The notes beneath the pieces are model-generated. The model ran no database searches and had not been told where the DNA came from. It worked only from the letters and a program-made list of their open reading frames with translations. From a virus, in the IMG/VR virus record IMGVR_UViG_3300036715_001290, positions 1-64,000 of that record: a DNA stretch of 64,000 bases. The stretch is one strand, 5' to 3'. Positions 1 through 64,000 of this stretch are shown one piece after another (position 1 is the first letter of the stretch; the number at the start of each line of letters is the position of its first letter). The translations under genes and the position numbers were made by a program.

Positions 1-25
1 TTATAAAAATTAAACGGTTATAGAA

Positions 26-499
26 TTGAAAAAACAAAAACGTAAAATTGTTAAAATGTCAGGTGCTCAAGCAGATAGATTATTGAATGCTAAAAAATCT
101 CAAGATCTAAAATGTAAATGTGGTACCGTTGTTCCACATACTAGTACCGATGCTGTTTCTGTCACTTGTTCAAAATGTACAAGTGCTTTAGTTCCATTTG
201 AATTACCTTCAAAGAAAGCAAAAGTTGAGAAAAAAGTAGGATATCCACGTGGGTGGAAATTAATGCAGCAATTTGTTTACAAAGATGGTACTGTTTATAG
301 ATTTGGTGTTGAATCTCCAAAATTAAAAGGTACTTTACCGGTAACCGATGTTGATGCAATTAAAGAAACTCAACGTAAAAATCGTGAAGCAAATAAAATT
401 AAAAAAGAAGCACGATTGTTAAAAAGATATAACAAAGCTAAAAAAGAAAAGAAAATTTCAAAAAAGAAAGCAAAGGCAAAATTAAATGTTACTGAATAA
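26..499 (+). CDS. Small basic protein with a Cys4 zinc-ribbon-like motif, function unknown
   Basis: 157 aa. Four cysteines at about residues 30, 32, 48 and 51 (C-x-C-x15-C-x2-C) look like a zinc ribbon. The last 45 residues are very lysine-rich and probably helical, which would suit nucleic acid or ribosome binding (inference). I take TTG at 26 as the start because it is preceded by GGTTATA, a spacer seen before many genes here; ATG at 56 is the alternative, and an in-frame stop at 11-13 limits any extension. It overlaps the deformylase start by 14 bases. I do not recognise the family. Confidence 0.7.
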   Translation: MKKQKRKIVKMSGAQADRLLNAKKSQDLKCKCGTVVPHTSTDAVSVTCSKCTSALVPFELPSKKAKVEKKVGYPRGWKLMQQFVYKDGTVYRFGVESPKLKGTLPVTDVDAIKETQRKNREANKIKKEARLLKRYNKAKKEKKISKKKAKAKLNVTE

Positions 500-1313
500 T
501 TCCAATGATTTAAGCGCTGTTAAACAAGCATTTCCTGTGATTGATGAAAAATTAAATTCTGCCGAAGATGCTGAAGTTGTTTCATCTGAAAATGTTATGG
601 CTTCGGATAAAATAGAAAGTGTAGATTATTCCAATGTTGGAAATGATCCTAGTATTACATTAGGACTTGATAGTGTTGGTAGAATTAATATTATAAAAGA
701 TAAAAATAAACTACGCCAAGTTTCACAAAAAGTTGAATCCGTTGAGTATGGTGAAAAAATTGCATTGTTACTTTTACAATCAATGAAAGAAAATCCATGT
801 ATCGGTTTATCAGCTCCACAAATTGGTATTTTTAGAAAGGTCTTTGTTGTAAACGTAAAAGAACCTGAGATTTTTATAAATCCTGAAATTATCGAAGCCT
901 CATATGAAACAGTTCCTTATGTAGAAGGCTGTATGTCAATTCCAAATAAATCAAGCAAAACCGTTCGTAGACTTTCAATAAAAGTTAAAGCAGATAATTT
1001 TGAAGGTGTACGTGAGTTTGGTATTAAAGATCCTGATTCTATTAAAAGCAAAAAGGCATTATATGCCGATTTGGATTTATTAGAATGTGTTGCTATTCAA
1101 CATGAATATGATCACTTGATGGGTATTCTAATGACTGATAGATCATATGCAGGTATTACTCATGTTCGTACTGAACCTAAAATTGGTAGGAATGAAAAAG
1201 TTGAATTTATTAATGATAATAATGAAAAAATCATTGATAAATATAAAAATGCAGATAAGCATTTCAAAAATGGTTATAGACTTTCAGTAAAAGAAAATAA
1301 GGAAAATAAATGA
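486..1313 (+). CDS. def: Peptide deformylase with long N-terminal extension
   Basis: 275 aa metalloenzyme that removes the formyl group from the initiator Met of nascent proteins. All three signature motifs are present: GLSAPQIG (107-114), EGCMS (147-151, metal-binding Cys) and QHEYDH (205-210, two metal His and catalytic Glu). The catalytic domain starts near residue 65. The first ~65 residues are a low-complexity acidic extension absent from ordinary deformylases. Phage deformylases are known, mainly in marine phages, and are thought to sustain translation of phage or photosystem proteins. It overlaps both neighbours, which suggests translational coupling in an early or middle operon. Confidence 0.93.
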   Translation: MLLNNSNDLSAVKQAFPVIDEKLNSAEDAEVVSSENVMASDKIESVDYSNVGNDPSITLGLDSVGRINIIKDKNKLRQVSQKVESVEYGEKIALLLLQSMKENPCIGLSAPQIGIFRKVFVVNVKEPEIFINPEIIEASYETVPYVEGCMSIPNKSSKTVRRLSIKVKADNFEGVREFGIKDPDSIKSKKALYADLDLLECVAIQHEYDHLMGILMTDRSYAGITHVRTEPKIGRNEKVEFINDNNEKIIDKYKNADKHFKNGYRLSVKENKENK

Positions 1314-1636
1314 AAACTATTTTAATTAGACATGGTGAATTTGCACCTGAATTAGTCTATATAAATATTGATTTAGATGAACCTAAACTTTTAGCATGGC
1401 TTAATGAAAATTATGGTCATTCTAAAGATGATCGTCGTGATAAGATGTTTGATACAAAAAGAAAACTAATACCAAGACCTGAAGTTGAAAGTGAATTAAA
1501 TTCAATTTTAACGGCTGGTGTTGCAACACGTGTATTTTTATATAATAATGATGTTGGTGCTCGTGTTTGGACATGCGAAGATCTTAAAGATCTTATTTTC
1601 AAATTTTATGGAAGAGTTGGTCATTATGGTAACTAA
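1310..1636 (+). CDS. Hypothetical protein
   Basis: 108 aa, starting in an ATGA overlap with the deformylase stop. The N-terminus MKTILIRHGE resembles the RHG motif of histidine phosphatases, but the protein is too short and lacks the rest of that fold, so I do not assign that activity. It is a mixed-charge soluble protein with no membrane segment. Unknown function; coupled to the deformylase. Confidence 0.65.
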   Translation: MKTILIRHGEFAPELVYINIDLDEPKLLAWLNENYGHSKDDRRDKMFDTKRKLIPRPEVESELNSILTAGVATRVFLYNNDVGARVWTCEDLKDLIFKFYGRVGHYGN

Positions 1637-1967
1637 AGTAAAGATTAAAGAAATTGAGACTAAAGTTTTATCAAAAATCAAAGTGTATTGTTTATCATTT
1701 TGGAAATTTGTAAAACTTTATAGCTTAATAATATTATCTATTGTCTTTGGTTATTTAGTGCACACTGTTAGAACAACAGTTCAACATAAAGTCTTTGAAT
1801 TTAAGACAGGTGATAGTATTAGTATTATGGTTGATGATAAAGGTCAATTAAATATAATTGATTTTAAAGCAAATTCGGTTACTATATTTGATGATTCATC
1901 AACTACAATTATTAACGGTCAAATACAAGCGCAAATGCAACGTTCATATTTGAATAAAATAAAATGA
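1626..1967 (+). CDS. Small membrane protein with one transmembrane helix
   Basis: 113 aa. ATG at 1626 is chosen over in-frame ATGs at 1518 and 1608 because it follows a purine-rich GGAAGAG stretch and gives the short overlap with the previous gene that is usual here. Residues ~29-47 form a hydrophobic helix after a lysine-rich N-terminus (N-in, C-out predicted). The C-terminal ~60 residues are beta-like and would face the periplasm. It sits directly before a membrane-anchored transglycosylase-like protein, so an envelope role is plausible. Family not recognised. Confidence 0.6.
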   Translation: MVTKVKIKEIETKVLSKIKVYCLSFWKFVKLYSLIILSIVFGYLVHTVRTTVQHKVFEFKTGDSISIMVDDKGQLNIIDFKANSVTIFDDSSTTIINGQIQAQMQRSYLNKIK

Positions 1968-2476
1968 AATTAACACATTTATATATGTCACTGTTATTTT
2001 TTATAACAGTGACTATGTTTATTACTGATATAGTTAGAATAAATAATATAGAAGCAGAAGTTGTAAAAATTCATAATATACAAACAAAGCAAAATATTAT
2101 TTCACCTGAAGTGCAGGTTTATTTAAGTACTGTAAAATATTCTAAAGAATATAATGTACCAACGAAATATGCACTAAGAATGTTATATCATGAATCAACA
2201 TATCGTGGCCCAATAGATAAAGATTATAATGCAAATTTAATTTCAAATCAAAATGCATTAGGAGCTGCACAAGTAATGTTAAGTACGGCAAATTCAATGT
2301 CGGATAGTGTATTAACATATGACCAAGTGTTATATGATATAGACCTTAACATAAAAGTGTCAATGAAATATTTAAGTACATTATATGCAAAATATCATAG
2401 ATGGGATATTGCATTTGGTGTATACAATACTGGGCATAAAGTGGTTAATGATTATGCCAAATCAATTACAAAATAA
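1964..2476 (+). CDS. SLT-type lytic transglycosylase, membrane-anchored or exported
   Basis: 170 aa. Residues ~6-24 are a hydrophobic signal or anchor helix. The rest carries the SLT signatures: Glu77 in HES (catalytic acid), GAAQVMLSTA (~100-109) and a C-terminal YNTG segment. These enzymes cut the MurNAc-GlcNAc bond of peptidoglycan. The N-terminal anchor would place it in the periplasm without a virion. It overlaps the preceding membrane gene by 4 bases. A CHAP endolysin occurs at 31.0 kb, so this may be a second lysis enzyme or one that prevents superinfection. No detached binding domain is present. Confidence 0.78.
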   Translation: MKLTHLYMSLLFFITVTMFITDIVRINNIEAEVVKIHNIQTKQNIISPEVQVYLSTVKYSKEYNVPTKYALRMLYHESTYRGPIDKDYNANLISNQNALGAAQVMLSTANSMSDSVLTYDQVLYDIDLNIKVSMKYLSTLYAKYHRWDIAFGVYNTGHKVVNDYAKSITK

Positions 2477-2488
2477 AGAGGTTATTAA

Positions 2489-3262
2489 ATGAAAGAATTA
2501 ACACCAGAACAAGTTCAAGCAAATTATGATAGATTAATCGAATGGATTAAAGATTCATCTAAACATGGATTTTCACAAGATCGTATTGATAAACTATTAA
2601 AATTATATGGTGAATTTGAAGAGAGAATTACTATGATGCCGGCATCAGGTAAAGAACATTTTCATTCATGTTTTGTTGGTGGTTATGTTCATCATGTTTT
2701 GAATGTTATCAGATGTGCAGAAGAATTGCATGAATTGTGGATTCGTATGGGTCAATTTGAGAATTATGAATATTCAGAATTAATGTTCGTTGCATTAAAT
2801 CATGATATTGGTAAATTGGGAGATTTAGATAATGAATTATATGTTCCAGTAACTGAAGATTGGAAACGCAAACGTGGTGAAATGTATGATACAAATACAA
2901 CTATTAAAAATGTAATGCCACATCAAGATAGAGCTTTATGGTTCTTACAAGAATATGATATTCGTATTACTGAAAATGAATTTATCGGAATTAGACTTCA
3001 TGATGGTTTATATAATAAAGGTAATGAAGAATATTTAGTTTCTTGGTATGATTCTAAACAAATCAAAAATAACTTACCATATATAATTCATCAAGCCGAT
3101 ATGATGGCTATGCGTATTGAATACCAAGATTGGAAATTTGGTGAAAAGAATATAAAGGTTCTTAAATCAGGAAAACAGTCGGCACAAGCAAAAGCAGTTG
3201 ATGTTTTCAAAGAATTTACTTTAGGTGACATGTCAGCAATATTAAATAAAAAGAAGTCATAA
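2489..3262 (+). CDS. HD-domain metal-dependent phosphohydrolase
   Basis: 257 aa. It has an HD-superfamily metal site: HFHSCFVGGYVHH (~57-69), NHDIGK with His105-Asp106, RLHDG with His171-Asp172, and a distal Asp in HQADMM (204). The spacing and the GG-x-x-x-H segment recall the HD domain of YhaM-type 3'-5' exoribonucleases, but the OB domain is missing, so a nucleotide or RNA phosphohydrolase is the safest call. AAGAGGTTATTAA precedes the ATG as a ribosome binding site. Confidence 0.82.
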   Translation: MKELTPEQVQANYDRLIEWIKDSSKHGFSQDRIDKLLKLYGEFEERITMMPASGKEHFHSCFVGGYVHHVLNVIRCAEELHELWIRMGQFENYEYSELMFVALNHDIGKLGDLDNELYVPVTEDWKRKRGEMYDTNTTIKNVMPHQDRALWFLQEYDIRITENEFIGIRLHDGLYNKGNEEYLVSWYDSKQIKNNLPYIIHQADMMAMRIEYQDWKFGEKNIKVLKSGKQSAQAKAVDVFKEFTLGDMSAILNKKKS

Positions 3263-3263
3263 T

Positions 3264-3569
3264 ATGGAAATACATATTGAATTATATAATACAATAGTTA
3301 CTATATATGCATTAGTTGCAACATATGTTGCTATTAATACTTATAGAAAACTAACAGTTATGGAATCTATATTAATTTCATTTGAACATTATAAAAGTTT
3401 AATGATATTACGATTTAATGATGCACTTAAGAAAATTAAGGATATTGATATTCGTGGTTCATTTGAAGCCGATGATGAAATTGGATGGACTTATAAATTT
3501 ATAACAAATGAAATTAAAGAGTTACACGAAAACGTTGTTAACTATTTTACTAATAAACCTACGGAATAA
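3264..3569 (+). CDS. Small membrane-anchored hypothetical protein
   Basis: 101 aa with one N-terminal hydrophobic helix (~residues 9-27) followed by an amphipathic, probably coiled C-terminal region. It starts one base after the HD protein stop and ends two bases before the sigma factor start, so it is co-transcribed with both. No recognised family. Confidence 0.6.
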   Translation: MEIHIELYNTIVTIYALVATYVAINTYRKLTVMESILISFEHYKSLMILRFNDALKKIKDIDIRGSFEADDEIGWTYKFITNEIKELHENVVNYFTNKPTE

Positions 3570-3571
3570 AT

Positions 3572-4315
3572 ATGTTAACTCAATTGAGTAAAATTAAAAA
3601 GAAAAAGGGTAAGGTGTATTTTACACCTGATACTGAAGCTGCAGTGTTAGAATATATTGCTGAACCTGATGTGTTAAAACGAAGTATTATCTATAAAGAT
3701 CGTATTGAGTTTGCATTGGATAAAATGGCAGAAAGTATTATTAATACTAAAAAGTTTTCATATATTAATGAATCATTTTATGATATTAAGCATGAATTAG
3801 TTGCTCATATTTTATTAAACATAAGTAAAATATCTCCAGAAAAAGGTAGGGCATTTTCATACTTTACACGTTCTATGATTAATTATTTAATATTATGGAA
3901 TAGGCGATGTGAAAGACGAATGAAAAATGAAATGTCAATGTCAGGTAATGATGATTCTGAAAATAGTTTTGCATTGGACATAAAAGATGAATCATATGAT
4001 ATTGATGAAAAAAATGATGATATATCAACATTCATACAACAGTTTATAATTTATCTTAAAGAAAATTCATATGAAATATGTAAAGGTAGAAAAAAATACC
4101 AAAATATATTATCAGCAATAATACACCTATTGGAAAATAAGGGAATGGACATCATTTCAAAGAAATCAATATTTGTATACATCCGCGAAATGACAGATGA
4201 CACATCTCAAAACATCAACAGAATATTAAACGTAATGAAAAAAATATACCTAAATGCATATTCTTCATATAAAGAACATGGTTATTTAGATATGTCAAAA
4301 AAATATTATAATTAA
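3572..4315 (+). CDS. 55: T4 gp55-like RNA polymerase sigma factor for late transcription
   Basis: 247 aa. The N-terminal pattern, VYFTPDTEAAVLEY then YKDRI..ALDKMAESIINT.KF and a stretch ending FSYFTRSMINYLI (~100), matches the divergent sigma-70 region-2 family of T4-type late sigma factors, as I remember it from distant T4 relatives. The region around 50-115 should bind core polymerase and the -10-like late promoter; an acidic linker (~128-150) separates it from a helical C-terminus. It is the last gene before a strong terminator. It may recognise the ATATTTAT-type elements found before many late genes in this window (inference). Confidence 0.75.
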   Translation: MLTQLSKIKKKKGKVYFTPDTEAAVLEYIAEPDVLKRSIIYKDRIEFALDKMAESIINTKKFSYINESFYDIKHELVAHILLNISKISPEKGRAFSYFTRSMINYLILWNRRCERRMKNEMSMSGNDDSENSFALDIKDESYDIDEKNDDISTFIQQFIIYLKENSYEICKGRKKYQNILSAIIHLLENKGMDIISKKSIFVYIREMTDDTSQNINRILNVMKKIYLNAYSSYKEHGYLDMSKKYYN

Positions 4316-4334
4316 TCATTATACTCCTACAAGC

Positions 4335-4370
4335 AGGCGGTTATCGTAAGGTACCCGCCTTTTTTATTTA
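4335..4370 (+). terminator. Rho-independent terminator after the sigma gene
   Basis: AGGCGG (4335-4340) pairs with CCGCCT (4355-4360), followed at once by six Ts. This is one of the few GC-rich spots nearby and ends the first gene block. Confidence 0.8.
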
Positions 4371-4384
4371 TTTTTAGTACTTTC

Positions 4385-4400
4385 TTATATTTATATAGAC
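4385..4400 (+). promoter_or_regulatory. Candidate late promoter element
   Basis: TTATATTTATATAGAC, with core ATATTTAT at 4387-4394, lies between the terminator and the ATG at 4431 (37 nt from core to start). It is a member of the recurring intergenic motif described in the findings. Confidence 0.4.
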
Positions 4401-4430
4401 AAGGTTATAATATAACAATTCAAGGAAAGT

Positions 4431-4868
4431 ATGGATAAAGATACTACAATATTTGGTGAGATATCACTATCAAATATTTATGCAGATATTTATAATAGTT
4501 CTAAAAATAAATCAAGTCAAATAGACTTCTTTTTAGAAAAATTAAATAGTCTAATTAAACAACCACAAGATGCTATGATTATTGTACCTTTAATTAAAGA
4601 ATATTTTGAGGTTGCGGTTGCTAATGATGGAAATATGGTTAAATTAGCAGCTATTATACAACGTATGATAAGTGCTATAAAAATAGGCGGAGGTGGTGAA
4701 ACAGGTGCATTCACTGAAGATGAAAGACAAAGTTTAATTAAAGATATTAATGCCCAACGTGCATTAGCAAAATCAGTAGATACAAATGTTAGTAATAGAT
4801 TAACAACATTAATTGATAAAGCGGATGCCGCTATAAAAGATTTAGAAGGTGAAAATGTAAATGTTTGA
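4431..4868 (+). CDS. Hypothetical protein, first gene of the baseplate module
   Basis: 145 aa, mostly alpha-helical, with a GGGGE turn near residue 87 and a coiled C-terminal half. AAGGAAAGT precedes the ATG. It overlaps the spike gene by 8 bases, so a role in spike or hub assembly is possible, but I recognise no motif. Confidence 0.7.
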   Translation: MDKDTTIFGEISLSNIYADIYNSSKNKSSQIDFFLEKLNSLIKQPQDAMIIVPLIKEYFEVAVANDGNMVKLAAIIQRMISAIKIGGGGETGAFTEDERQSLIKDINAQRALAKSVDTNVSNRLTTLIDKADAAIKDLEGENVNV

Positions 4869-5928
4869 AAATAACAATGAATTAATAAGTAGTTCAACAT
4901 TATCAAGTAAGTTACCACAGAATCAAAATGGTATTAAATCAAACATTGCAGAAGTAACTGATATTATATTAGATGAAAATCATGTACTTTATACGGGTCC
5001 AAATGACATTGGTAAGGCCGTTATAAATATACTTGATGGAAATCCTAATCCTGAAGGTGTATTAGCAACACCTGGGACTAAAAATATTTTTGTAATACCA
5101 ATTATTGGTGAATTGGTAAAATTTTATTATATTTTAGATAAAGTATATTATGAAGCCCCTATTAGTTATATTGGAGATGTATTTGAAAATACAAGTAATA
5201 AGTTAGTTACTGGTGATAAAGTAACATCATCATCTACCAACATTTCAAACTTCAAATCAAGTGGCCCTAAACCAACGGTCGCACCATCATCAACACCAAC
5301 AACGGATAATAAGCTAAATAAGCTAAATAAATCTAAACAGGTTGATATGGTCCCTGGAATGTTAATGATTCAAAGTAGGTTTGGAAGTGCTATGATATTT
5401 TCATACGATAAAGATGCAAGATATCAAAACATAACAATTACTAATAATGCATTGAACAATGATAATAGTATATTTATATGTGAGCAAAATGTCGAATTTA
5501 ATGCATCAACAAATGGTAAACAGTATTATTATAATAATTTATCAGAACCTGTTTTTAAGGGTAAACAAATAATATTAAATTCAGATAGAATAATATTAAA
5601 TTCAAATCAAAATGAAATTTCAATATTTTCAAAACGTAGTTTATATGGTAGTGCTAATGAAAAAATAATATTTGAATGTGGTGATAATATAATACTTTCT
5701 ACAGCAAAATCAATTTCATTGAAAGCAAATAAAATTACCATTGGAGATGGTGCAACAATCCCAGCAGTTTTAGGAACAAAATTAACACAATTAATTTCTA
5801 AGATAATACAAGAAATGACTAAACTTACATTTGGTGCACCTGGGACACCACCTGTTAATTTACCTTCAATATTAGCATTGAATAGTGAAGTAACTGGAAT
5901 ATTAAGTAATAATGTAAAAATAATATAA
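4861..5928 (+). CDS. 5: Baseplate central spike protein (gp5-like, no lysozyme domain)
   Basis: 355 aa. The N-terminal part (~30-110) is beta-rich and OB-fold-like. A Ser/Thr/Pro/Asn/Lys-rich linker follows (~120-160), then PGMLMIQSRFGSAMIFS (~161-177), the second beta segment usual in gp5/gpV spikes. Residues ~230-300 contain short repeating beta strands (IILNSDRIILNSN, NIILSTAKSISLKANKITIG) typical of the trimeric beta-helix needle. T4 gp5 carries a lysozyme domain that is absent here. Position just before gp25 and gp6 supports a hub spike. Confidence 0.75.
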   Translation: MFENNNELISSSTLSSKLPQNQNGIKSNIAEVTDIILDENHVLYTGPNDIGKAVINILDGNPNPEGVLATPGTKNIFVIPIIGELVKFYYILDKVYYEAPISYIGDVFENTSNKLVTGDKVTSSSTNISNFKSSGPKPTVAPSSTPTTDNKLNKLNKSKQVDMVPGMLMIQSRFGSAMIFSYDKDARYQNITITNNALNNDNSIFICEQNVEFNASTNGKQYYYNNLSEPVFKGKQIILNSDRIILNSNQNEISIFSKRSLYGSANEKIIFECGDNIILSTAKSISLKANKITIGDGATIPAVLGTKLTQLISKIIQEMTKLTFGAPGTPPVNLPSILALNSEVTGILSNNVKII

Positions 5929-5931
5929 TTC

Positions 5932-5947
5932 ATATATTTATTATAAA
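5932..5947 (+). promoter_or_regulatory. Candidate late promoter element
   Basis: ATATATTTATTATAAA, with core ATATTTAT at 5934-5941, sits in the short gap before the ATG at 5961 (20 nt from core to start). Confidence 0.4.
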
Positions 5948-5960
5948 AAGGTTAAGAAAA

Positions 5961-6320
5961 ATGGATGAAGCAAGATTTATAAAAATACTAAGAACTGTTG
6001 TTAGACAAGAGTTAGAAATAGCATTTAAGAAATTAGAAGAAAATAATATTCTTTCTGATGATAAAGATGATGTATTAAAACTTATTAATAATAACGTTCC
6101 AAGAGTTGGTCAAAAACAACAAAAAAAAGTACAAGAATCACAACGCCCTAAAATACAATTTAAGAATCCAGTATTGAATGATATCATGAATAATACTATA
6201 GATGATATTCCTGAAGGTGATACCGCTCCTAATGCATTAGATGCGATATCAGTAACAGATAAAAAATATGGTACATTTTTAGATAATGTTTTCAACAAAG
6301 ATTATTCAGGTCAAATTTAA
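5961..6320 (+). CDS. Conserved-type small baseplate-region protein
   Basis: 119 aa. A helical N-terminus beginning MDEARFIKILRTVVRQELE is followed by a flexible, charged middle. Similar short proteins lie next to gp25 in T4-superfamily phages (recollection, not a database match). It ends 4 bases before gp25. Possibly a minor baseplate or assembly factor; activity unknown. Confidence 0.65.
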   Translation: MDEARFIKILRTVVRQELEIAFKKLEENNILSDDKDDVLKLINNNVPRVGQKQQKKVQESQRPKIQFKNPVLNDIMNNTIDDIPEGDTAPNALDAISVTDKKYGTFLDNVFNKDYSGQI

Positions 6321-6323
6321 TAA

Positions 6324-6686
6324 ATGATAAGTAACCCATTAAGTATTAAATATCCTATAGAACCATCAAAAAAAGATGGATCTTTTAGTTTAAATTATAC
6401 AACGCTTGAACATATAAAAACAAAAATAAGAATATTGTTTTCATGTGAAGAAAATGAAAGATATTTCAATCTTACTGGTATGTCATTAACAAAGTATTTA
6501 TTTGAACAAAATGATGAAACTAGCAATAAGAAAATAAAAAAAGATATTATTGATAGCCTACGGACTTACATTCCAGAAATAACGGTTACTAATGTTACAA
6601 TAGAAAAAATAACGGATCATGATACTCAAGTTTCAATAAACTTTATGTATTTTGGTACATCAGCAGTAGTTAAAATTAAAGTTTAA
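6324..6686 (+). CDS. 25: Baseplate wedge protein, gp25-like
   Basis: 120 aa, the usual length of the gp25/TssE family. Family features visible: N-terminal ISNPLSIKYPIEPSKKDGSF, a central ENERYFNLTGMSLTKYLFE where relatives have a G-E-R-x-x-P..G..LxxxLFE segment, and a C-terminal beta strand pair. The central conserved patch is degenerate. gp25 nucleates sheath assembly on the wedge by forming a handshake with sheath subunits. It lies directly upstream of gp6, the usual order. Confidence 0.85.
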   Translation: MISNPLSIKYPIEPSKKDGSFSLNYTTLEHIKTKIRILFSCEENERYFNLTGMSLTKYLFEQNDETSNKKIKKDIIDSLRTYIPEITVTNVTIEKITDHDTQVSINFMYFGTSAVVKIKV

Positions 6687-6691
6687 GGTAT

Positions 6692-8572
6692 ATGATAACT
6701 AAAGACATAAATAAAAACGTAAAATATATTAATAGAAATTTTGAAGATGTTAGAAATGCATTAATTGAATTTCTTAAAGTATATTTTCCAAATGAATTTA
6801 CATCAATTTCAAATGAATCAGTTGAAATGATAATAGTAGAATTATTATCATATATAACCGATTTAACTGGATTTTATCAAAATGTAAAATTTACAGAATC
6901 ATTATTCTTTTCGGCAACCGATAGGACTAATATTATAAATCAAGCACAAAGTCTTTTTGGATATAGACCAAAAGTAAGTGCACAATCACATGCACAATTT
7001 ATGTTATATCAATTAATACCTGCTACAACAGAAATGCCTCAAAAACCAGATTGGAATTATTCGTTAATATTATCGGATTTACAAATAGGTGCAGATGGTA
7101 GCGATACGACATTTATTCCTAATGATGGTATAATTGATTTTTCAAATACATTAACAGATGGAACTGTAATATCGGAATATTCAAAAGGTAATGATGGAAG
7201 TGTATTGTTTTATTTATTAGAAAAACCAATAGCTGGAAAATCGGGTAGTATTGAAACATATACTTATGATGTAGGTAATGCTCAAAAGTTTTTAACTATA
7301 ACAATACCTGATGATAATGTTTTAGAAATTATTGATGTTGTAGGTAGTGATGGTACAGTTTGGTATGAAGTACCATATTTAGCATATAATAAAATAGTGG
7401 ATGATATTCCTGTAAAAAATGATTTAAGATATGCGCATGCGCAACATAATACACCTTATATATTAAACTATAAAAATGTAGATACTAGATTTATATCACG
7501 ATTAGTTGATAATAAATTAATGATACAATTTGGTAGTGGTGTTACACAATTATCAGATATTGATATATTACCTAGCCCAAAATATATTGGTACCGCAACA
7601 TTTAATAAAAATATAGACCCAAGAAATTTTCTATTAAATAGAAGTTATGGTTTAAGTCCAAGTAATGTTACATTAACAATTAGATATCTAAAAGGCTACA
7701 CCGGAAATACAAATTTTGCGGCTGATAGTTTGAATAAGATAAAGAATGTTAATTTTATAAGTAATGGTGCTAATTTAATTGGTAGTGATTTACAAACATT
7801 TAATTATATTAAATCAACATTAACAGTAAACAATATAACAGCCGCAACTGGTGGAAGAGGACCTGAATCATTATATGAAATTAAGGAAAATGCAATTGCA
7901 TCATATCCTACACAAAATCGTTGTGTAACTACACCTGATTATGAAATAAGAATTTTATCATTACATCCTAAATATGGTTCAGTTGCAAAAGTAAAAGTTG
8001 TTAATAATTCAAACTTAATAGCAACTACAAATTCACCTGATGAAACATTGAATAAATTATCAGTTTCTTCATTGAGTGCATTTTGTTTAGGATATGATGA
8101 AAATAACAATTTGGTACCATTATCAGATTTAATAAAAGGTAATATAAAAACATACTTAGATGAATATCGTATGGCTACTGATACTATAGAAATAAGAGAT
8201 GCGTATGTTATTAATATAGGTGTTAATTTTAGTGTATCAATATTTGATGATATTATTGATAAAAAGGAAGTTCTATTAAAATGTATTACTGCATTAAAAG
8301 ATTATTTTGATATTTCAAAATGGACAATTGGTCAACCAATTATTATTCATGAAATTTATAATCTATTAGCAGTTATCCCAGGTGTAAGATCTATAGTTGA
8401 TATTGAGATAGTAAATAAATCAAGTATTGGTGGTTCACCATATTCAAATGTCTATTACCCAGATATAATGTCAAAGGCAAATGTAAATGGTGTAATTTAT
8501 ACGGCACTTGACCCATCTATTTTTGAAGTCAAATTACCAGACAATGATATTGTTGGTACAATTGTTAATTAA
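6692..8572 (+). CDS. 6: Baseplate wedge protein, gp6-like (J family)
   Basis: 626 aa. The N-terminus (NRNFEDVRNALIEFLKVYFPNEF, ~14-36; SVEMIIVELLSYITDLTGFY, ~42-62; then a F.ESLFFSATDRTNI segment) is the hallmark of T4 gp6 and the P2 J/TssF-like wedge ring protein. The C-terminal ~200 residues (NRCVTTPDYE, later GVRSIVDIEI) match the ring-closing domain. It forms the inner iris ring of the baseplate with gp7 and gp53 in T4. Order gp25-gp6 is conserved. Confidence 0.92.
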   Translation: MITKDINKNVKYINRNFEDVRNALIEFLKVYFPNEFTSISNESVEMIIVELLSYITDLTGFYQNVKFTESLFFSATDRTNIINQAQSLFGYRPKVSAQSHAQFMLYQLIPATTEMPQKPDWNYSLILSDLQIGADGSDTTFIPNDGIIDFSNTLTDGTVISEYSKGNDGSVLFYLLEKPIAGKSGSIETYTYDVGNAQKFLTITIPDDNVLEIIDVVGSDGTVWYEVPYLAYNKIVDDIPVKNDLRYAHAQHNTPYILNYKNVDTRFISRLVDNKLMIQFGSGVTQLSDIDILPSPKYIGTATFNKNIDPRNFLLNRSYGLSPSNVTLTIRYLKGYTGNTNFAADSLNKIKNVNFISNGANLIGSDLQTFNYIKSTLTVNNITAATGGRGPESLYEIKENAIASYPTQNRCVTTPDYEIRILSLHPKYGSVAKVKVVNNSNLIATTNSPDETLNKLSVSSLSAFCLGYDENNNLVPLSDLIKGNIKTYLDEYRMATDTIEIRDAYVINIGVNFSVSIFDDIIDKKEVLLKCITALKDYFDISKWTIGQPIIIHEIYNLLAVIPGVRSIVDIEIVNKSSIGGSPYSNVYYPDIMSKANVNGVIYTALDPSIFEVKLPDNDIVGTIVN

Positions 8573-8580
8573 GGAACACA

Positions 8581-9714
8581 ATGCAAATTATTTTTTATGT
8601 AGATAAAGATACTACTTTATATCATAGTCAATCATATGATAATAAAAATACAGGTGAAGATGAAATTTTAGAATTAACTAAAAGAAATATAAATATAGAA
8701 CCTGTAATATCAAGGTCATTAGTATATTTTGATTTAGATAGATTATTTACAGCGTTAGGTAGAATGCCAGATAAGGTTGAATTGTCCCTACCTATTTGTA
8801 TAGCAGGTGATCGCATTAAAGGTTTAACTTTAGAATGCTTCCCAGTTAAACATTATTGGAGTGAAGGTTTTGGTAAATTCACAGAAACAAAAATAAATAC
8901 AAATGATTCAAATTGGTTATATTCCACTGATAATGTTGCTTGGGATGTTGCTGGAGGAGATGTAGCAAGTGTTAATCCAAAGACTTGTACAATTATCGAA
9001 AAGGTTAAAGGTAGATTAAATGAATCTACAATGTTAGAGGATCCAAAATTTGATATTACCGAATTTGTTCAATCATATTATATAAGTGGTTCATCAGATC
9101 TAAAATATGGATTTTTAGTTAAGTTTCAAGATGCCGTAGAATCAAATGATTCTGATTATGGAACTTTATGTTTTTATTCAAAACAATCAAATACAATATA
9201 TAGACCAAAATTAAATATCTATTTTGATGATTATGTACGAGCTTTAGAGATTACCGATGAGGACACTATTCTATCATTAGTTACCGATGATAATTATGTA
9301 CCATCAAATATTAATACATCTATATATGAGTTATCAGGTAATGTATTATTAAGTAATATTTTTATTTTTTATAAAAATTTATCTAAAGAATATTCCGCTA
9401 ATGATGTTGTTGCAATACGACTTAATAGTAGACCAAAATGGCAAAGAGATTCATATAATTTATTTTTGGCCGATACACCTGTGTTGTATTTACCAACTGA
9501 ATCTTTTTATGGTATATTTGATGCAGTAACCGATGAACAAATTATAGGTTTTTCGGAATATACAAAAATATCATCTGACATTGATGGTAATTATTTTAAC
9601 ATTTGGATGGACTCTTTAGTACCACAAAGAATGTATAAAATAAAAATAAAATTAACATATGGAAATAATTTACATATATTTGATAATAACAATACATTTA
9701 TGGTTACTGACTAA
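8581..9714 (+). CDS. Tail structural protein with DNRLRE-like N-terminal domain
   Basis: 377 aa. The first ~210 residues follow the pattern of DNRLRE/CBM-like domains: DKDTTLYHS..Y.NKNTGEDEIL near the start, SRSLVYFDLD (~45-54), a WSEG turn and a YFDDYVRALE end. Such domains occur in phage tail and cell-surface proteins. The C-terminal half (~215-377) is beta-rich and ends FMVTD. Located between gp6 and large tail proteins, so a baseplate periphery or fibre-attachment protein is likely. Confidence 0.65.
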   Translation: MQIIFYVDKDTTLYHSQSYDNKNTGEDEILELTKRNINIEPVISRSLVYFDLDRLFTALGRMPDKVELSLPICIAGDRIKGLTLECFPVKHYWSEGFGKFTETKINTNDSNWLYSTDNVAWDVAGGDVASVNPKTCTIIEKVKGRLNESTMLEDPKFDITEFVQSYYISGSSDLKYGFLVKFQDAVESNDSDYGTLCFYSKQSNTIYRPKLNIYFDDYVRALEITDEDTILSLVTDDNYVPSNINTSIYELSGNVLLSNIFIFYKNLSKEYSANDVVAIRLNSRPKWQRDSYNLFLADTPVLYLPTESFYGIFDAVTDEQIIGFSEYTKISSDIDGNYFNIWMDSLVPQRMYKIKIKLTYGNNLHIFDNNNTFMVTD

Positions 9715-11597
9715 TGGGATTTGACCTTGATAAAATTAAAGATGGGACATATTTAACTCGCAGTGCAAATTTAGAACCTATTTTCTTAAATGATTCTAAA
9801 CTTGATGCATCCGATATGTTATATGTGCATGCAGGAAACAACCCACCTTTTACATTAACACATATAGATGATATAGCGGAAGTTGTTAATACTGAATTAC
9901 CTAATGATATTGAAGAAGTAAAAAAGGAAGATTATAAAAATTTATATTTAACAGGCGCAAATCTTCAAGTTAACTTAGAAGAAATTAAAGATAATATTGT
10001 ACAATATAAACAATCATTTAATAATGAAATGCATAATGTTGGATTTGCATTAAATAAACCTAATACTTTTTATTACTTAAATGCAGCATTGAAATATATT
10101 TATAATTCATTACCAACACAAAGCGCAGGTATATTACCGGATCCAACGGCTTCAGCCGTAATACCAACTTGGGTTATAACACACTATTCAAATGATGAAA
10201 TAATAAATTTTACAAGATCCAATGAAATTAACATTTCCGATAATATTAAACTTATACAAAAAACAGATGCTATAACATATATAAGAGATTTATTAAATAA
10301 AATATATTCATTACCTAGACCATTTTGCAATGGTGATGATAATATGTTTAATTATATATTTGATTATACTATTGAGAATAGTAATTATATTTTACGTAAT
10401 CTTAATAATAACAACAATCTTTCATTATTTCAATATACTGGAAGTAGTGAAACTGGTTTTAATTTTTTACCTATTTCTAGAAATGCTAGTATTAATTATG
10501 ATTTACCAACATATTTTTATATAAATGTTGTAGGGCAAATACTTAATAACTCAAATGTATTGTTAAGTACAAATGCATTAAATCTAAATATAAATTTCAA
10601 ATCATACAATTTAGATTTATTTACATTAGGATATTATAATATAGGTAATTATTATACTGATGATATGTTAAAAGCATTCAATTATGGTTATGTAAAATAT
10701 TATGGTGGAAATTATGTAAATGTTACATATGATGGTATTGATGATTTTATTTCATCTTTAGATGATGAAAGTGAAGTTGTTGTTTTAGATTATCTAAATC
10801 ATTTATTGTCAATTTTTAAAGCAATGTCTAATAGGTTATTTAAGAATTTAACAAATAAAATATATCTTAACTCTACATTTGAAAGCTATTTCTTTGGTAA
10901 TGATAATTATATAGATATTGTATGGGCACCCGAAGTAAGATATACTCGTGGTATTTATTGGAGCTCAAGCAAAACTGTACGTCCGCTATTGGCACCGGTG
11001 TTAGTATTAAATGATGGTATAATAGAAACTACAAATTATATTAAAATGAACACTAATATAATGAACACTCATTATAATGGTAGTAATTTAAGTAATTATT
11101 TTTATAACATTCCTGGGATTGGAATAGATTCTGCATTATTTAATAGGGATACTAAATTTAATGGGTCATTTGAAACTTGTGATGAAGATACAGGTTATGA
11201 TTGTTTAGCTTTACAGGTAAAACAAGAATCTATGAATAGTGATAGATTACATACAATAATAGAATATATAGGTTCTCATGAAGGTACGTTTATAGTACGT
11301 GCCACAGGTAATGGTTCATTGGATGAAAATGGTTATAGGTCCAATAATGGAACTTGTTATTATAGTAATAAAGGATATGTACCATTTTTTGGAATAAGAC
11401 CTACTGATGAAATAAAGGATTTTGCTTATTATGATTTATTAGAAAACTTTCTAAATAAATATAAAATACGTTCAAAGGATGAAGCATTTTCATGGTTATT
11501 AGATACTCGTAATGAGTCATCAAATTTTTATAATATTAATTTAGGTACTACATATTATATGTCAAGTACTTCAGGAATAATAGCAAATAGCAAATGA
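9714..11597 (+). CDS. Large tail/baseplate structural protein, unrecognised
   Basis: 627 aa, rich in Asn, Tyr and Ser, with no membrane segment. Residues ~195-210 contain LPRPFCNGDDN, nearly repeated as LPYPFCNGDAE in the next gene at a similar depth, so the two probably share an ancestral N-terminal region. The start overlaps the previous stop by one base and the end overlaps the next start by four. A virion role is inferred from context and composition. Confidence 0.65.
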   Translation: MGFDLDKIKDGTYLTRSANLEPIFLNDSKLDASDMLYVHAGNNPPFTLTHIDDIAEVVNTELPNDIEEVKKEDYKNLYLTGANLQVNLEEIKDNIVQYKQSFNNEMHNVGFALNKPNTFYYLNAALKYIYNSLPTQSAGILPDPTASAVIPTWVITHYSNDEIINFTRSNEINISDNIKLIQKTDAITYIRDLLNKIYSLPRPFCNGDDNMFNYIFDYTIENSNYILRNLNNNNNLSLFQYTGSSETGFNFLPISRNASINYDLPTYFYINVVGQILNNSNVLLSTNALNLNINFKSYNLDLFTLGYYNIGNYYTDDMLKAFNYGYVKYYGGNYVNVTYDGIDDFISSLDDESEVVVLDYLNHLLSIFKAMSNRLFKNLTNKIYLNSTFESYFFGNDNYIDIVWAPEVRYTRGIYWSSSKTVRPLLAPVLVLNDGIIETTNYIKMNTNIMNTHYNGSNLSNYFYNIPGIGIDSALFNRDTKFNGSFETCDEDTGYDCLALQVKQESMNSDRLHTIIEYIGSHEGTFIVRATGNGSLDENGYRSNNGTCYYSNKGYVPFFGIRPTDEIKDFAYYDLLENFLNKYKIRSKDEAFSWLLDTRNESSNFYNINLGTTYYMSSTSGIIANSK

Positions 11598-14500
11598 TAA
11601 CAGAAACAACTGAAATAATAGCTGACAAATTCAGTATAGATGATTCTGATTTTAATACGGAATTTGAAGTTGAACATATATTACATGAAAAAGATGTAAA
11701 ATATATTTATGTAACATCAAGTCAATATTTGAATGATAAATATAATTATGATGAAGTGTCAGGTGCCGTTGCTAATTTATTAAATAATCAAAAGGATATT
11801 TATTCAGAAAATAAAACAACAAATTTTGAAATATTGCGTGATACTAGAAGTGATATAATAGACTTTAATATGTCATTACCAAACAATCCATTGGGATTAG
11901 TTGAAACATATAATCTCATTCCATCAAAAACAAATATTAGCCCATTTAATTATACTTCATCATTAATTAATACTATGCGGTATGCAGGTACATTATCAAA
12001 TGAATCAAAACAAATAGCAGAATATATAAATAATAGTTCAAGATTTGAAAGTGCATTTAATCTAAATACATCACAATCAATGTCAGATTTTACTGGTAAT
12101 TTAATTTCAAATATATTAACGTTACCATATCCATTTTGTAATGGTGATGCTGAAGTTGCTGCAAAATTATTTAGACCATTCTTTATACCATATTCTGATA
12201 GTGAATTAAATGATCTAAAGGAAGATGATAGATATTTTTTAATAAAATTTATTAATGAAAGATATCTTAAAGATCCATATATGAAATCAATACCAACAAA
12301 TTTAAAGACAGTATTACATTTCGATACTTATGGTATATTATCATCTTCATCTAAGCGTTCTAATCATAGAGATGGTTTTCCTCCAATTAATTATATTACA
12401 CCAACTACACAATCAAGTAATATTTCATTTGCAAATATGACTAAAGATAGTATGTGGATTACTTGGACTAGAGGTAATGGTCATGACCATTATATTTTGT
12501 TAAATACTATAAATGAATTTACTGACCCTATAAATGGTACGGATCCTATAGCAGATTCTCATTATAAAGGTTCAGGACAGCAATTAATATATGATGAATA
12601 TTTTCCTCAAGATGGTGCTTTTAAAGTAACCGGATTAACTGAAGGTACAGAATATTATTGTAGAATATATGATAGATTAGGAAGTGGCACTGACACTGGA
12701 TATAATCTAGATACAATGACACTAAATCCTAATGGAGTTATATTAAAAAATACATCACTAATTACAACACCACCAACAAAACAAGCATCAAATTTGAATT
12801 TTACAAATTTAACATCTGATAGTGTTACTATAAATTGGTCTCGTGGTGATGGTGAAAAATGTATGGTTATATTTGGTGTCCAAGAACTATATGACCCACA
12901 AGATGGAGCTACTAATTTTAATTTTAGTAATGTATTTAATTACGATACCGCAAATGGATTTGATAATGGTCAATTTGTATACATTGGTACTGGAACGACG
13001 GTAACGGTAACAAATTTAATGCCAAATAAAATATATCAATGTAGAGTTTATGAATTTAATGATAATGGAAATCCCTCAAATGGTAAATATTTAAGAACAT
13101 TAACAAATGATAATAATAAAAATGTTACATTATCACCACCTATTATTGTACCTATTAACGTACCAACTATTCAGGCATCCGATATCATCGCAAATGTTTC
13201 ATCAAATGGTAGAGTACAATTATCATGGACTCGCGGTAATGGTAATGGTTGTGTTGTAATTCTATCAACATTTTTTAACGGTGGTGTATGGTTAAATGGT
13301 AATACTGATGAAGTTGATTCATATCCAATAATAGCAGATTCTTCAATAAGTAGTAATGTTTCTGAAATAGTATACTCAGGTAATGAAAACACTGTTATAT
13401 TATCAAAAGTAATTGATGGTATGAATTATTATTGTTTAGTATTAGAATATAATACAAATGGTACTGAAGTTAAAACATTAAAAACATTAAATAATAATTC
13501 ATCAAATACTAATCATTTTGTAGGTGTTAATAATACAAATCAAAGCTTATATCCAAAGACACAATCATATAATATAATGACAGGTTCATCAGGTTCTGAT
13601 TATGTTGATATTATTTGGGATAGAGGTGATGGTAATAGATGTATATTATTAATAAGTGATATAAACAATCCACAATGCCCGTTAGACGGTAATTATATTG
13701 TACCTAATTCAATATACACATCAGGTACACAGGTTGTTTATAATGATTATCATCGTCTAACAATTGGTGGTGATAATAATAAAGCAAAAGTTACCGTGAC
13801 AGGTTTAAAAGAAAATGTAAGATATTATGTTAAGGCTGTTGAATATTATGGAGCTCCGGATATTGAATGTTTTTATTTAACAAATATTGGATTTTCTAAT
13901 CCAATTAATTTTACATTAGTGTCTAGTGTAAAGGTACCTGAAATTCAAATAAGTAATATTGCATTTAATACAATGAATATTGATAAGATGAATATTACGT
14001 GGAATAAAGGTCATGGTGAAAAGCGATTGATAATAATGAGCAAATCCAATACTATAAATGATCCTAAAGATGGTGAAGATATTATTGGAAATTCAACATT
14101 TGGTAATAATAATCAACAAGTAATTTATAATGGTTTAGGTGAAACCGTAAGTGTTAATGGTTTAATAAATGGCACTACTTATTATGTTAAAGGATATGAA
14201 TTTAATGGTTCAGGAGCAAATACCAAGTATTTATTAGAAAATGCGATTGATAATCCAAAAAGTACTACATTCATATCAGGTGTAAATCCACCAAATGAAC
14301 AAGCAAGCGGTTTAACATTTACTGATATAACAGATCATGCAATGACGGTACATTGGGAACGTGGTAATGGTGAAAAATGTTTAGTTGTTATTAATAAGAA
14401 TAATAAATTTGATACTCCTCCACTTAATGGAACGGATCCTGTTAAATTTAATAATGTTTCATCTAAATATGATAAAAATTTAACACAACAATTTATATAT

Positions 14501-15502
14501 GGTGGAACTGGAACATCCGTTAAAGTAACAGGTTTGGCATCAGGTACTGAATATTACTTTAAAGTTTATGAATATAATGGTAATGACCAATTTACAAAAT
14601 ATTTGGTAAATGATAGTAATGATAATCCTAATTCTGAAAAAACAACAGGAATATTAATATCAACAGCAAATGGATATGATTATACATTAGAGTATACAGG
14701 ATTAGTATCTTTAAGTAATCCATTGATTTTTATAGATAATGATACAACACCTATAACACTTGGTGACTATCTAAGATCATGGTATCCTTATAATCAAATA
14801 TTACAAATGTATGATTCAAATAGTACATATATGCCTATATTTGGTACAAATGGAAGATACAATTATCACACCACTTCATCGGTGCATGTTGAAGATTATG
14901 GACTATTTATAAAGGATTATTATAATACATATTATAGTGAAATAATTAAAAATGATACTAATATTTTATTGGACATTTTCAAGTATATTGCATCGCTTTC
15001 TATAAAATATAGAACATATGATATTACTGCATTAAAGTCATTTTATGAAACATCTAATTATTATTTAATACCACATCAAACTGATGATACTTTATTATTA
15101 GAATATTCTAAAACTGGTGATGTTTTAATACCTAATCAACCAAATACATATACATATATTGGTGAAAATATTTATGTAAATAATGTTACAAATAAAATGA
15201 TATTATGGCATGGTGATATTTATATAAACAAACAATATGTTGAAAGTACTAATGCTAATGTATTATATAATGAATATATTGATGGTTACATACAAGTTGA
15301 TAGAAATCTATTAAATTATAATACATTTATGGACGAGTCAATGAAAAATGATGTACATGATAAAATCAATACATCATTAAATGTACCATATAAATTATAT
15401 AATAAATTTCAAGTTTTTGATTTTTGTATAGATAGTAATAATACAAAATCAATTACATTTGGAATGAAGTATAATTCAACTATTAAATTTTTGGATAAAT
15501 AA
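11594..15502 (+). CDS. Giant tail protein with six fibronectin type III-like repeats
   Basis: 1302 aa. The N-terminal ~270 residues resemble the preceding protein (shared PFCNGD motif). Residues ~274-1015 hold six repeats of ~110-130 aa, each with a strand ending W(T/S)RG(N/D)G, a hydrophobic strand, a DP..G loop, and V.GL..GT.YY...YE near the end; starts lie near 274, 399, 528, 658, 785 and 904. This is an Fn3-like pattern, common in phage tail proteins and thought to bind cell-surface glycans. The C-terminal ~285 residues are unique. Likely a long fibre or baseplate-attached adhesin. Confidence 0.75.
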   Translation: MITETTEIIADKFSIDDSDFNTEFEVEHILHEKDVKYIYVTSSQYLNDKYNYDEVSGAVANLLNNQKDIYSENKTTNFEILRDTRSDIIDFNMSLPNNPLGLVETYNLIPSKTNISPFNYTSSLINTMRYAGTLSNESKQIAEYINNSSRFESAFNLNTSQSMSDFTGNLISNILTLPYPFCNGDAEVAAKLFRPFFIPYSDSELNDLKEDDRYFLIKFINERYLKDPYMKSIPTNLKTVLHFDTYGILSSSSKRSNHRDGFPPINYITPTTQSSNISFANMTKDSMWITWTRGNGHDHYILLNTINEFTDPINGTDPIADSHYKGSGQQLIYDEYFPQDGAFKVTGLTEGTEYYCRIYDRLGSGTDTGYNLDTMTLNPNGVILKNTSLITTPPTKQASNLNFTNLTSDSVTINWSRGDGEKCMVIFGVQELYDPQDGATNFNFSNVFNYDTANGFDNGQFVYIGTGTTVTVTNLMPNKIYQCRVYEFNDNGNPSNGKYLRTLTNDNNKNVTLSPPIIVPINVPTIQASDIIANVSSNGRVQLSWTRGNGNGCVVILSTFFNGGVWLNGNTDEVDSYPIIADSSISSNVSEIVYSGNENTVILSKVIDGMNYYCLVLEYNTNGTEVKTLKTLNNNSSNTNHFVGVNNTNQSLYPKTQSYNIMTGSSGSDYVDIIWDRGDGNRCILLISDINNPQCPLDGNYIVPNSIYTSGTQVVYNDYHRLTIGGDNNKAKVTVTGLKENVRYYVKAVEYYGAPDIECFYLTNIGFSNPINFTLVSSVKVPEIQISNIAFNTMNIDKMNITWNKGHGEKRLIIMSKSNTINDPKDGEDIIGNSTFGNNNQQVIYNGLGETVSVNGLINGTTYYVKGYEFNGSGANTKYLLENAIDNPKSTTFISGVNPPNEQASGLTFTDITDHAMTVHWERGNGEKCLVVINKNNKFDTPPLNGTDPVKFNNVSSKYDKNLTQQFIYGGTGTSVKVTGLASGTEYYFKVYEYNGNDQFTKYLVNDSNDNPNSEKTTGILISTANGYDYTLEYTGLVSLSNPLIFIDNDTTPITLGDYLRSWYPYNQILQMYDSNSTYMPIFGTNGRYNYHTTSSVHVEDYGLFIKDYYNTYYSEIIKNDTNILLDIFKYIASLSIKYRTYDITALKSFYETSNYYLIPHQTDDTLLLEYSKTGDVLIPNQPNTYTYIGENIYVNNVTNKMILWHGDIYINKQYVESTNANVLYNEYIDGYIQVDRNLLNYNTFMDESMKNDVHDKINTSLNVPYKLYNKFQVFDFCIDSNNTKSITFGMKYNSTIKFLDK

Positions 15503-16953
15503 TGGCTAACATGACTGAGACATATTCTATAACAAATAAATTACATTATACTATTGTATTTTTAGATGCAGGTATATATGAAGGTTTTATTGATTATACG
15601 AGTGCACCTTTCAAAGATTTTATAACATTAACTATTCTAAATGATAAATCAGTAGACATTATAGCCGATATTCCATTATTATTTGATAACTTAAATATAT
15701 TTGATGAAGGTCAATGTAATGTACAATTTCAATTATTTGGTACATATGAATATGAATTACCAGTATATGATAAAGATGGAAATGTTACATATGTGCATAC
15801 ATTATTAAATGCACAAAATTTGAAAGTAAAACAAATTTCAAATTCAAAAGTTGAATTGGTTATAAATTCTGATTATGAAATAAATGATATTATAGTAAAT
15901 GCATTAAAAACAGAATTTAATTCATATGTTTATAATAACGGTAGTTTTTATCTAATATTAAATGCAAAGAAAACGAATACATCATCCACAACAGTAGGTA
16001 TAGTTAATAACATATCACTTCTATTAAAATTAGAATCTGAATATGACCAACGTGTAAATACTTCATGTGAAATTTATAAAGCATTAAGTGCAGTAACATC
16101 ATTAGATATAAACTATTATATAAAATATGATCCTCCTGTTATTACTGATACTAGATTAGCATTAACACCACAAACAAGTGTCGGTAGTTCGATTATTGAT
16201 GTCAATAATAATTATAATTATAATCAATTGACATCAGGTTCAAAATATGATATAGAAACATATTTTAATATAAACGACTCAAAATACGTCCATGATGCCG
16301 TTGGTAATATTGACTATTCTAATTTATCAAATTTTTCATTTTTTGGTTCTGCTGAAAGTAGAATTAAAATATTCATGAATAAAATAATATCATTGGAATA
16401 TTTATCATCCATACCAACATCATCGGTTAACTATTCTGCATCTTTGGATGAAATAAGTTCACTAAAATCAAAATTTGATGCATATGAAAGATATTTATAT
16501 TTTGAAATTGATGAACAAGTTAATAATGAATATACTATACAACCATATCCAAAAGATGGTTCAACATTATTACCATTATTATCAACCAATATAATAGTTA
16601 AAAATTGGTTAAGCGGATCATTAAATGTTGCTATAAATTATGATAATGATAATATGAATAGATTGATTTATGGTATACCAACACAAATTTATGATGACTC
16701 TAATAATATATCACTTGTTAAATTAATAGATATGTGTGGCCATTATTATGATCATATGTATAATACGGTAAAATATTTTGATTTATATAACTTTGATAAT
16801 AGATTAAATAGTGGTAATGATCCAAATAATATTAATTTACTTTTATATAATTTTGGATTTAATCCAACTCCAAAAATAGATTCAAATGATACTACATTAT
16901 ATGATAGTATTAAAGAACAACAAATTGAAACGGTATTAAATACCTTAGGATAA
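15502..16953 (+). CDS. Large tail structural protein, N-terminal half of a split gene
   Basis: 483 aa. The C-terminal part (a stretch with LVKLIDMCGHYYDHMYNTVK, then ..NFGF) resembles the middle of a family of very long T4-superfamily tail structural proteins, whose next segment is the NNLPYLLKTKGT-like motif. That segment is found at the start of the following gene, in another frame. The stop TAA at 16951 is followed two bases later by ATG 16955, preceded by AGGA. So this looks like half of an ancestral single gene, now two coupled genes. Confidence 0.7.
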   Translation: MANMTETYSITNKLHYTIVFLDAGIYEGFIDYTSAPFKDFITLTILNDKSVDIIADIPLLFDNLNIFDEGQCNVQFQLFGTYEYELPVYDKDGNVTYVHTLLNAQNLKVKQISNSKVELVINSDYEINDIIVNALKTEFNSYVYNNGSFYLILNAKKTNTSSTTVGIVNNISLLLKLESEYDQRVNTSCEIYKALSAVTSLDINYYIKYDPPVITDTRLALTPQTSVGSSIIDVNNNYNYNQLTSGSKYDIETYFNINDSKYVHDAVGNIDYSNLSNFSFFGSAESRIKIFMNKIISLEYLSSIPTSSVNYSASLDEISSLKSKFDAYERYLYFEIDEQVNNEYTIQPYPKDGSTLLPLLSTNIIVKNWLSGSLNVAINYDNDNMNRLIYGIPTQIYDDSNNISLVKLIDMCGHYYDHMYNTVKYFDLYNFDNRLNSGNDPNNINLLLYNFGFNPTPKIDSNDTTLYDSIKEQQIETVLNTLG

Positions 16954-16954
16954 T

Positions 16955-18949
16955 ATGAATTATTTATCACAATCATTTAGAAACTCTGATTTAGAAATTA
17001 AGAATCGTATTCTTAATAATCTTTTATATATGTACAAATCTAAAGGTACTATAAATTCATTACGAATGTTAATGGCTTGTTATGGTGTACCTGAACATAT
17101 GTTAAAGATTAGAGAGTTTGGTAATTCACATGCCGCTATTAAAAATTTTAGTAGAGAAAAAGTAACATATTATAAACATTATTTATACGGTCAAAATACA
17201 TCACAAAATATTGATTTTTATTTATCAGGTATAACGGATGTACATCAGTATACTATGTTATTCAAACCTGAATTAATGGAACATGGTGATATATTTACAT
17301 ATACTAATAGTGACGGTGATTTAATGTATACATTATCATGTCATAAAGAAAATGGTAATTATATATCATTCAAAAATACCATAACTGATGTAGATACATC
17401 AACAACAGTACAAAAGATATCATCACATATAAAATGGTATGAAGGTATTACTATTTTAATTGAAATAAATCAACCTGAAGATGGTAATGTTAATTTTTCG
17501 TATAGATATTTAGACCAACTTACACAAGATGTTGAATATATATCCGATAGTGGTGTAATTGCTAGTTCAGGTGGAAATGGTTTAATGGATGGTGCACATG
17601 TTATTATAAATTTATCACCACATTATGGTTTAGCAGAATTACGGTTATTTGCAGGTATATGTAATTTTGAAACACTAAATAAACATATAATGTTTCAAGA
17701 TTCTATATTATGTGAAGGTTATTTTAATAAAGATACGACTGCATTATTGGATAGATATTCATTAGATAAACCACAAGATTTACATTTAACTTCATCTATA
17801 TTTAATGATTCTACAAACAGTGATTATGCAGGTGAAGTTGCAATTGCAAATAATTTTACATCATCAATGTCATATCCTTATGGTTATCAATTAAAACCAT
17901 ATACCGCATTTATTGATTATCCTAATACATCTATTGCACAATTATCATCGGATAATATTCAAATAGTAAGTACAAATAATGATATAAATACATTAACACA
18001 ATTATCATATGATTCAAGTATTACTGATTTTTCAAATTCAATTACATCACTACCATATTTAGGTATATACCTATCACCAACTGATTTTATAAATGAAAAT
18101 ATAATAAAGAATTTGGCAATATCAAATTATGATGATTTACTTGCAGATCCCGCCGATTATTATTCTGATTCATATTATGCTCTAGATGAAATAAGAAAAC
18201 TATATATAAATAATTTTAATACAATTGATATTAAAGAATTTATTGATTATATTAATAATTTAGATCCTACAATGTATAGTGCATTAACTCAATTTATACC
18301 GTCAAGAGTTATTCCATTATTTGGTTTATTATTTGAACAATCTATGGTTGAACGAACAAAACCTAAACATATTAAACCAACTGCTCAATTATTAGATAAT
18401 TTTGTTGTTTTAGATACTAAACCTAAAAATAATATAGGTTATAATATAAATGATTCGTTTGGTTTAATTAGGACATCTATAAATGTACAAAGTGCATCAT
18501 ATAATGATATATCTAATATGTTACCTATAGGATTAAATATAAATTCATCATTTGATGTTGGAAATGATGTAAAAACAACAATAAAAATAAATGAAATTAA
18601 TAATACACAATATTTATTTATAAATGGTTTTATAAGCAATGTACTATCAGCAAGTATTGATGATACTCAATATTTTTCAACTTCTGCTGATTTTATGAAT
18701 ATTGGGTCAATGTATGTTGATATTGATACAAATGCAATAATATTTAATGATATTAGAAGATATGCAGAAAATCAAACATATACAACATCATATCCAAGTA
18801 AACATATTATAAGTAATAATTTTTACTTAGAAGGTGACAAACGAATGAGATTTACAGGATGCTTAAATGATGCATCAACGTCATATAATGGACAAAGTCC
18901 TATCATTGTAAATGATACATATGATACACAATTACCATTAATAAATTAA
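16955..18949 (+). CDS. Large tail structural protein, C-terminal half of a split gene
   Basis: 664 aa. Starts with RILNNLLYMYKSKGTINSLR (~18-37) and then CYGVPEHMLKIREFGNS, a conserved block that in relatives lies inside one ~1200-1500 aa virion protein. The remainder contains a concanavalin-like region (~90-250, YTMLFKPELMEHGDIF, later SSHIKWYEG) and a C-terminal structural domain. TAGGATAAT before the ATG provides a ribosome binding site, so it can be made as its own polypeptide. Probably part of the outer baseplate. Confidence 0.72.
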   Translation: MNYLSQSFRNSDLEIKNRILNNLLYMYKSKGTINSLRMLMACYGVPEHMLKIREFGNSHAAIKNFSREKVTYYKHYLYGQNTSQNIDFYLSGITDVHQYTMLFKPELMEHGDIFTYTNSDGDLMYTLSCHKENGNYISFKNTITDVDTSTTVQKISSHIKWYEGITILIEINQPEDGNVNFSYRYLDQLTQDVEYISDSGVIASSGGNGLMDGAHVIINLSPHYGLAELRLFAGICNFETLNKHIMFQDSILCEGYFNKDTTALLDRYSLDKPQDLHLTSSIFNDSTNSDYAGEVAIANNFTSSMSYPYGYQLKPYTAFIDYPNTSIAQLSSDNIQIVSTNNDINTLTQLSYDSSITDFSNSITSLPYLGIYLSPTDFINENIIKNLAISNYDDLLADPADYYSDSYYALDEIRKLYINNFNTIDIKEFIDYINNLDPTMYSALTQFIPSRVIPLFGLLFEQSMVERTKPKHIKPTAQLLDNFVVLDTKPKNNIGYNINDSFGLIRTSINVQSASYNDISNMLPIGLNINSSFDVGNDVKTTIKINEINNTQYLFINGFISNVLSASIDDTQYFSTSADFMNIGSMYVDIDTNAIIFNDIRRYAENQTYTTSYPSKHIISNNFYLEGDKRMRFTGCLNDASTSYNGQSPIIVNDTYDTQLPLIN

Positions 18950-18972
18950 AAACATAATAAGGAAATTACATT

Positions 18973-19593
18973 ATGGGCTATATAGCAAATGATACATTAA
19001 CAATAGATGCTATCCTAACACGAAGAGGTCGTGAGTTGCTTTCACAAAGTAACTTTAAAATAACAAAATTTTCAGTTAGTGATGATGAAGTTGATTATAG
19101 ATTATATAATAATACATCAAATTCAGGTTCATCACATTATGCAGATGCTATAACAAGTATGCCTGTATTACAAGCAATTACCGATGAAACAAAATTAATG
19201 AAATATAAATTAGTTAATGCAAATAAAGGACAATATAAACAAGCTATCGTTTCTATAGGTGCAACAACTATAAGAGTTCCTGCAATTACAACATCTCATC
19301 CTACACCTTGGGCATTGCTTGAAGTTGTACCAAGTACATCAAATGGTAATAATGATACATACACAATGCAAATTTCAGATGATACTTATTTAGGATTATA
19401 TGATAATGAAGGTAATTTGAGTGGTAAATCATCAACAGGACCATCATTCATGTTAAGAGGTAAAACTCTACCAGCAGGTCAATCTTCAGTAACGGTTCAA
19501 GGAACAATAACTGGAAATGATGACGGTGGTGTAATTAATTTTTCAATTTTAGTATATGATAAATCATCACAAGCTGGTGATATTTTAGTTTAA
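18973..19593 (+). CDS. Conserved virion structural protein
   Basis: 206 aa. The N-terminus MGYIANDTLTIDAILTRRGR followed by an F.ITKFSVSDDEVDY.LY segment and SSHYADAI.SMP.L.A matches a small tail structural protein that recurs in distant T4 relatives (recollection of the family). The C-terminal half is an Ig-like beta sandwich. AAGGAAATTACATT precedes the ATG. Confidence 0.72.
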   Translation: MGYIANDTLTIDAILTRRGRELLSQSNFKITKFSVSDDEVDYRLYNNTSNSGSSHYADAITSMPVLQAITDETKLMKYKLVNANKGQYKQAIVSIGATTIRVPAITTSHPTPWALLEVVPSTSNGNNDTYTMQISDDTYLGLYDNEGNLSGKSSTGPSFMLRGKTLPAGQSSVTVQGTITGNDDGGVINFSILVYDKSSQAGDILV

Positions 19594-19610
19594 CACGGAG
19601 AAATATATAA

Positions 19611-20717
19611 ATGACAAATCCTAATATAAATAGTAATGGTACTTTACCATCACCTTTACCAGTAGTAAGATCAACAAACTTTAAAACATTGGATCCTGAT
19701 ACTGATGTTATTTACGGTACACCAACTAAAACATCATATGCTTTATGGGCAGCCGGTTCATTAGGTTTAATAAATACATTTACCGTAATTACAGGATCAT
19801 CTGAACATTATAGAAATATAACAATAACAGGTTCAACAAATTCATATGAATATTCAATTGCATTTGGACATGTTAATGGTAGTGGTTCAAATAATGCAGA
19901 AACGGCAAGTGGAATTTATTTCACAAAAACGGTTTATGACCAATTTAGAAATTTATTGCTAAGTTCACCAACATCATTATTTAATGATGGTGATAGTCCA
20001 ATGACATCAGTTTTATTCATTTCAATAAATAGAAATAATATTAAACAACGCCTTGACCCAGGTAATTGGGAATTACATTTATCTGGACTTATAACAGGTT
20101 CAGGTGCAGCTGGTAGTAAAACTATTAGTTTGATTGATAACAGTGGTGATTATACAAATACAAATAATGCATATGCATCACAATATCAAATAGTATCAGG
20201 TTCGAACGGTGTTGCATTTAATTCAGGTGGTTATGTTTATGGTTTAGTTTATCCTGATTATGGAATTATAGCATTAAATGCTAGCAAATTATTTTATTCT
20301 GCATCTGCAGATTGGCAAGCAGAAACAATTGCATCAAGCGGTAGTTCAAATACAAGTTGGTTGAACTTAGGAATTGCTGGACCTACTAGTGTTATTAAAG
20401 CATATAGTATGGATATGTTTTGTACTGCATCTTTAAGTGGTTCTTACTTTTCAGGTAGAAGTTTAGATACTGTTAACTCTCAATATTATTTCATTCGTAT
20501 AATGAATAAAGATTTTAACTATAGTGTTAATCCTTCATTCTTCACTGCATCTGGTGATTTATTATACAATGATTTTAATAGTGATCCTCATGTGTTTATG
20601 ACAAGTGTAGGATTGTATGATGATAATAATGAATTGTTAGCAATTGCAAAATTATCAAAACCAATCGAAAAAACATTCACAAAAGAAGCTACATTACAAA
20701 TTAGACTGGATTATTAA
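19611..20717 (+). CDS. Virion structural protein, paralogue of the next gene
   Basis: 368 aa. Residues ~105-165 contain the YDQFRNLLL..PTSLF and INRNNIKQRLDPGNWEL blocks of a T4-superfamily structural family. The C-terminus (VGLYDDNNELLAIAKLSKPIE, near 335-355, ending in a LRLDY-like pattern) is shared with the neighbouring protein. GGAGAAATATAA precedes the ATG. Probable tail or baseplate component. Confidence 0.7.
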   Translation: MTNPNINSNGTLPSPLPVVRSTNFKTLDPDTDVIYGTPTKTSYALWAAGSLGLINTFTVITGSSEHYRNITITGSTNSYEYSIAFGHVNGSGSNNAETASGIYFTKTVYDQFRNLLLSSPTSLFNDGDSPMTSVLFISINRNNIKQRLDPGNWELHLSGLITGSGAAGSKTISLIDNSGDYTNTNNAYASQYQIVSGSNGVAFNSGGYVYGLVYPDYGIIALNASKLFYSASADWQAETIASSGSSNTSWLNLGIAGPTSVIKAYSMDMFCTASLSGSYFSGRSLDTVNSQYYFIRIMNKDFNYSVNPSFFTASGDLLYNDFNSDPHVFMTSVGLYDDNNELLAIAKLSKPIEKTFTKEATLQIRLDY

Positions 20718-22006
20718 TGATCTATAAATCTTTCGTTGGTGCTGATAAAATTGAAAATTATCAGCACTACGGATATAAAAGTCAACAATTTGTTTATACT
20801 GACTTTTTAATTACTGGAAGTGGTATGTATACCATATATGCGACACTACATCCTGAATTATCTATGTCAAATTTCAATCCTAATAATCCTAATTTCATTT
20901 CAAAAGCAATGTATAATAAAATTGCTACACAATATGAAATGAATGAATTGTTTACAAATCCAATTATTTCTGATATAGTATTACCACCTAATGATTCATC
21001 AATTGTTGGTTATAGAATGATATCTTTATCTCATGATGTAATTGGTGATGGTATAAAACCAGAATCAATAAGATTAACTATAAATGTTTCAGGTTCAGGA
21101 CTTGAGCCTTATGATGGCGGTGTAATACATTTATTTGATGATGGTAATAATAACATATACACTATGGATGCATTCAAAATATTATATGAAAGTGATTTTT
21201 ATAATAGTGTTAGTGAATGGATTCCATTAGATAAACAAAAATCATCAATTTCTTTAGATTCAAATAATGGTGCATTACGATTAAATGTTAACGCAACCGG
21301 TTCTACAAATCAAGGATTAAAAATACCAGATGAATTTATTGCTAACCTAAATACTTCATCATCGATGATACTTTCATTTGAATGCATGGCAACTGGTGAT
21401 TTTGTTGGTAAACAAATTAATAGTAATATTGGTTCTCCGGTATTATTAAGTGGTATGACAACCGCATCATTAGATAATATGTGGCAACGAAATGTATACT
21501 ATTTTAATAGTGGTTCAGCTGCATATTCATTTAATCTAAACTTCAGCGGTTCAACAATAAACAATGGTACATTTAGTATTAAAGATGTTACAATGTATTA
21601 TGCAAATGGTACTGCATCAGCCGATAGTATTTATGTAGGTAATGTTTCATATGAAAGTGGAATGATATGTTTATATGATAAAGTTGGACAAATACCTTAT
21701 GGTGATTATTTTGATAAATATAATAGTATTGTAGATTTTAAGTCTACTGTATTATGTTCTGAAAATAATTATATTATAAACATTCACCCAGGTGAGTTTA
21801 ATAAGTCAAACAATCCAACATCGGCAACATTTGATAATGAAACTGGAATATCGGATGATACATTTAATAATGAATATCCAACATTTATATCATGTATAGG
21901 ATTATATAATGATGTAAACGAATTATTGGCAATTGCAAAAGTTCCATACCCACTAGAAAAAAGTAAAAAGTTTCATACTACATTTGTGGTAAAATTAAAT
22001 TATTAA
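20717..22006 (+). CDS. Virion structural protein with embedded carbohydrate-binding-like domain
   Basis: 429 aa. The first ~150 and last ~60 residues match the preceding protein (end: IGLYNDVNELLAIAKVPYPLE). An inserted beta-rich segment (~155-300, with EFIANLNTSSSMILSFECMA and YYFNSGSAAYSFNLNFSG) resembles a jelly-roll carbohydrate-binding module. The two genes overlap by one base. It looks like a duplicated structural protein that acquired a binding domain. Confidence 0.68.
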   Translation: MIYKSFVGADKIENYQHYGYKSQQFVYTDFLITGSGMYTIYATLHPELSMSNFNPNNPNFISKAMYNKIATQYEMNELFTNPIISDIVLPPNDSSIVGYRMISLSHDVIGDGIKPESIRLTINVSGSGLEPYDGGVIHLFDDGNNNIYTMDAFKILYESDFYNSVSEWIPLDKQKSSISLDSNNGALRLNVNATGSTNQGLKIPDEFIANLNTSSSMILSFECMATGDFVGKQINSNIGSPVLLSGMTTASLDNMWQRNVYYFNSGSAAYSFNLNFSGSTINNGTFSIKDVTMYYANGTASADSIYVGNVSYESGMICLYDKVGQIPYGDYFDKYNSIVDFKSTVLCSENNYIINIHPGEFNKSNNPTSATFDNETGISDDTFNNEYPTFISCIGLYNDVNELLAIAKVPYPLEKSKKFHTTFVVKLNY

Positions 22007-22015
22007 AGGTTATAT

Positions 22016-22528
22016 ATGAAAACTAGGTCCGCAAAAAATAAAGGACGTCGTTTACAAGTGTTTGTACAAAACACACTAAGAGAAATATATTGTAATGAAA
22101 CAACTGAATTAATAGAAGAAGATATTGCATCTAATATTATGTCAGAAAATGGTGTTGATGTTAAATTAACTCCTGCCGCAAAAAAATATATTCCTATGGA
22201 TATTGAATGTAAGAATGTTGAAAACTTAAATATTTTTACAGCAATGGAACAGGCTACCGCAAATTGTAAAAATAACAGAATACCTGTTGTTATATTTAGT
22301 AGAAATAGATTTCCTGAGTTTATATGTTTTCCATATAATAAAATTTATGTATTAAATGAGAATGTAATACATAAAGAAATTAAGTCAGGAAATATCTGGT
22401 TACATGTACATAAAGATACTGATAGTTTTAGTTTTACAATGAAAAATAATATATATTATATTATGAATTATAAAAGCTTTTTAAAGAGGTTTTGTTCAAA
22501 TCCATATAAAATTACAGTCCAACAATAA
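22016..22528 (+). CDS. PD-(D/E)XK nuclease, Holliday-junction-resolvase-like
   Basis: 170 aa. N-terminus MKTRSAKNKGRRLQVFVQN plus a motif series Glu (~36) ... NGVDVKL (Asp ~50) ... IECKN (Glu-x-Lys ~67-69) matches the PD-(D/E)XK active site. Phage proteins with this N-terminus are often annotated as putative resolvases or endonucleases. It begins the DNA metabolism island together with primase and the Mre11-Rad50 fusion, so a role in recombination or branch clean-up before packaging is likely. AAAGGTTATAT precedes the ATG. Confidence 0.72.
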   Translation: MKTRSAKNKGRRLQVFVQNTLREIYCNETTELIEEDIASNIMSENGVDVKLTPAAKKYIPMDIECKNVENLNIFTAMEQATANCKNNRIPVVIFSRNRFPEFICFPYNKIYVLNENVIHKEIKSGNIWLHVHKDTDSFSFTMKNNIYYIMNYKSFLKRFCSNPYKITVQQ

Positions 22529-22618
22529 AAAGCATCTGGTCATCATCTGAGAGTGCCATTTATGCATTGATTTGGGATAGTTGTGGTTAATTTTAACAGA
22601 ACCTGAAAAATTATGATT

Positions 22619-22642
22619 TTTGTGAATATAATTTGTGAATAT
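22619..22642 (+). repeat. Two tandem TTTGTGAATAT copies in an intergenic gap
   Basis: TTTGTGAATAT occurs at 22619-22629 and 22632-22642, a 13-base period. The 152-base gap (22529-22680) holds no gene; an ATATTTAT element lies just downstream of the repeat. It may be a regulator site or a chance AT-rich repeat. Confidence 0.35.
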
Positions 22643-22646
22643 TACA

Positions 22647-22662
22647 ATATATTTATTTTTAA
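22647..22662 (+). promoter_or_regulatory. Candidate late promoter element
   Basis: Core ATATTTAT at 22649-22656, 25 nt before ATG 22681. The downstream half (TTTTAAC) departs from the usual AATAAAA. Confidence 0.3.
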
Positions 22663-22680
22663 CAAATAATAGGTTATAAA

Positions 22681-22935
22681 ATGTACATACATACCACTCC
22701 AGTGTGGATAGAAAAATCAATAGGTATTGAACCCATAGCAGTTAATTATGATGGTGATATTATTGAATTTTTAGTACCTCATACATTTATATTAAATGAT
22801 AATCATATTTATGAATTAAAATATTATTTTAATTATGATAGATTGGAAATTTCTGCATTAATGAATGTTACGGATAATATATATTTGAAAATTACAATGC
22901 GTTCTAGAACGTTCAATTCAAGTGATTCGGAATAG
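22681..22935 (+). CDS. Hypothetical protein
   Basis: 84 aa, beta-rich, no recognised motif. AGGTTATAAA precedes the ATG and it ends 5 bases before the primase start, so it is expressed with the replication genes. Confidence 0.6.
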   Translation: MYIHTTPVWIEKSIGIEPIAVNYDGDIIEFLVPHTFILNDNHIYELKYYFNYDRLEISALMNVTDNIYLKITMRSRTFNSSDSE

Positions 22936-22940
22936 TTTTT

Positions 22941-23915
22941 ATGTATGAAGTTCAATCACTCCTTGAAGCCGCTATAAATCAAAAAGGCATTCTTAAAGGA
23001 AATGAAGTTATGTTTTGGTGTCCAAAATGTAATAAGTCATTTTCTAATAAAAAGATGTCTATAAATATAAATCCAAAATCTCCAAAATATGGACATTGGC
23101 ATTGTTGGGTTTGTGAAAATGATAGCGGTACTCGTGGTAAACGAATTAAAACTTTTTTTGATTTATATAAAGTAGATCCTACATATTATCATAAGTTAGA
23201 TTATGATTATGTACAAAATAATGGTTCACCAAAAATACCAGATCATAGACAACGATTAGTAGTAAATTTACCTGCCGAATTTATATCACTTAAGAATCCA
23301 ACAAAAGGTGATACATATAAAATAGCTATGGCATATTTGAAAAAACGTAATATTACATATTCTGATATAATAAAATATAATTTAGGATATTGTGATGTAG
23401 GCCCATTTGCAAATATGATTATTATTCCATCATATGATTCATTTGGTAAATTGAATTATTTTGCTGGTAGATCATTAGAAAAATACACTCGCTTCAAATA
23501 CAAATATCCTGAGATTGATAAAAGTTCAATAGTATTTAATGAACTATTTATAAATTGGGATGAACCTGTGGTTTTGGTTGAAGGACCATTTGATTTTTTA
23601 GCAACTAAAATAAATACTATTGCATTATTAGGTAAAAGTATTTGTGATGATATGAAAGAACTGTTGGCTGAAAAACGTATAAAGGAAATATATTTATGTT
23701 TAGATTCGGATGCAATGAAAACTGCAATAAAGCATACTGAGTACTTTATTAAAAGAGGTATAAAAGTATACTTTATTGAACTTGATAAAAAGGATCCAAG
23801 TGAATTAGGATTTAATAAAATGAAAGAATATTTATTATCAGCAACACCGGTTGGTGTAAATGATTTTAGGAAAATGTTAATGCTCAAACTAAAGGCAACA
23901 AATAAGGTTAATTAA
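22941..23915 (+). CDS. DnaG-type DNA primase
   Basis: 324 aa. The N-terminal zinc-binding domain is visible as CPKC (27, 30) and CWVC (55, 58) with His52 and His54 between. The TOPRIM catalytic domain includes VVLVEGPFDF (~211-220, metal-binding Glu) and LCLDSDA (~253-259, DxD). It makes RNA primers for lagging-strand synthesis; T4's counterpart is gp61. No helicase domain is fused, so a separate helicase should lie outside this window. It ends one base into the next gene. Confidence 0.88.
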   Translation: MYEVQSLLEAAINQKGILKGNEVMFWCPKCNKSFSNKKMSININPKSPKYGHWHCWVCENDSGTRGKRIKTFFDLYKVDPTYYHKLDYDYVQNNGSPKIPDHRQRLVVNLPAEFISLKNPTKGDTYKIAMAYLKKRNITYSDIIKYNLGYCDVGPFANMIIIPSYDSFGKLNYFAGRSLEKYTRFKYKYPEIDKSSIVFNELFINWDEPVVLVEGPFDFLATKINTIALLGKSICDDMKELLAEKRIKEIYLCLDSDAMKTAIKHTEYFIKRGIKVYFIELDKKDPSELGFNKMKEYLLSATPVGVNDFRKMLMLKLKATNKVN

Positions 23916-26900
23916 TGGATTATATTAAATTAAATATAAAAAGAGATGTTAAAAAAATAATTCATCTTGCTGATATTCATATAAGACAATATAAAAGATA
24001 TGAAGAATATGAAGAAGTATTCAAGGAAATGCATAATGAAGTTAAAAAACATTATGATGAAAATACATTAATTGCCGTACTTGGAGATGTTGTTCATTCT
24101 AAAAATGAACTATCACCTGAGTTAGTTGAATTAACTGCTTATTTTCTAAAATCATTATCAGATATAGGTCCTACAATATTAGTTGCAGGAAATCACGATG
24201 CAAACCTTAATAATAAAAATAGAATAGATTCATTAACACCAATTGTTAATTTAATAAGTAATGATAATTTATTTTATTTAAGATCATCTGGACTATACAC
24301 GGTTGGTAATTTATGTTTTTCGGTTATGTCAGTTTTTGATGAAATGACTCATTATATAAAAGCTAAAGATATTGATGACAAATATGTAAAGATTGCATGT
24401 TATCATGGTCCTCTTAATGGTGTAAAGAATGATTCTAATTATACACTATCAGGTAAGATGACTAATATGTTTTTTACAGGATATGATTCGGTATTATTAG
24501 GAGATATACATAATAGACAAATAGTATCAAAAAAACCACTGATAGTTTACCCTGGTAGTTTATTATGCCAAAATTATGGTGAACATCCAACGGATCATGG
24601 ATTTGCTGTACATGATATTGATACTATGACATGTACATTTGTTGATGTTAAAAATGATTATAGTTATTATACAATAGATGTTGATGATTCTTTAGTTATA
24701 CCAAAAGTTAATATACAATCAAAACATCCAAGAATACGTGTTAGATTTAAAGATGTTAAGTTAGAATTGATTGCTGGAACTTTAGATGTTATAAAAAGAA
24801 CATATCATCCATCGGAATTAATATATGTTAAAAATAATACGGTAGCAAATAATTCAGTTTTTAGTAAAAATCAAATATCTGATATTTCAAATATTAAAAA
24901 TGTTGAAGTACAAAATAAATTTATACAACGTTTTCTAGATAAAAAATATAAATTATCTAAAGATATCGTTCAAGGCATATTGGATGTAAATCAAGAGACA
25001 AATGCTAATGTAAAGTTAGAAACATTCTTTAACACATCAATGTGGAATCTTTTAGAATTTCGTTGGTCAAACATGTTTTCTTTTGGTGAAGATAATTATA
25101 TTAACTTTACTGATATGAATGGTGTTTATGGTTTATTTGGTGCTAATGCTACAGGTAAAAGTAGTTTTAGTGAATCATTAGCTTTTGCATTATTTGATAA
25201 AACATCAAAAGAATCTAAAATGATTAATTTATTAAATGTTAGAAAACAATCTTTCAAATGTTCAATAACGTTGGAACATTGTGGTAAAAAATATTTAATA
25301 AGAAGGGTTGGTACAAAAAATAAAAAAGGTACCGCCTTAAAATATGAAATTGATTTTTTTGAATATGAAGGTGATAAATTAGTATCATTAAATGGTGAAG
25401 ATAAATGGGGTACCAATAGAAATATAAGATATATAATTGGTGACTTAGATGATTTCTTATTATCATCATATAGTGTACAAAATGATAATCTAGGATTTGT
25501 TAATAAATCAAATTCAGAAAGAAAAGATATATTATTAAAATTCTTAGGATTAAAAATATTTGACTTATTATTTGATATTGCAAATGTAAAGTTAAAAGAA
25601 TATAATGTATTATTACGTGACATTGATATTGATGCAATTTTAGATGATAAGTTAAAATTAGAAAAGCAAATAAGTATCATACAAAATGATATAGATAAAG
25701 CAAATGAATCTAGTATAAATGTACAACAACAAATAATAGATACTAAAGATAATATACTTAATACCCATAAAACTCTTATACAAATTAATGAAAATGAAAA
25801 TGTTATTGATACTATGCAAATTACAAATGATTTGGAAGCATCAAAGTCAAAATTAAGTTCATTGGAAATTCAATTAAAAGATAATGAAATTAAGATATTA
25901 AAATATAAAGAAGCATATGATATTGCTCAGGATGCTTTAGTTGATAAAGACATTATAATTAAAAAATATCAAGAATATTTAATTGATGAATCACAGTACA
26001 AATCGCTTAAAAAACAGCTTGATATTAATAAGATTGATTTAGATAAATTAGAAAAAGAAGTTGCAACCGTTCATGAACTAGAATATGATCCAAATTGTGA
26101 ATTTTGCCAAAAGAATTTTGGTTATCATTTTGATTCCGTTACATCAAATTATAAGTCACGTAAAGAACGTTATAACGATATGCAAAATGAATGTAATGAC
26201 GCATACACTCGTATGATTAGTCATGATAATATAGTTGACCAATACGGTACCGTTAATTCTATAATAGATAAAGTCCCAAGAATAACAAAGGAAATTTCAT
26301 TACTTAATGATTCAATTGCAGCTACTAAAGCAGCTATAATAAAACATGAAAAACAAATAATAGATTGGACAAATACTTTATCAGAATCAAAAGCAATTGC
26401 GGCAGCACAACTAAATAATAAGAATGCAAATGATAAAATAAAAATATTAGAAAATAGATTAAAAGATGAAGAGTCTAGACTAAATGTATTAAAGACTAAA
26501 GTCATGGATAGTCTAATGAAAATGAATCAAGTATCATCAAAAATAGATGATTATTCTAAAGATATTGATAAACATGCAAATATGGCCTTTAACAAAGAAT
26601 GTCAATCAATGTATTGTGATATTGTTAAAAGAGATGGTATACCTTATGAAATAATTTTAGATATCTTACCTCAAGTCGAAGTTGAAGTTAATAATATATT
26701 ATCACAGATTGTTGATTTTTCTTTACTTATATTACCTGATGAAAATAAAAACATCAATATTTATATAGTATACGATACGGAGCGCTATTGGAATCTTGAT
26801 CTTGGTAGTGGAATGGAAAAGTTTATTTCATCATTAGCATTAAGAATTGCATTAACAAATCTATCAAATTTACCAAGACCTAACTTCTTAATAATTGATG

Positions 26901-27100
26901 AAGGTTGGGGTAATCTTGATAGTGAAAATATAGGTTCAATACAAAGGTTATTTGATTATCTTAGAAGCAAATATAAGTTTATATTAGTTATAAGTCATAT
27001 TGATTCGATAAAAGATTCCGTAGATAGTATAATAGATATTAAATTAAAGGATACTTTTAGTAAAATAGAATATGGCAACACTAGCACAACAATTACTTAA
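23915..27100 (+). CDS. Mre11-Rad50 (gp47-gp46) fusion recombination nuclease
   Basis: 1061 aa single chain. Residues ~14-240 are an Mre11/SbcD metallophosphoesterase (LADIHI, LGDVVHSKNE, GNHDAN, CYHGP, LGDIHNRQ). Residues ~385-1061 are Rad50/SbcC: Walker A GANATGKSS (~408-416), long coiled coils, zinc-hook CEFC (~728-731), signature-like DLGSGMEKFISSLALRIAL, Walker B LIIDEG (~993) and a switch His in ISHID. In T4 these are two proteins (gp47, gp46) that resect DNA ends to start recombination-dependent replication. The fusion forces 1:1 stoichiometry. Confidence 0.93.
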   Translation: MDYIKLNIKRDVKKIIHLADIHIRQYKRYEEYEEVFKEMHNEVKKHYDENTLIAVLGDVVHSKNELSPELVELTAYFLKSLSDIGPTILVAGNHDANLNNKNRIDSLTPIVNLISNDNLFYLRSSGLYTVGNLCFSVMSVFDEMTHYIKAKDIDDKYVKIACYHGPLNGVKNDSNYTLSGKMTNMFFTGYDSVLLGDIHNRQIVSKKPLIVYPGSLLCQNYGEHPTDHGFAVHDIDTMTCTFVDVKNDYSYYTIDVDDSLVIPKVNIQSKHPRIRVRFKDVKLELIAGTLDVIKRTYHPSELIYVKNNTVANNSVFSKNQISDISNIKNVEVQNKFIQRFLDKKYKLSKDIVQGILDVNQETNANVKLETFFNTSMWNLLEFRWSNMFSFGEDNYINFTDMNGVYGLFGANATGKSSFSESLAFALFDKTSKESKMINLLNVRKQSFKCSITLEHCGKKYLIRRVGTKNKKGTALKYEIDFFEYEGDKLVSLNGEDKWGTNRNIRYIIGDLDDFLLSSYSVQNDNLGFVNKSNSERKDILLKFLGLKIFDLLFDIANVKLKEYNVLLRDIDIDAILDDKLKLEKQISIIQNDIDKANESSINVQQQIIDTKDNILNTHKTLIQINENENVIDTMQITNDLEASKSKLSSLEIQLKDNEIKILKYKEAYDIAQDALVDKDIIIKKYQEYLIDESQYKSLKKQLDINKIDLDKLEKEVATVHELEYDPNCEFCQKNFGYHFDSVTSNYKSRKERYNDMQNECNDAYTRMISHDNIVDQYGTVNSIIDKVPRITKEISLLNDSIAATKAAIIKHEKQIIDWTNTLSESKAIAAAQLNNKNANDKIKILENRLKDEESRLNVLKTKVMDSLMKMNQVSSKIDDYSKDIDKHANMAFNKECQSMYCDIVKRDGIPYEIILDILPQVEVEVNNILSQIVDFSLLILPDENKNINIYIVYDTERYWNLDLGSGMEKFISSLALRIALTNLSNLPRPNFLIIDEGWGNLDSENIGSIQRLFDYLRSKYKFILVISHIDSIKDSVDSIIDIKLKDTFSKIEYGNTSTTIT

Positions 27101-29516
27101 AAATAAATTAGTTGAAAATTTACACTTAATTGATGCAGTAGAATCTAATGCATTTGTAATTTCTGGCCTACCTGCGGAATGTTCGTATGGTAGGCATTCT
27201 TTTTTATTATACACTAATGATGATAGTGTAAATGGTAAAATACAAATACAATTAGAAATATTAGATTCGTTACAAAATAGAGTCGATTATAGTTATGAAA
27301 ATTATAAAGAATCTAATAAAATATTAGTTACTGTTATTATTGATGAACCACTTGAAAATGGTAATGCAACTATGACTTTAATTTTTAAGAATAAAAACGG
27401 TGATACGTTAAAACAATATCATTATTTTAATATAAACAAATCAACACAAAATACATCAACACTTCGATTTGCAACAAATCCAATAATAAATGCAAACGTT
27501 ATTAAAAAATATGTACAAGGATATGATTATAATAGATTTTCACAATCATTAAATGTAACAAATTCATATACAGAATTAATTGATAATGCCCCAGAACGTC
27601 GTATGATTAAATATAAGGCCGATGTTTATAACACTGATTATACATATATAAACCTCTTATTACCTGATAATTTAACAAGTAGTCAACAAACTTTAGTTGG
27701 TGCAAAAGTGACTATACCTGATAGTGCTTTTTCATATTTAGGTTCAAATTATATAACATCTTCATTTACAGCAACTATACAATCATATGTTTCAGCAGGC
27801 CCATCAAATTATTATAAATTTAAGTTAAATGCAATACCAAAATCATACAATAATACAGATGGATTATATTATAATGTTACCGCATCTACACACACTACAT
27901 TTATAGAATATTTTAATAAATCAACAGATATAATAAATACTATAAATTCATATTATAATAATTATGTAAGAATAACTGCTGATAATCTAAAATTACTATC
28001 AGGTAAAATTGATTCAATTGATGTTTATAAAAAATCATATATGAATGATCATAATTCATTTGAATTTGTCTATTCATTTGATACTTCAAAATTTAACATA
28101 TTACAATATACATATAATACACTATCATATGATGCAGGTAATTTTTCAAACTATTTTTCAGGATCTTTATTTGATACATCAAAATTTAATAATATTTGGA
28201 GATTAGGTTATAATCAAGTAATTGATTCTACATCATTAATAAACACAACATTAAATAATGATTATTTTTCAAATGCATTGTGTATAAATAATAGTGATAA
28301 CTTATTTTTATCAGGTTCAACATTTCTTATGTTAAACAATAACATAGAATTAGTTCCACATTCTAATTATGAAATTATTTATGATTTTGCTGCTGATTAT
28401 TCATCAACCACATCTAACACATCATTTAATTGGAATGTTAGTATTAATAATCAAAGTTATAATAGATTATATAATGATATTGCAACACCAATTATTAAAA
28501 CAATGATAAAAATAAATGAATCAATAAAGTTTAATTCTGAAAATAATACATCCTTATCATTAGGATTTTGGGGTCATATTGATAACTTTACTAGTTCATC
28601 AATGTCATTAAGATTAGGTAATATAAAGATTCGTAGAATTGATGCATATTCTGGATTTAATAATACTAATTATATTTTTGATGTACCTATAAGTAATACA
28701 AATATAGATGCAACTATTTTTAAGTTAAAGTATAAAAACACAATAGGATATTCTTCATTTGAAAGTGATACATTATTACCTCTAGTAAATAATAATTTAA
28801 ATGATACATATTTAGTTTCAAATGCATCACATGTTGCAAATAGAGGAAGTATACATTATACATCATCAGGAACAACAGATTATTATATTAATATAAATGA
28901 TTATACACTAATATATTCCGGTTCATATAATATGAATTATTATTTACCTGAATATGCATATTATGGTAAAGAATATTATATAAAATCATTAGGGCCTGGG
29001 AAAATAACAATGACACTTGGTACTGCATCTGCTAATTTTTTTGAAGATGAATCAGGTTTTGATACAGCCGGTCCAGATATTTTCCCAGGTGAAAATTATA
29101 CATTTAAGTTTATAAAAAACAATAATAATAATGCTTGGGTTGTAACTAATAAATTTTTAATGACAAGTAGTTATGCTAATATGTTTGGAATTGGTACATC
29201 TAATACAAACAGTACATTACAATTAAGTGGTTCATTTGGTGTATCCGTATTAAAAACAACAAATAATATAGCATTAGGAATTGACCATTATTTTGTACTA
29301 TGTGACACATCAGCAAATAATATATTAGTAAATCTACCATATGCACAAGACTGTTTTGGTAGGATTTATGTAATTAAAAAAATATCAGGATCATATACGG
29401 TAACAATATCTGGAGTTTTAGGTCAATTAATTGACAATTCCAGTTCACAAACAATAACATCGGCATATACATCAATAAGTATTATTTCAGATGGTGCAAA
29501 CTGGTGGATAACATAG
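27072..29516 (+). CDS. Tail structural/fibre protein with trimerising-type C-terminal domain
   Basis: 814 aa, overlapping the Mre11-Rad50 gene by 29 bases. The N-terminus (LLKNKLVENLHLIDAVESNA, then F.ISGLPAECSYGRHSFLLY) matches a T4-superfamily virion protein family. The middle is a large beta-rich region rich in Asn/Tyr/Ser. The last ~110 residues (TLQLSGSFGVSV ... GRIYVIKKISG ... WWIT) resemble the C-terminal domain of the adhesin-like protein ending at 52103. Probably a fibre or baseplate-tip protein. Confidence 0.7.
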   Translation: MATLAQQLLKNKLVENLHLIDAVESNAFVISGLPAECSYGRHSFLLYTNDDSVNGKIQIQLEILDSLQNRVDYSYENYKESNKILVTVIIDEPLENGNATMTLIFKNKNGDTLKQYHYFNINKSTQNTSTLRFATNPIINANVIKKYVQGYDYNRFSQSLNVTNSYTELIDNAPERRMIKYKADVYNTDYTYINLLLPDNLTSSQQTLVGAKVTIPDSAFSYLGSNYITSSFTATIQSYVSAGPSNYYKFKLNAIPKSYNNTDGLYYNVTASTHTTFIEYFNKSTDIINTINSYYNNYVRITADNLKLLSGKIDSIDVYKKSYMNDHNSFEFVYSFDTSKFNILQYTYNTLSYDAGNFSNYFSGSLFDTSKFNNIWRLGYNQVIDSTSLINTTLNNDYFSNALCINNSDNLFLSGSTFLMLNNNIELVPHSNYEIIYDFAADYSSTTSNTSFNWNVSINNQSYNRLYNDIATPIIKTMIKINESIKFNSENNTSLSLGFWGHIDNFTSSSMSLRLGNIKIRRIDAYSGFNNTNYIFDVPISNTNIDATIFKLKYKNTIGYSSFESDTLLPLVNNNLNDTYLVSNASHVANRGSIHYTSSGTTDYYININDYTLIYSGSYNMNYYLPEYAYYGKEYYIKSLGPGKITMTLGTASANFFEDESGFDTAGPDIFPGENYTFKFIKNNNNNAWVVTNKFLMTSSYANMFGIGTSNTNSTLQLSGSFGVSVLKTTNNIALGIDHYFVLCDTSANNILVNLPYAQDCFGRIYVIKKISGSYTVTISGVLGQLIDNSSSQTITSAYTSISIISDGANWWIT

Positions 29517-29526
29517 GAGATATAAT

Positions 29527-29712
29527 ATGTCATATATAGAAGATATAAGAATATCATCTGCAAATTCAATGTCAACAGATGCTTTTGGTAGATTTAGAGT
29601 ATCAGAAGCGCATACTTTATTTGATAGCAAAAACTTAAATGAATCCGGATCTTTATTTTGGGATTCATTAACAACCGGTGGGGGGAAGTATACTATATTC
29701 TACATCATCTAA
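29527..29712 (+). CDS. Frameshifted fibre/structural protein, 5' fragment
   Basis: 61 aa ending prematurely. The sequence DAFGRFRVSEAHTLFDSK followed by an acidic LFWD segment is the N-terminus of a common phage structural family whose next block is ...RRFNY.PGKSQL. That block is present downstream in the +1 frame. The frame is lost at a six-G run (29681-29685 region) that stands out in this AT-rich DNA. GGAGATATAATATG gives a good start. See the 3' fragment and the finding. Confidence 0.6.
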   Translation: MSYIEDIRISSANSMSTDAFGRFRVSEAHTLFDSKNLNESGSLFWDSLTTGGGKYTIFYII

Positions 29713-29809
29713 TGAAACGGTGTTATAAGTATCAAATGGTAATGTTGGTAGATCTGTTAATCAAACAAAACGTAGATTTAATTATTGCCCAGGGAAAAGT
29801 CAATTATTT

Positions 29810-30742
29810 ATGCTAACTGGTATTTTAGGTACTAGTTCATCAGGTATAATAAAGCGTATATGTGGATATGATGATAATAATGGAATATATTTTATGACAT
29901 CAGGATCTCAATTTTATGTTGGTTTAAGAAATAATATATCAGGAGCAGTTATTGATACCGTTATACCACAATCATCATTTAATATTGATATAATGGATGG
30001 TTCTGGACCAAGTAAAGTAATATTAGATTTAACTAAAAATCAAATATTTCATTTTGATTATCAGTGGTTGGGTGTAGGTCGTGTACGAATGGGCATAAAT
30101 TATAGAGGTGATAATATATGCATGCATGAATTTTATAATGCAAATGAAACATGTGGTGTTTATATTGGTACACCTAACTTACCAATTAGATATGAAATTA
30201 TAAATTCAGGATCTGGTCAAGCTAGCTATATTAGACAAATATGTTCTACCGTTATAACTGACACCGGTCAAGAAGTTAATGGACAAATGGGATCTAATGG
30301 ATGTAATGTTGGAATTTCAGTTACGACCGGACAAAAGATTGGTGTTGTTGGTATACGATTAAAATCAACATATATAGACACTACGGTTGTACCTAATATA
30401 TTATCATTATTAGGCACTAGTACAAATAGGAATTATAGATGGTTTGTTAGTATTAATCCTAGTATATCAACATCAGGTTCTTTAATTTGGCAAGATGGTA
30501 CCGTACGTCCAGTAGAATATGCTACTAGTAGTGCTAGTGTACCTGCAACTATTACAAATGAAGGTGTTGTATTATATCAAGGTTATGTATCAAATTCAAA
30601 TCCAAGTATTACATTTCCTACAAATACTACATTATTAATAGGTACCGATATTAATAATAAACCTGATGAACTTTGGTTATGTACTGATAATTTTGAAGGT
30701 GCAAATACCTTTTATGGTGCAATAAATTGGATATCTATGTAA
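29810..30742 (+). CDS. Frameshifted fibre/structural protein, 3' fragment
   Basis: 310 aa from the first ATG; the frame is open from 29729, where translation would read VSNGNVGRSV..TKRRFNY.PGKSQLF. Conserved family blocks follow: GYDDNNGIYF, QWLGVGRVRMGI, HEFYNANE and TPNLPIRYEI. No ribosome binding site is apparent before 29810. An in-frame TAA at 29726-29728 separates it from the restored reading of the 5' fragment, so two lesions are needed to explain the break. Either a decaying gene, a sequence error, or recoding. Confidence 0.6.
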   Translation: MLTGILGTSSSGIIKRICGYDDNNGIYFMTSGSQFYVGLRNNISGAVIDTVIPQSSFNIDIMDGSGPSKVILDLTKNQIFHFDYQWLGVGRVRMGINYRGDNICMHEFYNANETCGVYIGTPNLPIRYEIINSGSGQASYIRQICSTVITDTGQEVNGQMGSNGCNVGISVTTGQKIGVVGIRLKSTYIDTTVVPNILSLLGTSTNRNYRWFVSINPSISTSGSLIWQDGTVRPVEYATSSASVPATITNEGVVLYQGYVSNSNPSITFPTNTTLLIGTDINNKPDELWLCTDNFEGANTFYGAINWISM

Positions 30743-30754
30743 TTTCAAATTGTT

Positions 30755-30770
30755 TTATATTTATAATAAA
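30755..30770 (+). promoter_or_regulatory. Candidate late promoter element before the lysis genes
   Basis: TTATATTTATAATAAA with core ATATTTAT at 30757-30764, 32 nt before ATG 30796. One of the best matches to the consensus TATATTTATAATAAAA. Confidence 0.45.
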
Positions 30771-30795
30771 ATCATTAATTAAATGGAGTTATATT

Positions 30796-31089
30796 ATGTT
30801 TGGATTCGTTTCTGAGTTTTTAAAGAAAGAAAATGCAAAAAAATTAGCAACTATGCTAATCGTATCCGTTCTTTCTATGATATTTATTGTTTATAATTTT
30901 GTAGAATTTTCTACATTTCTTATAACGTTCGTTAAAGCAATTGCAGGTATTATGATATTTTGGTGGGTAGATGAATACTTACTAAAAGGTGTTGATACAA
31001 TTCAAGAAATATTAAAAGGAAATATTGCATATGCGTTATTCTTATTTTCTATCGCTGCTATTATTGTTGGCGCTATTGTCGCTGGGTAA
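30796..31089 (+). CDS. Probable holin
   Basis: 97 aa. ATG 30796 is chosen over an upstream ATG at 30727 (inside the previous gene) because TGGAGTTATATT precedes it. Three hydrophobic helices are visible (~19-36, ~41-58, ~76-95), with charged KKENAKK and DEYLLKGVDTIQE segments between. Size, topology and its position overlapping a CHAP endolysin make a holin likely, but no family signature is recognised. Its last helix is encoded by DNA that also encodes the endolysin signal peptide. Confidence 0.6.
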   Translation: MFGFVSEFLKKENAKKLATMLIVSVLSMIFIVYNFVEFSTFLITFVKAIAGIMIFWWVDEYLLKGVDTIQEILKGNIAYALFLFSIAAIIVGAIVAG

Positions 31090-31585
31090 TATCCCACAAA
31101 AAAGCACAACACCACATGTAGATACTGCATTAACATATGTAGGAACTATGGAAGCAACTGGTCATAATGACGGTCCAGTAGTTGAAAAATTCTTACATAG
31201 TGTAGGACGCCATAAAGGAGATTCTTGGTGTGCCGCATTTGCTTCATATTGCATGCAAGCAGCTCACGTAAAAGCACCTACATTAAAAAGTGGTATGGCT
31301 CAAGCATATTTTAATAAAAAATCAATTAAAACAAATGATGTATTAATTGGTAAAAAGAAAATAACTAAAGGTTATTTAGTTATTTGGAAACATGGTAATA
31401 CAATGTCAGGTCATATTGGTATAGTTACTGGTGATTGGACAAATAAAAGTGGCCCAACAGTTGAAGGAAATACATCAGGACCAACAGGCAGTCAATGGGA
31501 CGGTGGTGGTGTATACAAAAAGATTAGATATTTACAACCAGCAAATGCATTCAGAATTATAGGATTCTCGGAGGTTACTTATTAA
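31031..31585 (+). CDS. Endolysin with CHAP amidase/peptidase domain and signal peptide
   Basis: 184 aa from ATG 31031. The N-terminus MRYSYFLSLLLLLALLSLGN is a typical export signal or SAR helix. The CHAP domain shows the catalytic Cys in GDSWCAAFASYC (Cys67), His128 in GHIGIVTG and the acidic/Asn partner in EGNTSG (~146-148). CHAP enzymes cut peptidoglycan peptides or the amide bond. AAAGGAAATATTGC precedes the ATG. The start lies 59 bases inside the upstream holin-like gene. Confidence 0.82.
   Translation: MRYSYFLSLLLLLALLSLGNIPQKSTTPHVDTALTYVGTMEATGHNDGPVVEKFLHSVGRHKGDSWCAAFASYCMQAAHVKAPTLKSGMAQAYFNKKSIKTNDVLIGKKKITKGYLVIWKHGNTMSGHIGIVTGDWTNKSGPTVEGNTSGPTGSQWDGGGVYKKIRYLQPANAFRIIGFSEVTY
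31570..31583 (+). promoter_or_regulatory. Ribosome binding site that selects an ATT start codon
   Basis: GGAGG (31570-31574), then a 6-base spacer, then ATT (31581-31583), which overlaps the TAA of the endolysin gene. This is among the best Shine-Dalgarno sequences of the window, and no ATG, GTG or TTG exists in that frame until 31959. Confidence 0.6.
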
Positions 31586-33380
31586 ACACAAGAAATATGT
31601 TGATGCTATAGTTAAAAGAATTATAGCATCAAATGAATATAAATTAATTCTAGAATCTACCAAAAAAGATTATGTTGTTACATACCCAGGTAGATTTCAA
31701 CCGTTTCATAAAGGTCATTATGAAACATATAAATACTTATGTAATAAATTTGGTTCTAATAATGTATATATATGTACATCAAATTCAACTAACGGTAATA
31801 ATTCCATATTAAATTTTGCTCAAAAAAAGGCAATAATACAATCATATGGTATACCTGCATCACATATTATTCAATGTAGAGTTCCATTACAACCAACCGA
31901 ATTATTAAATAAATTTCCAAAAAGTGTATCATTAATTATTGGTACTGGTGATAAAGATATGAATCGCCTTGCTGGAAAATACTTTAAGCCATTTAAGAAT
32001 ACTGATGATATGTTACCGTTTGAAAAAGCAGGATATATGATAAGTATACCAACTGTTAAAATAAGTGCAACTGATGTTCGTGATGGTATAAAATCTGGAA
32101 AAATTACATTAAAGAATATAAGCCAATATATGAATCCTAATATAACACAACAAACTTATGATTTACTTAAAGGTAAATTATCAGAAGGTGGTGGTTATGG
32201 TCATATGCAACATATTTATGAAGATGCAAATTTAACATTTGGTGATATTAAAAAAATAATTGATTTAGGTTTAGGTGGTAAATTAAAATCCGTTACTGAA
32301 AAAACTGACGGTCAAAATTTAATGATTACTGTTGTTAATAATGAAGTAAGAGCGGCTCGTAATAAATCACATATTAAAAATTTTGCAAAAGATTCATTAT
32401 CTATTGATGGTTTATTTAAGATGTTTGCCGGCCGCGGTGATATATCAAATGCATTTTCATTTGCTATGAATGATATGGCGGCCGCATTAAATGCATTAAG
32501 TAAAGCAGAAAAAGAAGATATCTTTAAAAATGGAAAAAGATTTTTATCATTTGAAGTAATATATCCAAAAACAACAAATGTTATTCCTTATGGAATGAGT
32601 ATGTTAGTTTTTCATGGTATATATGAATATAATAAAGATGGTGATAGAATTTCAGAAGTTAAAACAGGTGCAGGAAAATTATATAAATTAATTCAAAATG
32701 CAAACGCACATGTACAAAATACATTCACAATTAAACCAAAAGCTGACATTCATTTGAATGCTATAGAAAATGGACAAAATCTTAAAAAGGATTTATATAA
32801 ACAATTATCAGCGATACAAGGTAAATGTGGAGCAAAGGATAGTGATAAACTATCAAAGTATTTTGAATTTAATTGGAGACATTATATTACATCATTAAAT
32901 ATAAACGATGATAAAGTAAATGAGATTTTATTAAATCGTTGGTTATATGATGATAAATCAACATCATTAAATGATATTAAGAAAATGGTTGATGAAAAAC
33001 AATTTTCAGATATTAAGGCAACGGAAGGTGCTAAAGTCAAAACATTAAATAATACGTTTGTTGAACCAATACGTAATATGACTATGAATCTTGGTATTGC
33101 AATACTTAGTAATATGAAAAGTGTATTGACCGTTAACCCAAGTAAGGCAATTCAATCACTACAAGATGAAATAACAAGTACTATAGCGGCTATAAAGGCA
33201 TCTAAAGATGATAGCCTTATAAATAAGCTTGATATTGAATTAACAAAATTAAGAGGTGTAGGTAACATCGTATTACCAACCGAAGGAATTGTATTTACAT
33301 ATAAAGGCAATATTTATAAATTAACAGGAAGTTTCAACCCAATAAATCAAATATTAGGTATGTTGAAATATGCAAGATAA
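31581..33380 (+). CDS. Nucleotidyltransferase (HxGH) fused to a ligase-like domain, ATT start
   Basis: 599 aa if started at ATT 31581. N-terminal domain: YPGRFQPFHKGH with HKGH at 43-46 is the nucleotide-binding motif of NMNAT/cytidylyltransferase-type enzymes; ISATDVRDGI (~155-170) matches the ISxTxxR motif. C-terminal domain: EKTDGQN with Lys241 resembles motif I (KxDG) of ATP-dependent nucleic acid ligases, FLSFEV resembles motif III, and EGIV (~568) with YKLTG (~580) resemble motifs IV and V. The first ATG at 31959 would delete the HxGH site, which argues against it. Substrate unknown: NAD synthesis, RNA repair or capping are possible. Confidence 0.75.
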   Translation: MKHKKYVDAIVKRIIASNEYKLILESTKKDYVVTYPGRFQPFHKGHYETYKYLCNKFGSNNVYICTSNSTNGNNSILNFAQKKAIIQSYGIPASHIIQCRVPLQPTELLNKFPKSVSLIIGTGDKDMNRLAGKYFKPFKNTDDMLPFEKAGYMISIPTVKISATDVRDGIKSGKITLKNISQYMNPNITQQTYDLLKGKLSEGGGYGHMQHIYEDANLTFGDIKKIIDLGLGGKLKSVTEKTDGQNLMITVVNNEVRAARNKSHIKNFAKDSLSIDGLFKMFAGRGDISNAFSFAMNDMAAALNALSKAEKEDIFKNGKRFLSFEVIYPKTTNVIPYGMSMLVFHGIYEYNKDGDRISEVKTGAGKLYKLIQNANAHVQNTFTIKPKADIHLNAIENGQNLKKDLYKQLSAIQGKCGAKDSDKLSKYFEFNWRHYITSLNINDDKVNEILLNRWLYDDKSTSLNDIKKMVDEKQFSDIKATEGAKVKTLNNTFVEPIRNMTMNLGIAILSNMKSVLTVNPSKAIQSLQDEITSTIAAIKASKDDSLINKLDIELTKLRGVGNIVLPTEGIVFTYKGNIYKLTGSFNPINQILGMLKYAR

Positions 33381-33401
33381 TAAAAATAACATGAGGTTAC
33401 A

Positions 33402-34166
33402 ATGGATGTTAAATCCAATGCAATAAATAAAGATTTCGTTGCAAGACGAAATAAAAAAGCACCATCACCATTAGATATTAATTATAGTAATCTTAAAGAT
33501 GCTATTAATGGTAAATTATCTGAAGATATAACAGTTGGTGGTTATACGGGTATTCGCAAGCACTATAAAACTGGCGAAATGATTCAATTTAGAGATAAAG
33601 AATATGAAGAATGGTTTAATCCAAATTCAAATACAAAATATATTAATATAGCACCTGGGTATACAATAAATGACGGTGTATACACTGATAGATTTGCCGA
33701 TAATAAAATGTTCGAAACCTGTCCAGTTTGTAAAAAAACTATAAGAAAACAATTTGATTATAAAATGTTTACAAAAACAGGAATGTGTTTAGATTGTAAA
33801 GTACATGAAGAAAACCAAATAAAAGAATCAGGTGGTTTTGAAAAATATGTACAAAATAAAATATTAAATAATAAACTTTCATATATGAAAGATACAAAAG
33901 GTCAAGTAGAAACGCTTATAAGTGGATTGAATAAAAAAATGACATATGTCAATGAAGACGGTTCAATTGATACTTGGGATAATGGTTCATATGATTCACA
34001 AAAGGCATTTTTAGAGTTACAATTAGCTGATATTGAAAAACTTATAATAGGTTTGGAAAAAACATTATCAGGTGAAATAACCGAAGATGAATTAATGTTA
34101 ATATATGATGAAGTAAAAGCAAATGGTGCACCTGAAACTGCTAGCACTGAGGAAGTAAAAGAGTAA
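33402..34166 (+). CDS. Zinc-finger protein adjacent to terminase; possible small terminase
   Basis: 254 aa. Residues ~107-131 hold CPVC...CLDC, a four-Cys zinc finger. The rest is helical with an acidic C-terminus ending in the one-base overlap with the large terminase start. Similar proteins sit just before gp17 in some distant T4 relatives (recollection). A role in DNA recognition for packaging is possible from position only; it does not look like T4 gp16. Confidence 0.62.
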   Translation: MDVKSNAINKDFVARRNKKAPSPLDINYSNLKDAINGKLSEDITVGGYTGIRKHYKTGEMIQFRDKEYEEWFNPNSNTKYINIAPGYTINDGVYTDRFADNKMFETCPVCKKTIRKQFDYKMFTKTGMCLDCKVHEENQIKESGGFEKYVQNKILNNKLSYMKDTKGQVETLISGLNKKMTYVNEDGSIDTWDNGSYDSQKAFLELQLADIEKLIIGLEKTLSGEITEDELMLIYDEVKANGAPETASTEEVKE

Positions 34167-35782
34167 TGGAACTCGATGACATTGTAGTTAAAAAACCTAC
34201 AATAAAAGAATTAATGGCTGAAGAATTTACACGATGTGGATTGGATTCAAAGTACTTTATTAAAAAATATTGTACAATAGTTCATCCTCAACGTGGTAAA
34301 ATTTTATTTGAAACATATCCTTATCAAGATGATTTACTTGATATATTTGAATCTAAACATAGAACGATTATATTAAAAGGTAGACAATTAGGTATATCAA
34401 CATTATCAGCAGGTTTTATTTTATGGCGTATGATTTTTAATGATGATTATAATGTTGTTATTGTTGCTACAAAACAAAAAGTAGCAAAAAATCTTGTTAA
34501 GAAGGTAAAGATTATGAATGATCTTTTACCATCTTGGATGCGAAGTGAATGTATAGAAAATAACATGTTAAGTGTTGTTTTATCAAATGGTTCGCGTATT
34601 ATTGCAGAAACAACGGCAGAAGACGTAGGTCGTTCTGAAGCTGCATCATTGGTTGTTATTGATGAATGTGCTCACATTAAACGTATGAGTGATATTTGGA
34701 CAGCATTACAACCTACACTTTCAACAGGTGGTGATTGTATTGCTTTAAGTTCACCTAATGGATATGGTAACTGGTTTCATAAAACATGGTGTGATGCTGA
34801 AGAAGGACGTAATAGTTTTCAAACTGTAGAACTTCCTTGGAGTGTTCATCCTGAACGTACTCAAAAATGGAGAGATGAACAGGAAATTGAACTTGGTCCA
34901 AGAAGAGCTGCACAAGAATGTGATGCTAAGTTCTTGTCATCAGGTAATACTGTTATTGCTCCTGATATTTTAGAATGGTATCAAAACAATACAGTAAAAC
35001 AACCTATTCGTAAAATTACACCAACTGTTAGTTATAGCTCAGATCTTAAAGATACTATTTGGATTTGGAAAGATCCTGATTTTGATGCAAAGTATATTAT
35101 AAGTGGTGACGTTGCTCGTGGTGATGGTGATGATTATAGTACATTTCATATTATAGATACAAAAACATATGAACAAGTTGCTGAATTTGAAGGTAAATTA
35201 CCACCAAATAATTTCGGTGATTTAATATTAGAATATGCTGTAAAATATAATGATGCATATGTTATTGTTGAAAATGCAAACATTGGTATGGGTACATGTC
35301 AACGTTTAATTGATAGAGGATGTAGGAATCTTCATTATACAAAAGAATCTGATAAAAGAGGATTTGTTAATGAAAAGACAAAATTTTCATCGGCTATTAA
35401 AAAGAGTGATGTACCTGGGTTTACAATGTCATTAGCTACACGCCCATTAGTTATAAGTCAAATGGAAGAAATTATAAGATTAAAGCAAATTATAATAAAT
35501 TCACAAAGAACAATAACCCAATTACGTACATTTGTATACTTAAATAATAAACCACAAGCTGCATATGGTTATAATGATGATATTGTTATGGCATTATGTA
35601 TTGCTATTTTTGGTAGGGATGTTGCATTAATTAATATATCACGAAATGATTCAATGGTTACCGCAATGTTAGGTGCTATACATGTTAGCAGGTCAGAACA
35701 AAATACACATGGTAATATAATAACCAATCCTTGGCAATATGGAACTGGTAGACAAGCAATAAATTTAACGGAGTTTTTATAA
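34166..35782 (+). CDS. 17: Terminase large subunit (gp17-like)
   Basis: 538 aa. ATPase: Walker A KGRQLGIST (71-79), Walker B VVIDE (163-167) with Cys/His after, and a coupling SSPNGYGNWFH motif. Nuclease: the RNase H-like ISGDVARGDGDDYSTF (~310-325) and later VENANIGMG and GYNDDIVMALCIA provide acidic metal ligands. It pumps DNA into proheads and cuts concatemers. Length is close to T4 gp17. The TAA is followed two bases later by the next gene. Confidence 0.97.
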   Translation: MELDDIVVKKPTIKELMAEEFTRCGLDSKYFIKKYCTIVHPQRGKILFETYPYQDDLLDIFESKHRTIILKGRQLGISTLSAGFILWRMIFNDDYNVVIVATKQKVAKNLVKKVKIMNDLLPSWMRSECIENNMLSVVLSNGSRIIAETTAEDVGRSEAASLVVIDECAHIKRMSDIWTALQPTLSTGGDCIALSSPNGYGNWFHKTWCDAEEGRNSFQTVELPWSVHPERTQKWRDEQEIELGPRRAAQECDAKFLSSGNTVIAPDILEWYQNNTVKQPIRKITPTVSYSSDLKDTIWIWKDPDFDAKYIISGDVARGDGDDYSTFHIIDTKTYEQVAEFEGKLPPNNFGDLILEYAVKYNDAYVIVENANIGMGTCQRLIDRGCRNLHYTKESDKRGFVNEKTKFSSAIKKSDVPGFTMSLATRPLVISQMEEIIRLKQIIINSQRTITQLRTFVYLNNKPQAAYGYNDDIVMALCIAIFGRDVALINISRNDSMVTAMLGAIHVSRSEQNTHGNIITNPWQYGTGRQAINLTEFL

Positions 35783-35783
35783 A

Positions 35784-36281
35784 ATGAAATTATTGGAAGT
35801 ATCATTAATACAAAAGGCAGAACAATTTGCTAGAGAAGTACATACTGGACAGTTTAGAAAATCATCGATGAAACCTTACATTGTTCATCCATTATTAGTT
35901 TATAAACTAACAAAACATTTTGGTTTTGGTAAGAATGAACAAATAATTGCATTATTACATGATACATATGAAGATGGTGCAGATCCAAAAGCAATTGCCG
36001 ATTATATTGGTAAAACATTTGGTAGTAATATATTGTCTATTGTTTTACTATTATCACATGATAAATCGGTTGAATATAATACCTATTTATTAGCATTAGC
36101 AAAAAAATCACCATTTGCATTGAATGTTAAATTATGTGATATGATTGCAAATTTATCAGATGCACCAACACAAAGTCAATATAATAAATATAAGTCAGGA
36201 TTCATGAATTTGAAATCTAACAATATTTATATACAGGACAACTTACTAAAGACATTAAACAAGATTTTCAAATTAGGATAA
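35784..36281 (+). CDS. HD-domain (p)ppGpp hydrolase-like protein (MESH1/SpoT type)
   Basis: 165 aa. The pattern A..FA...H.GQ.RK....PYI.HP (His20, His35), ALLHDTYEDG (His59-Asp60, Glu63-Asp64) and VKLCDMIANLSD (Asp119) is that of the SpoT/MESH1 hydrolase domain. The synthetase domain is absent. In bacteria such enzymes remove the 3' pyrophosphate of ppGpp and end the stringent response. A role in keeping host growth on during infection is inferred. Placed between terminase and portal genes. Confidence 0.8.
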   Translation: MKLLEVSLIQKAEQFAREVHTGQFRKSSMKPYIVHPLLVYKLTKHFGFGKNEQIIALLHDTYEDGADPKAIADYIGKTFGSNILSIVLLLSHDKSVEYNTYLLALAKKSPFALNVKLCDMIANLSDAPTQSQYNKYKSGFMNLKSNNIYIQDNLLKTLNKIFKLG

Positions 36282-36284
36282 TAC

Positions 36285-38090
36285 ATGAGTGTATTCAGCT
36301 CTATAAATAAACTTTTCAGTACCGACCTTATTATACGAAACTATAAGGGCGTAAACATGAAACCTATGGATGTTTACAACCCTAAAGTAGTTGGTAATAT
36401 GGCTAATAACTATATGGGTTCAAGATATCAAAATCTTTACTCAACATTAGCTATGGTTAATTCACAAAACCAAGGTATGCCAATTCATACTATGAGACTT
36501 ATGATGTTTAGAGATTATGAATTAATGGACCAAGATCCAATACTTCACTCTGCATTAGACTTATATTCTGAAGAATGTGCAATACGTAATGAATTTGGTG
36601 AAATAGTAAAAATAAAATGTGAAGATGAAGAAATTAATGAAGTACTTCATAATTTATTTTATAATGTATTAAATGTTAATTTTAATCTTAGATCATGGGT
36701 AAGATCATTTGTTAAGTATGGTGATTTCTTTATGAAATTAAACATAGTCGATAAATTAGGAATAGTTGATACCGTAACAATGTCACCATATGACGTAACT
36801 CGAGTTGAAGAAGTTAATAAATCAACTGGTAAAATAGATACTAAATATGCTATTGAAGGTTATAAATTCCGTGGTGAATTACAACCATATGAAATGGCTC
36901 ATTTTAGATTACAAAGTGATATTAACTTTTTACCTTATGGTAAATCCGCAATTGAAGGAGCACGTCGTGTTTGGAAACAATTAAACCTTGCTGAAGATGC
37001 AATGTTAATTCATCGTATTATTAGAGCTCCACAAAAAAGAGTATTTAGTATTGAGGTTGGTAACTTAAATGCAAATGAAGTTGACCCATACATGAAGAAC
37101 ATGATTAATAGTATGAAAAAAGTACCATTAATCGATGAACAAACTGGTGATTATAACTTAAAATATAATATACAAAATATTACTGAAGATTTTTATCTTC
37201 CTGTTAGAAATGGTGAAAGTGGTAATAAAATTGATACACTTGAAGCATTAGGTAATGAAACTATTGAAGATATTGAATATTTTAAGAATAAAATGTTTGC
37301 GGCATTACGTATACCTAAAGCATGGTTAGGTTTTGAAGAATCCGTTGGTTCTAAATCATTGCTTTCGGCTGAAGATGTTCGATTTGCTAGAACTATTGAA
37401 AATATGCAAGCAGTTATTGTTGGTGAATTAACAAAAATAGCAAAAATACATTTATTTGCTCAAGGATATAATGAAGATGATTTAGAATCATTTACCATTA
37501 GCTTAAATAGCCCATCTATAGTATATGAACAAGAAAAATTAGAATTATGGAAAGGCCGAATTGAATTAGCCGATAGTATACGTGCAGGTAAAATGTTATC
37601 TGAAAAATGGATATATGAAAACATATATCAAATGACATCTAATGAAATAGAATCACAAAAAGAAGAAGTACTTAATGATGCTCATAGAGATCATAGACTT
37701 ACTCAAATTGTTGAACAAGGAAATGATCCTAATGTTTCAGGTGAACATGCAACAGATACAACATCGAGAATAGTAAATAAACCCGATGATGTACAATACG
37801 CAGGTCCTACAGGCCGTGGGGGCGGTGTAGCATCACCTCAACTTAATCAAGGTGGAAAACCACAACCAGAAGGTGCACCCGTACAAAGAGGTTCTAATTA
37901 TGGTACTGATAAATCTACATTTGGTAGAGATGCATTAGGAAAGAATAAAGCTCCTGCAGGATTAGATAAATCTACAGGTTTAGACTTTAAAAACAATTCA
38001 CCTTTAGCTACTGAAGATGAATTTACCGAATTACACTTGACAGAAGAAGATGAAATTAAATTTGATGATAAAATGATAGATTTAATATGA
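36285..38090 (+). CDS. 20: Portal vertex protein (gp20-like)
   Basis: 601 aa. Central block MMFRDYELMDQDPILHSALD, later YSEECA..NEFGEIVKI, and SWVRSFVKYGDFFMKLNI, are characteristic of T4-type portals; the wing/stem region continues to ~470. The C-terminal ~120 residues are a glycine/proline-rich tail. The dodecamer forms the DNA entry channel, binds gp17 and seeds prohead assembly. Its TGA overlaps a possible mini-ORF in ATGA form. Confidence 0.95.
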   Translation: MSVFSSINKLFSTDLIIRNYKGVNMKPMDVYNPKVVGNMANNYMGSRYQNLYSTLAMVNSQNQGMPIHTMRLMMFRDYELMDQDPILHSALDLYSEECAIRNEFGEIVKIKCEDEEINEVLHNLFYNVLNVNFNLRSWVRSFVKYGDFFMKLNIVDKLGIVDTVTMSPYDVTRVEEVNKSTGKIDTKYAIEGYKFRGELQPYEMAHFRLQSDINFLPYGKSAIEGARRVWKQLNLAEDAMLIHRIIRAPQKRVFSIEVGNLNANEVDPYMKNMINSMKKVPLIDEQTGDYNLKYNIQNITEDFYLPVRNGESGNKIDTLEALGNETIEDIEYFKNKMFAALRIPKAWLGFEESVGSKSLLSAEDVRFARTIENMQAVIVGELTKIAKIHLFAQGYNEDDLESFTISLNSPSIVYEQEKLELWKGRIELADSIRAGKMLSEKWIYENIYQMTSNEIESQKEEVLNDAHRDHRLTQIVEQGNDPNVSGEHATDTTSRIVNKPDDVQYAGPTGRGGGVASPQLNQGGKPQPEGAPVQRGSNYGTDKSTFGRDALGKNKAPAGLDKSTGLDFKNNSPLATEDEFTELHLTEEDEIKFDDKMIDLI

Positions 38091-38155
38091 AAAATGATTG
38101 TTTTCTTAAATCTGTAATAATTATATTAAAAAAACGTTTGGAGATGTCTTGGTGA
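38087..38155 (+). CDS. Possible 22-aa mini-ORF linking portal to the next gene
   Basis: Starts in an ATGA overlap with the portal stop and ends in a GTGA overlap with the next start. The peptide MKNDCFLKSVIIILKKRLEM then SW is short and may be only a coupling device that carries ribosomes across a 60-base gap. Low confidence as a functional protein. Confidence 0.25.
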   Translation: MKNDCFLKSVIIILKKRLEMSW

Positions 38156-39045
38156 AAATCAAACACAATAAGTTAAAAAATACATACATATTATTTGAAT
38201 TACTTTCTCGTCAAATTGCGACCGATGCATTAAATGATATGCCGACGTCAAATGCAATTAATATTATAAAGAAACATTATTCAAAATCATCAGAATTGTT
38301 AAAAGAATATAATTTATACAAAAAATTATTAGAAACAAATTTTTCTGCCGAATCAAAAGCGCAAACTTATATTGATTTTGTTCTAAATGAAAGAAAGAAG
38401 CTAAATGCAGAATTACTTAGAACTGAAAAATACAATGTAGTAAATGAGATATCTAAACAATATGATATTAAAACACTATTTAATTCAAAAATAAGCAATT
38501 ATAAAGAATGTGCATCAATATATAAATTATTTGAATATGGTTGTTTAACCGAAGCTATACAAAATACTGAAGAATTAGTTGATTCTAGAGATAATATATT
38601 AAGTATAATAACAAATAAAAAAATTACAACTGAGACTTCAAACGTTGTTAATGAATTTATGTCACAAAGTAAAGACTTACGTGCATTATCATATAATATT
38701 TTGGTTGATAAATTCAATTCAAAATATGGCAAATCTTTAAACAAATCACAATGTGAAATACTTCGTACTTATTTATATAATGCTACCGATAGTATAGCAT
38801 TAAAAGAATACATTAATAAAAAAACCGAATCATATATTTTTAACATTAAAAAATTGTTAGAAATGCATGATGATAAAGTATTAAAAGCTAAACTGAGTGT
38901 TGTTTTGGAATCATTAGAAAAAATAACAAAACAACCAAAAATTAAAGAATCATATATTGTAGCTTTAATGGAAACATCCAATTTAATTGTTGAAATGAAA
39001 AAATCTCTTAAATTAAAACAAGTGGAAGTTGCCAATGATACCTAA
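38152..39045 (+). CDS. Conserved head-module protein of unknown function
   Basis: 297 aa from GTG 38152, chosen over TTG 38149 because GGAG lies 8 bases upstream and GTG forms a GTGA overlap with the mini-ORF. Highly helical and lysine-rich; begins IKHNKLKNTYILFELLSRQI and contains a SIYKLFEY block, as in a family found between portal and protease genes of T4-like phages (recollection). Probably a minor prohead or assembly protein. Confidence 0.68.
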   Translation: MKIKHNKLKNTYILFELLSRQIATDALNDMPTSNAINIIKKHYSKSSELLKEYNLYKKLLETNFSAESKAQTYIDFVLNERKKLNAELLRTEKYNVVNEISKQYDIKTLFNSKISNYKECASIYKLFEYGCLTEAIQNTEELVDSRDNILSIITNKKITTETSNVVNEFMSQSKDLRALSYNILVDKFNSKYGKSLNKSQCEILRTYLYNATDSIALKEYINKKTESYIFNIKKLLEMHDDKVLKAKLSVVLESLEKITKQPKIKESYIVALMETSNLIVEMKKSLKLKQVEVANDT

Positions 39046-39208
39046 AAAAAATAAATCTTTAAAACGTCATGTTAAAACGTGTATAAAAGATCTACTTGAT
39101 GAAATGACTTCATCAGGAGCAGTTGGAGCATATTCTACTCCGTTTTTCATAAAACCAGATAAGACTAAAAAGAATAACATAGTACGTAGACGTATGACGG
39201 GTAAGTAA
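39035..39208 (+). CDS. Short conserved-type head-module protein (57 aa)
   Basis: 57 aa, basic. Contains DLLDEMTSSGAVGAYSTPF (~20-38), a TGAVxGYxTPF-like motif I associate with tiny proteins in T4-superfamily head modules. It overlaps the preceding gene by 11 bases and its TAA overlaps the next ATG (TAATG), which argues for a real gene. Scaffold or core component is a guess; the DLLDE segment would fit a prohead-protease cleavage site. Confidence 0.65.
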   Translation: MIPKKNKSLKRHVKTCIKDLLDEMTSSGAVGAYSTPFFIKPDKTKKNNIVRRRMTGK

Positions 39209-39534
39209 TGGCTGAGGAAATTACAATTGATGAAAAAATAAGCAAGATGTATACAAACAGTAAATGTTCATATTGCGTTCTAAAATTAAATTTCAAAAAA
39301 TATAATCCGGATAATCCATTTTTTGATATAACCTTTAATAAGGGAGTAGATGGTCATCCAAAAACACAAATTTGTCAGTTTCCAGAAGGCGTTAAAACAA
39401 TTAATGATAGAGAAGCATACTTAAAAAAATTTAAGGATATGTTATATATTGAATTAATAGATTTATCAATTAAATATGATAATGAATTAAAGGAAAGATT
39501 AAAAGGAATAGAAACAAAATGTCTAACACAATAA
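39208..39534 (+). CDS. Hypothetical protein
   Basis: 108 aa, soluble, with a CSYC pair (~20-23) and a further Cys near 56. Starts in a TAATG overlap and ends 16 bases inside the next gene. Not recognised. Confidence 0.65.
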   Translation: MAEEITIDEKISKMYTNSKCSYCVLKLNFKKYNPDNPFFDITFNKGVDGHPKTQICQFPEGVKTINDREAYLKKFKDMLYIELIDLSIKYDNELKERLKGIETKCLTQ

Positions 39535-39872
39535 AAATGATGAGCTTGCTTAAAGAAGCTCCAGAACGTAAAGCACCACTATTAAAGACAAGTTCTAATA
39601 TAAATTTTAAGAAACCTGAAGCTAATTGGTTATATGCCGATTGGATATCTGAAAAGAAACCAAACATGGGATTTAGTGTTGTAAAAGTTGGTGATAAAAC
39701 TATTTGTATAGCAGGTTCTGATTCAGGTAATAAAAAAGGTACAAGAGAAGATTATATTCATGACCAAAGTAGACGTCCAATTGGTATAGGTGTAACATTG
39801 GATTCTGCTAAAATAACAAATTTACACCCATTAGCACAATATGGTACATTACCATTGTTTGTATATAAATAA
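39519..39872 (+). CDS. Small protein with capsid-targeting-like leader, function unknown
   Basis: 117 aa. The N-terminus MSNTIKMMSLLKEAPERK contains LKE before Ala, fitting the (L/I)xE cleavage rule of the T4 prohead protease and resembling T4 internal-protein leaders. The mature part is a mixed alpha/beta domain, rich in basic residues. A packaged head protein is a plausible role (inference). Confidence 0.62.
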   Translation: MSNTIKMMSLLKEAPERKAPLLKTSSNINFKKPEANWLYADWISEKKPNMGFSVVKVGDKTICIAGSDSGNKKGTREDYIHDQSRRPIGIGVTLDSAKITNLHPLAQYGTLPLFVYK

Positions 39873-39883
39873 GAAAGTATATA

Positions 39884-40222
39884 ATGAAAATAATGAAATT
39901 ACTTGAAGCTAGCCCTATTGCTTTAACAGATGAGCAAAAAAATAAAATTAAAGCATTTGTAGATAAATTAAAAAAATATGGTGCAACAAAAGTAAAATAT
40001 GAAAAAGAATACCATGTAGTTATATGTGATTCATATAATGTATATTTTGGTAATAGTACATTTCGTCAACATGTATGTTCATGTTTTTCTAAAGAAGATG
40101 CAAACTATATAGCAGATGTCATAAATAAAAAATCAGCAGCCGCAAAGGAACCATCTTTAAAAGATAAAGCAACTATTAAATTAGATGATAGATTAACCTT
40201 TGATATGCATGATTTTGTATAA
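39884..40222 (+). CDS. Small protein with capsid-targeting-like leader, function unknown
   Basis: 112 aa. N-terminus MKIMKLLEASPIALTDEQKN: LLE before Ala matches the expected prohead-protease site and the whole leader resembles T4 internal-protein targeting sequences. The rest is a compact domain with C-S-C near residue 66. It lies two genes from, and just before, the protease. Possible packaged or injected protein. Confidence 0.62.
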   Translation: MKIMKLLEASPIALTDEQKNKIKAFVDKLKKYGATKVKYEKEYHVVICDSYNVYFGNSTFRQHVCSCFSKEDANYIADVINKKSAAAKEPSLKDKATIKLDDRLTFDMHDFV

Positions 40223-40230
40223 GGAATATA

Positions 40231-40866
40231 ATGGGTAATATAATTAAATATGATGCGGAACATCCTTTAATAGAAACAATAGGAACTATAACATATAAAG
40301 GCGATACTAAATTATTAACAGAATCAATGAGTACTGATGAACCTATATATGTAGATACATTATTGCAAATGGCTGATACTGAAAATGGTAATGGTAGGGA
40401 ATATCCTTATAATATTCTTAAACCATCAATAGATCGTTATGCAGCAAGATTTATTCCTAAAAGATCTTATGGTGAATTAGACCATCCTGATAGTGCAGAG
40501 CCTCCAGCATTACAACGTGCTTCTCATAGAATTGTAAAGATTTGGTGGGAAAATAAAATTGAATGTTACGGTCGTCTAAAGATTCTTAACACTCCCCTTG
40601 GAAAAATAGTAAAAATAATATTAGCCGAAGGAGGTGAAGTCGCAGTTTCCTCAAGAGGTGTAGGTTCTGTAGAAGAGTTAGGCTCTGGACTATATCGGGT
40701 TATGGATGATTTTGAAATGATATGTTGGGATATTGTTTCAAATCCATCAACAAAAGGTGCATGGGTACACGTGGTGAATGAAAATCAAAAAATTAATACA
40801 AATATCAATAAACAAAATACAAAGATTGATAATATCATTGGTGATATTTTATCATCATTAAATTAG
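40231..40866 (+). CDS. 21: Prohead core protease (gp21-like)
   Basis: 211 aa, the length of T4 gp21. His85 in GELDHPDS and Ser140/141 in VAVSSRGVG are the catalytic His-Ser arrangement of this serine protease family; the NGREYP segment (~54-59) and LQMADTEN precede it. It degrades the scaffold and trims capsid proteins at (L/I)xE sites during head maturation. Located upstream of scaffold and capsid, as in T4. Confidence 0.92.
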   Translation: MGNIIKYDAEHPLIETIGTITYKGDTKLLTESMSTDEPIYVDTLLQMADTENGNGREYPYNILKPSIDRYAARFIPKRSYGELDHPDSAEPPALQRASHRIVKIWWENKIECYGRLKILNTPLGKIVKIILAEGGEVAVSSRGVGSVEELGSGLYRVMDDFEMICWDIVSNPSTKGAWVHVVNENQKINTNINKQNTKIDNIIGDILSSLN

Positions 40867-40872
40867 GATTAT

Positions 40873-41331
40873 ATGAAATTAATAAATTTAATAAATGAAG
40901 ATTTGAAAGTTACATTAGATATTCCTAAAAATGATCCAAATTACTGGAATGGTAAAGGATTTTCAAATTATAGTACATCCGGAATTGAAACTATTGCAAA
41001 AGGCTTACATAATTATATAAATAAATTTTATAAAAAATATGCAGACAAAGATTTGGTTACTGACTTTAATGATATGCAATTAATGTTAAATGAAAAGGAT
41101 GATGTGATTAAAATAAAATTTGGCGTACAAATGTCATATAATATATTTAATCATGATGTACCATTACCGGTTAAAATATTTGTTAAATTATTAACTAAAC
41201 AAAATATACCATTTATTATTAAAAACGGTGAACATAAAAATTGGCGTGGTAAAGTAATTACCGAAAAATCAATTGATTTTATTACAATTAAAACTGACGA
41301 TTTCTTAAAAATTAAGACATCAAATTTATAA
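40873..41331 (+). CDS. Hypothetical protein, possible capsid-targeting leader
   Basis: 152 aa. The N-terminus MKLINLINEDLKVTLDIPKN has INE before Asp, a weaker match to a prohead-protease site than its neighbours. The body is alpha/beta with no recognised motif. Between the protease and bS21 genes, so a head-related role is possible. Confidence 0.62.
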   Translation: MKLINLINEDLKVTLDIPKNDPNYWNGKGFSNYSTSGIETIAKGLHNYINKFYKKYADKDLVTDFNDMQLMLNEKDDVIKIKFGVQMSYNIFNHDVPLPVKIFVKLLTKQNIPFIIKNGEHKNWRGKVITEKSIDFITIKTDDFLKIKTSNL

Positions 41332-41352
41332 TAACAAACAAAAGAGGTTCTA

Positions 41353-41568
41353 ATGGGTGCACATAATTATTCAAATGCCGGAGTTTTAGTAAAAAATGGC
41401 AATGTTGAAAAAGCACTATCTATATTCAAAAAAAGAATTAAAAATTGTGGTATCATGAACGAGTTAAAAGAAAGAACTCATTATATAAAACCATCGGCTA
41501 AAAAAAGAGCCGCTAAATTAACTATATTAAATAGAATTTCAAAAGAGAAAAAGACAGAAACACAATAA
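41353..41568 (+). CDS. rpsU: Ribosomal protein bS21 homologue
   Basis: 71 aa. The segment VLVKNGNVEKALSIFKKRIK, then GIMNELKERTHYIKPSAKKR, follows bS21 (V.V..N..ve.ALr.FKr....GI..ElrkR..YekPS.kR). bS21 sits on the 30S platform next to the anti-Shine-Dalgarno end of 16S rRNA and affects initiation. Phage copies are known in aquatic phages. AAGAGGTTCT precedes the ATG. It may bias host ribosomes towards the strong SD sites of late phage mRNA (inference). Confidence 0.85.
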   Translation: MGAHNYSNAGVLVKNGNVEKALSIFKKRIKNCGIMNELKERTHYIKPSAKKRAAKLTILNRISKEKKTETQ

Positions 41569-41606
41569 TTATTAATTATTGATAAACTATAAAGGATTTT
41601 TAATTG

Positions 41607-42152
41607 ATGAATGATAATATAATACAACCAACTGGTGATGATTGGAGCAAATGGGGTACATATGTTATAAATCAATTAAAGGAAAATCAAGAGTCTGTAA
41701 AGGATGTATCTAGTAAAATAAATGCAATTCATACTGATTTAGTTGATAGATTATCCGATAGTATTTCTCTAACTGAAAAGGACGTTGCTTCATCAATTCG
41801 TAACTTGGAAGAAAAAGTTGCAAAAATGATTGGTGAAATTGACTTTAAAATTAATACATCATTACAAAACATTCAAAATAAAAATGATAGAATGGTTGAT
41901 GAATTAAAACTTGAAGTTAAATCATTAAAAACGTTTGAAATGAGAGAAATGAACTCAACCATTAATAAGTTAACTGAACGTGTTAGTGGAATAGAATTAA
42001 GTTTAACAAAAGATATTAATAGCATTGATAAAGATGTTAATGGTCAAAAGAATTTTACTTTAGGTAAATCCGCTATTTGGGGTGCCATAATTACAATATC
42101 ATTAACATTATTAATGTCAGCTATAAATTTATTTGTTAAATTTGCAAAATAA
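41607..42152 (+). CDS. Coiled-coil protein with C-terminal membrane anchor
   Basis: 181 aa from ATG 41607 (TTG at 41604 also possible; AAAGGATTTTT precedes both). Residues ~20-145 form a long amphipathic coil; residues ~153-176 (AIWGAIITISLTLLMSAINLF) form one transmembrane helix. The layout recalls XhlA-type membrane-associated proteins. Just before the capsid transcription unit. Function unknown. Confidence 0.65.
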   Translation: MNDNIIQPTGDDWSKWGTYVINQLKENQESVKDVSSKINAIHTDLVDRLSDSISLTEKDVASSIRNLEEKVAKMIGEIDFKINTSLQNIQNKNDRMVDELKLEVKSLKTFEMREMNSTINKLTERVSGIELSLTKDINSIDKDVNGQKNFTLGKSAIWGAIITISLTLLMSAINLFVKFAK

Positions 42153-42193
42153 ATATATAGAATAAATAGAATAAATAATTATTCTATATATTT
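42151..42193 (+). terminator. AT-only 15-bp inverted repeat at the end of the coiled-coil gene
   Basis: AAATATATAGAATAA (42151-42165) pairs perfectly with TTATTCTATATATTT (42179-42193), loop 13 bases. It begins on the stop codon. No T-run of the classical type follows, so it may be a weak terminator, an mRNA 3' stabiliser, or part of the downstream promoter, since its right arm overlaps an ATATTTAT element. Confidence 0.4.
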
Positions 42194-42200
42194 ATATAGA
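42186..42200 (+). promoter_or_regulatory. Candidate late promoter element, capsid unit
   Basis: ATATATTTATATAGA with core ATATTTAT at 42188-42195. It is 139 bases before the scaffold ATG, an exceptionally long leader compared with other copies. It overlaps a hairpin. Confidence 0.3.
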
Positions 42201-42220
42201 TACGAATCAAATCGAAAAAT

Positions 42221-42238
42221 ACATCATATATATGATGT
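42221..42238 (+). promoter_or_regulatory. Perfect 18-bp palindrome in the scaffold leader
   Basis: ACATCATATATATGATGT is its own reverse complement. Dyad symmetry of this size in an untranslated leader suits a dimeric regulator's operator or a small RNA hairpin. It is followed by AAACTTCTAATAAGTTT, a second small inverted repeat. The gap 42153-42333 has no gene. Confidence 0.4.
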
Positions 42239-42333
42239 CATACCAAAAATTAACTGCATTAAACTTCTAATAAGTTTAAAGATTAAATTCATTGTATTAA
42301 CATTATACAATTTTATTGAATTTAGGAGACCCT

Positions 42334-43440
42334 ATGAAAAACACGCTATTAAGAGATGCTATTGCTGATGCAAAGTTAGTGAAGAAACTAGCAATTGACC
42401 AAGCAAGAGAACGTCTTAACGAAGAATTAACTGGTAAAGTTAGAAAAATCGTATCTAAAAATTTGAATGAAGATGAAGATCTTGATTCTGAATTAAATAA
42501 AGATGATTTGGATGAAGCTTTTGAACCAGATGAAGATGACAATCTTGATGAAAATCTTAACGAAGATGACAATCTTGATGAAAATCTTAACGAAGGTGAC
42601 GAGCCTGACGAAGATAATCTTGATGAAGATTTAGATACAACAGATGATGACGAAGATGATCTTGATGATCTTGACGGAACATTTGATGATGAAAACGACA
42701 AGTTAGATGAAGGTACCGAACCTGATGCTGATGATGATATTACTGAAGGTGAAGATCATACTGAACCTGATGCTGATGATATTGATGAAGCATTGTTACC
42801 TGAAGATGAAGACTTTAGCGATCTTAACATCCCAGATGAAGATGAAACTAAAGATGATACTGATATTATGGCTGAACTTGATGCACTTGACCAAGACAAT
42901 GACGGAGACGTCGATGATGTAGATTCAACATTAGTTCCAGAATCTTCAGATGGTACTGGTGATGTAACGGCAGCTGCTGGTGATACTGAACCTGATGCAG
43001 ATGATCTTAAATCTAAATTAGAAGCTGTTGACAAACAACTTCAAGCAACGGTTAAAGAAAATATTAAATTGAAAAAAGCCCTTAAAATTCACGAGAATGC
43101 GGTAACGTATTTAAAGAAAGAATATGCTAAGGTTAACTTATTCAATAGCAAGCTTTATTACACAACCAAAGTATTAAAAGCTATTGGTCTTGATGAAGCA
43201 CAAAAACGTAATGTAATTGCAATGTATGATCGCGCTAATTCACTTCGTGAAGTTCGTTTGATACATGATACTGTTGTAAAGACATTAAACAAAATCAAAA
43301 CAAAAAATCTTTCAAAGATTGCTGAAAGCGCAGGCTCAAGTCGTTCAGTGAAAGTTGTTAATGGAAAGAAACGCGAAGTAATATTCGAAGATAAAAACCT
43401 TAACAGAATGAATCAATTAGCATTCAATGGTAAAAAATAA
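42334..43440 (+). CDS. Prohead scaffold/core protein (gp22-like position), highly acidic
   Basis: 368 aa from ATG 42334 with TAGGAG 8 bases upstream (an upstream TTG at 42316 has no SD). Residues ~45-230 are an Asp/Glu-rich low-complexity region with several DEPD and TEPDADD blocks; residues ~230-300 are a coiled segment; the tail is basic. Immediate position before the major capsid gene and this composition fit a scaffold that the prohead protease later digests. Several (L/I)xE sites occur (LNEE, LDEA, LDEG). It contains a 30-base tandem duplication. Confidence 0.78.
   Translation: MKNTLLRDAIADAKLVKKLAIDQARERLNEELTGKVRKIVSKNLNEDEDLDSELNKDDLDEAFEPDEDDNLDENLNEDDNLDENLNEGDEPDEDNLDEDLDTTDDDEDDLDDLDGTFDDENDKLDEGTEPDADDDITEGEDHTEPDADDIDEALLPEDEDFSDLNIPDEDETKDDTDIMAELDALDQDNDGDVDDVDSTLVPESSDGTGDVTAAAGDTEPDADDLKSKLEAVDKQLQATVKENIKLKKALKIHENAVTYLKKEYAKVNLFNSKLYYTTKVLKAIGLDEAQKRNVIAMYDRANSLREVRLIHDTVVKTLNKIKTKNLSKIAESAGSSRSVKVVNGKKREVIFEDKNLNRMNQLAFNGKK
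42541..42600 (+). repeat. 30-base tandem duplication inside the scaffold gene
   Basis: Two consecutive 30-base copies (42541-42570, 42571-42600), almost identical, each encoding NLDENLNED/GD. A recent in-frame duplication in an acidic low-complexity region. Confidence 0.8.
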
Positions 43441-43467
43441 TTAATTAAAATCACTTAGGAGTGAAAT

Positions 43468-45138
43468 ATGAAAAAAATAAAATATCAAAACTTGTTTGAA
43501 GGCCCAAGCTACGAAGAAAAGTTAGCTGTGTCTACTAAAGGACTTGTTGCGAAATGGCAAAAAACTGGACTTTTACGTGGTCTTAAGACTCAACGTGAAG
43601 TCTCTGCTATGAGCTTAGTTCTTGAAAATCAAGCAAAACAATTGGTTAAGGAATCTTCTTTAGTCAATGGCCCTGGTACTGAAGAGTGGAGTGGTATTGC
43701 ACTTCCATTAGTAAGACGTCTTATTGCTGATATCGCAGCACAAGAGTTCGTTTCAGTACAACCTATGGCTCAACCTAGCGGTCTTGTATTCTTCTTAGAC
43801 TTCAAGTACGGTAGCGGTGCTCAATTAGGCTTTACTCAAAACGCATCAATTTATGGTGGTGATAAAAATGCAGATGGTACTACAGGTTTATTCGGTCGTA
43901 CTAACTCAGCAACTGGTGGTCTTTACGGTGCTGGTCATTTTGCATATTCAATTAACAACTTCCAATCGGCTAGCTTAACAGCAACTGTAACAACTGGTAG
44001 TTGGATTGATGTTAACTTGTCAACTGCTTTAAGCGCATCAGCTGCTGTAAGTAACATTAAGAAATTAGCTGTTACCGCAGGTCCTGAAATTGACGTTTAT
44101 GCAGCACGTGCATTTAACCTTTCATCAGCAAACGCAACTAACGCGGCATTAGTATTCTATCACGACTATACAACTGTTAGTCAAAGTGGTGCTAATTATG
44201 TTGTAACATTTGTAGCCGACGCAACAGCAGCAACTGCTTTAGCAGCAGGTACAAACGCTTTAACACATGCATCTGCTTCAGCAGCATCAGCATGGACATT
44301 GGATTACGTAAAACAAACCACAGCTGATAACCGTGGTGATTTCGAAGATATTTCAGTTTCAGGTTCTTTTGTTGCTCTTGACATCCCTGAAGTTGACATT
44401 ATGATTAAATCTGAGACTGTAGTTGCTAAGACTCGTAAGATGAAGGCAGTATGGACTCAAGAAACCGTTCAAGATCTTCAAGCTTACCAAGCTGTTGATG
44501 CAGAAATGGAATTAACAAACATTCTTAATGAACACCTTGCTCAAGAAATTGACTTGGAAATCTTAGAAATGTTAATCCAAGCTGCTCCAACAATAGACTA
44601 TTGGTCAGCAAGAATCGGTTATGAGTACAATGCAGGTACAAAAACATTACAAAATAATGGTACCAATGCAATGGCTTATACACAACAAACATGGTTCCAA
44701 ACATTAGGTACAAAGATTACCAAGATGAGTAGCCGTATACATCAAAAAACATTACGTGGTGGTGCAAACTTCCTTGTATGTTCACCTGATGTTGCAACCA
44801 TCTTAGAATCTATCCCTGGTTATGCAACCGATGCAGCTGGTGATGAAAAAGAATTTGCTATGGGTATATCTCGTTCAAGTTCATTCAAATCACGCATCAA
44901 GATTTATAAGAACCCTTATTTCACAAATAACGTAATGTTACTTGGTTATAAAGGTACCAGTTTCTTCGAAAGTGGAGCTGCTTATTTACCTTACGTGCCT
45001 TTGATGAGCACACCTGTTATCTATGATCCTGTTACATTTACTCCACGTAAAGGTATCATGACAAGATATGCAAAGAAGGTTCTTCGTCCTGAGTTCTTCG
45101 GCTTAATTGGCGTAGAAGGTATCGACGTTGTATTCTAA
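43468..45138 (+). CDS. 23: Major capsid protein (gp23-like)
   Basis: 556 aa. The N-terminus MKKIKYQNLFEGPSYEEKLA gives LFE-Gly, an expected prohead-protease cleavage site as in T4 gp23. Family blocks: the STKGLVAKWQKTGLLRGL helix (~22-39), NGPGTEEWSGIALPLVRRL, later MKAVWTQETVQDLQAYQAVD..EL and ANFLVCSP. HK97-fold shell protein. Visibly more C-ending codons than its neighbours, as expected for a very highly expressed gene. AGGAGTGAAAT precedes the ATG. Confidence 0.95.
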   Translation: MKKIKYQNLFEGPSYEEKLAVSTKGLVAKWQKTGLLRGLKTQREVSAMSLVLENQAKQLVKESSLVNGPGTEEWSGIALPLVRRLIADIAAQEFVSVQPMAQPSGLVFFLDFKYGSGAQLGFTQNASIYGGDKNADGTTGLFGRTNSATGGLYGAGHFAYSINNFQSASLTATVTTGSWIDVNLSTALSASAAVSNIKKLAVTAGPEIDVYAARAFNLSSANATNAALVFYHDYTTVSQSGANYVVTFVADATAATALAAGTNALTHASASAASAWTLDYVKQTTADNRGDFEDISVSGSFVALDIPEVDIMIKSETVVAKTRKMKAVWTQETVQDLQAYQAVDAEMELTNILNEHLAQEIDLEILEMLIQAAPTIDYWSARIGYEYNAGTKTLQNNGTNAMAYTQQTWFQTLGTKITKMSSRIHQKTLRGGANFLVCSPDVATILESIPGYATDAAGDEKEFAMGISRSSSFKSRIKIYKNPYFTNNVMLLGYKGTSFFESGAAYLPYVPLMSTPVIYDPVTFTPRKGIMTRYAKKVLRPEFFGLIGVEGIDVVF

Positions 45139-45159
45139 AATTTGTTGAAAGATAAATTT

Positions 45160-45191
45160 AATGGCTCAGATTAATCGTCTGGGCCATTTTT
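45160..45191 (+). terminator. Rho-independent terminator after the capsid gene
   Basis: AATGGCTCAGA (45160-45170) pairs with TCTGGGCCATT (45178-45188) with one G-U pair, followed by a T-run. Ends the scaffold-capsid unit. Confidence 0.8.
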
Positions 45192-45223
45192 ATTTCAACT
45201 AACTTGTAATAAATCCACATATG

Positions 45224-45239
45224 ATATATTTATAATAAA
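45224..45239 (+). promoter_or_regulatory. Candidate late promoter element
   Basis: ATATATTTATAATAAA with core ATATTTAT at 45226-45233, 19 nt before ATG 45252 and directly after the capsid terminator. Confidence 0.45.
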
Positions 45240-45251
45240 AAAGGATTACAT

Positions 45252-45524
45252 ATGACAACTGCCGATTTACTTAAAGAGAATTTTGTTCATAATGATTGGC
45301 CTAGTGCTGTTTATGAAATGATTACTCCTTCAGATTCAACCGTATTTATTGCACCAACTCGAGAAGTTTTTGTTGGTACTGCTGGACAATTAGTAGTACG
45401 TCGACTTGATGGTGTTATAGTAACAATCCCATCATCTATTATTACAGATGGTACAAGTTTACCTATTAGATGTGATATGATTATGGCCGCAACAACTGCA
45501 CAAAATATTTTGGTATTATATTAA
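45252..45524 (+). CDS. Small head-decoration or spike-base-like protein
   Basis: 90 aa, beta-rich. The pattern VGTAGQLVVRRLDGVIVTIP, then a short loop and LPIRCDMIMAATTAQNILVL, recalls spike-base/head-fibre-base proteins (G.L.V...DG..VT......G..LPIR...I.atgT.A..IvaLY). Probably a virion protein at the capsid surface or fibre base; moderate confidence. Confidence 0.62.
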   Translation: MTTADLLKENFVHNDWPSAVYEMITPSDSTVFIAPTREVFVGTAGQLVVRRLDGVIVTIPSSIITDGTSLPIRCDMIMAATTAQNILVLY

Positions 45525-45525
45525 T

Positions 45526-45639
45526 ATGAGATTACGTTTAAGATGTTGACTTCGTGTTAATATGAATAAAATTAAATATAGATTTTTTAGACCTATATTA
45601 AGATTATTACATGATGCAACAAATATGATAAAAATATAA
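45526..45639 (+). pseudogene. Tiny arginine-rich reading frame interrupted by TGA
   Basis: One frame reads MRLRLRC, a TGA at 45547-45549, then LRVNMNKIKYRFFRPILRLL, HDATNMIKI and TAA. If TGA were CGA the result would be a 37-aa basic peptide. It starts two bases after the previous stop (TAATATG). The second half alone (45562-45639) could be a 25-aa ORF. May be a nonsense-mutated micropeptide or noise. Confidence 0.3.
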
Positions 45640-45675
45640 TGGTTATAATATAAAAAATTAAATTAGGAATTAAAA

Positions 45676-47106
45676 ATGCCATATAGTATATACTCTAAAT
45701 ACATTGTTAACGGTGAAGGACAACCAGTAACAGGTTCTACAATTAAATTAGTCCCACAGGCTTTAACATATCCAACAGGTGCTATATCATTGGTTGATGA
45801 TCATTTGGTACACCCAGGTCACTATTATACAACCTCGGCTCCAGATGGTGAATATCAATTATGGATTAATGATGTATTATATGAAGAACATATATGGCAT
45901 GGTGAAAATAGAATAACACAAATATCAAATAAATTCAGTCCTGATTTAACATCATTTGTAGGTGGTATTAATAATATTGCTAATGGTCCATCATCATTTG
46001 CATTTGGTGGTGATGCAACTAGTGGCGGTATTAATGAAGCTAGCGGTTTATGTTCAACAACGTTTGGTGATAGTAATTTAGCAAGTGGTCAATTTTCATT
46101 TGCATTAGGAGTTAGTAATATATCTAGTGGTATTGCTAGTTTTGCATTAGGATTAGGTTCTATATCAAGTGGTAATTATTCATTTGCATTTGGCCCAGGC
46201 ACAATATCAAGCGGTTCATCGTCTATAGCAATTGGTAATTCCTCCGAGTCTCATGGTGATTTTTCTGTAGCTATAGGTCAAGGAAATTATGCAATAGGTG
46301 CATATAGTTTTTCGGCAGGTACATCTACATTTGCATCTGGAAGCGCTTCAACTGCATTTGGTAATAGTTCATATGCAACGGGTGATACTAGTTTTGTTTG
46401 TGGTGATTCAACAAATGCAAAAGGACATTGTTCATTTGCTGGAGGTAGTTCATCAAATACAAATGCTGATAATTGTTTTTCGTTTGGTGATAGTAATAAT
46501 GCAAATGGAATTAGTAGTGTAACAATGGGTACAAATAATAGCACTTATGGTATTAGTTCAGTTGCATTAAATAGTGGTAATAATGCAATAGGGGATATGT
46601 CAGTTGCTTTAGGTAACGGTACATCTGCTAATGGTGTATGTTCTATATCAAAAGGTGACAACTCAAGTACAATAATGTTTGGACAAGAAACTACATCAGA
46701 TGGTTCAAATGTAGGTCAATCAAGTACAGTCGATGTATCAGGTGAAATAGGTGGAAGTTTAATAAACAATACATATAAACTTCAATTAAATAGAACGGTT
46801 AATCAAACATTAACACCAACCGATATTCCATTACAAGGTGGAAAAACATATTTATTCGAAGCTCTTATAAGTACATTTTCAATAGACCCAGGCACTCAAT
46901 ATGCATATAAATTAACATGGGCTTGTACAAGTAGCACAATATTAGGAAGTGTAATTACTACACCTATTTATGCACCAGATAATAATCATATACCTGTTAT
47001 AAGTTTAGCTGGTAATAAACTTATTATAACATGCCCTAAAAAGACTACTGATATTGAAGGTTTGAAGTCATATGCACATTTAACTTTCACGGAATTAACA
47101 CATTAA
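45676..47106 (+). CDS. Adhesin-like fibre protein with YadA-head repeats and shared N-terminal domain
   Basis: 476 aa. Residues 1-~88 match the next protein almost position by position (SKYIVN..G.PV...T.KLVPQA, PG.YYTTSAP.GEY, E.HIWHG), so probably a virion-attachment domain. Residues ~95-335 are YadA-like repeats of ~14 aa (S/A-S-G-x-x-S-x-A-x-G), forming a left-handed trimeric beta roll. The C-terminal ~120 residues are a separate beta domain. Receptor binding is inferred. Confidence 0.78.
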   Translation: MPYSIYSKYIVNGEGQPVTGSTIKLVPQALTYPTGAISLVDDHLVHPGHYYTTSAPDGEYQLWINDVLYEEHIWHGENRITQISNKFSPDLTSFVGGINNIANGPSSFAFGGDATSGGINEASGLCSTTFGDSNLASGQFSFALGVSNISSGIASFALGLGSISSGNYSFAFGPGTISSGSSSIAIGNSSESHGDFSVAIGQGNYAIGAYSFSAGTSTFASGSASTAFGNSSYATGDTSFVCGDSTNAKGHCSFAGGSSSNTNADNCFSFGDSNNANGISSVTMGTNNSTYGISSVALNSGNNAIGDMSVALGNGTSANGVCSISKGDNSSTIMFGQETTSDGSNVGQSSTVDVSGEIGGSLINNTYKLQLNRTVNQTLTPTDIPLQGGKTYLFEALISTFSIDPGTQYAYKLTWACTSSTILGSVITTPIYAPDNNHIPVISLAGNKLIITCPKKTTDIEGLKSYAHLTFTELTH

Positions 47107-47119
47107 TAAATTATCTTAT

Positions 47120-47134
47120 AATTATTTATAAAAG
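47120..47134 (+). promoter_or_regulatory. Candidate late promoter element (one mismatch)
   Basis: AATTATTTATAAAAG; core TTATTTAT at 47122-47129, 26 nt before ATG 47155. One base off the ATATTTAT core. Confidence 0.3.
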
Positions 47135-47154
47135 CAAACAAGGATTAAAAATAA

Positions 47155-50100
47155 ATGTCTGATAGCATATTTTCAAAGTATTTTCTAAACAGTGCAGGTG
47201 AACCTGTGCCTAATTTAACAGTCAAACTAGTTCCACAAGCAAACGTAGGATTTGTAGGATCTATAACGTTAATAGAAGATCAATCGCGCCCAGGTTATTA
47301 TTACACAACATCTGCACCAACAGGTGAATATAGATTATATGTTAATAATGTACAATATGAACAACATATATGGCATGGTGATGATAAATTAACAAAAGTT
47401 GCAAGTTATTTTGATACTGATAATAATGCTATAATAATAAACAATGTTAATTTACTAAATTATAGTAGTTCAGGTTATACTAATGTTGTTAGTAAAAATG
47501 GATTTTTATATAATACATCAACCGAAAAGTATTTAGTACCTCCTACAAACATACCATTAACATATTTATCAGCTTCACAAGCAATATCAAGTGGTAGTTT
47601 GCAAACTGATTTAACATATTTTATTACTGATAGAAATGTATATTTGACCGCAAATTCAACATCATCATTTTCTGATTTTGGTTATTATTTATATCAACAT
47701 GGTCAAAAATCATGGGCTGCTCAAAAATTAACAGGTTCTAAATTTGATAATTGTACTGTTTATCAAAGTGGAAGTAATGCTAATGTAAATTCTGTTTATG
47801 TTGGTACCGCTAGCTTATTTAGTGGTAGCGTAGCATCGGTATTTTCTACACCATATTATATAAATAATAAACGATGGATAGAATATTTCCATGATGATTA
47901 TAAAATAAATTATGTTCCTGATAATAGTACTATAGCAACTATAGAAGCTATAGCTAATAATATTAATAAACATCAATCAAATTTTACTTCATATGCAGTT
48001 AATGATCATATTGTTTTACAATCATCAACTGAAGGAACATTACATAATGGTTCTTTAACACATGTCACAAAAACATCCGCATCATTATGTACAAATCCAA
48101 CATTTACATCATCGGCGACAACAATTACTCGTATGAATCATGGTACAAGTGTACCTAATTTTGGTAGATTATTTGAATGTAAATATAATTTTACATTAGA
48201 TAATTTGTATTCATTATATGATCCATTATATGATAATATGGTTGAACAAGATTTTAATTTTCAAAATACACCATCAAATATTCCTATAAGATATAAATCA
48301 TATACACATTCAGAAGCGAAATATACTTTTGAAGGTGATGTTAGAAATTATTTTAGAGTAAATGAAATAACTCGTGCGCATAACTTCAAACCTGATATAT
48401 ATAGAAAAGTTGTTATCAGCAATATTGTTTATTTTAATGGTGAAACATTAATAACAGTTAATGAAGATGCAACGCTAGCATTAGGTGGTACCGATGATGT
48501 AACTAATGGTGGTGAACTTTTAACATTAAATCCTAATGGAAATACTATATTAAATTTTAACTGGGATAATACTAATGTTACAAATAATAAAATTGTAAAC
48601 GCCGTTGTTAAAACAAATTTTATTGATAGTCAAAGTTACATTAAAAATAATAATATTTTTGGTGGAATATTTGGAAATAATATATTATTCTCAAAATCAA
48701 ACATTGAGAAATTAAATACTATTGATGCAAATATACAAAATAATATATTTCAAGTTGGTTCAGGTTTATATAATCTTACTATAAGTGGTGGAAATAAACG
48801 TTCACATAATTATGTAAATTCAATAATATCAAATAATAATTTTATTTCATATAGTAAGTTGTCAAATTTATCATTAACAAATGGTGAATGGATAATTTAT
48901 AATACCTTTTATAATACATCATATACAAATTCAAACTTAAATGGTAATACAAACATATTAAATAATGTTTTTGTATATACTAAACTTGATAAATTTGATA
49001 TGTCAGATCGTTCTACGATTGTTAATAATGATATTAATCATTGTATATTTTATAATACATCATTATCATATGATTCATTTATAAGTACCAATTTATTTAA
49101 TAAAACAACATTTCTAAATAATAAAACCTCACATTGTTTTATTATAGATAATATAATACATTATTTATTATGGAAAAATGATAATTCCGATGATATTAAA
49201 TGGAGAGATCTTCAAACATATGGTGCAGGTTTAGGTTTATATGAAGGTGGATGTGGTCAATTATTATCTACATTTCAAAAGAAAAGTCAAGGATTAACTA
49301 TAGGAACATCTATACAATTTAATAGTAGGTTGAATCCTATAGTTGGTAGCATATCATTTGATTATAAAATGAATGATGTATACATGTATGATACATCAAT
49401 ATATGCATGTGGTAATACAGGTTCCATTATATTAACAGAAAATACAGGTACATCTTGGACTACACAATCTGGAATTTCAACGGCTAATTTTAATAGTTTA
49501 GCAGTATTAGGTGGTGATAGTAAAATTTATGTTGTTGGTGATAGTAACACAATAATGACATCAACCGATCATACTAATTGGAATAATGTTGGTATACCAG
49601 ATGTTAACAGTTACCCAAGTAAATTAAATAAAATAAAATTTATAAATAAAGGTACTGGTTTTATAGTAGGTGATGGTGTTATATATAAAACAATAAATAC
49701 AGGTTCTACTTGGATTGCAAAATCATGGCCATATCAAATAGTTAACTATAACCCAAGACCACCATTTAAAGAATTAAAAAGTGTATATTTCTTAAATGAT
49801 AATGTTGGTTGGGCATGTGGTGTTGAAGGTATAATAGTTAAAACAATTGATGGTGGTGAAACATGGACGTCTCAAACATCAGGTACTACAAAAACAATAA
49901 ATGATATAGTTTTTTATGATAGTTCACATGGTGTTGCCATTTGTAATGATGGTATGGTATTAACGACATCATATGGTGGAAATAATTGGTCTTCACAAAC
50001 ACTAACACCAGTTAGTAATTTAACAAGTCTTAGTCGCAATGTTGATGGATTTTATATCATTACTGGTGATAATGGAAATGTATATGTTTCTGAAGATGGA

Positions 50101-50547
50101 ATATCGTGGACATCATATATTGCTTCTATTTTTTCATTATATGGAGTGTATACATCAATAACAGATGCTTCGGTAGCTGTAGCAGTTGGTGATCATGGTA
50201 CTGTATTAATAAACACTGATGGTGGTGTTAATTGGTCTAGTTTATTTAGTAAACCAAATGAAATAATAATTGCACAAATAAGAAATAAATGTGCAATTGA
50301 TACTGTTATAATTGCTAAAGATTCTGATATACCTGAAAACTTAACGGGATATCCAACAATATCAATAGGTACATCAGATGATGATCAATTATATTTACAA
50401 ACTCAATTATATTCAAATCTATCGGATACTATAATAAACATACCATGGGTATTTAATGATGATTGTAAAACAATTAAAATAAAAATAGATGGTGGTACTA
50501 TTAACAGTGGTGGATTGTTAGTAACATTAAAAGGTATATACAAATAA
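47155..50547 (+). CDS. Large fibre protein: shared N-domain, beta-helix and Ycf48/BNR-type propeller
   Basis: 1130 aa. Residues 1-~88 are the attachment domain shared with the preceding protein. Residues ~500-690 have short Asn-rich strand repeats (NNNFIS, NTFYN, NNVFV, NNDIN, TTFLN) typical of a beta-helix. Residues ~741-1030 hold repeated GNTGSI...TSW, GVEGIIVKT.DGGETWTSQ, GDNGNVY.SEDGISW and GDHGTVLINTDGG.NWSS motifs, as in Ycf48-like/BNR-type beta-propellers. A receptor-binding tip is likely. Confidence 0.78.
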   Translation: MSDSIFSKYFLNSAGEPVPNLTVKLVPQANVGFVGSITLIEDQSRPGYYYTTSAPTGEYRLYVNNVQYEQHIWHGDDKLTKVASYFDTDNNAIIINNVNLLNYSSSGYTNVVSKNGFLYNTSTEKYLVPPTNIPLTYLSASQAISSGSLQTDLTYFITDRNVYLTANSTSSFSDFGYYLYQHGQKSWAAQKLTGSKFDNCTVYQSGSNANVNSVYVGTASLFSGSVASVFSTPYYINNKRWIEYFHDDYKINYVPDNSTIATIEAIANNINKHQSNFTSYAVNDHIVLQSSTEGTLHNGSLTHVTKTSASLCTNPTFTSSATTITRMNHGTSVPNFGRLFECKYNFTLDNLYSLYDPLYDNMVEQDFNFQNTPSNIPIRYKSYTHSEAKYTFEGDVRNYFRVNEITRAHNFKPDIYRKVVISNIVYFNGETLITVNEDATLALGGTDDVTNGGELLTLNPNGNTILNFNWDNTNVTNNKIVNAVVKTNFIDSQSYIKNNNIFGGIFGNNILFSKSNIEKLNTIDANIQNNIFQVGSGLYNLTISGGNKRSHNYVNSIISNNNFISYSKLSNLSLTNGEWIIYNTFYNTSYTNSNLNGNTNILNNVFVYTKLDKFDMSDRSTIVNNDINHCIFYNTSLSYDSFISTNLFNKTTFLNNKTSHCFIIDNIIHYLLWKNDNSDDIKWRDLQTYGAGLGLYEGGCGQLLSTFQKKSQGLTIGTSIQFNSRLNPIVGSISFDYKMNDVYMYDTSIYACGNTGSIILTENTGTSWTTQSGISTANFNSLAVLGGDSKIYVVGDSNTIMTSTDHTNWNNVGIPDVNSYPSKLNKIKFINKGTGFIVGDGVIYKTINTGSTWIAKSWPYQIVNYNPRPPFKELKSVYFLNDNVGWACGVEGIIVKTIDGGETWTSQTSGTTKTINDIVFYDSSHGVAICNDGMVLTTSYGGNNWSSQTLTPVSNLTSLSRNVDGFYIITGDNGNVYVSEDGISWTSYIASIFSLYGVYTSITDASVAVAVGDHGTVLINTDGGVNWSSLFSKPNEIIIAQIRNKCAIDTVIIAKDSDIPENLTGYPTISIGTSDDDQLYLQTQLYSNLSDTIINIPWVFNDDCKTIKIKIDGGTINSGGLLVTLKGIYK

Positions 50548-50555
50548 GGATTATA

Positions 50556-52103
50556 ATGAATAAATATTTTACTAAACAATATAAAAATACATTAGGTGAA
50601 CTGGTATTAGAAATAGCTAATATATCATCACTAAGAATAACATCGGGTGTTGATGCAATTGCAACTGGAACTGGTTCTGCTGCATTTGGATTATCCGTTT
50701 TATCATCAGGTACAGGAAGTTTTACATCAGGTCGTTTTAATACTGCTTCTGGTGATTTTTCATTTTCATCCGGTGAAGGTAATTTTGCATCTGGATTATA
50801 TTCAGTTGCTATGGGTAAAAATTCTAGAGCATCAGGTTCAAATTCAATTGCAATTGGTATAAATGCAACATCAAGTGGAGTATTTGGTGTCGCTATAGGT
50901 TCTAATGTAATAGCAGGTTCTTCAGCATTTGTTATGGGTATACAATCAATAGCAAGTGGTTATTATAGTATGGTTTATGGTATTAATTGTACATCAACAG
51001 GCACAGCTGCATTATCAATGGGTTCTGTATGTACGGCAAGTGGAAATAATAGTACATCTATAGGTATGTATAATGTTGCATCCGCTGATTATGCTCAGGC
51101 TTTTGGTAAGTATACTTTAGCAAGTGGTACTAATTCAACAACATTTGGTTATTTAACAACCGCAAGTGGCCAATATTCATTAGCTGCAGGTTTAAGTAGT
51201 ATAGCTTCAGGTTTAGGTTCAATTTCTATTGGTAATGGAAATATATCATCTGGAAATTATTCATTTGCAATAGGTACGGCTTGTGTTGCAACTGGTGGTA
51301 CGAGCGTTGCTATGGGTGTTAGTGCTATAGCATCTGGACTCAATTCCGTTGCTATTGGAAAAGAAGCAATTGCTAGTTCAACATCAGCAATTGCTTTAGG
51401 ATATTCAACAACCGCTAGCGCACAGGCCGCATTTGCTGTTGGTCAAGTTTGTGTTGCAAGTGGAATATATTCAATATCAATGGGATATGGTAATATTGCT
51501 AGTGGAAATTATGCTTTTGCAGCCGGTCAAAATAATACTGCTAGTGGGGCATATTCATATACATTTGGATTATATAATACGGCAAGTGGACAAAGTTCAA
51601 CGGCAATTGGTACATATTTAACAGCAAGTTCATATAATACATTTGTTATTGGTTATAATAACGTTGGTGGTGGAAATAATACAGTTTGGGTTGGTACTGA
51701 TTCATTATTTGAAATTGGTAATGGTTATGGTGGTCAAAAATCTAATGCAATGACTGTACTTAAAAATGGTAATGTTGGTATTGGTACAACTGCATCACAT
51801 TCAACTTTACATTTAAGTGGTTCCAAAGCAGAATCAATTGCTACATTAACTGGTACCGCAACAATAACCGCATTACATAGTAATATTATTGCTAGTTCAG
51901 GTGGAGGCCGTGTTGATTTAACATTACCAACAGCTGTTGGAATTGATGGTAGAATTTATAATGTAAAACGTGTTGGTGCAAATAACGTATATGTTTCAGC
52001 ATCCGCAGGACAAACTATTGATGGTACATCTGTACAAACATTATCAAGTGATTATACTAGAATTAAACTTATAGCAAGTGGTTCAAACTGGTATTTATTT
52101 TAA
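50556..52103 (+). CDS. YadA-repeat fibre protein with adhesin C-terminal domain
   Basis: 515 aa. After ~30 residues, about 24 YadA-head-type repeats of ~14 aa run to ~385 (SAFGLSVLSSGTGSF and similar). A neck-like NTVWVGTDSLFEIG segment follows, then GNVGIGTTASHSTLHLSGSK and a C-terminal domain (GRIYNVKRVGANN ... SNWYLF) resembling the end of the protein at 27072-29516. A trimeric fibre is the likely form; no peptidase-type chaperone motif is visible. Confidence 0.78.
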   Translation: MNKYFTKQYKNTLGELVLEIANISSLRITSGVDAIATGTGSAAFGLSVLSSGTGSFTSGRFNTASGDFSFSSGEGNFASGLYSVAMGKNSRASGSNSIAIGINATSSGVFGVAIGSNVIAGSSAFVMGIQSIASGYYSMVYGINCTSTGTAALSMGSVCTASGNNSTSIGMYNVASADYAQAFGKYTLASGTNSTTFGYLTTASGQYSLAAGLSSIASGLGSISIGNGNISSGNYSFAIGTACVATGGTSVAMGVSAIASGLNSVAIGKEAIASSTSAIALGYSTTASAQAAFAVGQVCVASGIYSISMGYGNIASGNYAFAAGQNNTASGAYSYTFGLYNTASGQSSTAIGTYLTASSYNTFVIGYNNVGGGNNTVWVGTDSLFEIGNGYGGQKSNAMTVLKNGNVGIGTTASHSTLHLSGSKAESIATLTGTATITALHSNIIASSGGGRVDLTLPTAVGIDGRIYNVKRVGANNVYVSASAGQTIDGTSVQTLSSDYTRIKLIASGSNWYLF

Positions 52104-52108
52104 TTAGT

Positions 52109-52124
52109 TAATATTTATTAAAAA
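52109..52124 (+). promoter_or_regulatory. Candidate late promoter element
   Basis: TAATATTTATTAAAAA with core ATATTTAT at 52111-52118, 17 nt before ATG 52135. Confidence 0.35.
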
Positions 52125-52134
52125 GAGGTAAACG

Positions 52135-52449
52135 ATGATTCTTACTAAAGCTATAGAATTTAATAATTCAAATGTTATATTAAATGTACATAATATTCAG
52201 AACATAAACATATCTGAAGATGGTGATGCTAGATTTTTTGTTATGGGATATGTTGATGAAACATCATTTAATAATAAAAAGGATGCATTTTTTGAAGATG
52301 TATTAAGTTGTAAAATAAATATAGAAAACCCAATAATGCAACAACTATATGATTTTTTACAAACAAATGATAAATATAAATTGGTTATAGAAACACCTGA
52401 AGTTCCTGTTGATGTTATAACACCTACAGATCCTCCAGTAAATAACTAA
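52135..52449 (+). CDS. Hypothetical protein
   Basis: 104 aa, alpha/beta, with a proline/threonine-rich tail (PEVPVDVITPTDPPVNN). AAAGAGGTAAACG precedes the ATG. Unknown; follows the fibre genes and precedes the neck genes. Confidence 0.65.
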   Translation: MILTKAIEFNNSNVILNVHNIQNINISEDGDARFFVMGYVDETSFNNKKDAFFEDVLSCKINIENPIMQQLYDFLQTNDKYKLVIETPEVPVDVITPTDPPVNN

Positions 52450-52458
52450 GGATATATA

Positions 52459-52695
52459 ATGTTAAGTAAAGATACTATAATAAAAATTGCACATGAATGT
52501 GGAGTTGACCTTGATAAAGTTGGATATGACCAATTTGTTTTAGGATTAAAATCCGAAACTGAACATAAAAATATAGCTGATTTAATTACAAGTGATAAGT
52601 TAACACGATATGTAATTTATGGTATGATAGCGGCTGCACATTTTAAAGAAGATCCTAATTATTATCATAAATTATTAGCCGCAGGTTTATCATGA
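52459..52695 (+). CDS. DUF5661-like small protein
   Basis: 78 aa. The arrangement IAHECGVDLDKVGYDQFVLG, E.EH..., and a final A..HFKEDPNYYHKLL resembles a small phage family I know as DUF5661. No activity is known to me. It overlaps the next gene by 4 bases (ATGA). Confidence 0.6.
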   Translation: MLSKDTIIKIAHECGVDLDKVGYDQFVLGLKSETEHKNIADLITSDKLTRYVIYGMIAAAHFKEDPNYYHKLLAAGLS

Positions 52696-52877
52696 AAATG
52701 ATTGATTTATTAAATGAAATGCCTCATTTTATTTCACAAGGTAAAGGTATTGATTTAAGAATTGAAAAATATGATATATCGGATGAAGAAAAACGTAAGA
52801 TATTAATTGCATTTCAAAAAAATAATTTATATGGTTTTTCTGAAAAAACAATGTTTGGTATATTGTTAAACCTTTAG
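52692..52877 (+). CDS. Small protein with capsid-targeting-like leader, apparently frameshifted
   Basis: 61 aa as it stands. N-terminus MKMIDLLNEMPHFISQG has LNE before Met, similar to the other leader-bearing proteins. The frame ends at TAG 52875 after MFGILLNL. Skipping two bases at 52860-52861 joins it to a frame reading IVKPLGMFRINSS then RIPRGGVQLPDYWEAWVRV, giving ~88 aa. The downstream peptide looks genuinely protein-like. Confidence 0.5.
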   Translation: MKMIDLLNEMPHFISQGKGIDLRIEKYDISDEEKRKILIAFQKNNLYGFSEKTMFGILLNL

Positions 52878-52960
52878 GTATGTTTAGAATTAATTCATCA
52901 AGAATACCACGTGGTGGTGTACAACTTCCTGATTATTGGGAAGCTTGGGTTCGTGTTTAA
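52862..52960 (+). pseudogene. 3' remnant of the frameshifted small protein
   Basis: In the frame of 52862 the DNA reads IVKPLGMFRINSSRIPRGGV and continues QLPDYWEAWVRV to TAA at 52958. An ATG at 52880 could start a 26-aa peptide, but continuity with the upstream frame is the simpler explanation. A 2-base AT duplication in GGTATATTG would cause the break. Confidence 0.45.
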
Positions 52961-52984
52961 TAAAAAATTAAAAGAAAATAAATA

Positions 52985-54139
52985 ATGTCAACAATATGGA
53001 CTGATACTTTAATTGATGTACCAAATAATACATCATTTGGATTTTATGATAATGATTCTGCTTTTGTTAATGATGCAAAAGCTAGCTCTAAATGGGTTGC
53101 AAGAAGATTAGGATATCCTATTTTGGATGTTGAATTAGACTGTACTATTTTATATTCTATATTTGAGGAATCTGTTAGTGAATATGGTAGATTAGTTAAT
53201 TCATATAACATTAGAGATAATATGTTAAGTGCATATGGGTCTCAAATAACAACAAGCAGTTTACAAGGTAAGAGAATAAAAAATCCACAAGGCCGATTAA
53301 TAACACTTTCAAATGAATATGGAAGTATGGTTGGTGTTGGTGGTGATGTAACATATTATTCCGGTTCATTAATTGCAAAAACAGGTCAACAAACATATGA
53401 TCTAAATCAATGGGCAACTGATAATGATATTAATTCAAATATTATAATAAAACAAATATTTAATAATCCTAAACCTGCATCAACACAATATTATGATCCT
53501 GAAAGTACATTATCTTCAGATTCAACAGGTATTGCGACATTTGGTGCATCTTATGGATATAACACCGCTTTAGGTGCAGGTACAATGTTTATGTTAAGAC
53601 CTGTTTTTGAAGATTTGTTAAGAATGCAAATGATTGAAATTGCTAATGATGTTCGTAAAAGTGGATATGGATTTACTTTAATAAACAATCAATTATCAAT
53701 ATTCCCAGTACCTTTGTATGATTTTAGACTTTGGTTTAGATATGTAAAAGCAAATGATGCTGAATCATTAGTTGATGAGTCGGTTGATAATCCAATTACG
53801 GATGCTTCAAATATTCCATTTAATAATTTAGTTTATTCATCAATAAATGATGGTGGTAAACAATGGATAAGAAATTACTTTTTAGCATTATCTAAAATAA
53901 CATTAGGTGGTTCAATTCGTGGTAAATATGCAAATATTCCAATATCAAATGAAAAAGAAATTCAATTTGGTAATACTTTACTTGAAGAAGGTAAAGATGA
54001 AAAGAAAACTCTTATTGATGAATTACGTGAAATGTTAGAAAAAAATACTAAACCTGAATTATTAAAAGCTAAAGTTGAAGAAGAGGAAGCATTAAATAAA
54101 ATATTAAAAGGATACCCAATGGGTATTTATATAGGTTAA
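52985..54139 (+). CDS. 13: Neck protein, gp13-like
   Basis: 384 aa. The N-terminus SFGFYDNDSAFVNDAKASSK, then RRLGYPILDVELD..ILYSIFEESVSEYG and IRDNML, matches the gp13-type neck family of distant T4 relatives as I remember it (F.F.D.D..F..DA......RKLGYP..DVEL). The C-terminal third contains a charged helix. It would join portal and tail; the next genes are other neck proteins. Confidence 0.72.
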   Translation: MSTIWTDTLIDVPNNTSFGFYDNDSAFVNDAKASSKWVARRLGYPILDVELDCTILYSIFEESVSEYGRLVNSYNIRDNMLSAYGSQITTSSLQGKRIKNPQGRLITLSNEYGSMVGVGGDVTYYSGSLIAKTGQQTYDLNQWATDNDINSNIIIKQIFNNPKPASTQYYDPESTLSSDSTGIATFGASYGYNTALGAGTMFMLRPVFEDLLRMQMIEIANDVRKSGYGFTLINNQLSIFPVPLYDFRLWFRYVKANDAESLVDESVDNPITDASNIPFNNLVYSSINDGGKQWIRNYFLALSKITLGGSIRGKYANIPISNEKEIQFGNTLLEEGKDEKKTLIDELREMLEKNTKPELLKAKVEEEEALNKILKGYPMGIYIG

Positions 54140-54141
54140 TA

Positions 54142-54594
54142 ATGTCACTATTCATACCACCAAGAGATTTTGAATTTTTCAAAGGTATTAATAAAGAATT
54201 GATAGGTAAAATAATTGATACTTATTTTACACTATATCAAGTAAATGTTGCTGTATCTGAAAATAATTTATATGGTGAAGATAAAAATAAAACATATTTC
54301 CCAGGTATAAAAATAAATGGTTTTATTAATAAACATGGTACTGATGCTGAAGAAACTGAATTGGGTACAAATGTAAAACAATTATTAGATTTAGGTGTAG
54401 CAATTGCTGATTTATTAGAACTTAAAGTATTACCTGAAGTTGGTGATATTGTAGAATGGAATAATAACTATTATGAAATTCATAATACAAATGAAAATCA
54501 CTTTATTGCAAATAGACCTGAATATAGTTACACTATGATGTTAAATTGTCACGTAACTAATGTTGGTTTTATCAATATAGGAACTCGTGAATAA
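54142..54594 (+). CDS. 14: Neck/head-completion protein, gp14-like
   Basis: 150 aa. Contains FFKGINKELIGKIIDTYFTL, YGEDKNKTYFPGIKINGFIN and PEVGDIVEWNNNYYEIHNT, a recognisable pattern of gp14-type connectors (Y.....K.Y....KI.....PEVGDI.EWNN.YFEI). It is shorter than T4 gp14, so the assignment is by motif and position. Confidence 0.65.
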   Translation: MSLFIPPRDFEFFKGINKELIGKIIDTYFTLYQVNVAVSENNLYGEDKNKTYFPGIKINGFINKHGTDAEETELGTNVKQLLDLGVAIADLLELKVLPEVGDIVEWNNNYYEIHNTNENHFIANRPEYSYTMMLNCHVTNVGFINIGTRE

Positions 54595-54602
54595 TTATAT
54601 AC

Positions 54603-54914
54603 ATGAAAACAACATTACGTGGTTGGATAACACCAACTGGACAATATTTAGAAGTTTTAAAGAATCATATAGATGATCTTAAAATTAAATTCCCAAAATT
54701 GGATGCTGAAAATGCAGTTGATTTTGGGTATGTACATATTGGTGTTGATGATCATGAATTATATTTAGAATTAATACCAGATATGCATAATAAGGTTATT
54801 AAGTTTTTCAAAAAAAATAATACAATGTTAAAGAATATAAAGTTTATAAACTTCCAATATTTTTCAAATATGAAGTATATTAAAACTAAAAGTATGAGTA
54901 TAGATGAATTATGA
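54603..54914 (+). CDS. Hypothetical protein
   Basis: 103 aa. Starts MKTTLRGWITPTGQYLEVLK; the GWI-P-G pattern occurs in small phage proteins of unknown function. A GYVHIGVDDHELYLEL strand set follows. Its last codons overlap the next gene (ATGA). Unknown. Confidence 0.6.
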   Translation: MKTTLRGWITPTGQYLEVLKNHIDDLKIKFPKLDAENAVDFGYVHIGVDDHELYLELIPDMHNKVIKFFKKNNTMLKNIKFINFQYFSNMKYIKTKSMSIDEL

Positions 54915-55624
54915 GTAATAGAATAGACCAAAAATTAACAGAAAAAGTACCTAATTACTCAATAACATTAGAAGATATTGATACTACTATTATAGAGTTT
55001 TTACAAAAAGTAATCAGACCTACATTTGAAGAAAACAATACTATAAACAATGTTCCTATTTTTATGGCATCACCTGAAAGATGGAAATCAATCCAACAAG
55101 ATGGTTTTATGCGAGATAAAAAAAATGGTAATATAATTTTACCTGCTATTGTAGTAAAACAAACATCAATATCTAAAAATCCAGATATCCAAGTTGATAG
55201 TATGGGTGGTTTATTACAAAAGATACGATTTTCAGTTATTAAAAAAACAAATAAATTTACACCTATATCAAAAAATGATAAAAGATTTGATAAAAAATAC
55301 GTGTATATTTATTTACCTGATTATGTTGATATTAATTATGAATTTATAATATGGACTGCTAAAGTTACTCATATGAATGCAATTTTAGAGAAATTTATAT
55401 TTTATGAGAAACGCTATTGGGGTGATGATAAAAATAAATTCTTAATGTCATATGATACTATGACAAATAATATAGAAATTAATAATGGTGATAACAGAAT
55501 CGTTAAAAATACATTTACAGGAACTGTAAAAGGTTACTTAATACCTAAAGAAATAAATAATCAATTAGCTATGAGTTTAGTCTCTAACGCTAAAGTTGTT
55601 ATAACCGCCGAAACCGAATTATGA
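54911..55624 (+). CDS. Tail completion/sheath-terminator-like protein (possibly gp15 equivalent)
   Basis: 237 aa. The block PIFMASPERWKSIQQDGFMR and LPAIVVKQTSISKN matches a tail-junction family of T4-superfamily phages (V.Y.SPERW...Q.DG..RD......P.I..KR.SI). Position between neck and sheath genes is that of T4 gene 15, which caps the tail. Assigned by family recollection and context. Confidence 0.6.
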   Translation: MSNRIDQKLTEKVPNYSITLEDIDTTIIEFLQKVIRPTFEENNTINNVPIFMASPERWKSIQQDGFMRDKKNGNIILPAIVVKQTSISKNPDIQVDSMGGLLQKIRFSVIKKTNKFTPISKNDKRFDKKYVYIYLPDYVDINYEFIIWTAKVTHMNAILEKFIFYEKRYWGDDKNKFLMSYDTMTNNIEINNGDNRIVKNTFTGTVKGYLIPKEINNQLAMSLVSNAKVVITAETEL

Positions 55625-55630
55625 AATAAG

Positions 55631-55678
55631 AGGTTATAACCTTAATAATACAACGGCCGTATATTTCATCGGTCGACC
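55631..55678 (+). promoter_or_regulatory. Three perfect palindromes spaced about 20 bases apart
   Basis: AGGTTATAACCT (55631-55642), ACGGCCGT (55653-55660) and GGTCGACC (55671-55678), with centres ~20 and ~18 bases apart, close to two helical turns. A weaker AATGCC/GGCATT pair (55684-55689, 55728-55733) follows. The 135-base gap before ATG 55760 has no gene. Operator array or structured leader are both possible. Confidence 0.35.
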
Positions 55679-55759
55679 AATACAATGCCTTTAGACATCA
55701 TCCAAAGGACGGTTTACGGCATTATAATGTCATATTTTCAATATCAAGGAGTCAAAATA

Positions 55760-56062
55760 ATGAGCCTAATTAATAATAGCACAAAAAACACAGAAAACAC
55801 AGAATTAAAAGAAAATGAAGTTAAAGTTGCAACCGAAATGGTTGATGACATCAAATTCTTAATTAATTCTGGTTTACAATTAGAAACTGAGTGGAAAGAT
55901 GCAAAATTAAAAGAATACCATATTTCATTAGACATATCAAACATAGAAGAAAAGTTACTGGCATCATATAAACGTCGTGATTTACTAGCAGAACAATTAT
56001 CTAAACAATTTGGTAATGGTAACTTAAACTTAGAAACTGGAATTTATACAAAATCTATATAA
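55760..56062 (+). CDS. Small coiled-coil protein
   Basis: 100 aa from ATG 55760, preceded by AAGGAGTCAAAATA. Highly helical and charged (IKFLINSGLQLETEWKDAKL), with a coil at ~25-85. An ATG at 55685 in the same frame lies in a structured region without an SD and is rejected. Located before the sheath gene; unknown. Confidence 0.65.
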   Translation: MSLINNSTKNTENTELKENEVKVATEMVDDIKFLINSGLQLETEWKDAKLKEYHISLDISNIEEKLLASYKRRDLLAEQLSKQFGNGNLNLETGIYTKSI

Positions 56063-56166
56063 TCTTTATTTTACTAAAAATACATTTTTTTATCTGGGAT
56101 TCTATTACAACCTAAATGTAACAAATAATTAAATTTGTAACAATTTTTACGGAGTCAACTCTGAGA

Positions 56167-56243
56167 AGTATAAAAGTCCAAAAATGTCCTTTTATACTAG
56201 AATAGAATTGTGGTTGCGATTCGCAACCGAGTCCTCCGGACTC
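56167..56243 (+). ncRNA. Structured intergenic RNA candidate: three hairpins before the sheath gene
   Basis: The 310-base gap 56063-56372 has no gene. AGTATAAAAG (56167-56176) pairs with CTTTTATACT (56189-56198); GGTTGCG (56212-56218) with CGCAACC (56222-56228); GAGTCC (56229-56234) with GGACTC (56238-56243). The last two hairpins abut with no spacer, allowing coaxial stacking, and are unusually GC-rich. No T-run follows, so they do not look like a terminator. No known RNA family recognised. Confidence 0.4.
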
Positions 56244-56330
56244 CCTGATAGAATATATATTTTTTTATATATAGCTTAATAATAAAGTGTAAATATATTT
56301 ACAGTATAATGATAATATCATACTATTAGA

Positions 56331-56346
56331 TTATATTTATAATAAA
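56331..56346 (+). promoter_or_regulatory. Candidate late promoter element before the sheath gene
   Basis: TTATATTTATAATAAA with core ATATTTAT at 56333-56340, 33 nt before ATG 56373. Same 16-base form as the one before the holin gene. Confidence 0.45.
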
Positions 56347-56372
56347 ATTATTTAATTAAAGGAGGACTATAA

Positions 56373-58676
56373 ATGTCTGATAAACTAATGTCACCTGCTG
56401 TATTTACATCAGAGAATGATAAAACTTACTTACCTCAAGGTGTAGTTGATATTTCAACAGCATTTATAGGTACTACAAAATATGGTAAAGCATTTGTGCC
56501 AACCCAAGTTAAATCACCTCAAGAATTTGATAAATTATTCGCAGATGATAATATTTCATATACTGGTTATGCAGTAAAATCATATCTTAAAAATGCAGCT
56601 TCAGCCCTTGTTGTTAAAGTACTTGGTAATGAAACATCTTCATTAGCATGTTATACATTTGGTGGTGCCGCAAGTGCATCATTTGCTGCTACAAATCCTC
56701 AAGTTGTATTATTACCAACATATAATAGTTCAGCATCAGTAATGACAGGTTTATGTACTACATCATCAAATCAAACATGGGTTCTTACTTCAAGTGCAGG
56801 TAATGTAACCGTATCATTAGCAGATCCTACTTCACCAAATTACATTACAAAAGTATTTGGCCAATCACCTAATTCAAATTTTAACACACCACAAACAATA
56901 ACAGACCAATGGTATGTATATCAATTATACAATGTCGGTACTATAACAACAACTGGTAGTTTTAATTCAGGTACTTTAGGTATTAGTGCAGGATATACAA
57001 ATGCAACTACACCTTATATTACATCACAATTAAATAACGGTAATTCTATTCCATTATTTAAGTTCGGAACTATATTTGATGGTGATTCATCAAATACTTT
57101 AGTTAAAGTATCAATTTGTGATATTAAAAAACCAGCAAGTTCAACTGAATATGGTACATTTACTGTATTAGTACGTGATTTTACAGATACCGATCTTAAT
57201 CCAAATGTATTAGAATCCTTTACAGGTTGTACATTAGATCCTGAATCTATAAATTATGTTTGTGCTCGTATAGGTACACAAACTGAAACTATTAATAATG
57301 CAGGTAAAGTATTAATTGGCGGTGATTGGGAAAATAAATCTTCATATATTTATGTTATTCCTTCTCCACAATTAAAAGATGTACAAAATACAATTGTACC
57401 TTTTGGTCATTCTGCATATACATGGACTTTTATAAGTGGAAGTAACATGTCAAATGTACTTACATCAACATCTTCATTGTATACACAAATTCAAGGTACA
57501 TCTGATACATGGAATCCTCGTGTATATTTTGGTTTGAATTATAGTAATCCAGATGTTAACAATTTATCAGCTGCATTATTAACTAGTTCATTAGGTTCAA
57601 CCGTATATAATTTTAACTTAGATAACTATTCAGTTCATCCTAGTTCAAGTTATGCAACAGGTTCATTGTCAGGAAGTGGTGTTAATTCAGCATTCTTACA
57701 ATTTACAGTTGCATTCCAAGGTGGTTATGACGGTATGCCTTTTAATAGAGTTAGAAACACTGATGAAAATATTACTAGTGCAAATGCATTTGGTTATAAC
57801 TTAACTAATATGTCAAGCCCAGGTAGTACTCAATTCAAATTAGCATTGAATACTCTTCAAAATGCTGATGATTATGATATTAAAGAATATGTTCTCCCAG
57901 GTATTAATGACACAGATCATTTTGCTTTAACAACATATGCAAGAACAATATCATATTTAAGAGGTGGAGATTGTTTTGCTATAATTGACCCTTCAGGTTT
58001 ATCAGCATCTATAGATACTGCAATTGCAGCTACAACTTCAATTGATACAAACTATTCAGCAGGATATTATCCTTGGGTTAAAGTTATAGACCCATCAACA
58101 AGAAAACAACGTTGGTTACCAACCGCAGCTATTCTCCCAGGTGTGCTTGCATACAATGATAGAGTAGGTGGTGAATGGTGGGCACCAGCAGGTTATAATC
58201 GTGCAGGTATTGATAATGCTAAAGGTGTTAAAGATAGATTAACAAAAACAGACCGTGACGTATTATATAATAATAGATTAAATCCTATTATATATTCTAA
58301 AGGTAAGGTTGTTGTTTTTGGTCAAAAAACACAACAAAAGAAAGCATCACAATTAGATAGAATTAACATTAGACGTTTGCTTATAAAATTGAAAAAATTT
58401 GCAGCATCAACAAGTGTTTATTTAATGTTTGATCCTAACACAAAGGCTACGAGAGATTCATTCTTATCTATGGTTAATCCATTCTTAAGATCACTTGTTG
58501 AAAAACAAGGTTTATTTTCTTTCCAAGTTGTAATGGATGAAACAAACAATACACCTGATGTTATAGATAGAAATACTATCAAAGGTGCATTCTATATTAA
58601 ACCAACACCAGATTCTGAATATTTTGAGCTTGAGTTCAATATATTAGCAAATGGTGCTACATTTCCTAATCAATAA
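56373..58676 (+). CDS. 18: Tail sheath protein (gp18-like)
   Basis: 767 aa, near T4 gp18 length plus an insertion of ~100 residues. N-terminal PAVFTSENDKTYLPQGVVDI and FIGTTKYGKAFVPTQVKSPQ with a following EFDKLF; the C-terminal domain includes RLTKTDRDVLYNNRLNPI and later IRRLLIKLKKFAASTSVYLM and FDPNT, which are family hallmarks. It polymerises around the tube and contracts on infection. Preceded by the strongest SD in the window (AAAGGAGGACT). Confidence 0.95.
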   Translation: MSDKLMSPAVFTSENDKTYLPQGVVDISTAFIGTTKYGKAFVPTQVKSPQEFDKLFADDNISYTGYAVKSYLKNAASALVVKVLGNETSSLACYTFGGAASASFAATNPQVVLLPTYNSSASVMTGLCTTSSNQTWVLTSSAGNVTVSLADPTSPNYITKVFGQSPNSNFNTPQTITDQWYVYQLYNVGTITTTGSFNSGTLGISAGYTNATTPYITSQLNNGNSIPLFKFGTIFDGDSSNTLVKVSICDIKKPASSTEYGTFTVLVRDFTDTDLNPNVLESFTGCTLDPESINYVCARIGTQTETINNAGKVLIGGDWENKSSYIYVIPSPQLKDVQNTIVPFGHSAYTWTFISGSNMSNVLTSTSSLYTQIQGTSDTWNPRVYFGLNYSNPDVNNLSAALLTSSLGSTVYNFNLDNYSVHPSSSYATGSLSGSGVNSAFLQFTVAFQGGYDGMPFNRVRNTDENITSANAFGYNLTNMSSPGSTQFKLALNTLQNADDYDIKEYVLPGINDTDHFALTTYARTISYLRGGDCFAIIDPSGLSASIDTAIAATTSIDTNYSAGYYPWVKVIDPSTRKQRWLPTAAILPGVLAYNDRVGGEWWAPAGYNRAGIDNAKGVKDRLTKTDRDVLYNNRLNPIIYSKGKVVVFGQKTQQKKASQLDRINIRRLLIKLKKFAASTSVYLMFDPNTKATRDSFLSMVNPFLRSLVEKQGLFSFQVVMDETNNTPDVIDRNTIKGAFYIKPTPDSEYFELEFNILANGATFPNQ

Positions 58677-58701
58677 TTGAAAAAGATAAAATAAAAATGA
58701 T

Positions 58702-58740
58702 AAAATATGCTATAGTAAAAATATTATAGCATATTTTATT
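58702..58740 (+). terminator. Terminator-like 13-bp AT hairpin after the sheath gene
   Basis: AAAATATGCTATA (58702-58714) pairs perfectly with TATAGCATATTTT (58725-58737), loop 10 bases, then ATTTACTTTTT. Very similar to a hairpin at 31600-31632. Confidence 0.6.
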
Positions 58741-58756
58741 TACTTTTTGTAATATC

Positions 58757-58772
58757 TTATATTTATAATAAA
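58757..58772 (+). promoter_or_regulatory. Candidate late promoter element before the tube gene
   Basis: TTATATTTATAATAAA with core ATATTTAT at 58759-58766, 29 nt before ATG 58795 and directly after the sheath terminator. The same 16 bases occur before the sheath and holin genes. Confidence 0.45.
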
Positions 58773-58794
58773 AAGAATATTAGGAGATAAATAA

Positions 58795-59286
58795 ATGGCA
58801 TTAGGAGTATCAATAGGCCAAGTAAATTTTCAAAATTACGAACCAAAAACTAAATTTCGTTTCATATTTTCGTTTGCTAATACTGGCATCCCTGAGTATA
58901 CTGTTAAAACAGGTGGTAGACCTAAGCTTAGTATGAGTGAGTATAAAGTAGACTATATTAATACTTATCGTTATTATGCAACAAAAGGAGAATGGGAACC
59001 TTTAGAAATAGTATTAATGGACCCTATTACACCAAGCGCAACCAGTGCGGTTATGGATTGGGTACGTTTATGTCAAGATTTTGAAGCTAAGATTGGTGGA
59101 TATAGTGATATTTATAAAAGAGATATTACATTATCAATGTTATCACCTGCTAATGAAGTAGTTGAAATTTGGACATTAACCGGTTGCTGGCCTAAAGCAA
59201 TGGACGGTGGTTCACTTGGATATGCAGATTTAGAAGGCGCTACAGTAGGTATTACATTACGTTTTGATAACGCAAAAACAGAATAA
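58795..59286 (+). CDS. 19: Tail tube protein (gp19-like)
   Basis: 163 aa, the usual length. Contains YEPKTKFRFIFSF, IPEYTVKTGGRPKL, and YYATKGEWEPLEIVLMDPIT, then a tail LTGCWPKAMDGGSLGYADLE, matching gp19 tubes of T4-like phages. Hexameric rings form the inner tube through which DNA leaves. TTAGGAGATAAATA precedes the ATG. Confidence 0.93.
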   Translation: MALGVSIGQVNFQNYEPKTKFRFIFSFANTGIPEYTVKTGGRPKLSMSEYKVDYINTYRYYATKGEWEPLEIVLMDPITPSATSAVMDWVRLCQDFEAKIGGYSDIYKRDITLSMLSPANEVVEIWTLTGCWPKAMDGGSLGYADLEGATVGITLRFDNAKTE

Positions 59287-59295
59287 AAATAAGAT

Positions 59296-59341
59296 GCCTG
59301 CAAGTTTAAGCCCTTCGGGGGTCGCTTGTAGGCGTTCTTTT
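59296..59341 (+). terminator. UUCG-capped hairpin and T-run after the tube gene
   Basis: GCCTGCAAG (59296-59304) pairs with CTTGTAGGC (59325-59333), enclosing CCC-TTCG-GGG (59311-59320), a classical C(UUCG)G tetraloop. TTCTTTT follows. Probably ends the tube transcript. Confidence 0.6.
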
Positions 59342-59349
59342 AATAAAAT

Positions 59350-59497
59350 GGGTTCATGTTTAAGCTCTTAGGAGTTACATGTTCCCGATATTTAAGAAAC
59401 AGGCTGGATAAAACCATTCGGGGATCCCCGCCTTATAGAGTTTATGACTCTATGACATTGTCGAGGAACCAATAGTACTTAGGTGCTGGAGGTTCCC
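59350..59497 (+). ncRNA. Cluster of further hairpins; candidate structured RNA region
   Basis: Within the 261-base gap 59287-59547 (no gene): hairpin 2, GGG..CATG (59350-59358) with CATG..CCC (59378-59386) around CTC-TTAG-GAG, sharing its layout and TTTAAG internal loop with the upstream terminator hairpin; AGGC (59401-59404) with GCCT (59430-59433) enclosing TGG/CCA and CGGGGATCCCCG; ATAGAGT (59435-59441) with ACTCTAT (59447-59453); GGAACC (59465-59470) with GGTTCC (59491-59496) enclosing AGTAC/GTGCT. GC-rich compared with surroundings. No match to tRNA or a known family. Confidence 0.4.
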
Positions 59498-59547
59498 TAA
59501 CATGTTTAATTAGTTATTAATATACAAAAAATACAAAAGGAGTTATA

Positions 59548-60360
59548 ATGGCAGACACAATATTGCCTAATCCAACAAACACAGAGCAATCGGCATTTGA
59601 ATTAATAGATTTACCTTCAGGTGGATATTTTTATAAACCAGAATCACCTTTAGCTAGTGGTAAAATAAAATTAAGATACCCAACAACAAAACAAGAAGAT
59701 ATCTTATTATCTCAAAATTTATTACAACAAGGTATAGCTGTTGATGAATTTATTAAATCATTAATAATAGAATTGATTGATTATAATGAAATTTTATTAG
59801 CCGATGTACGCGGTTTAATGTATGCATCAAGAATTTTACTTTATGGTCCAAATTTTGATACTGAAATACAATGTCCATCATGTAAAAGAAAAACACCAAA
59901 ATCATTTGATTTATCATTAGTTGATTTCGTTGAAAAAGATTATGAAGGATTAGGTTTTCAACGTGGTGAGAATTTATTTTCATTTACAACATCAAATGGT
60001 ATTTCTATAAAATTTTCATTACCAACAAATGGTGATGAATTAAGAATTAAAGGATATGTAAATGCTATTGGTGGAGGTAGAAATAAAACAACTAATGAAT
60101 TATCACCATCCGTTAGATTATCATTTGCTATTAAAGAAATAATTGAACCTAATAGTAATGTTGTTATTAAAGGTCAACCTCAAATATATAAGTACTTAAC
60201 AAATACTTTTAGATCACAACAATCAAAAGAACTTCGTGATTATATTGAAAAAATATCACCTAACGTAAATATTAAAAGTACATTTGAATGTGATCATTGT
60301 ACGTATAGTGATGATAGGTTCTCAATACCTATAGACAAAAACTTTTTTTGGCCACAGTGA
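59548..60360 (+). CDS. 26: Baseplate hub protein, gp26-like
   Basis: 270 aa. Contains FELIDLPSGGYFYKPESPLA, a CPSC (~111-114) and CDHC (~249-252) zinc-ribbon pair of Cys, and LPTNGDELRIKGYV. This is the pattern of the T4 gp26-type baseplate family (PSxGxxYP...C..C...), as I recall it. T4 gp26 helps assemble the hub. AAAAGGAGTTATA precedes the ATG. The TGA stop is inside a hairpin that precedes the next ORF. Confidence 0.75.
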   Translation: MADTILPNPTNTEQSAFELIDLPSGGYFYKPESPLASGKIKLRYPTTKQEDILLSQNLLQQGIAVDEFIKSLIIELIDYNEILLADVRGLMYASRILLYGPNFDTEIQCPSCKRKTPKSFDLSLVDFVEKDYEGLGFQRGENLFSFTTSNGISIKFSLPTNGDELRIKGYVNAIGGGRNKTTNELSPSVRLSFAIKEIIEPNSNVVIKGQPQIYKYLTNTFRSQQSKELRDYIEKISPNVNIKSTFECDHCTYSDDRFSIPIDKNFFWPQ

Positions 60361-60379
60361 GGGATATAAAGCCTCACTG
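60355..60379 (+). promoter_or_regulatory. Hairpin covering a stop codon and abutting the next ATG
   Basis: CAGTGAGG (60355-60362) pairs with CCTCACTG (60372-60379), loop 9 bases. TGA of the hub gene (60358-60360) is in the left arm; ATG 60380 follows the right arm at once. Ribosomes finishing the hub gene would melt the hairpin, so translational coupling is likely. Confidence 0.45.
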
Positions 60380-60544
60380 ATGGACTTGATATTTACTCTT
60401 ATATATAATTCTAATGGTGGATTTACATTTAATGATGTATATAATATGCCAGTTTATATGAGAGATAATTTCCTTAGCCTTTTGAATAAACAAAAGGAAA
60501 AAGAAGAGGCAGCCATCGCCGCAGCTAAGGGAAAACAAAAATAA
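60380..60544 (+). CDS. Short protein downstream of the hub gene (54 aa)
   Basis: 54 aa: MDLIFTLIYNSNGGFTFNDV, then YNMPVYMRDNFLSLLNKQKE and a Lys/Glu/Ala tail ending KGKQK. The layout (DVYxMPxYxRxFY helix plus charged tail) resembles the second, C-terminal part of small tail-assembly proteins that follow gp26-like genes. No independent SD is seen; expression probably depends on the hub gene. The codon pattern and the terminator directly after it support a real gene. Confidence 0.6.
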   Translation: MDLIFTLIYNSNGGFTFNDVYNMPVYMRDNFLSLLNKQKEKEEAAIAAAKGKQK

Positions 60545-60554
60545 TACTTAATTA

Positions 60555-60583
60555 AAAGGCCACTCAGAAATGTTGTGGCCTTT
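60555..60583 (+). terminator. Terminator-like hairpin after the 54-aa gene
   Basis: AAAGGCCAC (60555-60563) pairs with GTGGCCTTT (60575-60583), loop 11. The T-run is short (TTTAATGTTT). A GACAATTGTC palindrome follows at 60593-60602. Confidence 0.6.
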
Positions 60584-60608
60584 AATGTTTAAGACAATTG
60601 TCAATTCA

Positions 60609-60624
60609 TAATATTTATAAATAG
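60609..60624 (+). promoter_or_regulatory. Candidate late promoter element
   Basis: TAATATTTATAAATAG with core ATATTTAT at 60611-60618, 30 nt before ATG 60648. It contains TATTTATA, the reverse complement of the T4 late core TATAAATA; the T4 core itself, TATAAATA, also occurs in the forward direction two bases on (60616-60623). Confidence 0.4.
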
Positions 60625-60647
60625 ACACATCAAACAAGGATATATAA

Positions 60648-60923
60648 ATGAAATTAACACAAGTTATACATAAAAGTCAATTAATAACTGAAGGATTATT
60701 GTCTAATTTTATTAGTAATCTTTTCTTTAAGGTTAATGGTAAAAGATTAGAAAAGGATTTAGCATCTTCCGATTTAGCATTGAAATATCCTGATGAAACT
60801 AAAAAGTTATTAGCATCAACAAAGAAATTACAAAGTGTTTTTGATACTTATAAAAATGAAATTGCAGCTGACCCAAAATTAGCAGAATTAGTAAGTAAGT
60901 TATCAAAAAAATGGGAAATATAA
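60648..60923 (+). CDS. Small protein with capsid-targeting-like leader, function unknown
   Basis: 91 aa, helical. N-terminus MKLTQVIHKSQLITEGLLSN: ITE before Gly is a good (L/I)xE prohead-protease site. The rest is a short basic helical domain. It lies before the tape measure, where a chaperone is also possible, so the capsid role is uncertain. Confidence 0.6.
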   Translation: MKLTQVIHKSQLITEGLLSNFISNLFFKVNGKRLEKDLASSDLALKYPDETKKLLASTKKLQSVFDTYKNEIAADPKLAELVSKLSKKWEI

Positions 60924-60926
60924 TAA

Positions 60927-63203
60927 ATGGCCGCAACTACAGATCCACAAGAAATTAATGAGTTTGAAAAAAGCATAGGTGGGTTTACTGATACTTTAGT
61001 TAACTTAATGTCTGAACTTCATGATTCTTTTAATGAGGATACGTTTGAAGAGTTAGTTGAAACACAAAAAGAATTAGCTAATATGTTAAAAGAAGCAGGA
61101 CCTGCATTACATAGCCCAGGTGGTAAATCATCTAGTGCATTGGCAGTTGGTAGTATAGCAGAAATACAAATTGATATATTAAAAGCACAAAAAGAAATAG
61201 CAGATAAAATTGATTTATCAGGTATAGATAAATTCTTTGGTTTAATTGAAAAAATCCCAGGTGGTAAATTTTTACATAATCTTTTAGGATTAGATACTAT
61301 ATCAAATGATATAAAGAAAAATATAAGAGATGAATTTATAAATTCAATGAAAACTGTTAATGGTAAAGTACAAACCGATTTAGTTGGTGGTTTTAGCAAA
61401 GGTATATCAATAATAGGTTCAGGTATTAAAGGTGTTTTCAGTTCACTTATGTTAAATCCTTGGTTAATAGCTATAGGTGTATTAGGTGCCGCTTTTGTTT
61501 ATCTTGAAAAGAAACAAAGTGCTGCTAATGATTTCATGAAAACAACTGGACTTACATTAGGTAATATTAGTAGAACCCGTGGGGATGTTGAAGACTTAAC
61601 TATTAAATATGCAAAAATGGGTGTAAGTGGCGATGAAATATATGCATCAGCCGAAGGTTTATATAATGCATTTGGTAATATAAATTCGGCATCTAAAGAT
61701 ATGTTAGAATCTATGTTAACAATGAATGTACAATGGGGAATAACAACATCGGCAGCATCTTCATTTGCATCATCAATAAAATCATTTGGTAATATAGATG
61801 ATAAAAAAATTGGTGCATTAGGTCGTTCAATGGCAAAAGGTGTTGAGCTTATGGGTATGTCACCTGATGCCGTATTTAAGGATATGGAACAACATTCAGA
61901 AGCAATTGAAAAATATTTTTATAAATTTGGAACATCGGCAACAAAAGCAATGTTAGATATTTATAAAATGGGTGTTGGAATGGGACAAATGGAAAAATCT
62001 ATTAGTCATGTTCTAGATTTTGAACAATCAATTTCAGATGAAATGGAAGCATCGGCAATATTAAATCGTAATATTGATTTAGGTGCTGCACGTAGAGCCG
62101 CATTTGAAGGTGATACTGTAACCGCAATGAAAGAGATAACAAATCAATTAGGTAACCAATCCGATTTTAATAAATTAAACATATATCAAAGAGAAGCTTT
62201 AGCTAAAGCAACTGGAATGAGTGTTAAAGATATTAATGAAATGTACAAAAAACAGGATGCTATGAATAAAATGGATTCTGTTAAACGTGCACAATTGGAA
62301 GCTATTAATAAACAATTGGAAAATGCTAATAATTTAACAGGTGAAGAAGAATTAACCAATAAAAGAAATGAATTATCATTGGCATCATTAAAACATACAA
62401 TGGAAGGTTTATTAACTGTTATTGCTCAATTAATTGCACCTATAGCGGCTGGATTAGAATGGGTTATGAATGCATTCGATAGTATTACTGGTAGTGTTGG
62501 CGGTGCAACATCAATGTTAGGTGGTTTTGTTAGATCACTTAGTATACTTGGTGTTATAGCAGCTGCAACATTTGCAACTGTTTGGTTATATAGAAAAGCA
62601 GGTGGTGTATTTGGAATGTTATTTCCTAAAGGCTCTATAGAAGCACCTTTAGTTGAAACTGAAAGGGCAGTATCAGCTACACTCCCAGGTATAGGTAGAG
62701 CGATCGCAGGTTTTCTATCAGCATTAGCTAATCCTGAAATATGGTTAGGTATTGCTGCATTAGGTGCTATAATGGGAATATTAGTATTATCTGTTATTGG
62801 TTTAGCATATGCATTAAATTTAGCAGCACCTGGGTTTATAGCAATTGGTACTGCAATTCAATTATCATTAATTGGTTTGGGTGCATTCTTTGCGGAAATT
62901 ACAATTGAAAGAGCAGCTGCTCTTTGGGTTATGGTTCCTGCATTGTATGCATTAGCTGGTGCATTAGCTGCCGTTGGTGTTGCTAGCTTATTAATACCTA
63001 AAGATCTTATATCAAAAATATCAGTTAATCATGAAGTATCAAATAAACAAACTGAAACAAAAACCGAAGATTCTTTAGATACTAAAATTGGAAAGATATT
63101 AGATGAAAAATTTGATAAATTTCTAAATGCTTTAAATTCAATGGCGGTTAATATGGATGGACAAAAAGTCGGTCGTGTTATTGCCGCAGGTATTAAAAAA
63201 TAA
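60927..63203 (+). CDS. Tail tape measure protein
   Basis: 758 aa. N-terminal ~110 residues are coiled; ~150-190 and ~515-690 contain hydrophobic helices (NPWLIAIGVLGAAFVYL; IAALGAIMGILVLSVIGLAY), with a long helical middle. The end carries NMDGQKVGRVIAAGIKK, a frequent C-terminal signature. Position after hub genes and composition (Ala/Gly/Lys, membrane segments) fit. It sets tail length and may form the DNA channel in the host membrane. Confidence 0.82.
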   Translation: MAATTDPQEINEFEKSIGGFTDTLVNLMSELHDSFNEDTFEELVETQKELANMLKEAGPALHSPGGKSSSALAVGSIAEIQIDILKAQKEIADKIDLSGIDKFFGLIEKIPGGKFLHNLLGLDTISNDIKKNIRDEFINSMKTVNGKVQTDLVGGFSKGISIIGSGIKGVFSSLMLNPWLIAIGVLGAAFVYLEKKQSAANDFMKTTGLTLGNISRTRGDVEDLTIKYAKMGVSGDEIYASAEGLYNAFGNINSASKDMLESMLTMNVQWGITTSAASSFASSIKSFGNIDDKKIGALGRSMAKGVELMGMSPDAVFKDMEQHSEAIEKYFYKFGTSATKAMLDIYKMGVGMGQMEKSISHVLDFEQSISDEMEASAILNRNIDLGAARRAAFEGDTVTAMKEITNQLGNQSDFNKLNIYQREALAKATGMSVKDINEMYKKQDAMNKMDSVKRAQLEAINKQLENANNLTGEEELTNKRNELSLASLKHTMEGLLTVIAQLIAPIAAGLEWVMNAFDSITGSVGGATSMLGGFVRSLSILGVIAAATFATVWLYRKAGGVFGMLFPKGSIEAPLVETERAVSATLPGIGRAIAGFLSALANPEIWLGIAALGAIMGILVLSVIGLAYALNLAAPGFIAIGTAIQLSLIGLGAFFAEITIERAAALWVMVPALYALAGALAAVGVASLLIPKDLISKISVNHEVSNKQTETKTEDSLDTKIGKILDEKFDKFLNALNSMAVNMDGQKVGRVIAAGIKK

Positions 63204-63210
63204 GGTATAA

Positions 63211-64000
63211 ATGAATACAGAATTAGGATATAAAAAAGTTACATTTAACTTAGGTAATAATGTTTCAAATTTATTATATAAACCTTATGTTATAACAAAT
63301 GTTGGTGTAACTAAACAAGGTTTTCAAATTTATCATGGTAGTGATTTATCAATTGATAAAGAAGTTAATAAAACTGCAGTTGATAAAGCTATGAAAATAT
63401 TATCAGGTGTTAGTTCAGCAACAGGAGCAGCATTATCATTATTAAATAGTAAATTCATATCAGGATTTATTCCTAATGGAGTATTATCAAATGGTGCATC
63501 ATTCTTAGGTGCATTAAATACAGCTACAAGTGTTGGTGGTGTTGCACTACGTGCAGGTAATAACCTAAAGAATATGAATTTAAGTAAAATGAATATTAGT
63601 AACGCTGCACAAAAATTGAATACTGCATTTGGTGCTATAGGTGGAGCTGTTACAAAAATTGGCGGATTATTAGGATATAATTTTAATCCACAATCATTTA
63701 GTTCATTACCAAGTAGTTTAGATGGTAGACCATCAGATGGATGGATAATATCTAATAACACTCCAGTATACATTTATTTGAAAGATAATAAAATATTATT
63801 TGCATCATCAGGTGGTGATACTGATAAAATGCCAAGTGATTTTTCACAGTTATTGTATACACCAAATAACACAATATATTACTATCCTATTGAATTAGCA
63901 TCATCAACAACATATGAAACTGATATTAATAATTATATTAATACGTTTTATGAATTGGCATATAGGAACAAATATAATCCATATCCTATAGCATCAACAT
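63211..64000 (+). CDS. Structural protein, 5' part only (cut by window end)
   Basis: 263 aa visible, frame open to the window edge. AAGGTATAA precedes the ATG. Beta-rich start (ELGYKKVTFNLGNNVSNLLY), then Gly/Ala/Ser-rich segments. Follows the tape measure, so a tail or baseplate protein is likely. Family not recognised. Confidence 0.6.
   Translation, partial: MNTELGYKKVTFNLGNNVSNLLYKPYVITNVGVTKQGFQIYHGSDLSIDKEVNKTAVDKAMKILSGVSSATGAALSLLNSKFISGFIPNGVLSNGASFLGALNTATSVGGVALRAGNNLKNMNLSKMNISNAAQKLNTAFGAIGGAVTKIGGLLGYNFNPQSFSSLPSSLDGRPSDGWIISNNTPVYIYLKDNKILFASSGGDTDKMPSDFSQLLYTPNNTIYYYPIELASSTTYETDINNYINTFYELAYRNKYNPYPIAST

Follow-up and report, generated by a model that had tools for sequence, protein, structure and literature searches.

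Where does translation begin in the gene that ends at 33380? In the window analyzed here, the 64,000-nucleotide stretch that opens a 140-kb virus record of IMG/VR, the frame of this gene is open from 31563 to the TAA stop at 33378 to 33380 and is bounded upstream by an in-frame TAG at 31560 to 31562. The earliest in-frame ATG, GTG, or TTG is the ATG at 31959, whereas an ATT at 31581, close to the upstream end of the open frame, would give 599 codons up to the TAA. The start-less open lead of 396 nt is unique among the genes of the 140-kb record, in a count that omits a 258-nt lead at 64261 that begins at a piece boundary; the second-longest lead of this kind within the window is 81 nt. The sequence features discussed below make ATT 31581 the most likely start, which would give a product of 599 residues. 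The features that bear on this question are as follows.

31031 to 31585, + strand: CHAP-domain (endolysin-like) gene with an N-terminal signal-like segment (PF05257, E=4.5e-7; endolysin PHROGs)
31570 to 31575, + strand: Shine-Dalgarno (SD) sequence GGAGGT, with a 5-nt spacer to ATT 31581 (duplex, -10.7 kcal/mol)
31581 to 31583, + strand: ATT start codon proposed from the sequence; its final T is the first base of the CHAP TAA
31581 to 33380, + strand: full gene, 599 aa, predicted HxGH nucleotidyltransferase fused to a ligase-like nucleotidyltransferase
31600 to 31632, + strand: inverted repeat, predicted to form a 14-bp hairpin (one G-U) with a 5-nt loop, its first base at +20 from the ATT (-15.8 kcal/mol)
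31683 to 31718, + strand: YPGRFQPFHKGH, first nucleotidyltransferase active-site motif (HxGH), lost with a start at 31959
31959 to 31961, + strand: first in-frame ATG, codon 127; has no SD, falls within the Rossmann domain, and is rejected as a start
32061 to 32081, + strand: ISATDVR, second nucleotidyltransferase motif (ISxTxxR)

An ATT start had been proposed in an earlier note on this DNA, and the coordinates on which it relied are confirmed: the frame continues past 31581 with no ATG, GTG, or TTG before 31959; GGAGG lies 6 bases ahead of the ATT, at 31570 to 31574; and the ATT overlaps the preceding stop (ATTAA), the CHAP gene running from ATG 31031 to a TAA at 31583 to 31585. The note was also right that a start at 31959 would cost the protein its nucleotidyltransferase active site, since YPGRFQPFHKGH is upstream of that ATG, and that gene callers would miss the N-terminus, since the first canonical start is past the active site.

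The 126 codons that would be skipped by a start at 31959 are clearly coding, judged by their composition. By codon score, frame 0 of 31581 to 31958 reaches 0.96 bits/codon, compared to a gene mean of 0.88, and the first 35 codons from the ATT alone score 0.95; the other forward frames of this region score -0.43 and -1.49 bits/codon, with 8 and 20 stops. Mean identity to 18 homologues is 44% for residues 35 to 126, 27% for residues 127 to 198, and 40% for residues 203 to 599, and G37, R38, F39, P41, and H46 of GRFQPFHKGH are invariant. The AF2 model has a Rossmann core from residue 31, with pLDDT of about 90 and residue 127 in the middle of the domain; its first 28 or so residues are of low confidence, and the same stretch is variable among homologues. 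Because ISATDVR falls after codon 127, a start at ATG 31959 would cut the Rossmann domain. Codon usage, conservation, and modeled fold all indicate that the N-terminus is translated.

One could still imagine that synthesis begins at ATG 31959, so that the protein has 473 aa and lacks the N-terminal active site, or that the 5′ part is a pseudogene that decayed after an ATG was lost. Certainly, 31959 is the first canonical codon in the frame, and some members of the family match the C-terminal part only, one of them (L007) from residue 177. However, ATG 31959 has no SD, and the 373-nt gap that such a start would leave is wholly open and coding. The part upstream of 31959 is the best conserved, its catalytic residues are intact, and it is identical in four contigs. 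The C-terminal-only members begin near residues 177 to 200, whereas 31959 cuts the Rossmann fold. We therefore regard this start as highly unlikely. The earlier note had held that homologues without the HxGH region would speak against the long form; this objection failed, as the C-terminal-only matches break near residue 200, not 127.

If the lead is translated, the choice is among its near-cognate codons. A position-weight SD model was too unspecific to decide this (the ATT stood at the 69th percentile of ATG starts, and among all ATT codons about 5% score above the median), and so exact anti-SD complementarity was used instead. The GGAGGU anti-SD duplex ranks 3rd among 155 starts in the record, and GGAGG occurs 22 times on the + strand of the 140 kb. 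By hand arithmetic, the chance of a properly spaced SD before one of the roughly 7 near-cognates in the 43-codon lead is about 0.005. No SD precedes any of the other candidate starts (ATA 31608, ATT 31620, ATA 31623, ATT 31647, and ATG 31959).

We collected 98 distinct N-termini of homologues, and in 71 of them an in-frame stop lies no more than 60 codons from the motif; among these 71, the start is ATG in 64 and GTG in 6, and the only one with neither is the ATT gene itself. The earlier note had asked whether homologues begin with ATG at the same residue. An ATG (64/71) or GTG (6/71) shortly before the motif is indeed the rule, but the residue differs, with leaders of 12 to 44 residues before the motif across homologues and 34 in the ATT gene. 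The closest homologues are about 35 to 45% identical, and many begin some 10 residues later. No close relative that keeps or replaces the ATT was found in the collections searched; when closer relatives were sought, the best TerL match was about 48% identical, and the portal search in bacterial genomes yielded none. The ATT is the same in four near-identical contigs; distant homologues have ATG or GTG at other residues. In one subgroup of homologues (L096, L117, L121, L127, and L143), the usual ATG has been lost and there is only a GTG at VDKP, preceded by an AGG-type SD in some and by none in others.

The homologues do raise the possibility that another near-cognate in the leader is used. The most plausible one is ATA 31608, which lies 25 residues before the motif and lines up with the ATG of many relatives; many relatives begin 22 to 27 residues before the motif. 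Against this, GGAGGU is at the right distance for ATT 31581 only, the other near-cognates having no SD; ATA 31608 is within the 14-bp hairpin; and other relatives have leaders of 31 to 44 residues. A start at such a codon seems distinctly unlikely.

Could an ATG be hidden by a sequencing or assembly error? The ATT is one base from ATG, and the corrected sequence, ATGAAACAC (M-K-H-K-K), would resemble a normal start. A G at the third base of the ATT would, however, also extend the CHAP gene by seven codons, and four contigs of separate IMG/VR records agree on ATT: the three others show 0, 1, and 0 differences along 7.8 kb, none of which falls at the start, and a search with a pattern that left the third base of each codon free matched only the same contigs. 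The identical ATT in three further contigs makes an error very unlikely, and we put its probability close to nil. The earlier note had named such an error as a risk, and no sign of one was seen.

A different way to use the open lead would be a CHAP-nucleotidyltransferase fusion, made if ribosomes shifted by +1 where the CHAP gene ends (UAU UAA), somewhat as in prfB, with the SD upstream and the hairpin downstream as aids. An SD-like GGAGG lies a few bases 5′ of the stop, as it does in prfB, and a strong hairpin follows. However, by general pairing rules, the P-site tRNA-Tyr cannot re-pair after a +1 slip from UAU to AUU, and the hairpin, which starts 14 nt past the stop, is farther away than frameshift stimulators usually are. 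The N-terminal extensions of ten homologues showed no CHAP domain, and the fusion protein would bear a secretion-type signal. We consider such a fusion very improbable. Read-through of TAG by the cta tRNA of the phage, extending the frame 5′ of 31560, was also considered and rejected; the upstream frame is noncoding across the CHAP gene and contains two more TAGs.

What, then, would initiation at ATT 31581 produce? Judged by its motifs, the product joins an NMNAT-like HxGH nucleotidyltransferase to a polynucleotide-ligase-like (KxDG) domain. The HxGH and ISxTxxR motifs are present at residues 37 to 46 and 161 to 167, and the N-terminal part matches PF01467 (E=1e-4) and PHROG 395, cytidyltransferase, and gives profile matches to NadM/NMNAT. 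With the AF2 model, Foldseek returned the adenylyltransferases NadD, NadM, and CoaD with a probability of 1.00. The C-terminal part carries the following motifs.

32298 to 32318, + strand: EKTDGQN, ligase-like motif I, with K241 as the presumptive adenylylated lysine (EK-DGQ invariant in 31 members)
33279 to 33296, + strand: TEGIVF, ligase-like motif IV; E, G, and F invariant
33318 to 33320, + strand: ligase-like motif V lysine, K580

In 31 aligned members, EK-DGQ, ARxK, E, EG--F, and K-TG are invariant, a pattern characteristic of ligase-like nucleotidyltransferases; ligase motifs I (KxDG), III (E), IV (EGxVF), and V (K) are all present, with key residues invariant in the same set. Foldseek matches to RNA ligases are weak (8uce, E=3e-4, TM of about 0.23), and the Pfam RNA_ligase family (PF09414) matched only 1 of 41 members (E=0.003). 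The protein thus shares GRFQPFHKGH, ISxTxxR, and the Rossmann fold with NadM/NMNAT and CoaD of the HxGH family (PF01467), but has a ligase-like domain in place of Nudix. With the ATP-dependent RNA ligases (PF09414 and relatives), it shares the KxDG, RNK, E, EG-VF, and K-T motifs but differs in its very low identity, poor overall superposition, and N-terminal nucleotidyltransferase fusion. Relatives are abundant in viral contigs, which account for at least 581 of 600 candidate stretches, and some homologues have extra N-terminal kinase/zeta-like, exonuclease, or ParB-like parts. No NadV-type partner for NAD synthesis was found in the record. Given the large tRNA array in the genome, one may reasonably guess at a role in RNA or tRNA repair.

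We imagine that a CAU initiator tRNA, supplied by the host or drawn from the two initiator-type tRNAs of the phage, would read AUU through its first two bases, so that the first residue of the 599-residue product would be fMet. From the geometry, it is plausible that initiation is coupled to termination of the CHAP gene. With UAA 31583 in the A site, UAU 31580 would be in the P site, 1 nucleotide from AUU, and ribosomes fresh from CHAP termination could supply much of the initiation at this codon, being held by the SD behind them and perhaps also by the hairpin from +20. As in other AUU genes, a low output would be expected, perhaps a tenth of what an AUG gene gives, together with sensitivity to IF3. 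From precedent, we infer that IF3 may tune the level of this protein; a search of the 140-kb record turned up no IF3 gene.

To our knowledge, AUU starts have been proven for few bacterial genes, and we found none in a phage in the open-licence papers searched. AUU starts as such are already known, and the gene described here is a further case. The earlier note had taken infC to be the known example, which was too narrow; Escherichia coli pcnB and Staphylococcus aureus cvfC1 also start with AUU (PMC13009471). In S. aureus, the AUU of cvfC1 functions together with an extended SD, and non-canonical starts give about 10% of AUG expression (PMC13009471); IF3 represses non-canonical starts (PMC5472188). 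The phage gene would resemble infC, pcnB, and cvfC1 in its AUU start, in a low output (inferred for the phage gene), and in an N-terminus missed by gene callers; its SD is also strong, as strong or extended SDs are reported for infC and for cvfC1 in S. aureus (PMC13009471, PMC5472188). It differs from all three in being a phage gene, and what is new here is that the last T of the ATT is common to the upstream TAA and that a 14-bp hairpin begins at +20. In addition, the cvfC1 start is conserved in relatives, whereas conservation of the phage ATT was not seen.

Two other systems are instructive. In sigR of Streptomyces, as may be the case here, a non-canonical start reduces the amount of one protein in comparison with its operon neighbor, but the codon is GTC rather than ATT, and repression by IF3 has been demonstrated (PMC5472188). 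Re-initiation after an upstream stop relies on initiator tRNA and IF2; an SD raises it, and, where there is none, excess IF3 lowers it (PMC2268962). At the M13 gene V-VII junction, too, the start is near the stop of the upstream gene and terminated ribosomes can re-initiate, although the M13 reporter junction has an AUG without an SD and the phage gene an AUU with a strong one (PMC2268962).

The hairpin downstream of the start might contribute as well; neither it nor the initiator-type tRNAs of the phage figured in the earlier note. Folding of 31530 to 31640 gave a z-score of -3.4, due to the 14-bp stem at 31600 to 31632. Across the record, very stable 45-nt windows are most frequent at an offset of +20, where they occur in 5 of 156 genes, compared to a mean of 0.84 at offsets of +60 or more. 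These five starts are at 1964, 20717, and 31581 in the window and at 89434 and 121269 farther along the record, with hairpins beginning at about +14 to +28. All five overlap or abut an upstream stop (distances of -8 to +1), and four have no good SD, the fifth being ATT 31581. The association is at P=0.08 for coupled starts and at P=0.016 for starts both coupled and deficient, a class defined post hoc, and so the link is suggestive only. In Mel-JY01, 2 of 3 hairpin starts abut the upstream stop, one of which clearly has no SD. The Flavobacterium phage showed no peak of stable windows at +10 to +20.

One can envision that a strong hairpin within the coding sequence of the next gene, beginning near the front of the ribosome (at about +14 to +28), detains a ribosome that has just terminated and so favors re-initiation on a start weakened by the lack of an SD or by AUU in place of AUG, helped by the phage initiator tRNAs, with the ATT gene being one of five such junctions. 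This idea is speculative, and we think it rather doubtful. We know of no description to date of such a device at coupled deficient starts. Alternatively, the coding hairpin may act in RNA processing or at an mRNA end; as it has no U-run, we do not read it as an intrinsic terminator. A twin hairpin, GCTATAGT..ATTATAGC with a U-rich tail, is found in an intergenic position at 58699 to 58740, after a gene ending at 58676. Its core, GCTATAGTAAAAATATTATAGC, nearly equals that of the coding hairpin at 31605, and the twin itself is probably a terminator.

The phage carries about 38 tRNAs and a tmRNA at 108 to 132 kb of the record (L088 and L089). One CAT tRNA (L088:10048-10122) has, by eye, C1xU72, A11:U24, and GGG:CCC in the anticodon stem, and we take it to be an initiator tRNA from these hallmarks. 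Another (L088:9152-9226), with U1:A72, U29:A41, and relaxed G:C pairs in the anticodon stem, also by eye, is presumably initiator-like. A phage initiator tRNA with an anticodon altered for AUU was considered and rejected; both initiator-type tRNAs carry CAT, and the Ile tRNAs (gat and tat) lack initiator features. One elongator-type CAT tRNA is also part of the array, as is an amber (cta) tRNA, yet TAG is still the stop in 11 of 111 longer ORFs. A tRNA-like match at L088:13064-13172 is 109 nt, above normal length, possibly reflecting an insertion or intron.

A well-supported phage AUU case would show that automatic annotation silently shortens phage enzymes, and it would provide a natural test of relaxed start-codon choice by terminated ribosomes. 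The phase of the ATTAA overlap is impossible for NTG starts because no stop codon begins with G; non-canonical starts may therefore hide at other tight gene junctions. Hairpins right after coupled starts, for their part, offer a concrete and cheap hypothesis for re-initiation.

Two further loci in the window drew our attention. The ORFs at 1310 to 1636 and 1518 to 1967 overlap by about 119 nt in different frames, and the second has only a GTG without an SD, possibly indicating a frameshift or an unusual start. At 23915 to 27097, a single 1,061-aa protein has SbcD-like matches in its N-terminal part and SbcC-like matches in its C-terminal part and is apparently a natural fusion of palindrome-specific nuclease subunits.

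What the first reader, a model, noticed from the sequence alone, without database searches (positions are those of the whole stretch)
39519..60923. A set of small proteins with T4-style capsid-targeting leaders
T4 internal proteins carry a short N-terminus cut by gp21 after (I/L)xE. Here MSNTIKMMSLLKE|A (39519), MKIMKLLE|A (39884), MKLINLINE|D (40873), MKMIDLLNE|M (52692) and MKLTQVIHKSQLITE|G (60648) all share such a leader. The major capsid protein has MKKIKYQNLFE|G. Three of these genes sit next to the prohead protease. They may be packaged and injected effectors with differing mature domains. MKLLE in the alarmone-hydrolase-like protein (35784) is a weaker case.
Basis: partly seen in the sequence, partly recalled or inferred. 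Interest (0 to 1): 0.72.

Follow-up and report, generated by a model that had tools for sequence, protein, structure and literature searches.

The report
Capsid-packaging tags on unrelated phage proteins
At least nine unrelated proteins of this uncultured T4-like phage, and dozens in its relatives, start with a short removable tag like the one T4 uses to load proteins into its head, so the tag can be used to find proteins that these phages probably carry in and inject into bacteria.

Summary
A leader K-phi-x-x-phi-phi-x-E (phi = hydrophobic) opens 9 of 182 ORFs of this 140-kb T4-like phage record; about 0.3 are expected and 0 of 2000 shuffles reach 9. Four are in the window, five outside it. 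Two control phages without an S77 prohead protease have none.

The spacing matches the T4 residues needed for capsid targeting (4, 7) and cleavage (8, 10), and a generalised motif recovers T4 gp24, IPII, IPIII and Alt. This phage and its relatives carry the tag on about 43 mature families without mutual similarity. A SAM-lyase-like family keeps [L/I/F]xE| directly before its domain in phages of very different hosts although the leader varies from 10 to 31 residues; all eight such records searched encode an S77 protease.

Corrections: the capsid-protein site at E11 is not supported (T4 alignment gives E62); MKLLE at 35784 is inconclusive; MKIMKLLE at 39884 is a plausible short form. The genes beside the protease may be prohead-core parts; effector-type cargo (NUDIX, 2H-like; SAM-lyase- and ART-like in relatives) lies elsewhere. 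Packaging, cleavage and injection are inferred; no virion proteomics was available.

The parts
39519..39557 (+). Leader MSNTIKMMSLLKE| of the 117-aa ORF 39519-39872
   Evidence: Strict motif KMMSLLKE; ORF confirmed; mature part has no confident family
39884..39907 (+). Leader MKIMKLLE| of the 112-aa ORF 39884-40222 (short form, lacks one residue of the spacing)
   Evidence: LxE met, strict motif not met; same short form in a possible G001 relative of 52692
40873..40899 (+). Leader MKLINLINE| of the 152-aa ORF 40873-41331
   Evidence: Strict motif; no phage homolog by tblastn
52692..52718 (+). Leader MKMIDLLNE| of the 61-aa ORF 52692-52877
   Evidence: Strict motif; possible relative in G001 MKMKKIME|MPH, E 0.004
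60648..60692 (+). Leader MKLTQVIHKSQLITE| of the 91-aa ORF 60648-60923 (form with insertion)
   Evidence: Insertion form of the motif, shared with 80601 MKLSSVIAAPAVIQE|
40231..40866 (+). Prohead protease (Peptidase S77, gp21-like); its own N-terminus has PLIE(15)|T, resembling T4 LLIE(9)|T
   Evidence: PF03420 E 2e-19; phrog_207 5e-41
43468..43653 (+). Predicted propeptide of the major capsid protein: cut after E62 (QLVKE|SS), not after E11
   Evidence: Alignment with T4 gp23 and about 60 relatives; Glu invariant in the clade with V/I/L at P3; T4 gp23 loses 65 residues (PMC9958956)
39035..39103 (+). Possible additional leader ...KDLLDE(23)|MTSSGA on the 57-aa ORF 39035-39208
   Evidence: Relatives keep LxE|M before a conserved T-G-x-x-x-G-Y-x-T-P segment; weaker evidence
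35784..35798 (+). MKLLE at the start of the HD (SpoT-like) hydrolase: inconclusive as a leader
   Evidence: HD_4 E 3e-7, RelA/SpoT 2e-11; homolog in Vibrio phage pv27 starts at the domain without this extension, Aes012 has a different N-terminus
36285..38090 (+). Portal (gp20-like), marks the T4-like head module
   Evidence: Portal_T4 E 1e-68
42334..43440 (+). Scaffold (gp22 position), homologous to the scaffold-position ORF of relatives
   Evidence: Local blastp to 55 ORFs of relatives

Best explanation
The leaders are propeptides for the phage's S77 prohead protease that also act as capsid-targeting sequences. While the prohead assembles, hydrophobic positions of the leader bind the scaffold core and draw the protein inside. 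The protease then cuts after the Glu of phi-x-E, frees the mature protein, and the leader is lost. Proteins beside the protease probably include prohead-core parts. Those scattered in the genome (NUDIX hydrolase, 2H-phosphoesterase-like protein and others) are probably carried in the head and injected with the DNA, as T4 IPs and Alt are. Shown here: the motif, its enrichment, the protease, recovery of T4 substrates, conserved junctions in orthologs. Inferred: core binding, cleavage, packaging, injection and effector function.
For: Enrichment 9/182 vs 0.3, five hits outside the window. Same tag on 43 mature clusters with no mutual BLAST match at E 1e-3. A generalised form run on T4 gives 10 hits including gp24, IPII, IPIII and Alt; T4 gp24 loses exactly 10 residues (PMC9958956), i.e. 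MAKINELLRE. The spacing equals T4 CTS residues 4, 7 (targeting) and 8, 10 (processing) (PMC9026906). SAM-lyase-like family: leaders of 10-31 aa, all ending [LFI]xE| before (S/K)(S/G)[LI][SAN]R; the protease is in every such record searched: G003, G006, G007, Mel-JY01, Slicko01, CPt10, Lak-C1, Lak-B5. Family 22 behaves likewise. MCP site conserved in phi-x-E form. Leader codons vary synonymously, pointing to selection on the protein.
Against: No mass spectrometry of any virion of this clade was available. The invariant Glu at the junction could belong to the mature domain; no leaderless homolog from a phage without the protease was found to test this. The generalised motif also hits unrelated T4 genes (mobB, ligase, I-TevIII) and the strict one at least one probable exonuclease in G009, so a single hit is not proof. 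Most cargo in the window matches no known family. ART assignments in relatives are below Pfam's cut-offs.
Confidence: 0.78

Rival explanations
1. The tagged proteins beside the protease are prohead-core or scaffold parts (gp67/gp68-like) that are cut and expelled during maturation, not injected effectors. (This can be true for these genes while the main explanation holds for the others.)
For: 39519, 39884 and 40873 lie between portal and scaffold, where T4 has 67-68-21. In relatives that interval holds ORF families conserved across many phages with similar leaders (families 0 and 10). T4 core proteins are gp21 substrates (PMC9026906).
Against: Does not fit tagged genes far from the head module (80-82 kb, 99.5 kb; tens of kb away in G003, G004, G006, G007) or enzyme cargo such as NUDIX and SAM-lyase-like proteins.
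Confidence: 0.45
2. The leaders are ordinary N-terminal amphipathic helices or a tag for another destination (membrane, tail, host factor), and the likeness to the protease motif is incidental.
For: K/L/I/E-rich starts are easy to make in an AT-rich genome; no cleavage has been shown; the first hydrophobic positions alone could serve other binding.
Against: Shuffled N-termini and internal Met starts do not give the motif; absent from two phages without the protease; junction phi-x-E| is kept while the rest of the leader diverges; T4 hits are enriched in true substrates.
Confidence: 0.12
3. Chance: the reader picked matching starts from many small ORFs.
For: The short (I/L)xE rule alone is common; MKLLE (35784) and the MCP site at E11 do look like chance or misreading.
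Against: 0/2000 shuffles reach the observed count and five further members appear outside the region read.
Confidence: 0.02

Closest known systems
T4 capsid-targeting sequence of IPI/IPII/IPIII and the Alt propeptide, cut by gp21
   Same: Short N-terminal leader on mutually unrelated proteins; phi-x-x-phi-phi-x-E spacing as in IPII, IPIII, gp24 and Alt; S77 protease in the same genome; some cargo enzymatic, as Alt is.
   Different: Consensus MK(L/I)xxLLxE rather than MKTYQEFIAE; different, mostly uncultured T4-superfamily clade; cargo includes NUDIX, 2H-like and, in relatives, SAM-lyase- and ART-like domains; packaging not shown.
T4 gp24 propeptide (MAKINELLRE|S)
   Same: Closest leader by sequence; the only T4 hit with the strict motif.
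   Different: gp24 is a shell vertex protein; the proteins here are small and varied.
Phage P1 DarB capsid-targeting signal (PMC9024508)
   Same: N-terminal signal that loads an anti-restriction protein into a head and can carry foreign cargo.
   Different: Different phage and head system; the phi-x-E leader described here was not tested in P1.
phiKZ / SPN3US ejection proteins (PMC9026906)
   Same: Head proteins cut after Glu by a diverged gp21-like protease.
   Different: Motif S/A-x-E in phiKZ; not the short tag seen here.

Membership tests
T4-type capsid-targeting propeptides (prohead-protease substrates) | N-terminal leader ending in (L/I)xE | tested here: met
   9 ORFs with the extended motif, P3 is L or I in all nine; 39884 with the short form
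T4-type capsid-targeting propeptides (prohead-protease substrates) | Hydrophobic/aromatic residues at the positions needed for targeting (T4 residues 4 and 7) | tested here: met
   Same spacing phi-x-x-phi-phi-x-E (T4 data from PMC9026906); effect of mutating them here unknown
T4-type capsid-targeting propeptides (prohead-protease substrates) | Genome encodes a gp21-type (S77) protease | tested here: met
   PF03420 E 2e-19
T4-type capsid-targeting propeptides (prohead-protease substrates) | Mature parts unrelated while the leader is shared | tested here: met
   All nine own tagged proteins fall in separate mature clusters (BLAST E 1e-3); remote structural relation not excluded
T4-type capsid-targeting propeptides (prohead-protease substrates) | Leader removed during head maturation | not testable with these tools
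   Only indirect: conserved phi-x-E junction in orthologs
T4 internal proteins (injected effectors) | Mature protein inside the virion and injected | not testable with these tools
   No virion proteomics for this clade; supplementary table of the Campylobacter phage IBB_35 proteome could not be opened
   Relatives lack it; the homologous T4 site falls after E62
2H phosphoesterase superfamily (99517, outside the window) | Two Hx[ST] motifs | tested here: met
   HMT at 43, HIT at 91; but PF08302 E 3e-4 is below its cut-off, so membership is tentative

The most novel reading that the evidence does not exclude
A widespread group of environmental T4-superfamily phages carries a modular, tag-loaded arsenal of ready-made enzymes (SAM lyases, ADP-ribosyltransferases, NUDIX and 2H hydrolases) that are injected with the DNA to disarm host defences before any phage gene is expressed, and the tag alone is enough to predict them.
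Probability: 0.5. Interest if true: 0.75.

Novelty: new variant of a known kind. Interest (0 to 1): 0.6.

Why it matters
Proteins that phages inject with their DNA are the earliest counter-measures against bacterial immunity, and in T4 only a few are understood: Ip1-3 each block a different GmrSD restriction enzyme and share only the leader (PMC12373910). A leader motif that works in a large, mostly uncultured clade would turn the search for such proteins into a sequence scan: 43 tagged mature clusters came out of this phage, 13 longer contigs of relatives, immuto and the head regions of about 80 contigs. It also offers candidate short tags for loading chosen proteins into these phage heads.

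Tried and rejected
AlphaFold2 on 39519 and 39884 without homologs gave pLDDT 35 and 40, so no fold search was made. Searches for relatives of 80020 and 39519 in viral contigs returned nothing, or only a contig 100% identical to this phage. tblastn of 40873 in phages: no match. Pfam/PHROG hits of 39519, 39884, 40873, 52692 and 60648 are all at chance level. PADLOC hits (PtuA, Csn2) for 39519 and 39884 are chance level. No convincing relative of the SAM-lyase-like or 2H-like protein by sequence in the PDB. Published CP220 virion bands do not obviously include the SAM-lyase-like protein, but only 11 bands were sequenced. MCP leader at E11 rejected. Regulatory (DNA-level) conservation of the leader judged unlikely because codons differ.

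Full report
The window is the first 64 kb of a 140,489-base IMG/VR virus record. It holds a T4-like head module: portal (Portal_T4 E 1e-68), S77 prohead protease (E 2e-19), a scaffold-position ORF and a gp23-type major capsid protein (E 2e-69). The nearest MCPs in annotated phages are in an uncultured phage, Microcystis phage Mel-JY01, Flavobacterium phage immuto and Rhodothermus phage RM378, about 40-51% identical. 80 IMG/VR contigs were fetched by MCP: one is 100% identical, the next 57%, the rest about 45-51%.

Observation. The five ORFs exist as described. Listing every ORF of the whole record showed the same start at 80020 (MKLICLLNE|K), 80601 (MKLSSVIAAPAVIQE|V), 81135 (MKLNSVIKE|Y), 81536 (MKLNTLLKE|A) and, on the minus strand, 99517 (MKLITLLKE|Y).

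Statistics. Own record 9/182 ORFs, expected 0.31 from internal positions, P 5e-11; shuffles of residues 2-21: mean 0.34, none of 2000 at 9 or more; starts at internal Met 1/668. Relatives: G004 7/139, G006 10/199, G007 6/131, G003 5/152, all P below 2e-5; others have 0-3. Some of these relatives share homologous tagged genes, so they are not fully independent. crAss001 0/100 and phi38:1 0/78; neither has an S77 protease. ORFs came from a simple longest-ORF picker with ATG starts, which may miss or mis-start genes.

Positive control. With a more general form (phi or Y/W, x, x, phi, phi, x, E) T4 gives 10 hits in 238 ORFs (expected 2.9): gp24, IPII, IPIII, Alt, gp2, 61.1 and four that look like noise. 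gp24 is reported to lose its first 10 residues to the protease (PMC9958956), which is exactly MAKINELLRE. In IPIII the capsid-targeting function maps to residues 4 and 7 and processing to 8 and 10 (PMC9026906), the same spacing as the hydrophobic and Glu positions here.

Cleavage evidence. In the MCP alignment the T4 site FLTE|A falls on Q-[LI]-[VIL]-x-E|[SA], with Glu invariant in the relatives except RM378. For cargo, the best case is the SAM-lyase-like family (PF23780 E 1e-10): G006 MSKLSNILKE|SGLSR, G003 MAKLKHLLPDKQLNE|SGLAR, Mel-JY01 MQFKQYILGE|SSLSR, Alishewanella Slicko01 ...INALSE|SSLSR, Campylobacter CPt10/CP220 ...FNE|SSL[SA]R, Lak-C1 ...NELNE|KSLNR, Lak-B5 ...TINE|SSINR. Leaders differ in length and sequence; only phi-x-E at the junction stays. 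The protease is in all eight records searched: G003, G006 and G007 and Mel-JY01, Slicko01, CPt10 and the two Lak phages. CP220 is reported to have a gp21 homolog (PMC2853527). Family 22 shows 24-30 residue leaders ending phi-x-E|[GSA] in most members. The Glu could still be part of the mature domain; no leaderless homolog was available to exclude this.

Cargo. Own: NUDIX at 80020 (PF00293 E 3e-15; nearest to ADP-ribose-type Nudix domains), 2H-phosphoesterase-like at 99517 (HMT...HIT; Pfam below cut-off), the rest without family. Relatives: SAM-lyase-like (1e-10), three weak ART-like matches below Pfam cut-offs (3e-4, 2e-3, 0.011), an alpha/beta hydrolase (3e-5, just below cut-off), a beta-flower protein (3e-14). 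T3 SAMase is a known counter-defence enzyme (PMC7877911 abstract) and T4 Alt is a packaged ADP-ribosyltransferase (T4 record note), so effector roles are a reasonable inference, not a result.

Role near the protease. T4's order is 20-67-68-21-22-23. Here 38149, 39035, 39208, 39519 and 39884 lie between portal and protease, and 40873 after it. Core-protein roles are therefore about as likely for those as effector roles. ORF 39035 may be one more substrate (LLDE|M).

What is known. The idea that the CTS lets T4-like phages package varied proteins is published (PMC9026906, PMC3012670), and Ip1-3 share only their leader (PMC12373910). Seven literature searches turned up no description of this leader in this clade, but the library lacks most subscription journals. 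I therefore rate it a new variant of a known kind.

Noticed in passing
window 41353-41568 (+): ORF encodes ribosomal protein bS21 (PF01165 E 3e-13) between the protease and the scaffold; Mel-JY01 has an RpsU annotated at the corresponding place.
   Followed up: no
L089:18966 (-), T4 gene 61.1; L090:26061 (-), T4 gene 2: T4 gp61.1 starts MKTFKEFIKE|D and gp2 starts MAIFQIINE|S, both matching the general leader motif; possible unrecognised gp21 substrates.
   Followed up: no
window 45676-47106 and 50556-52103 (+): Two proteins built of repeated S-x-A-x-G / ASG units resembling YadA-type head repeats, in the structural region (by eye).
   Followed up: no
window 40231-40275 (+): Protease N-terminus PLIE|T resembles the proposed T4 autocleavage site LLIE|T; several relatives have LLVD at the matching place.
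   Followed up: partly
L095:1803, L086:11737 and L086:10736 (immuto): Several immuto proteins share a different N-terminal stretch, F(D/N)LxxFLxENxLTxNS, which may be another tag.
   Followed up: no
L002:13540 and L003:12015 (record positions 77039 and 95014): By eye, a QueC-like and a KdsC-like phosphatase N-terminus in the same genome; not searched.
   Followed up: no
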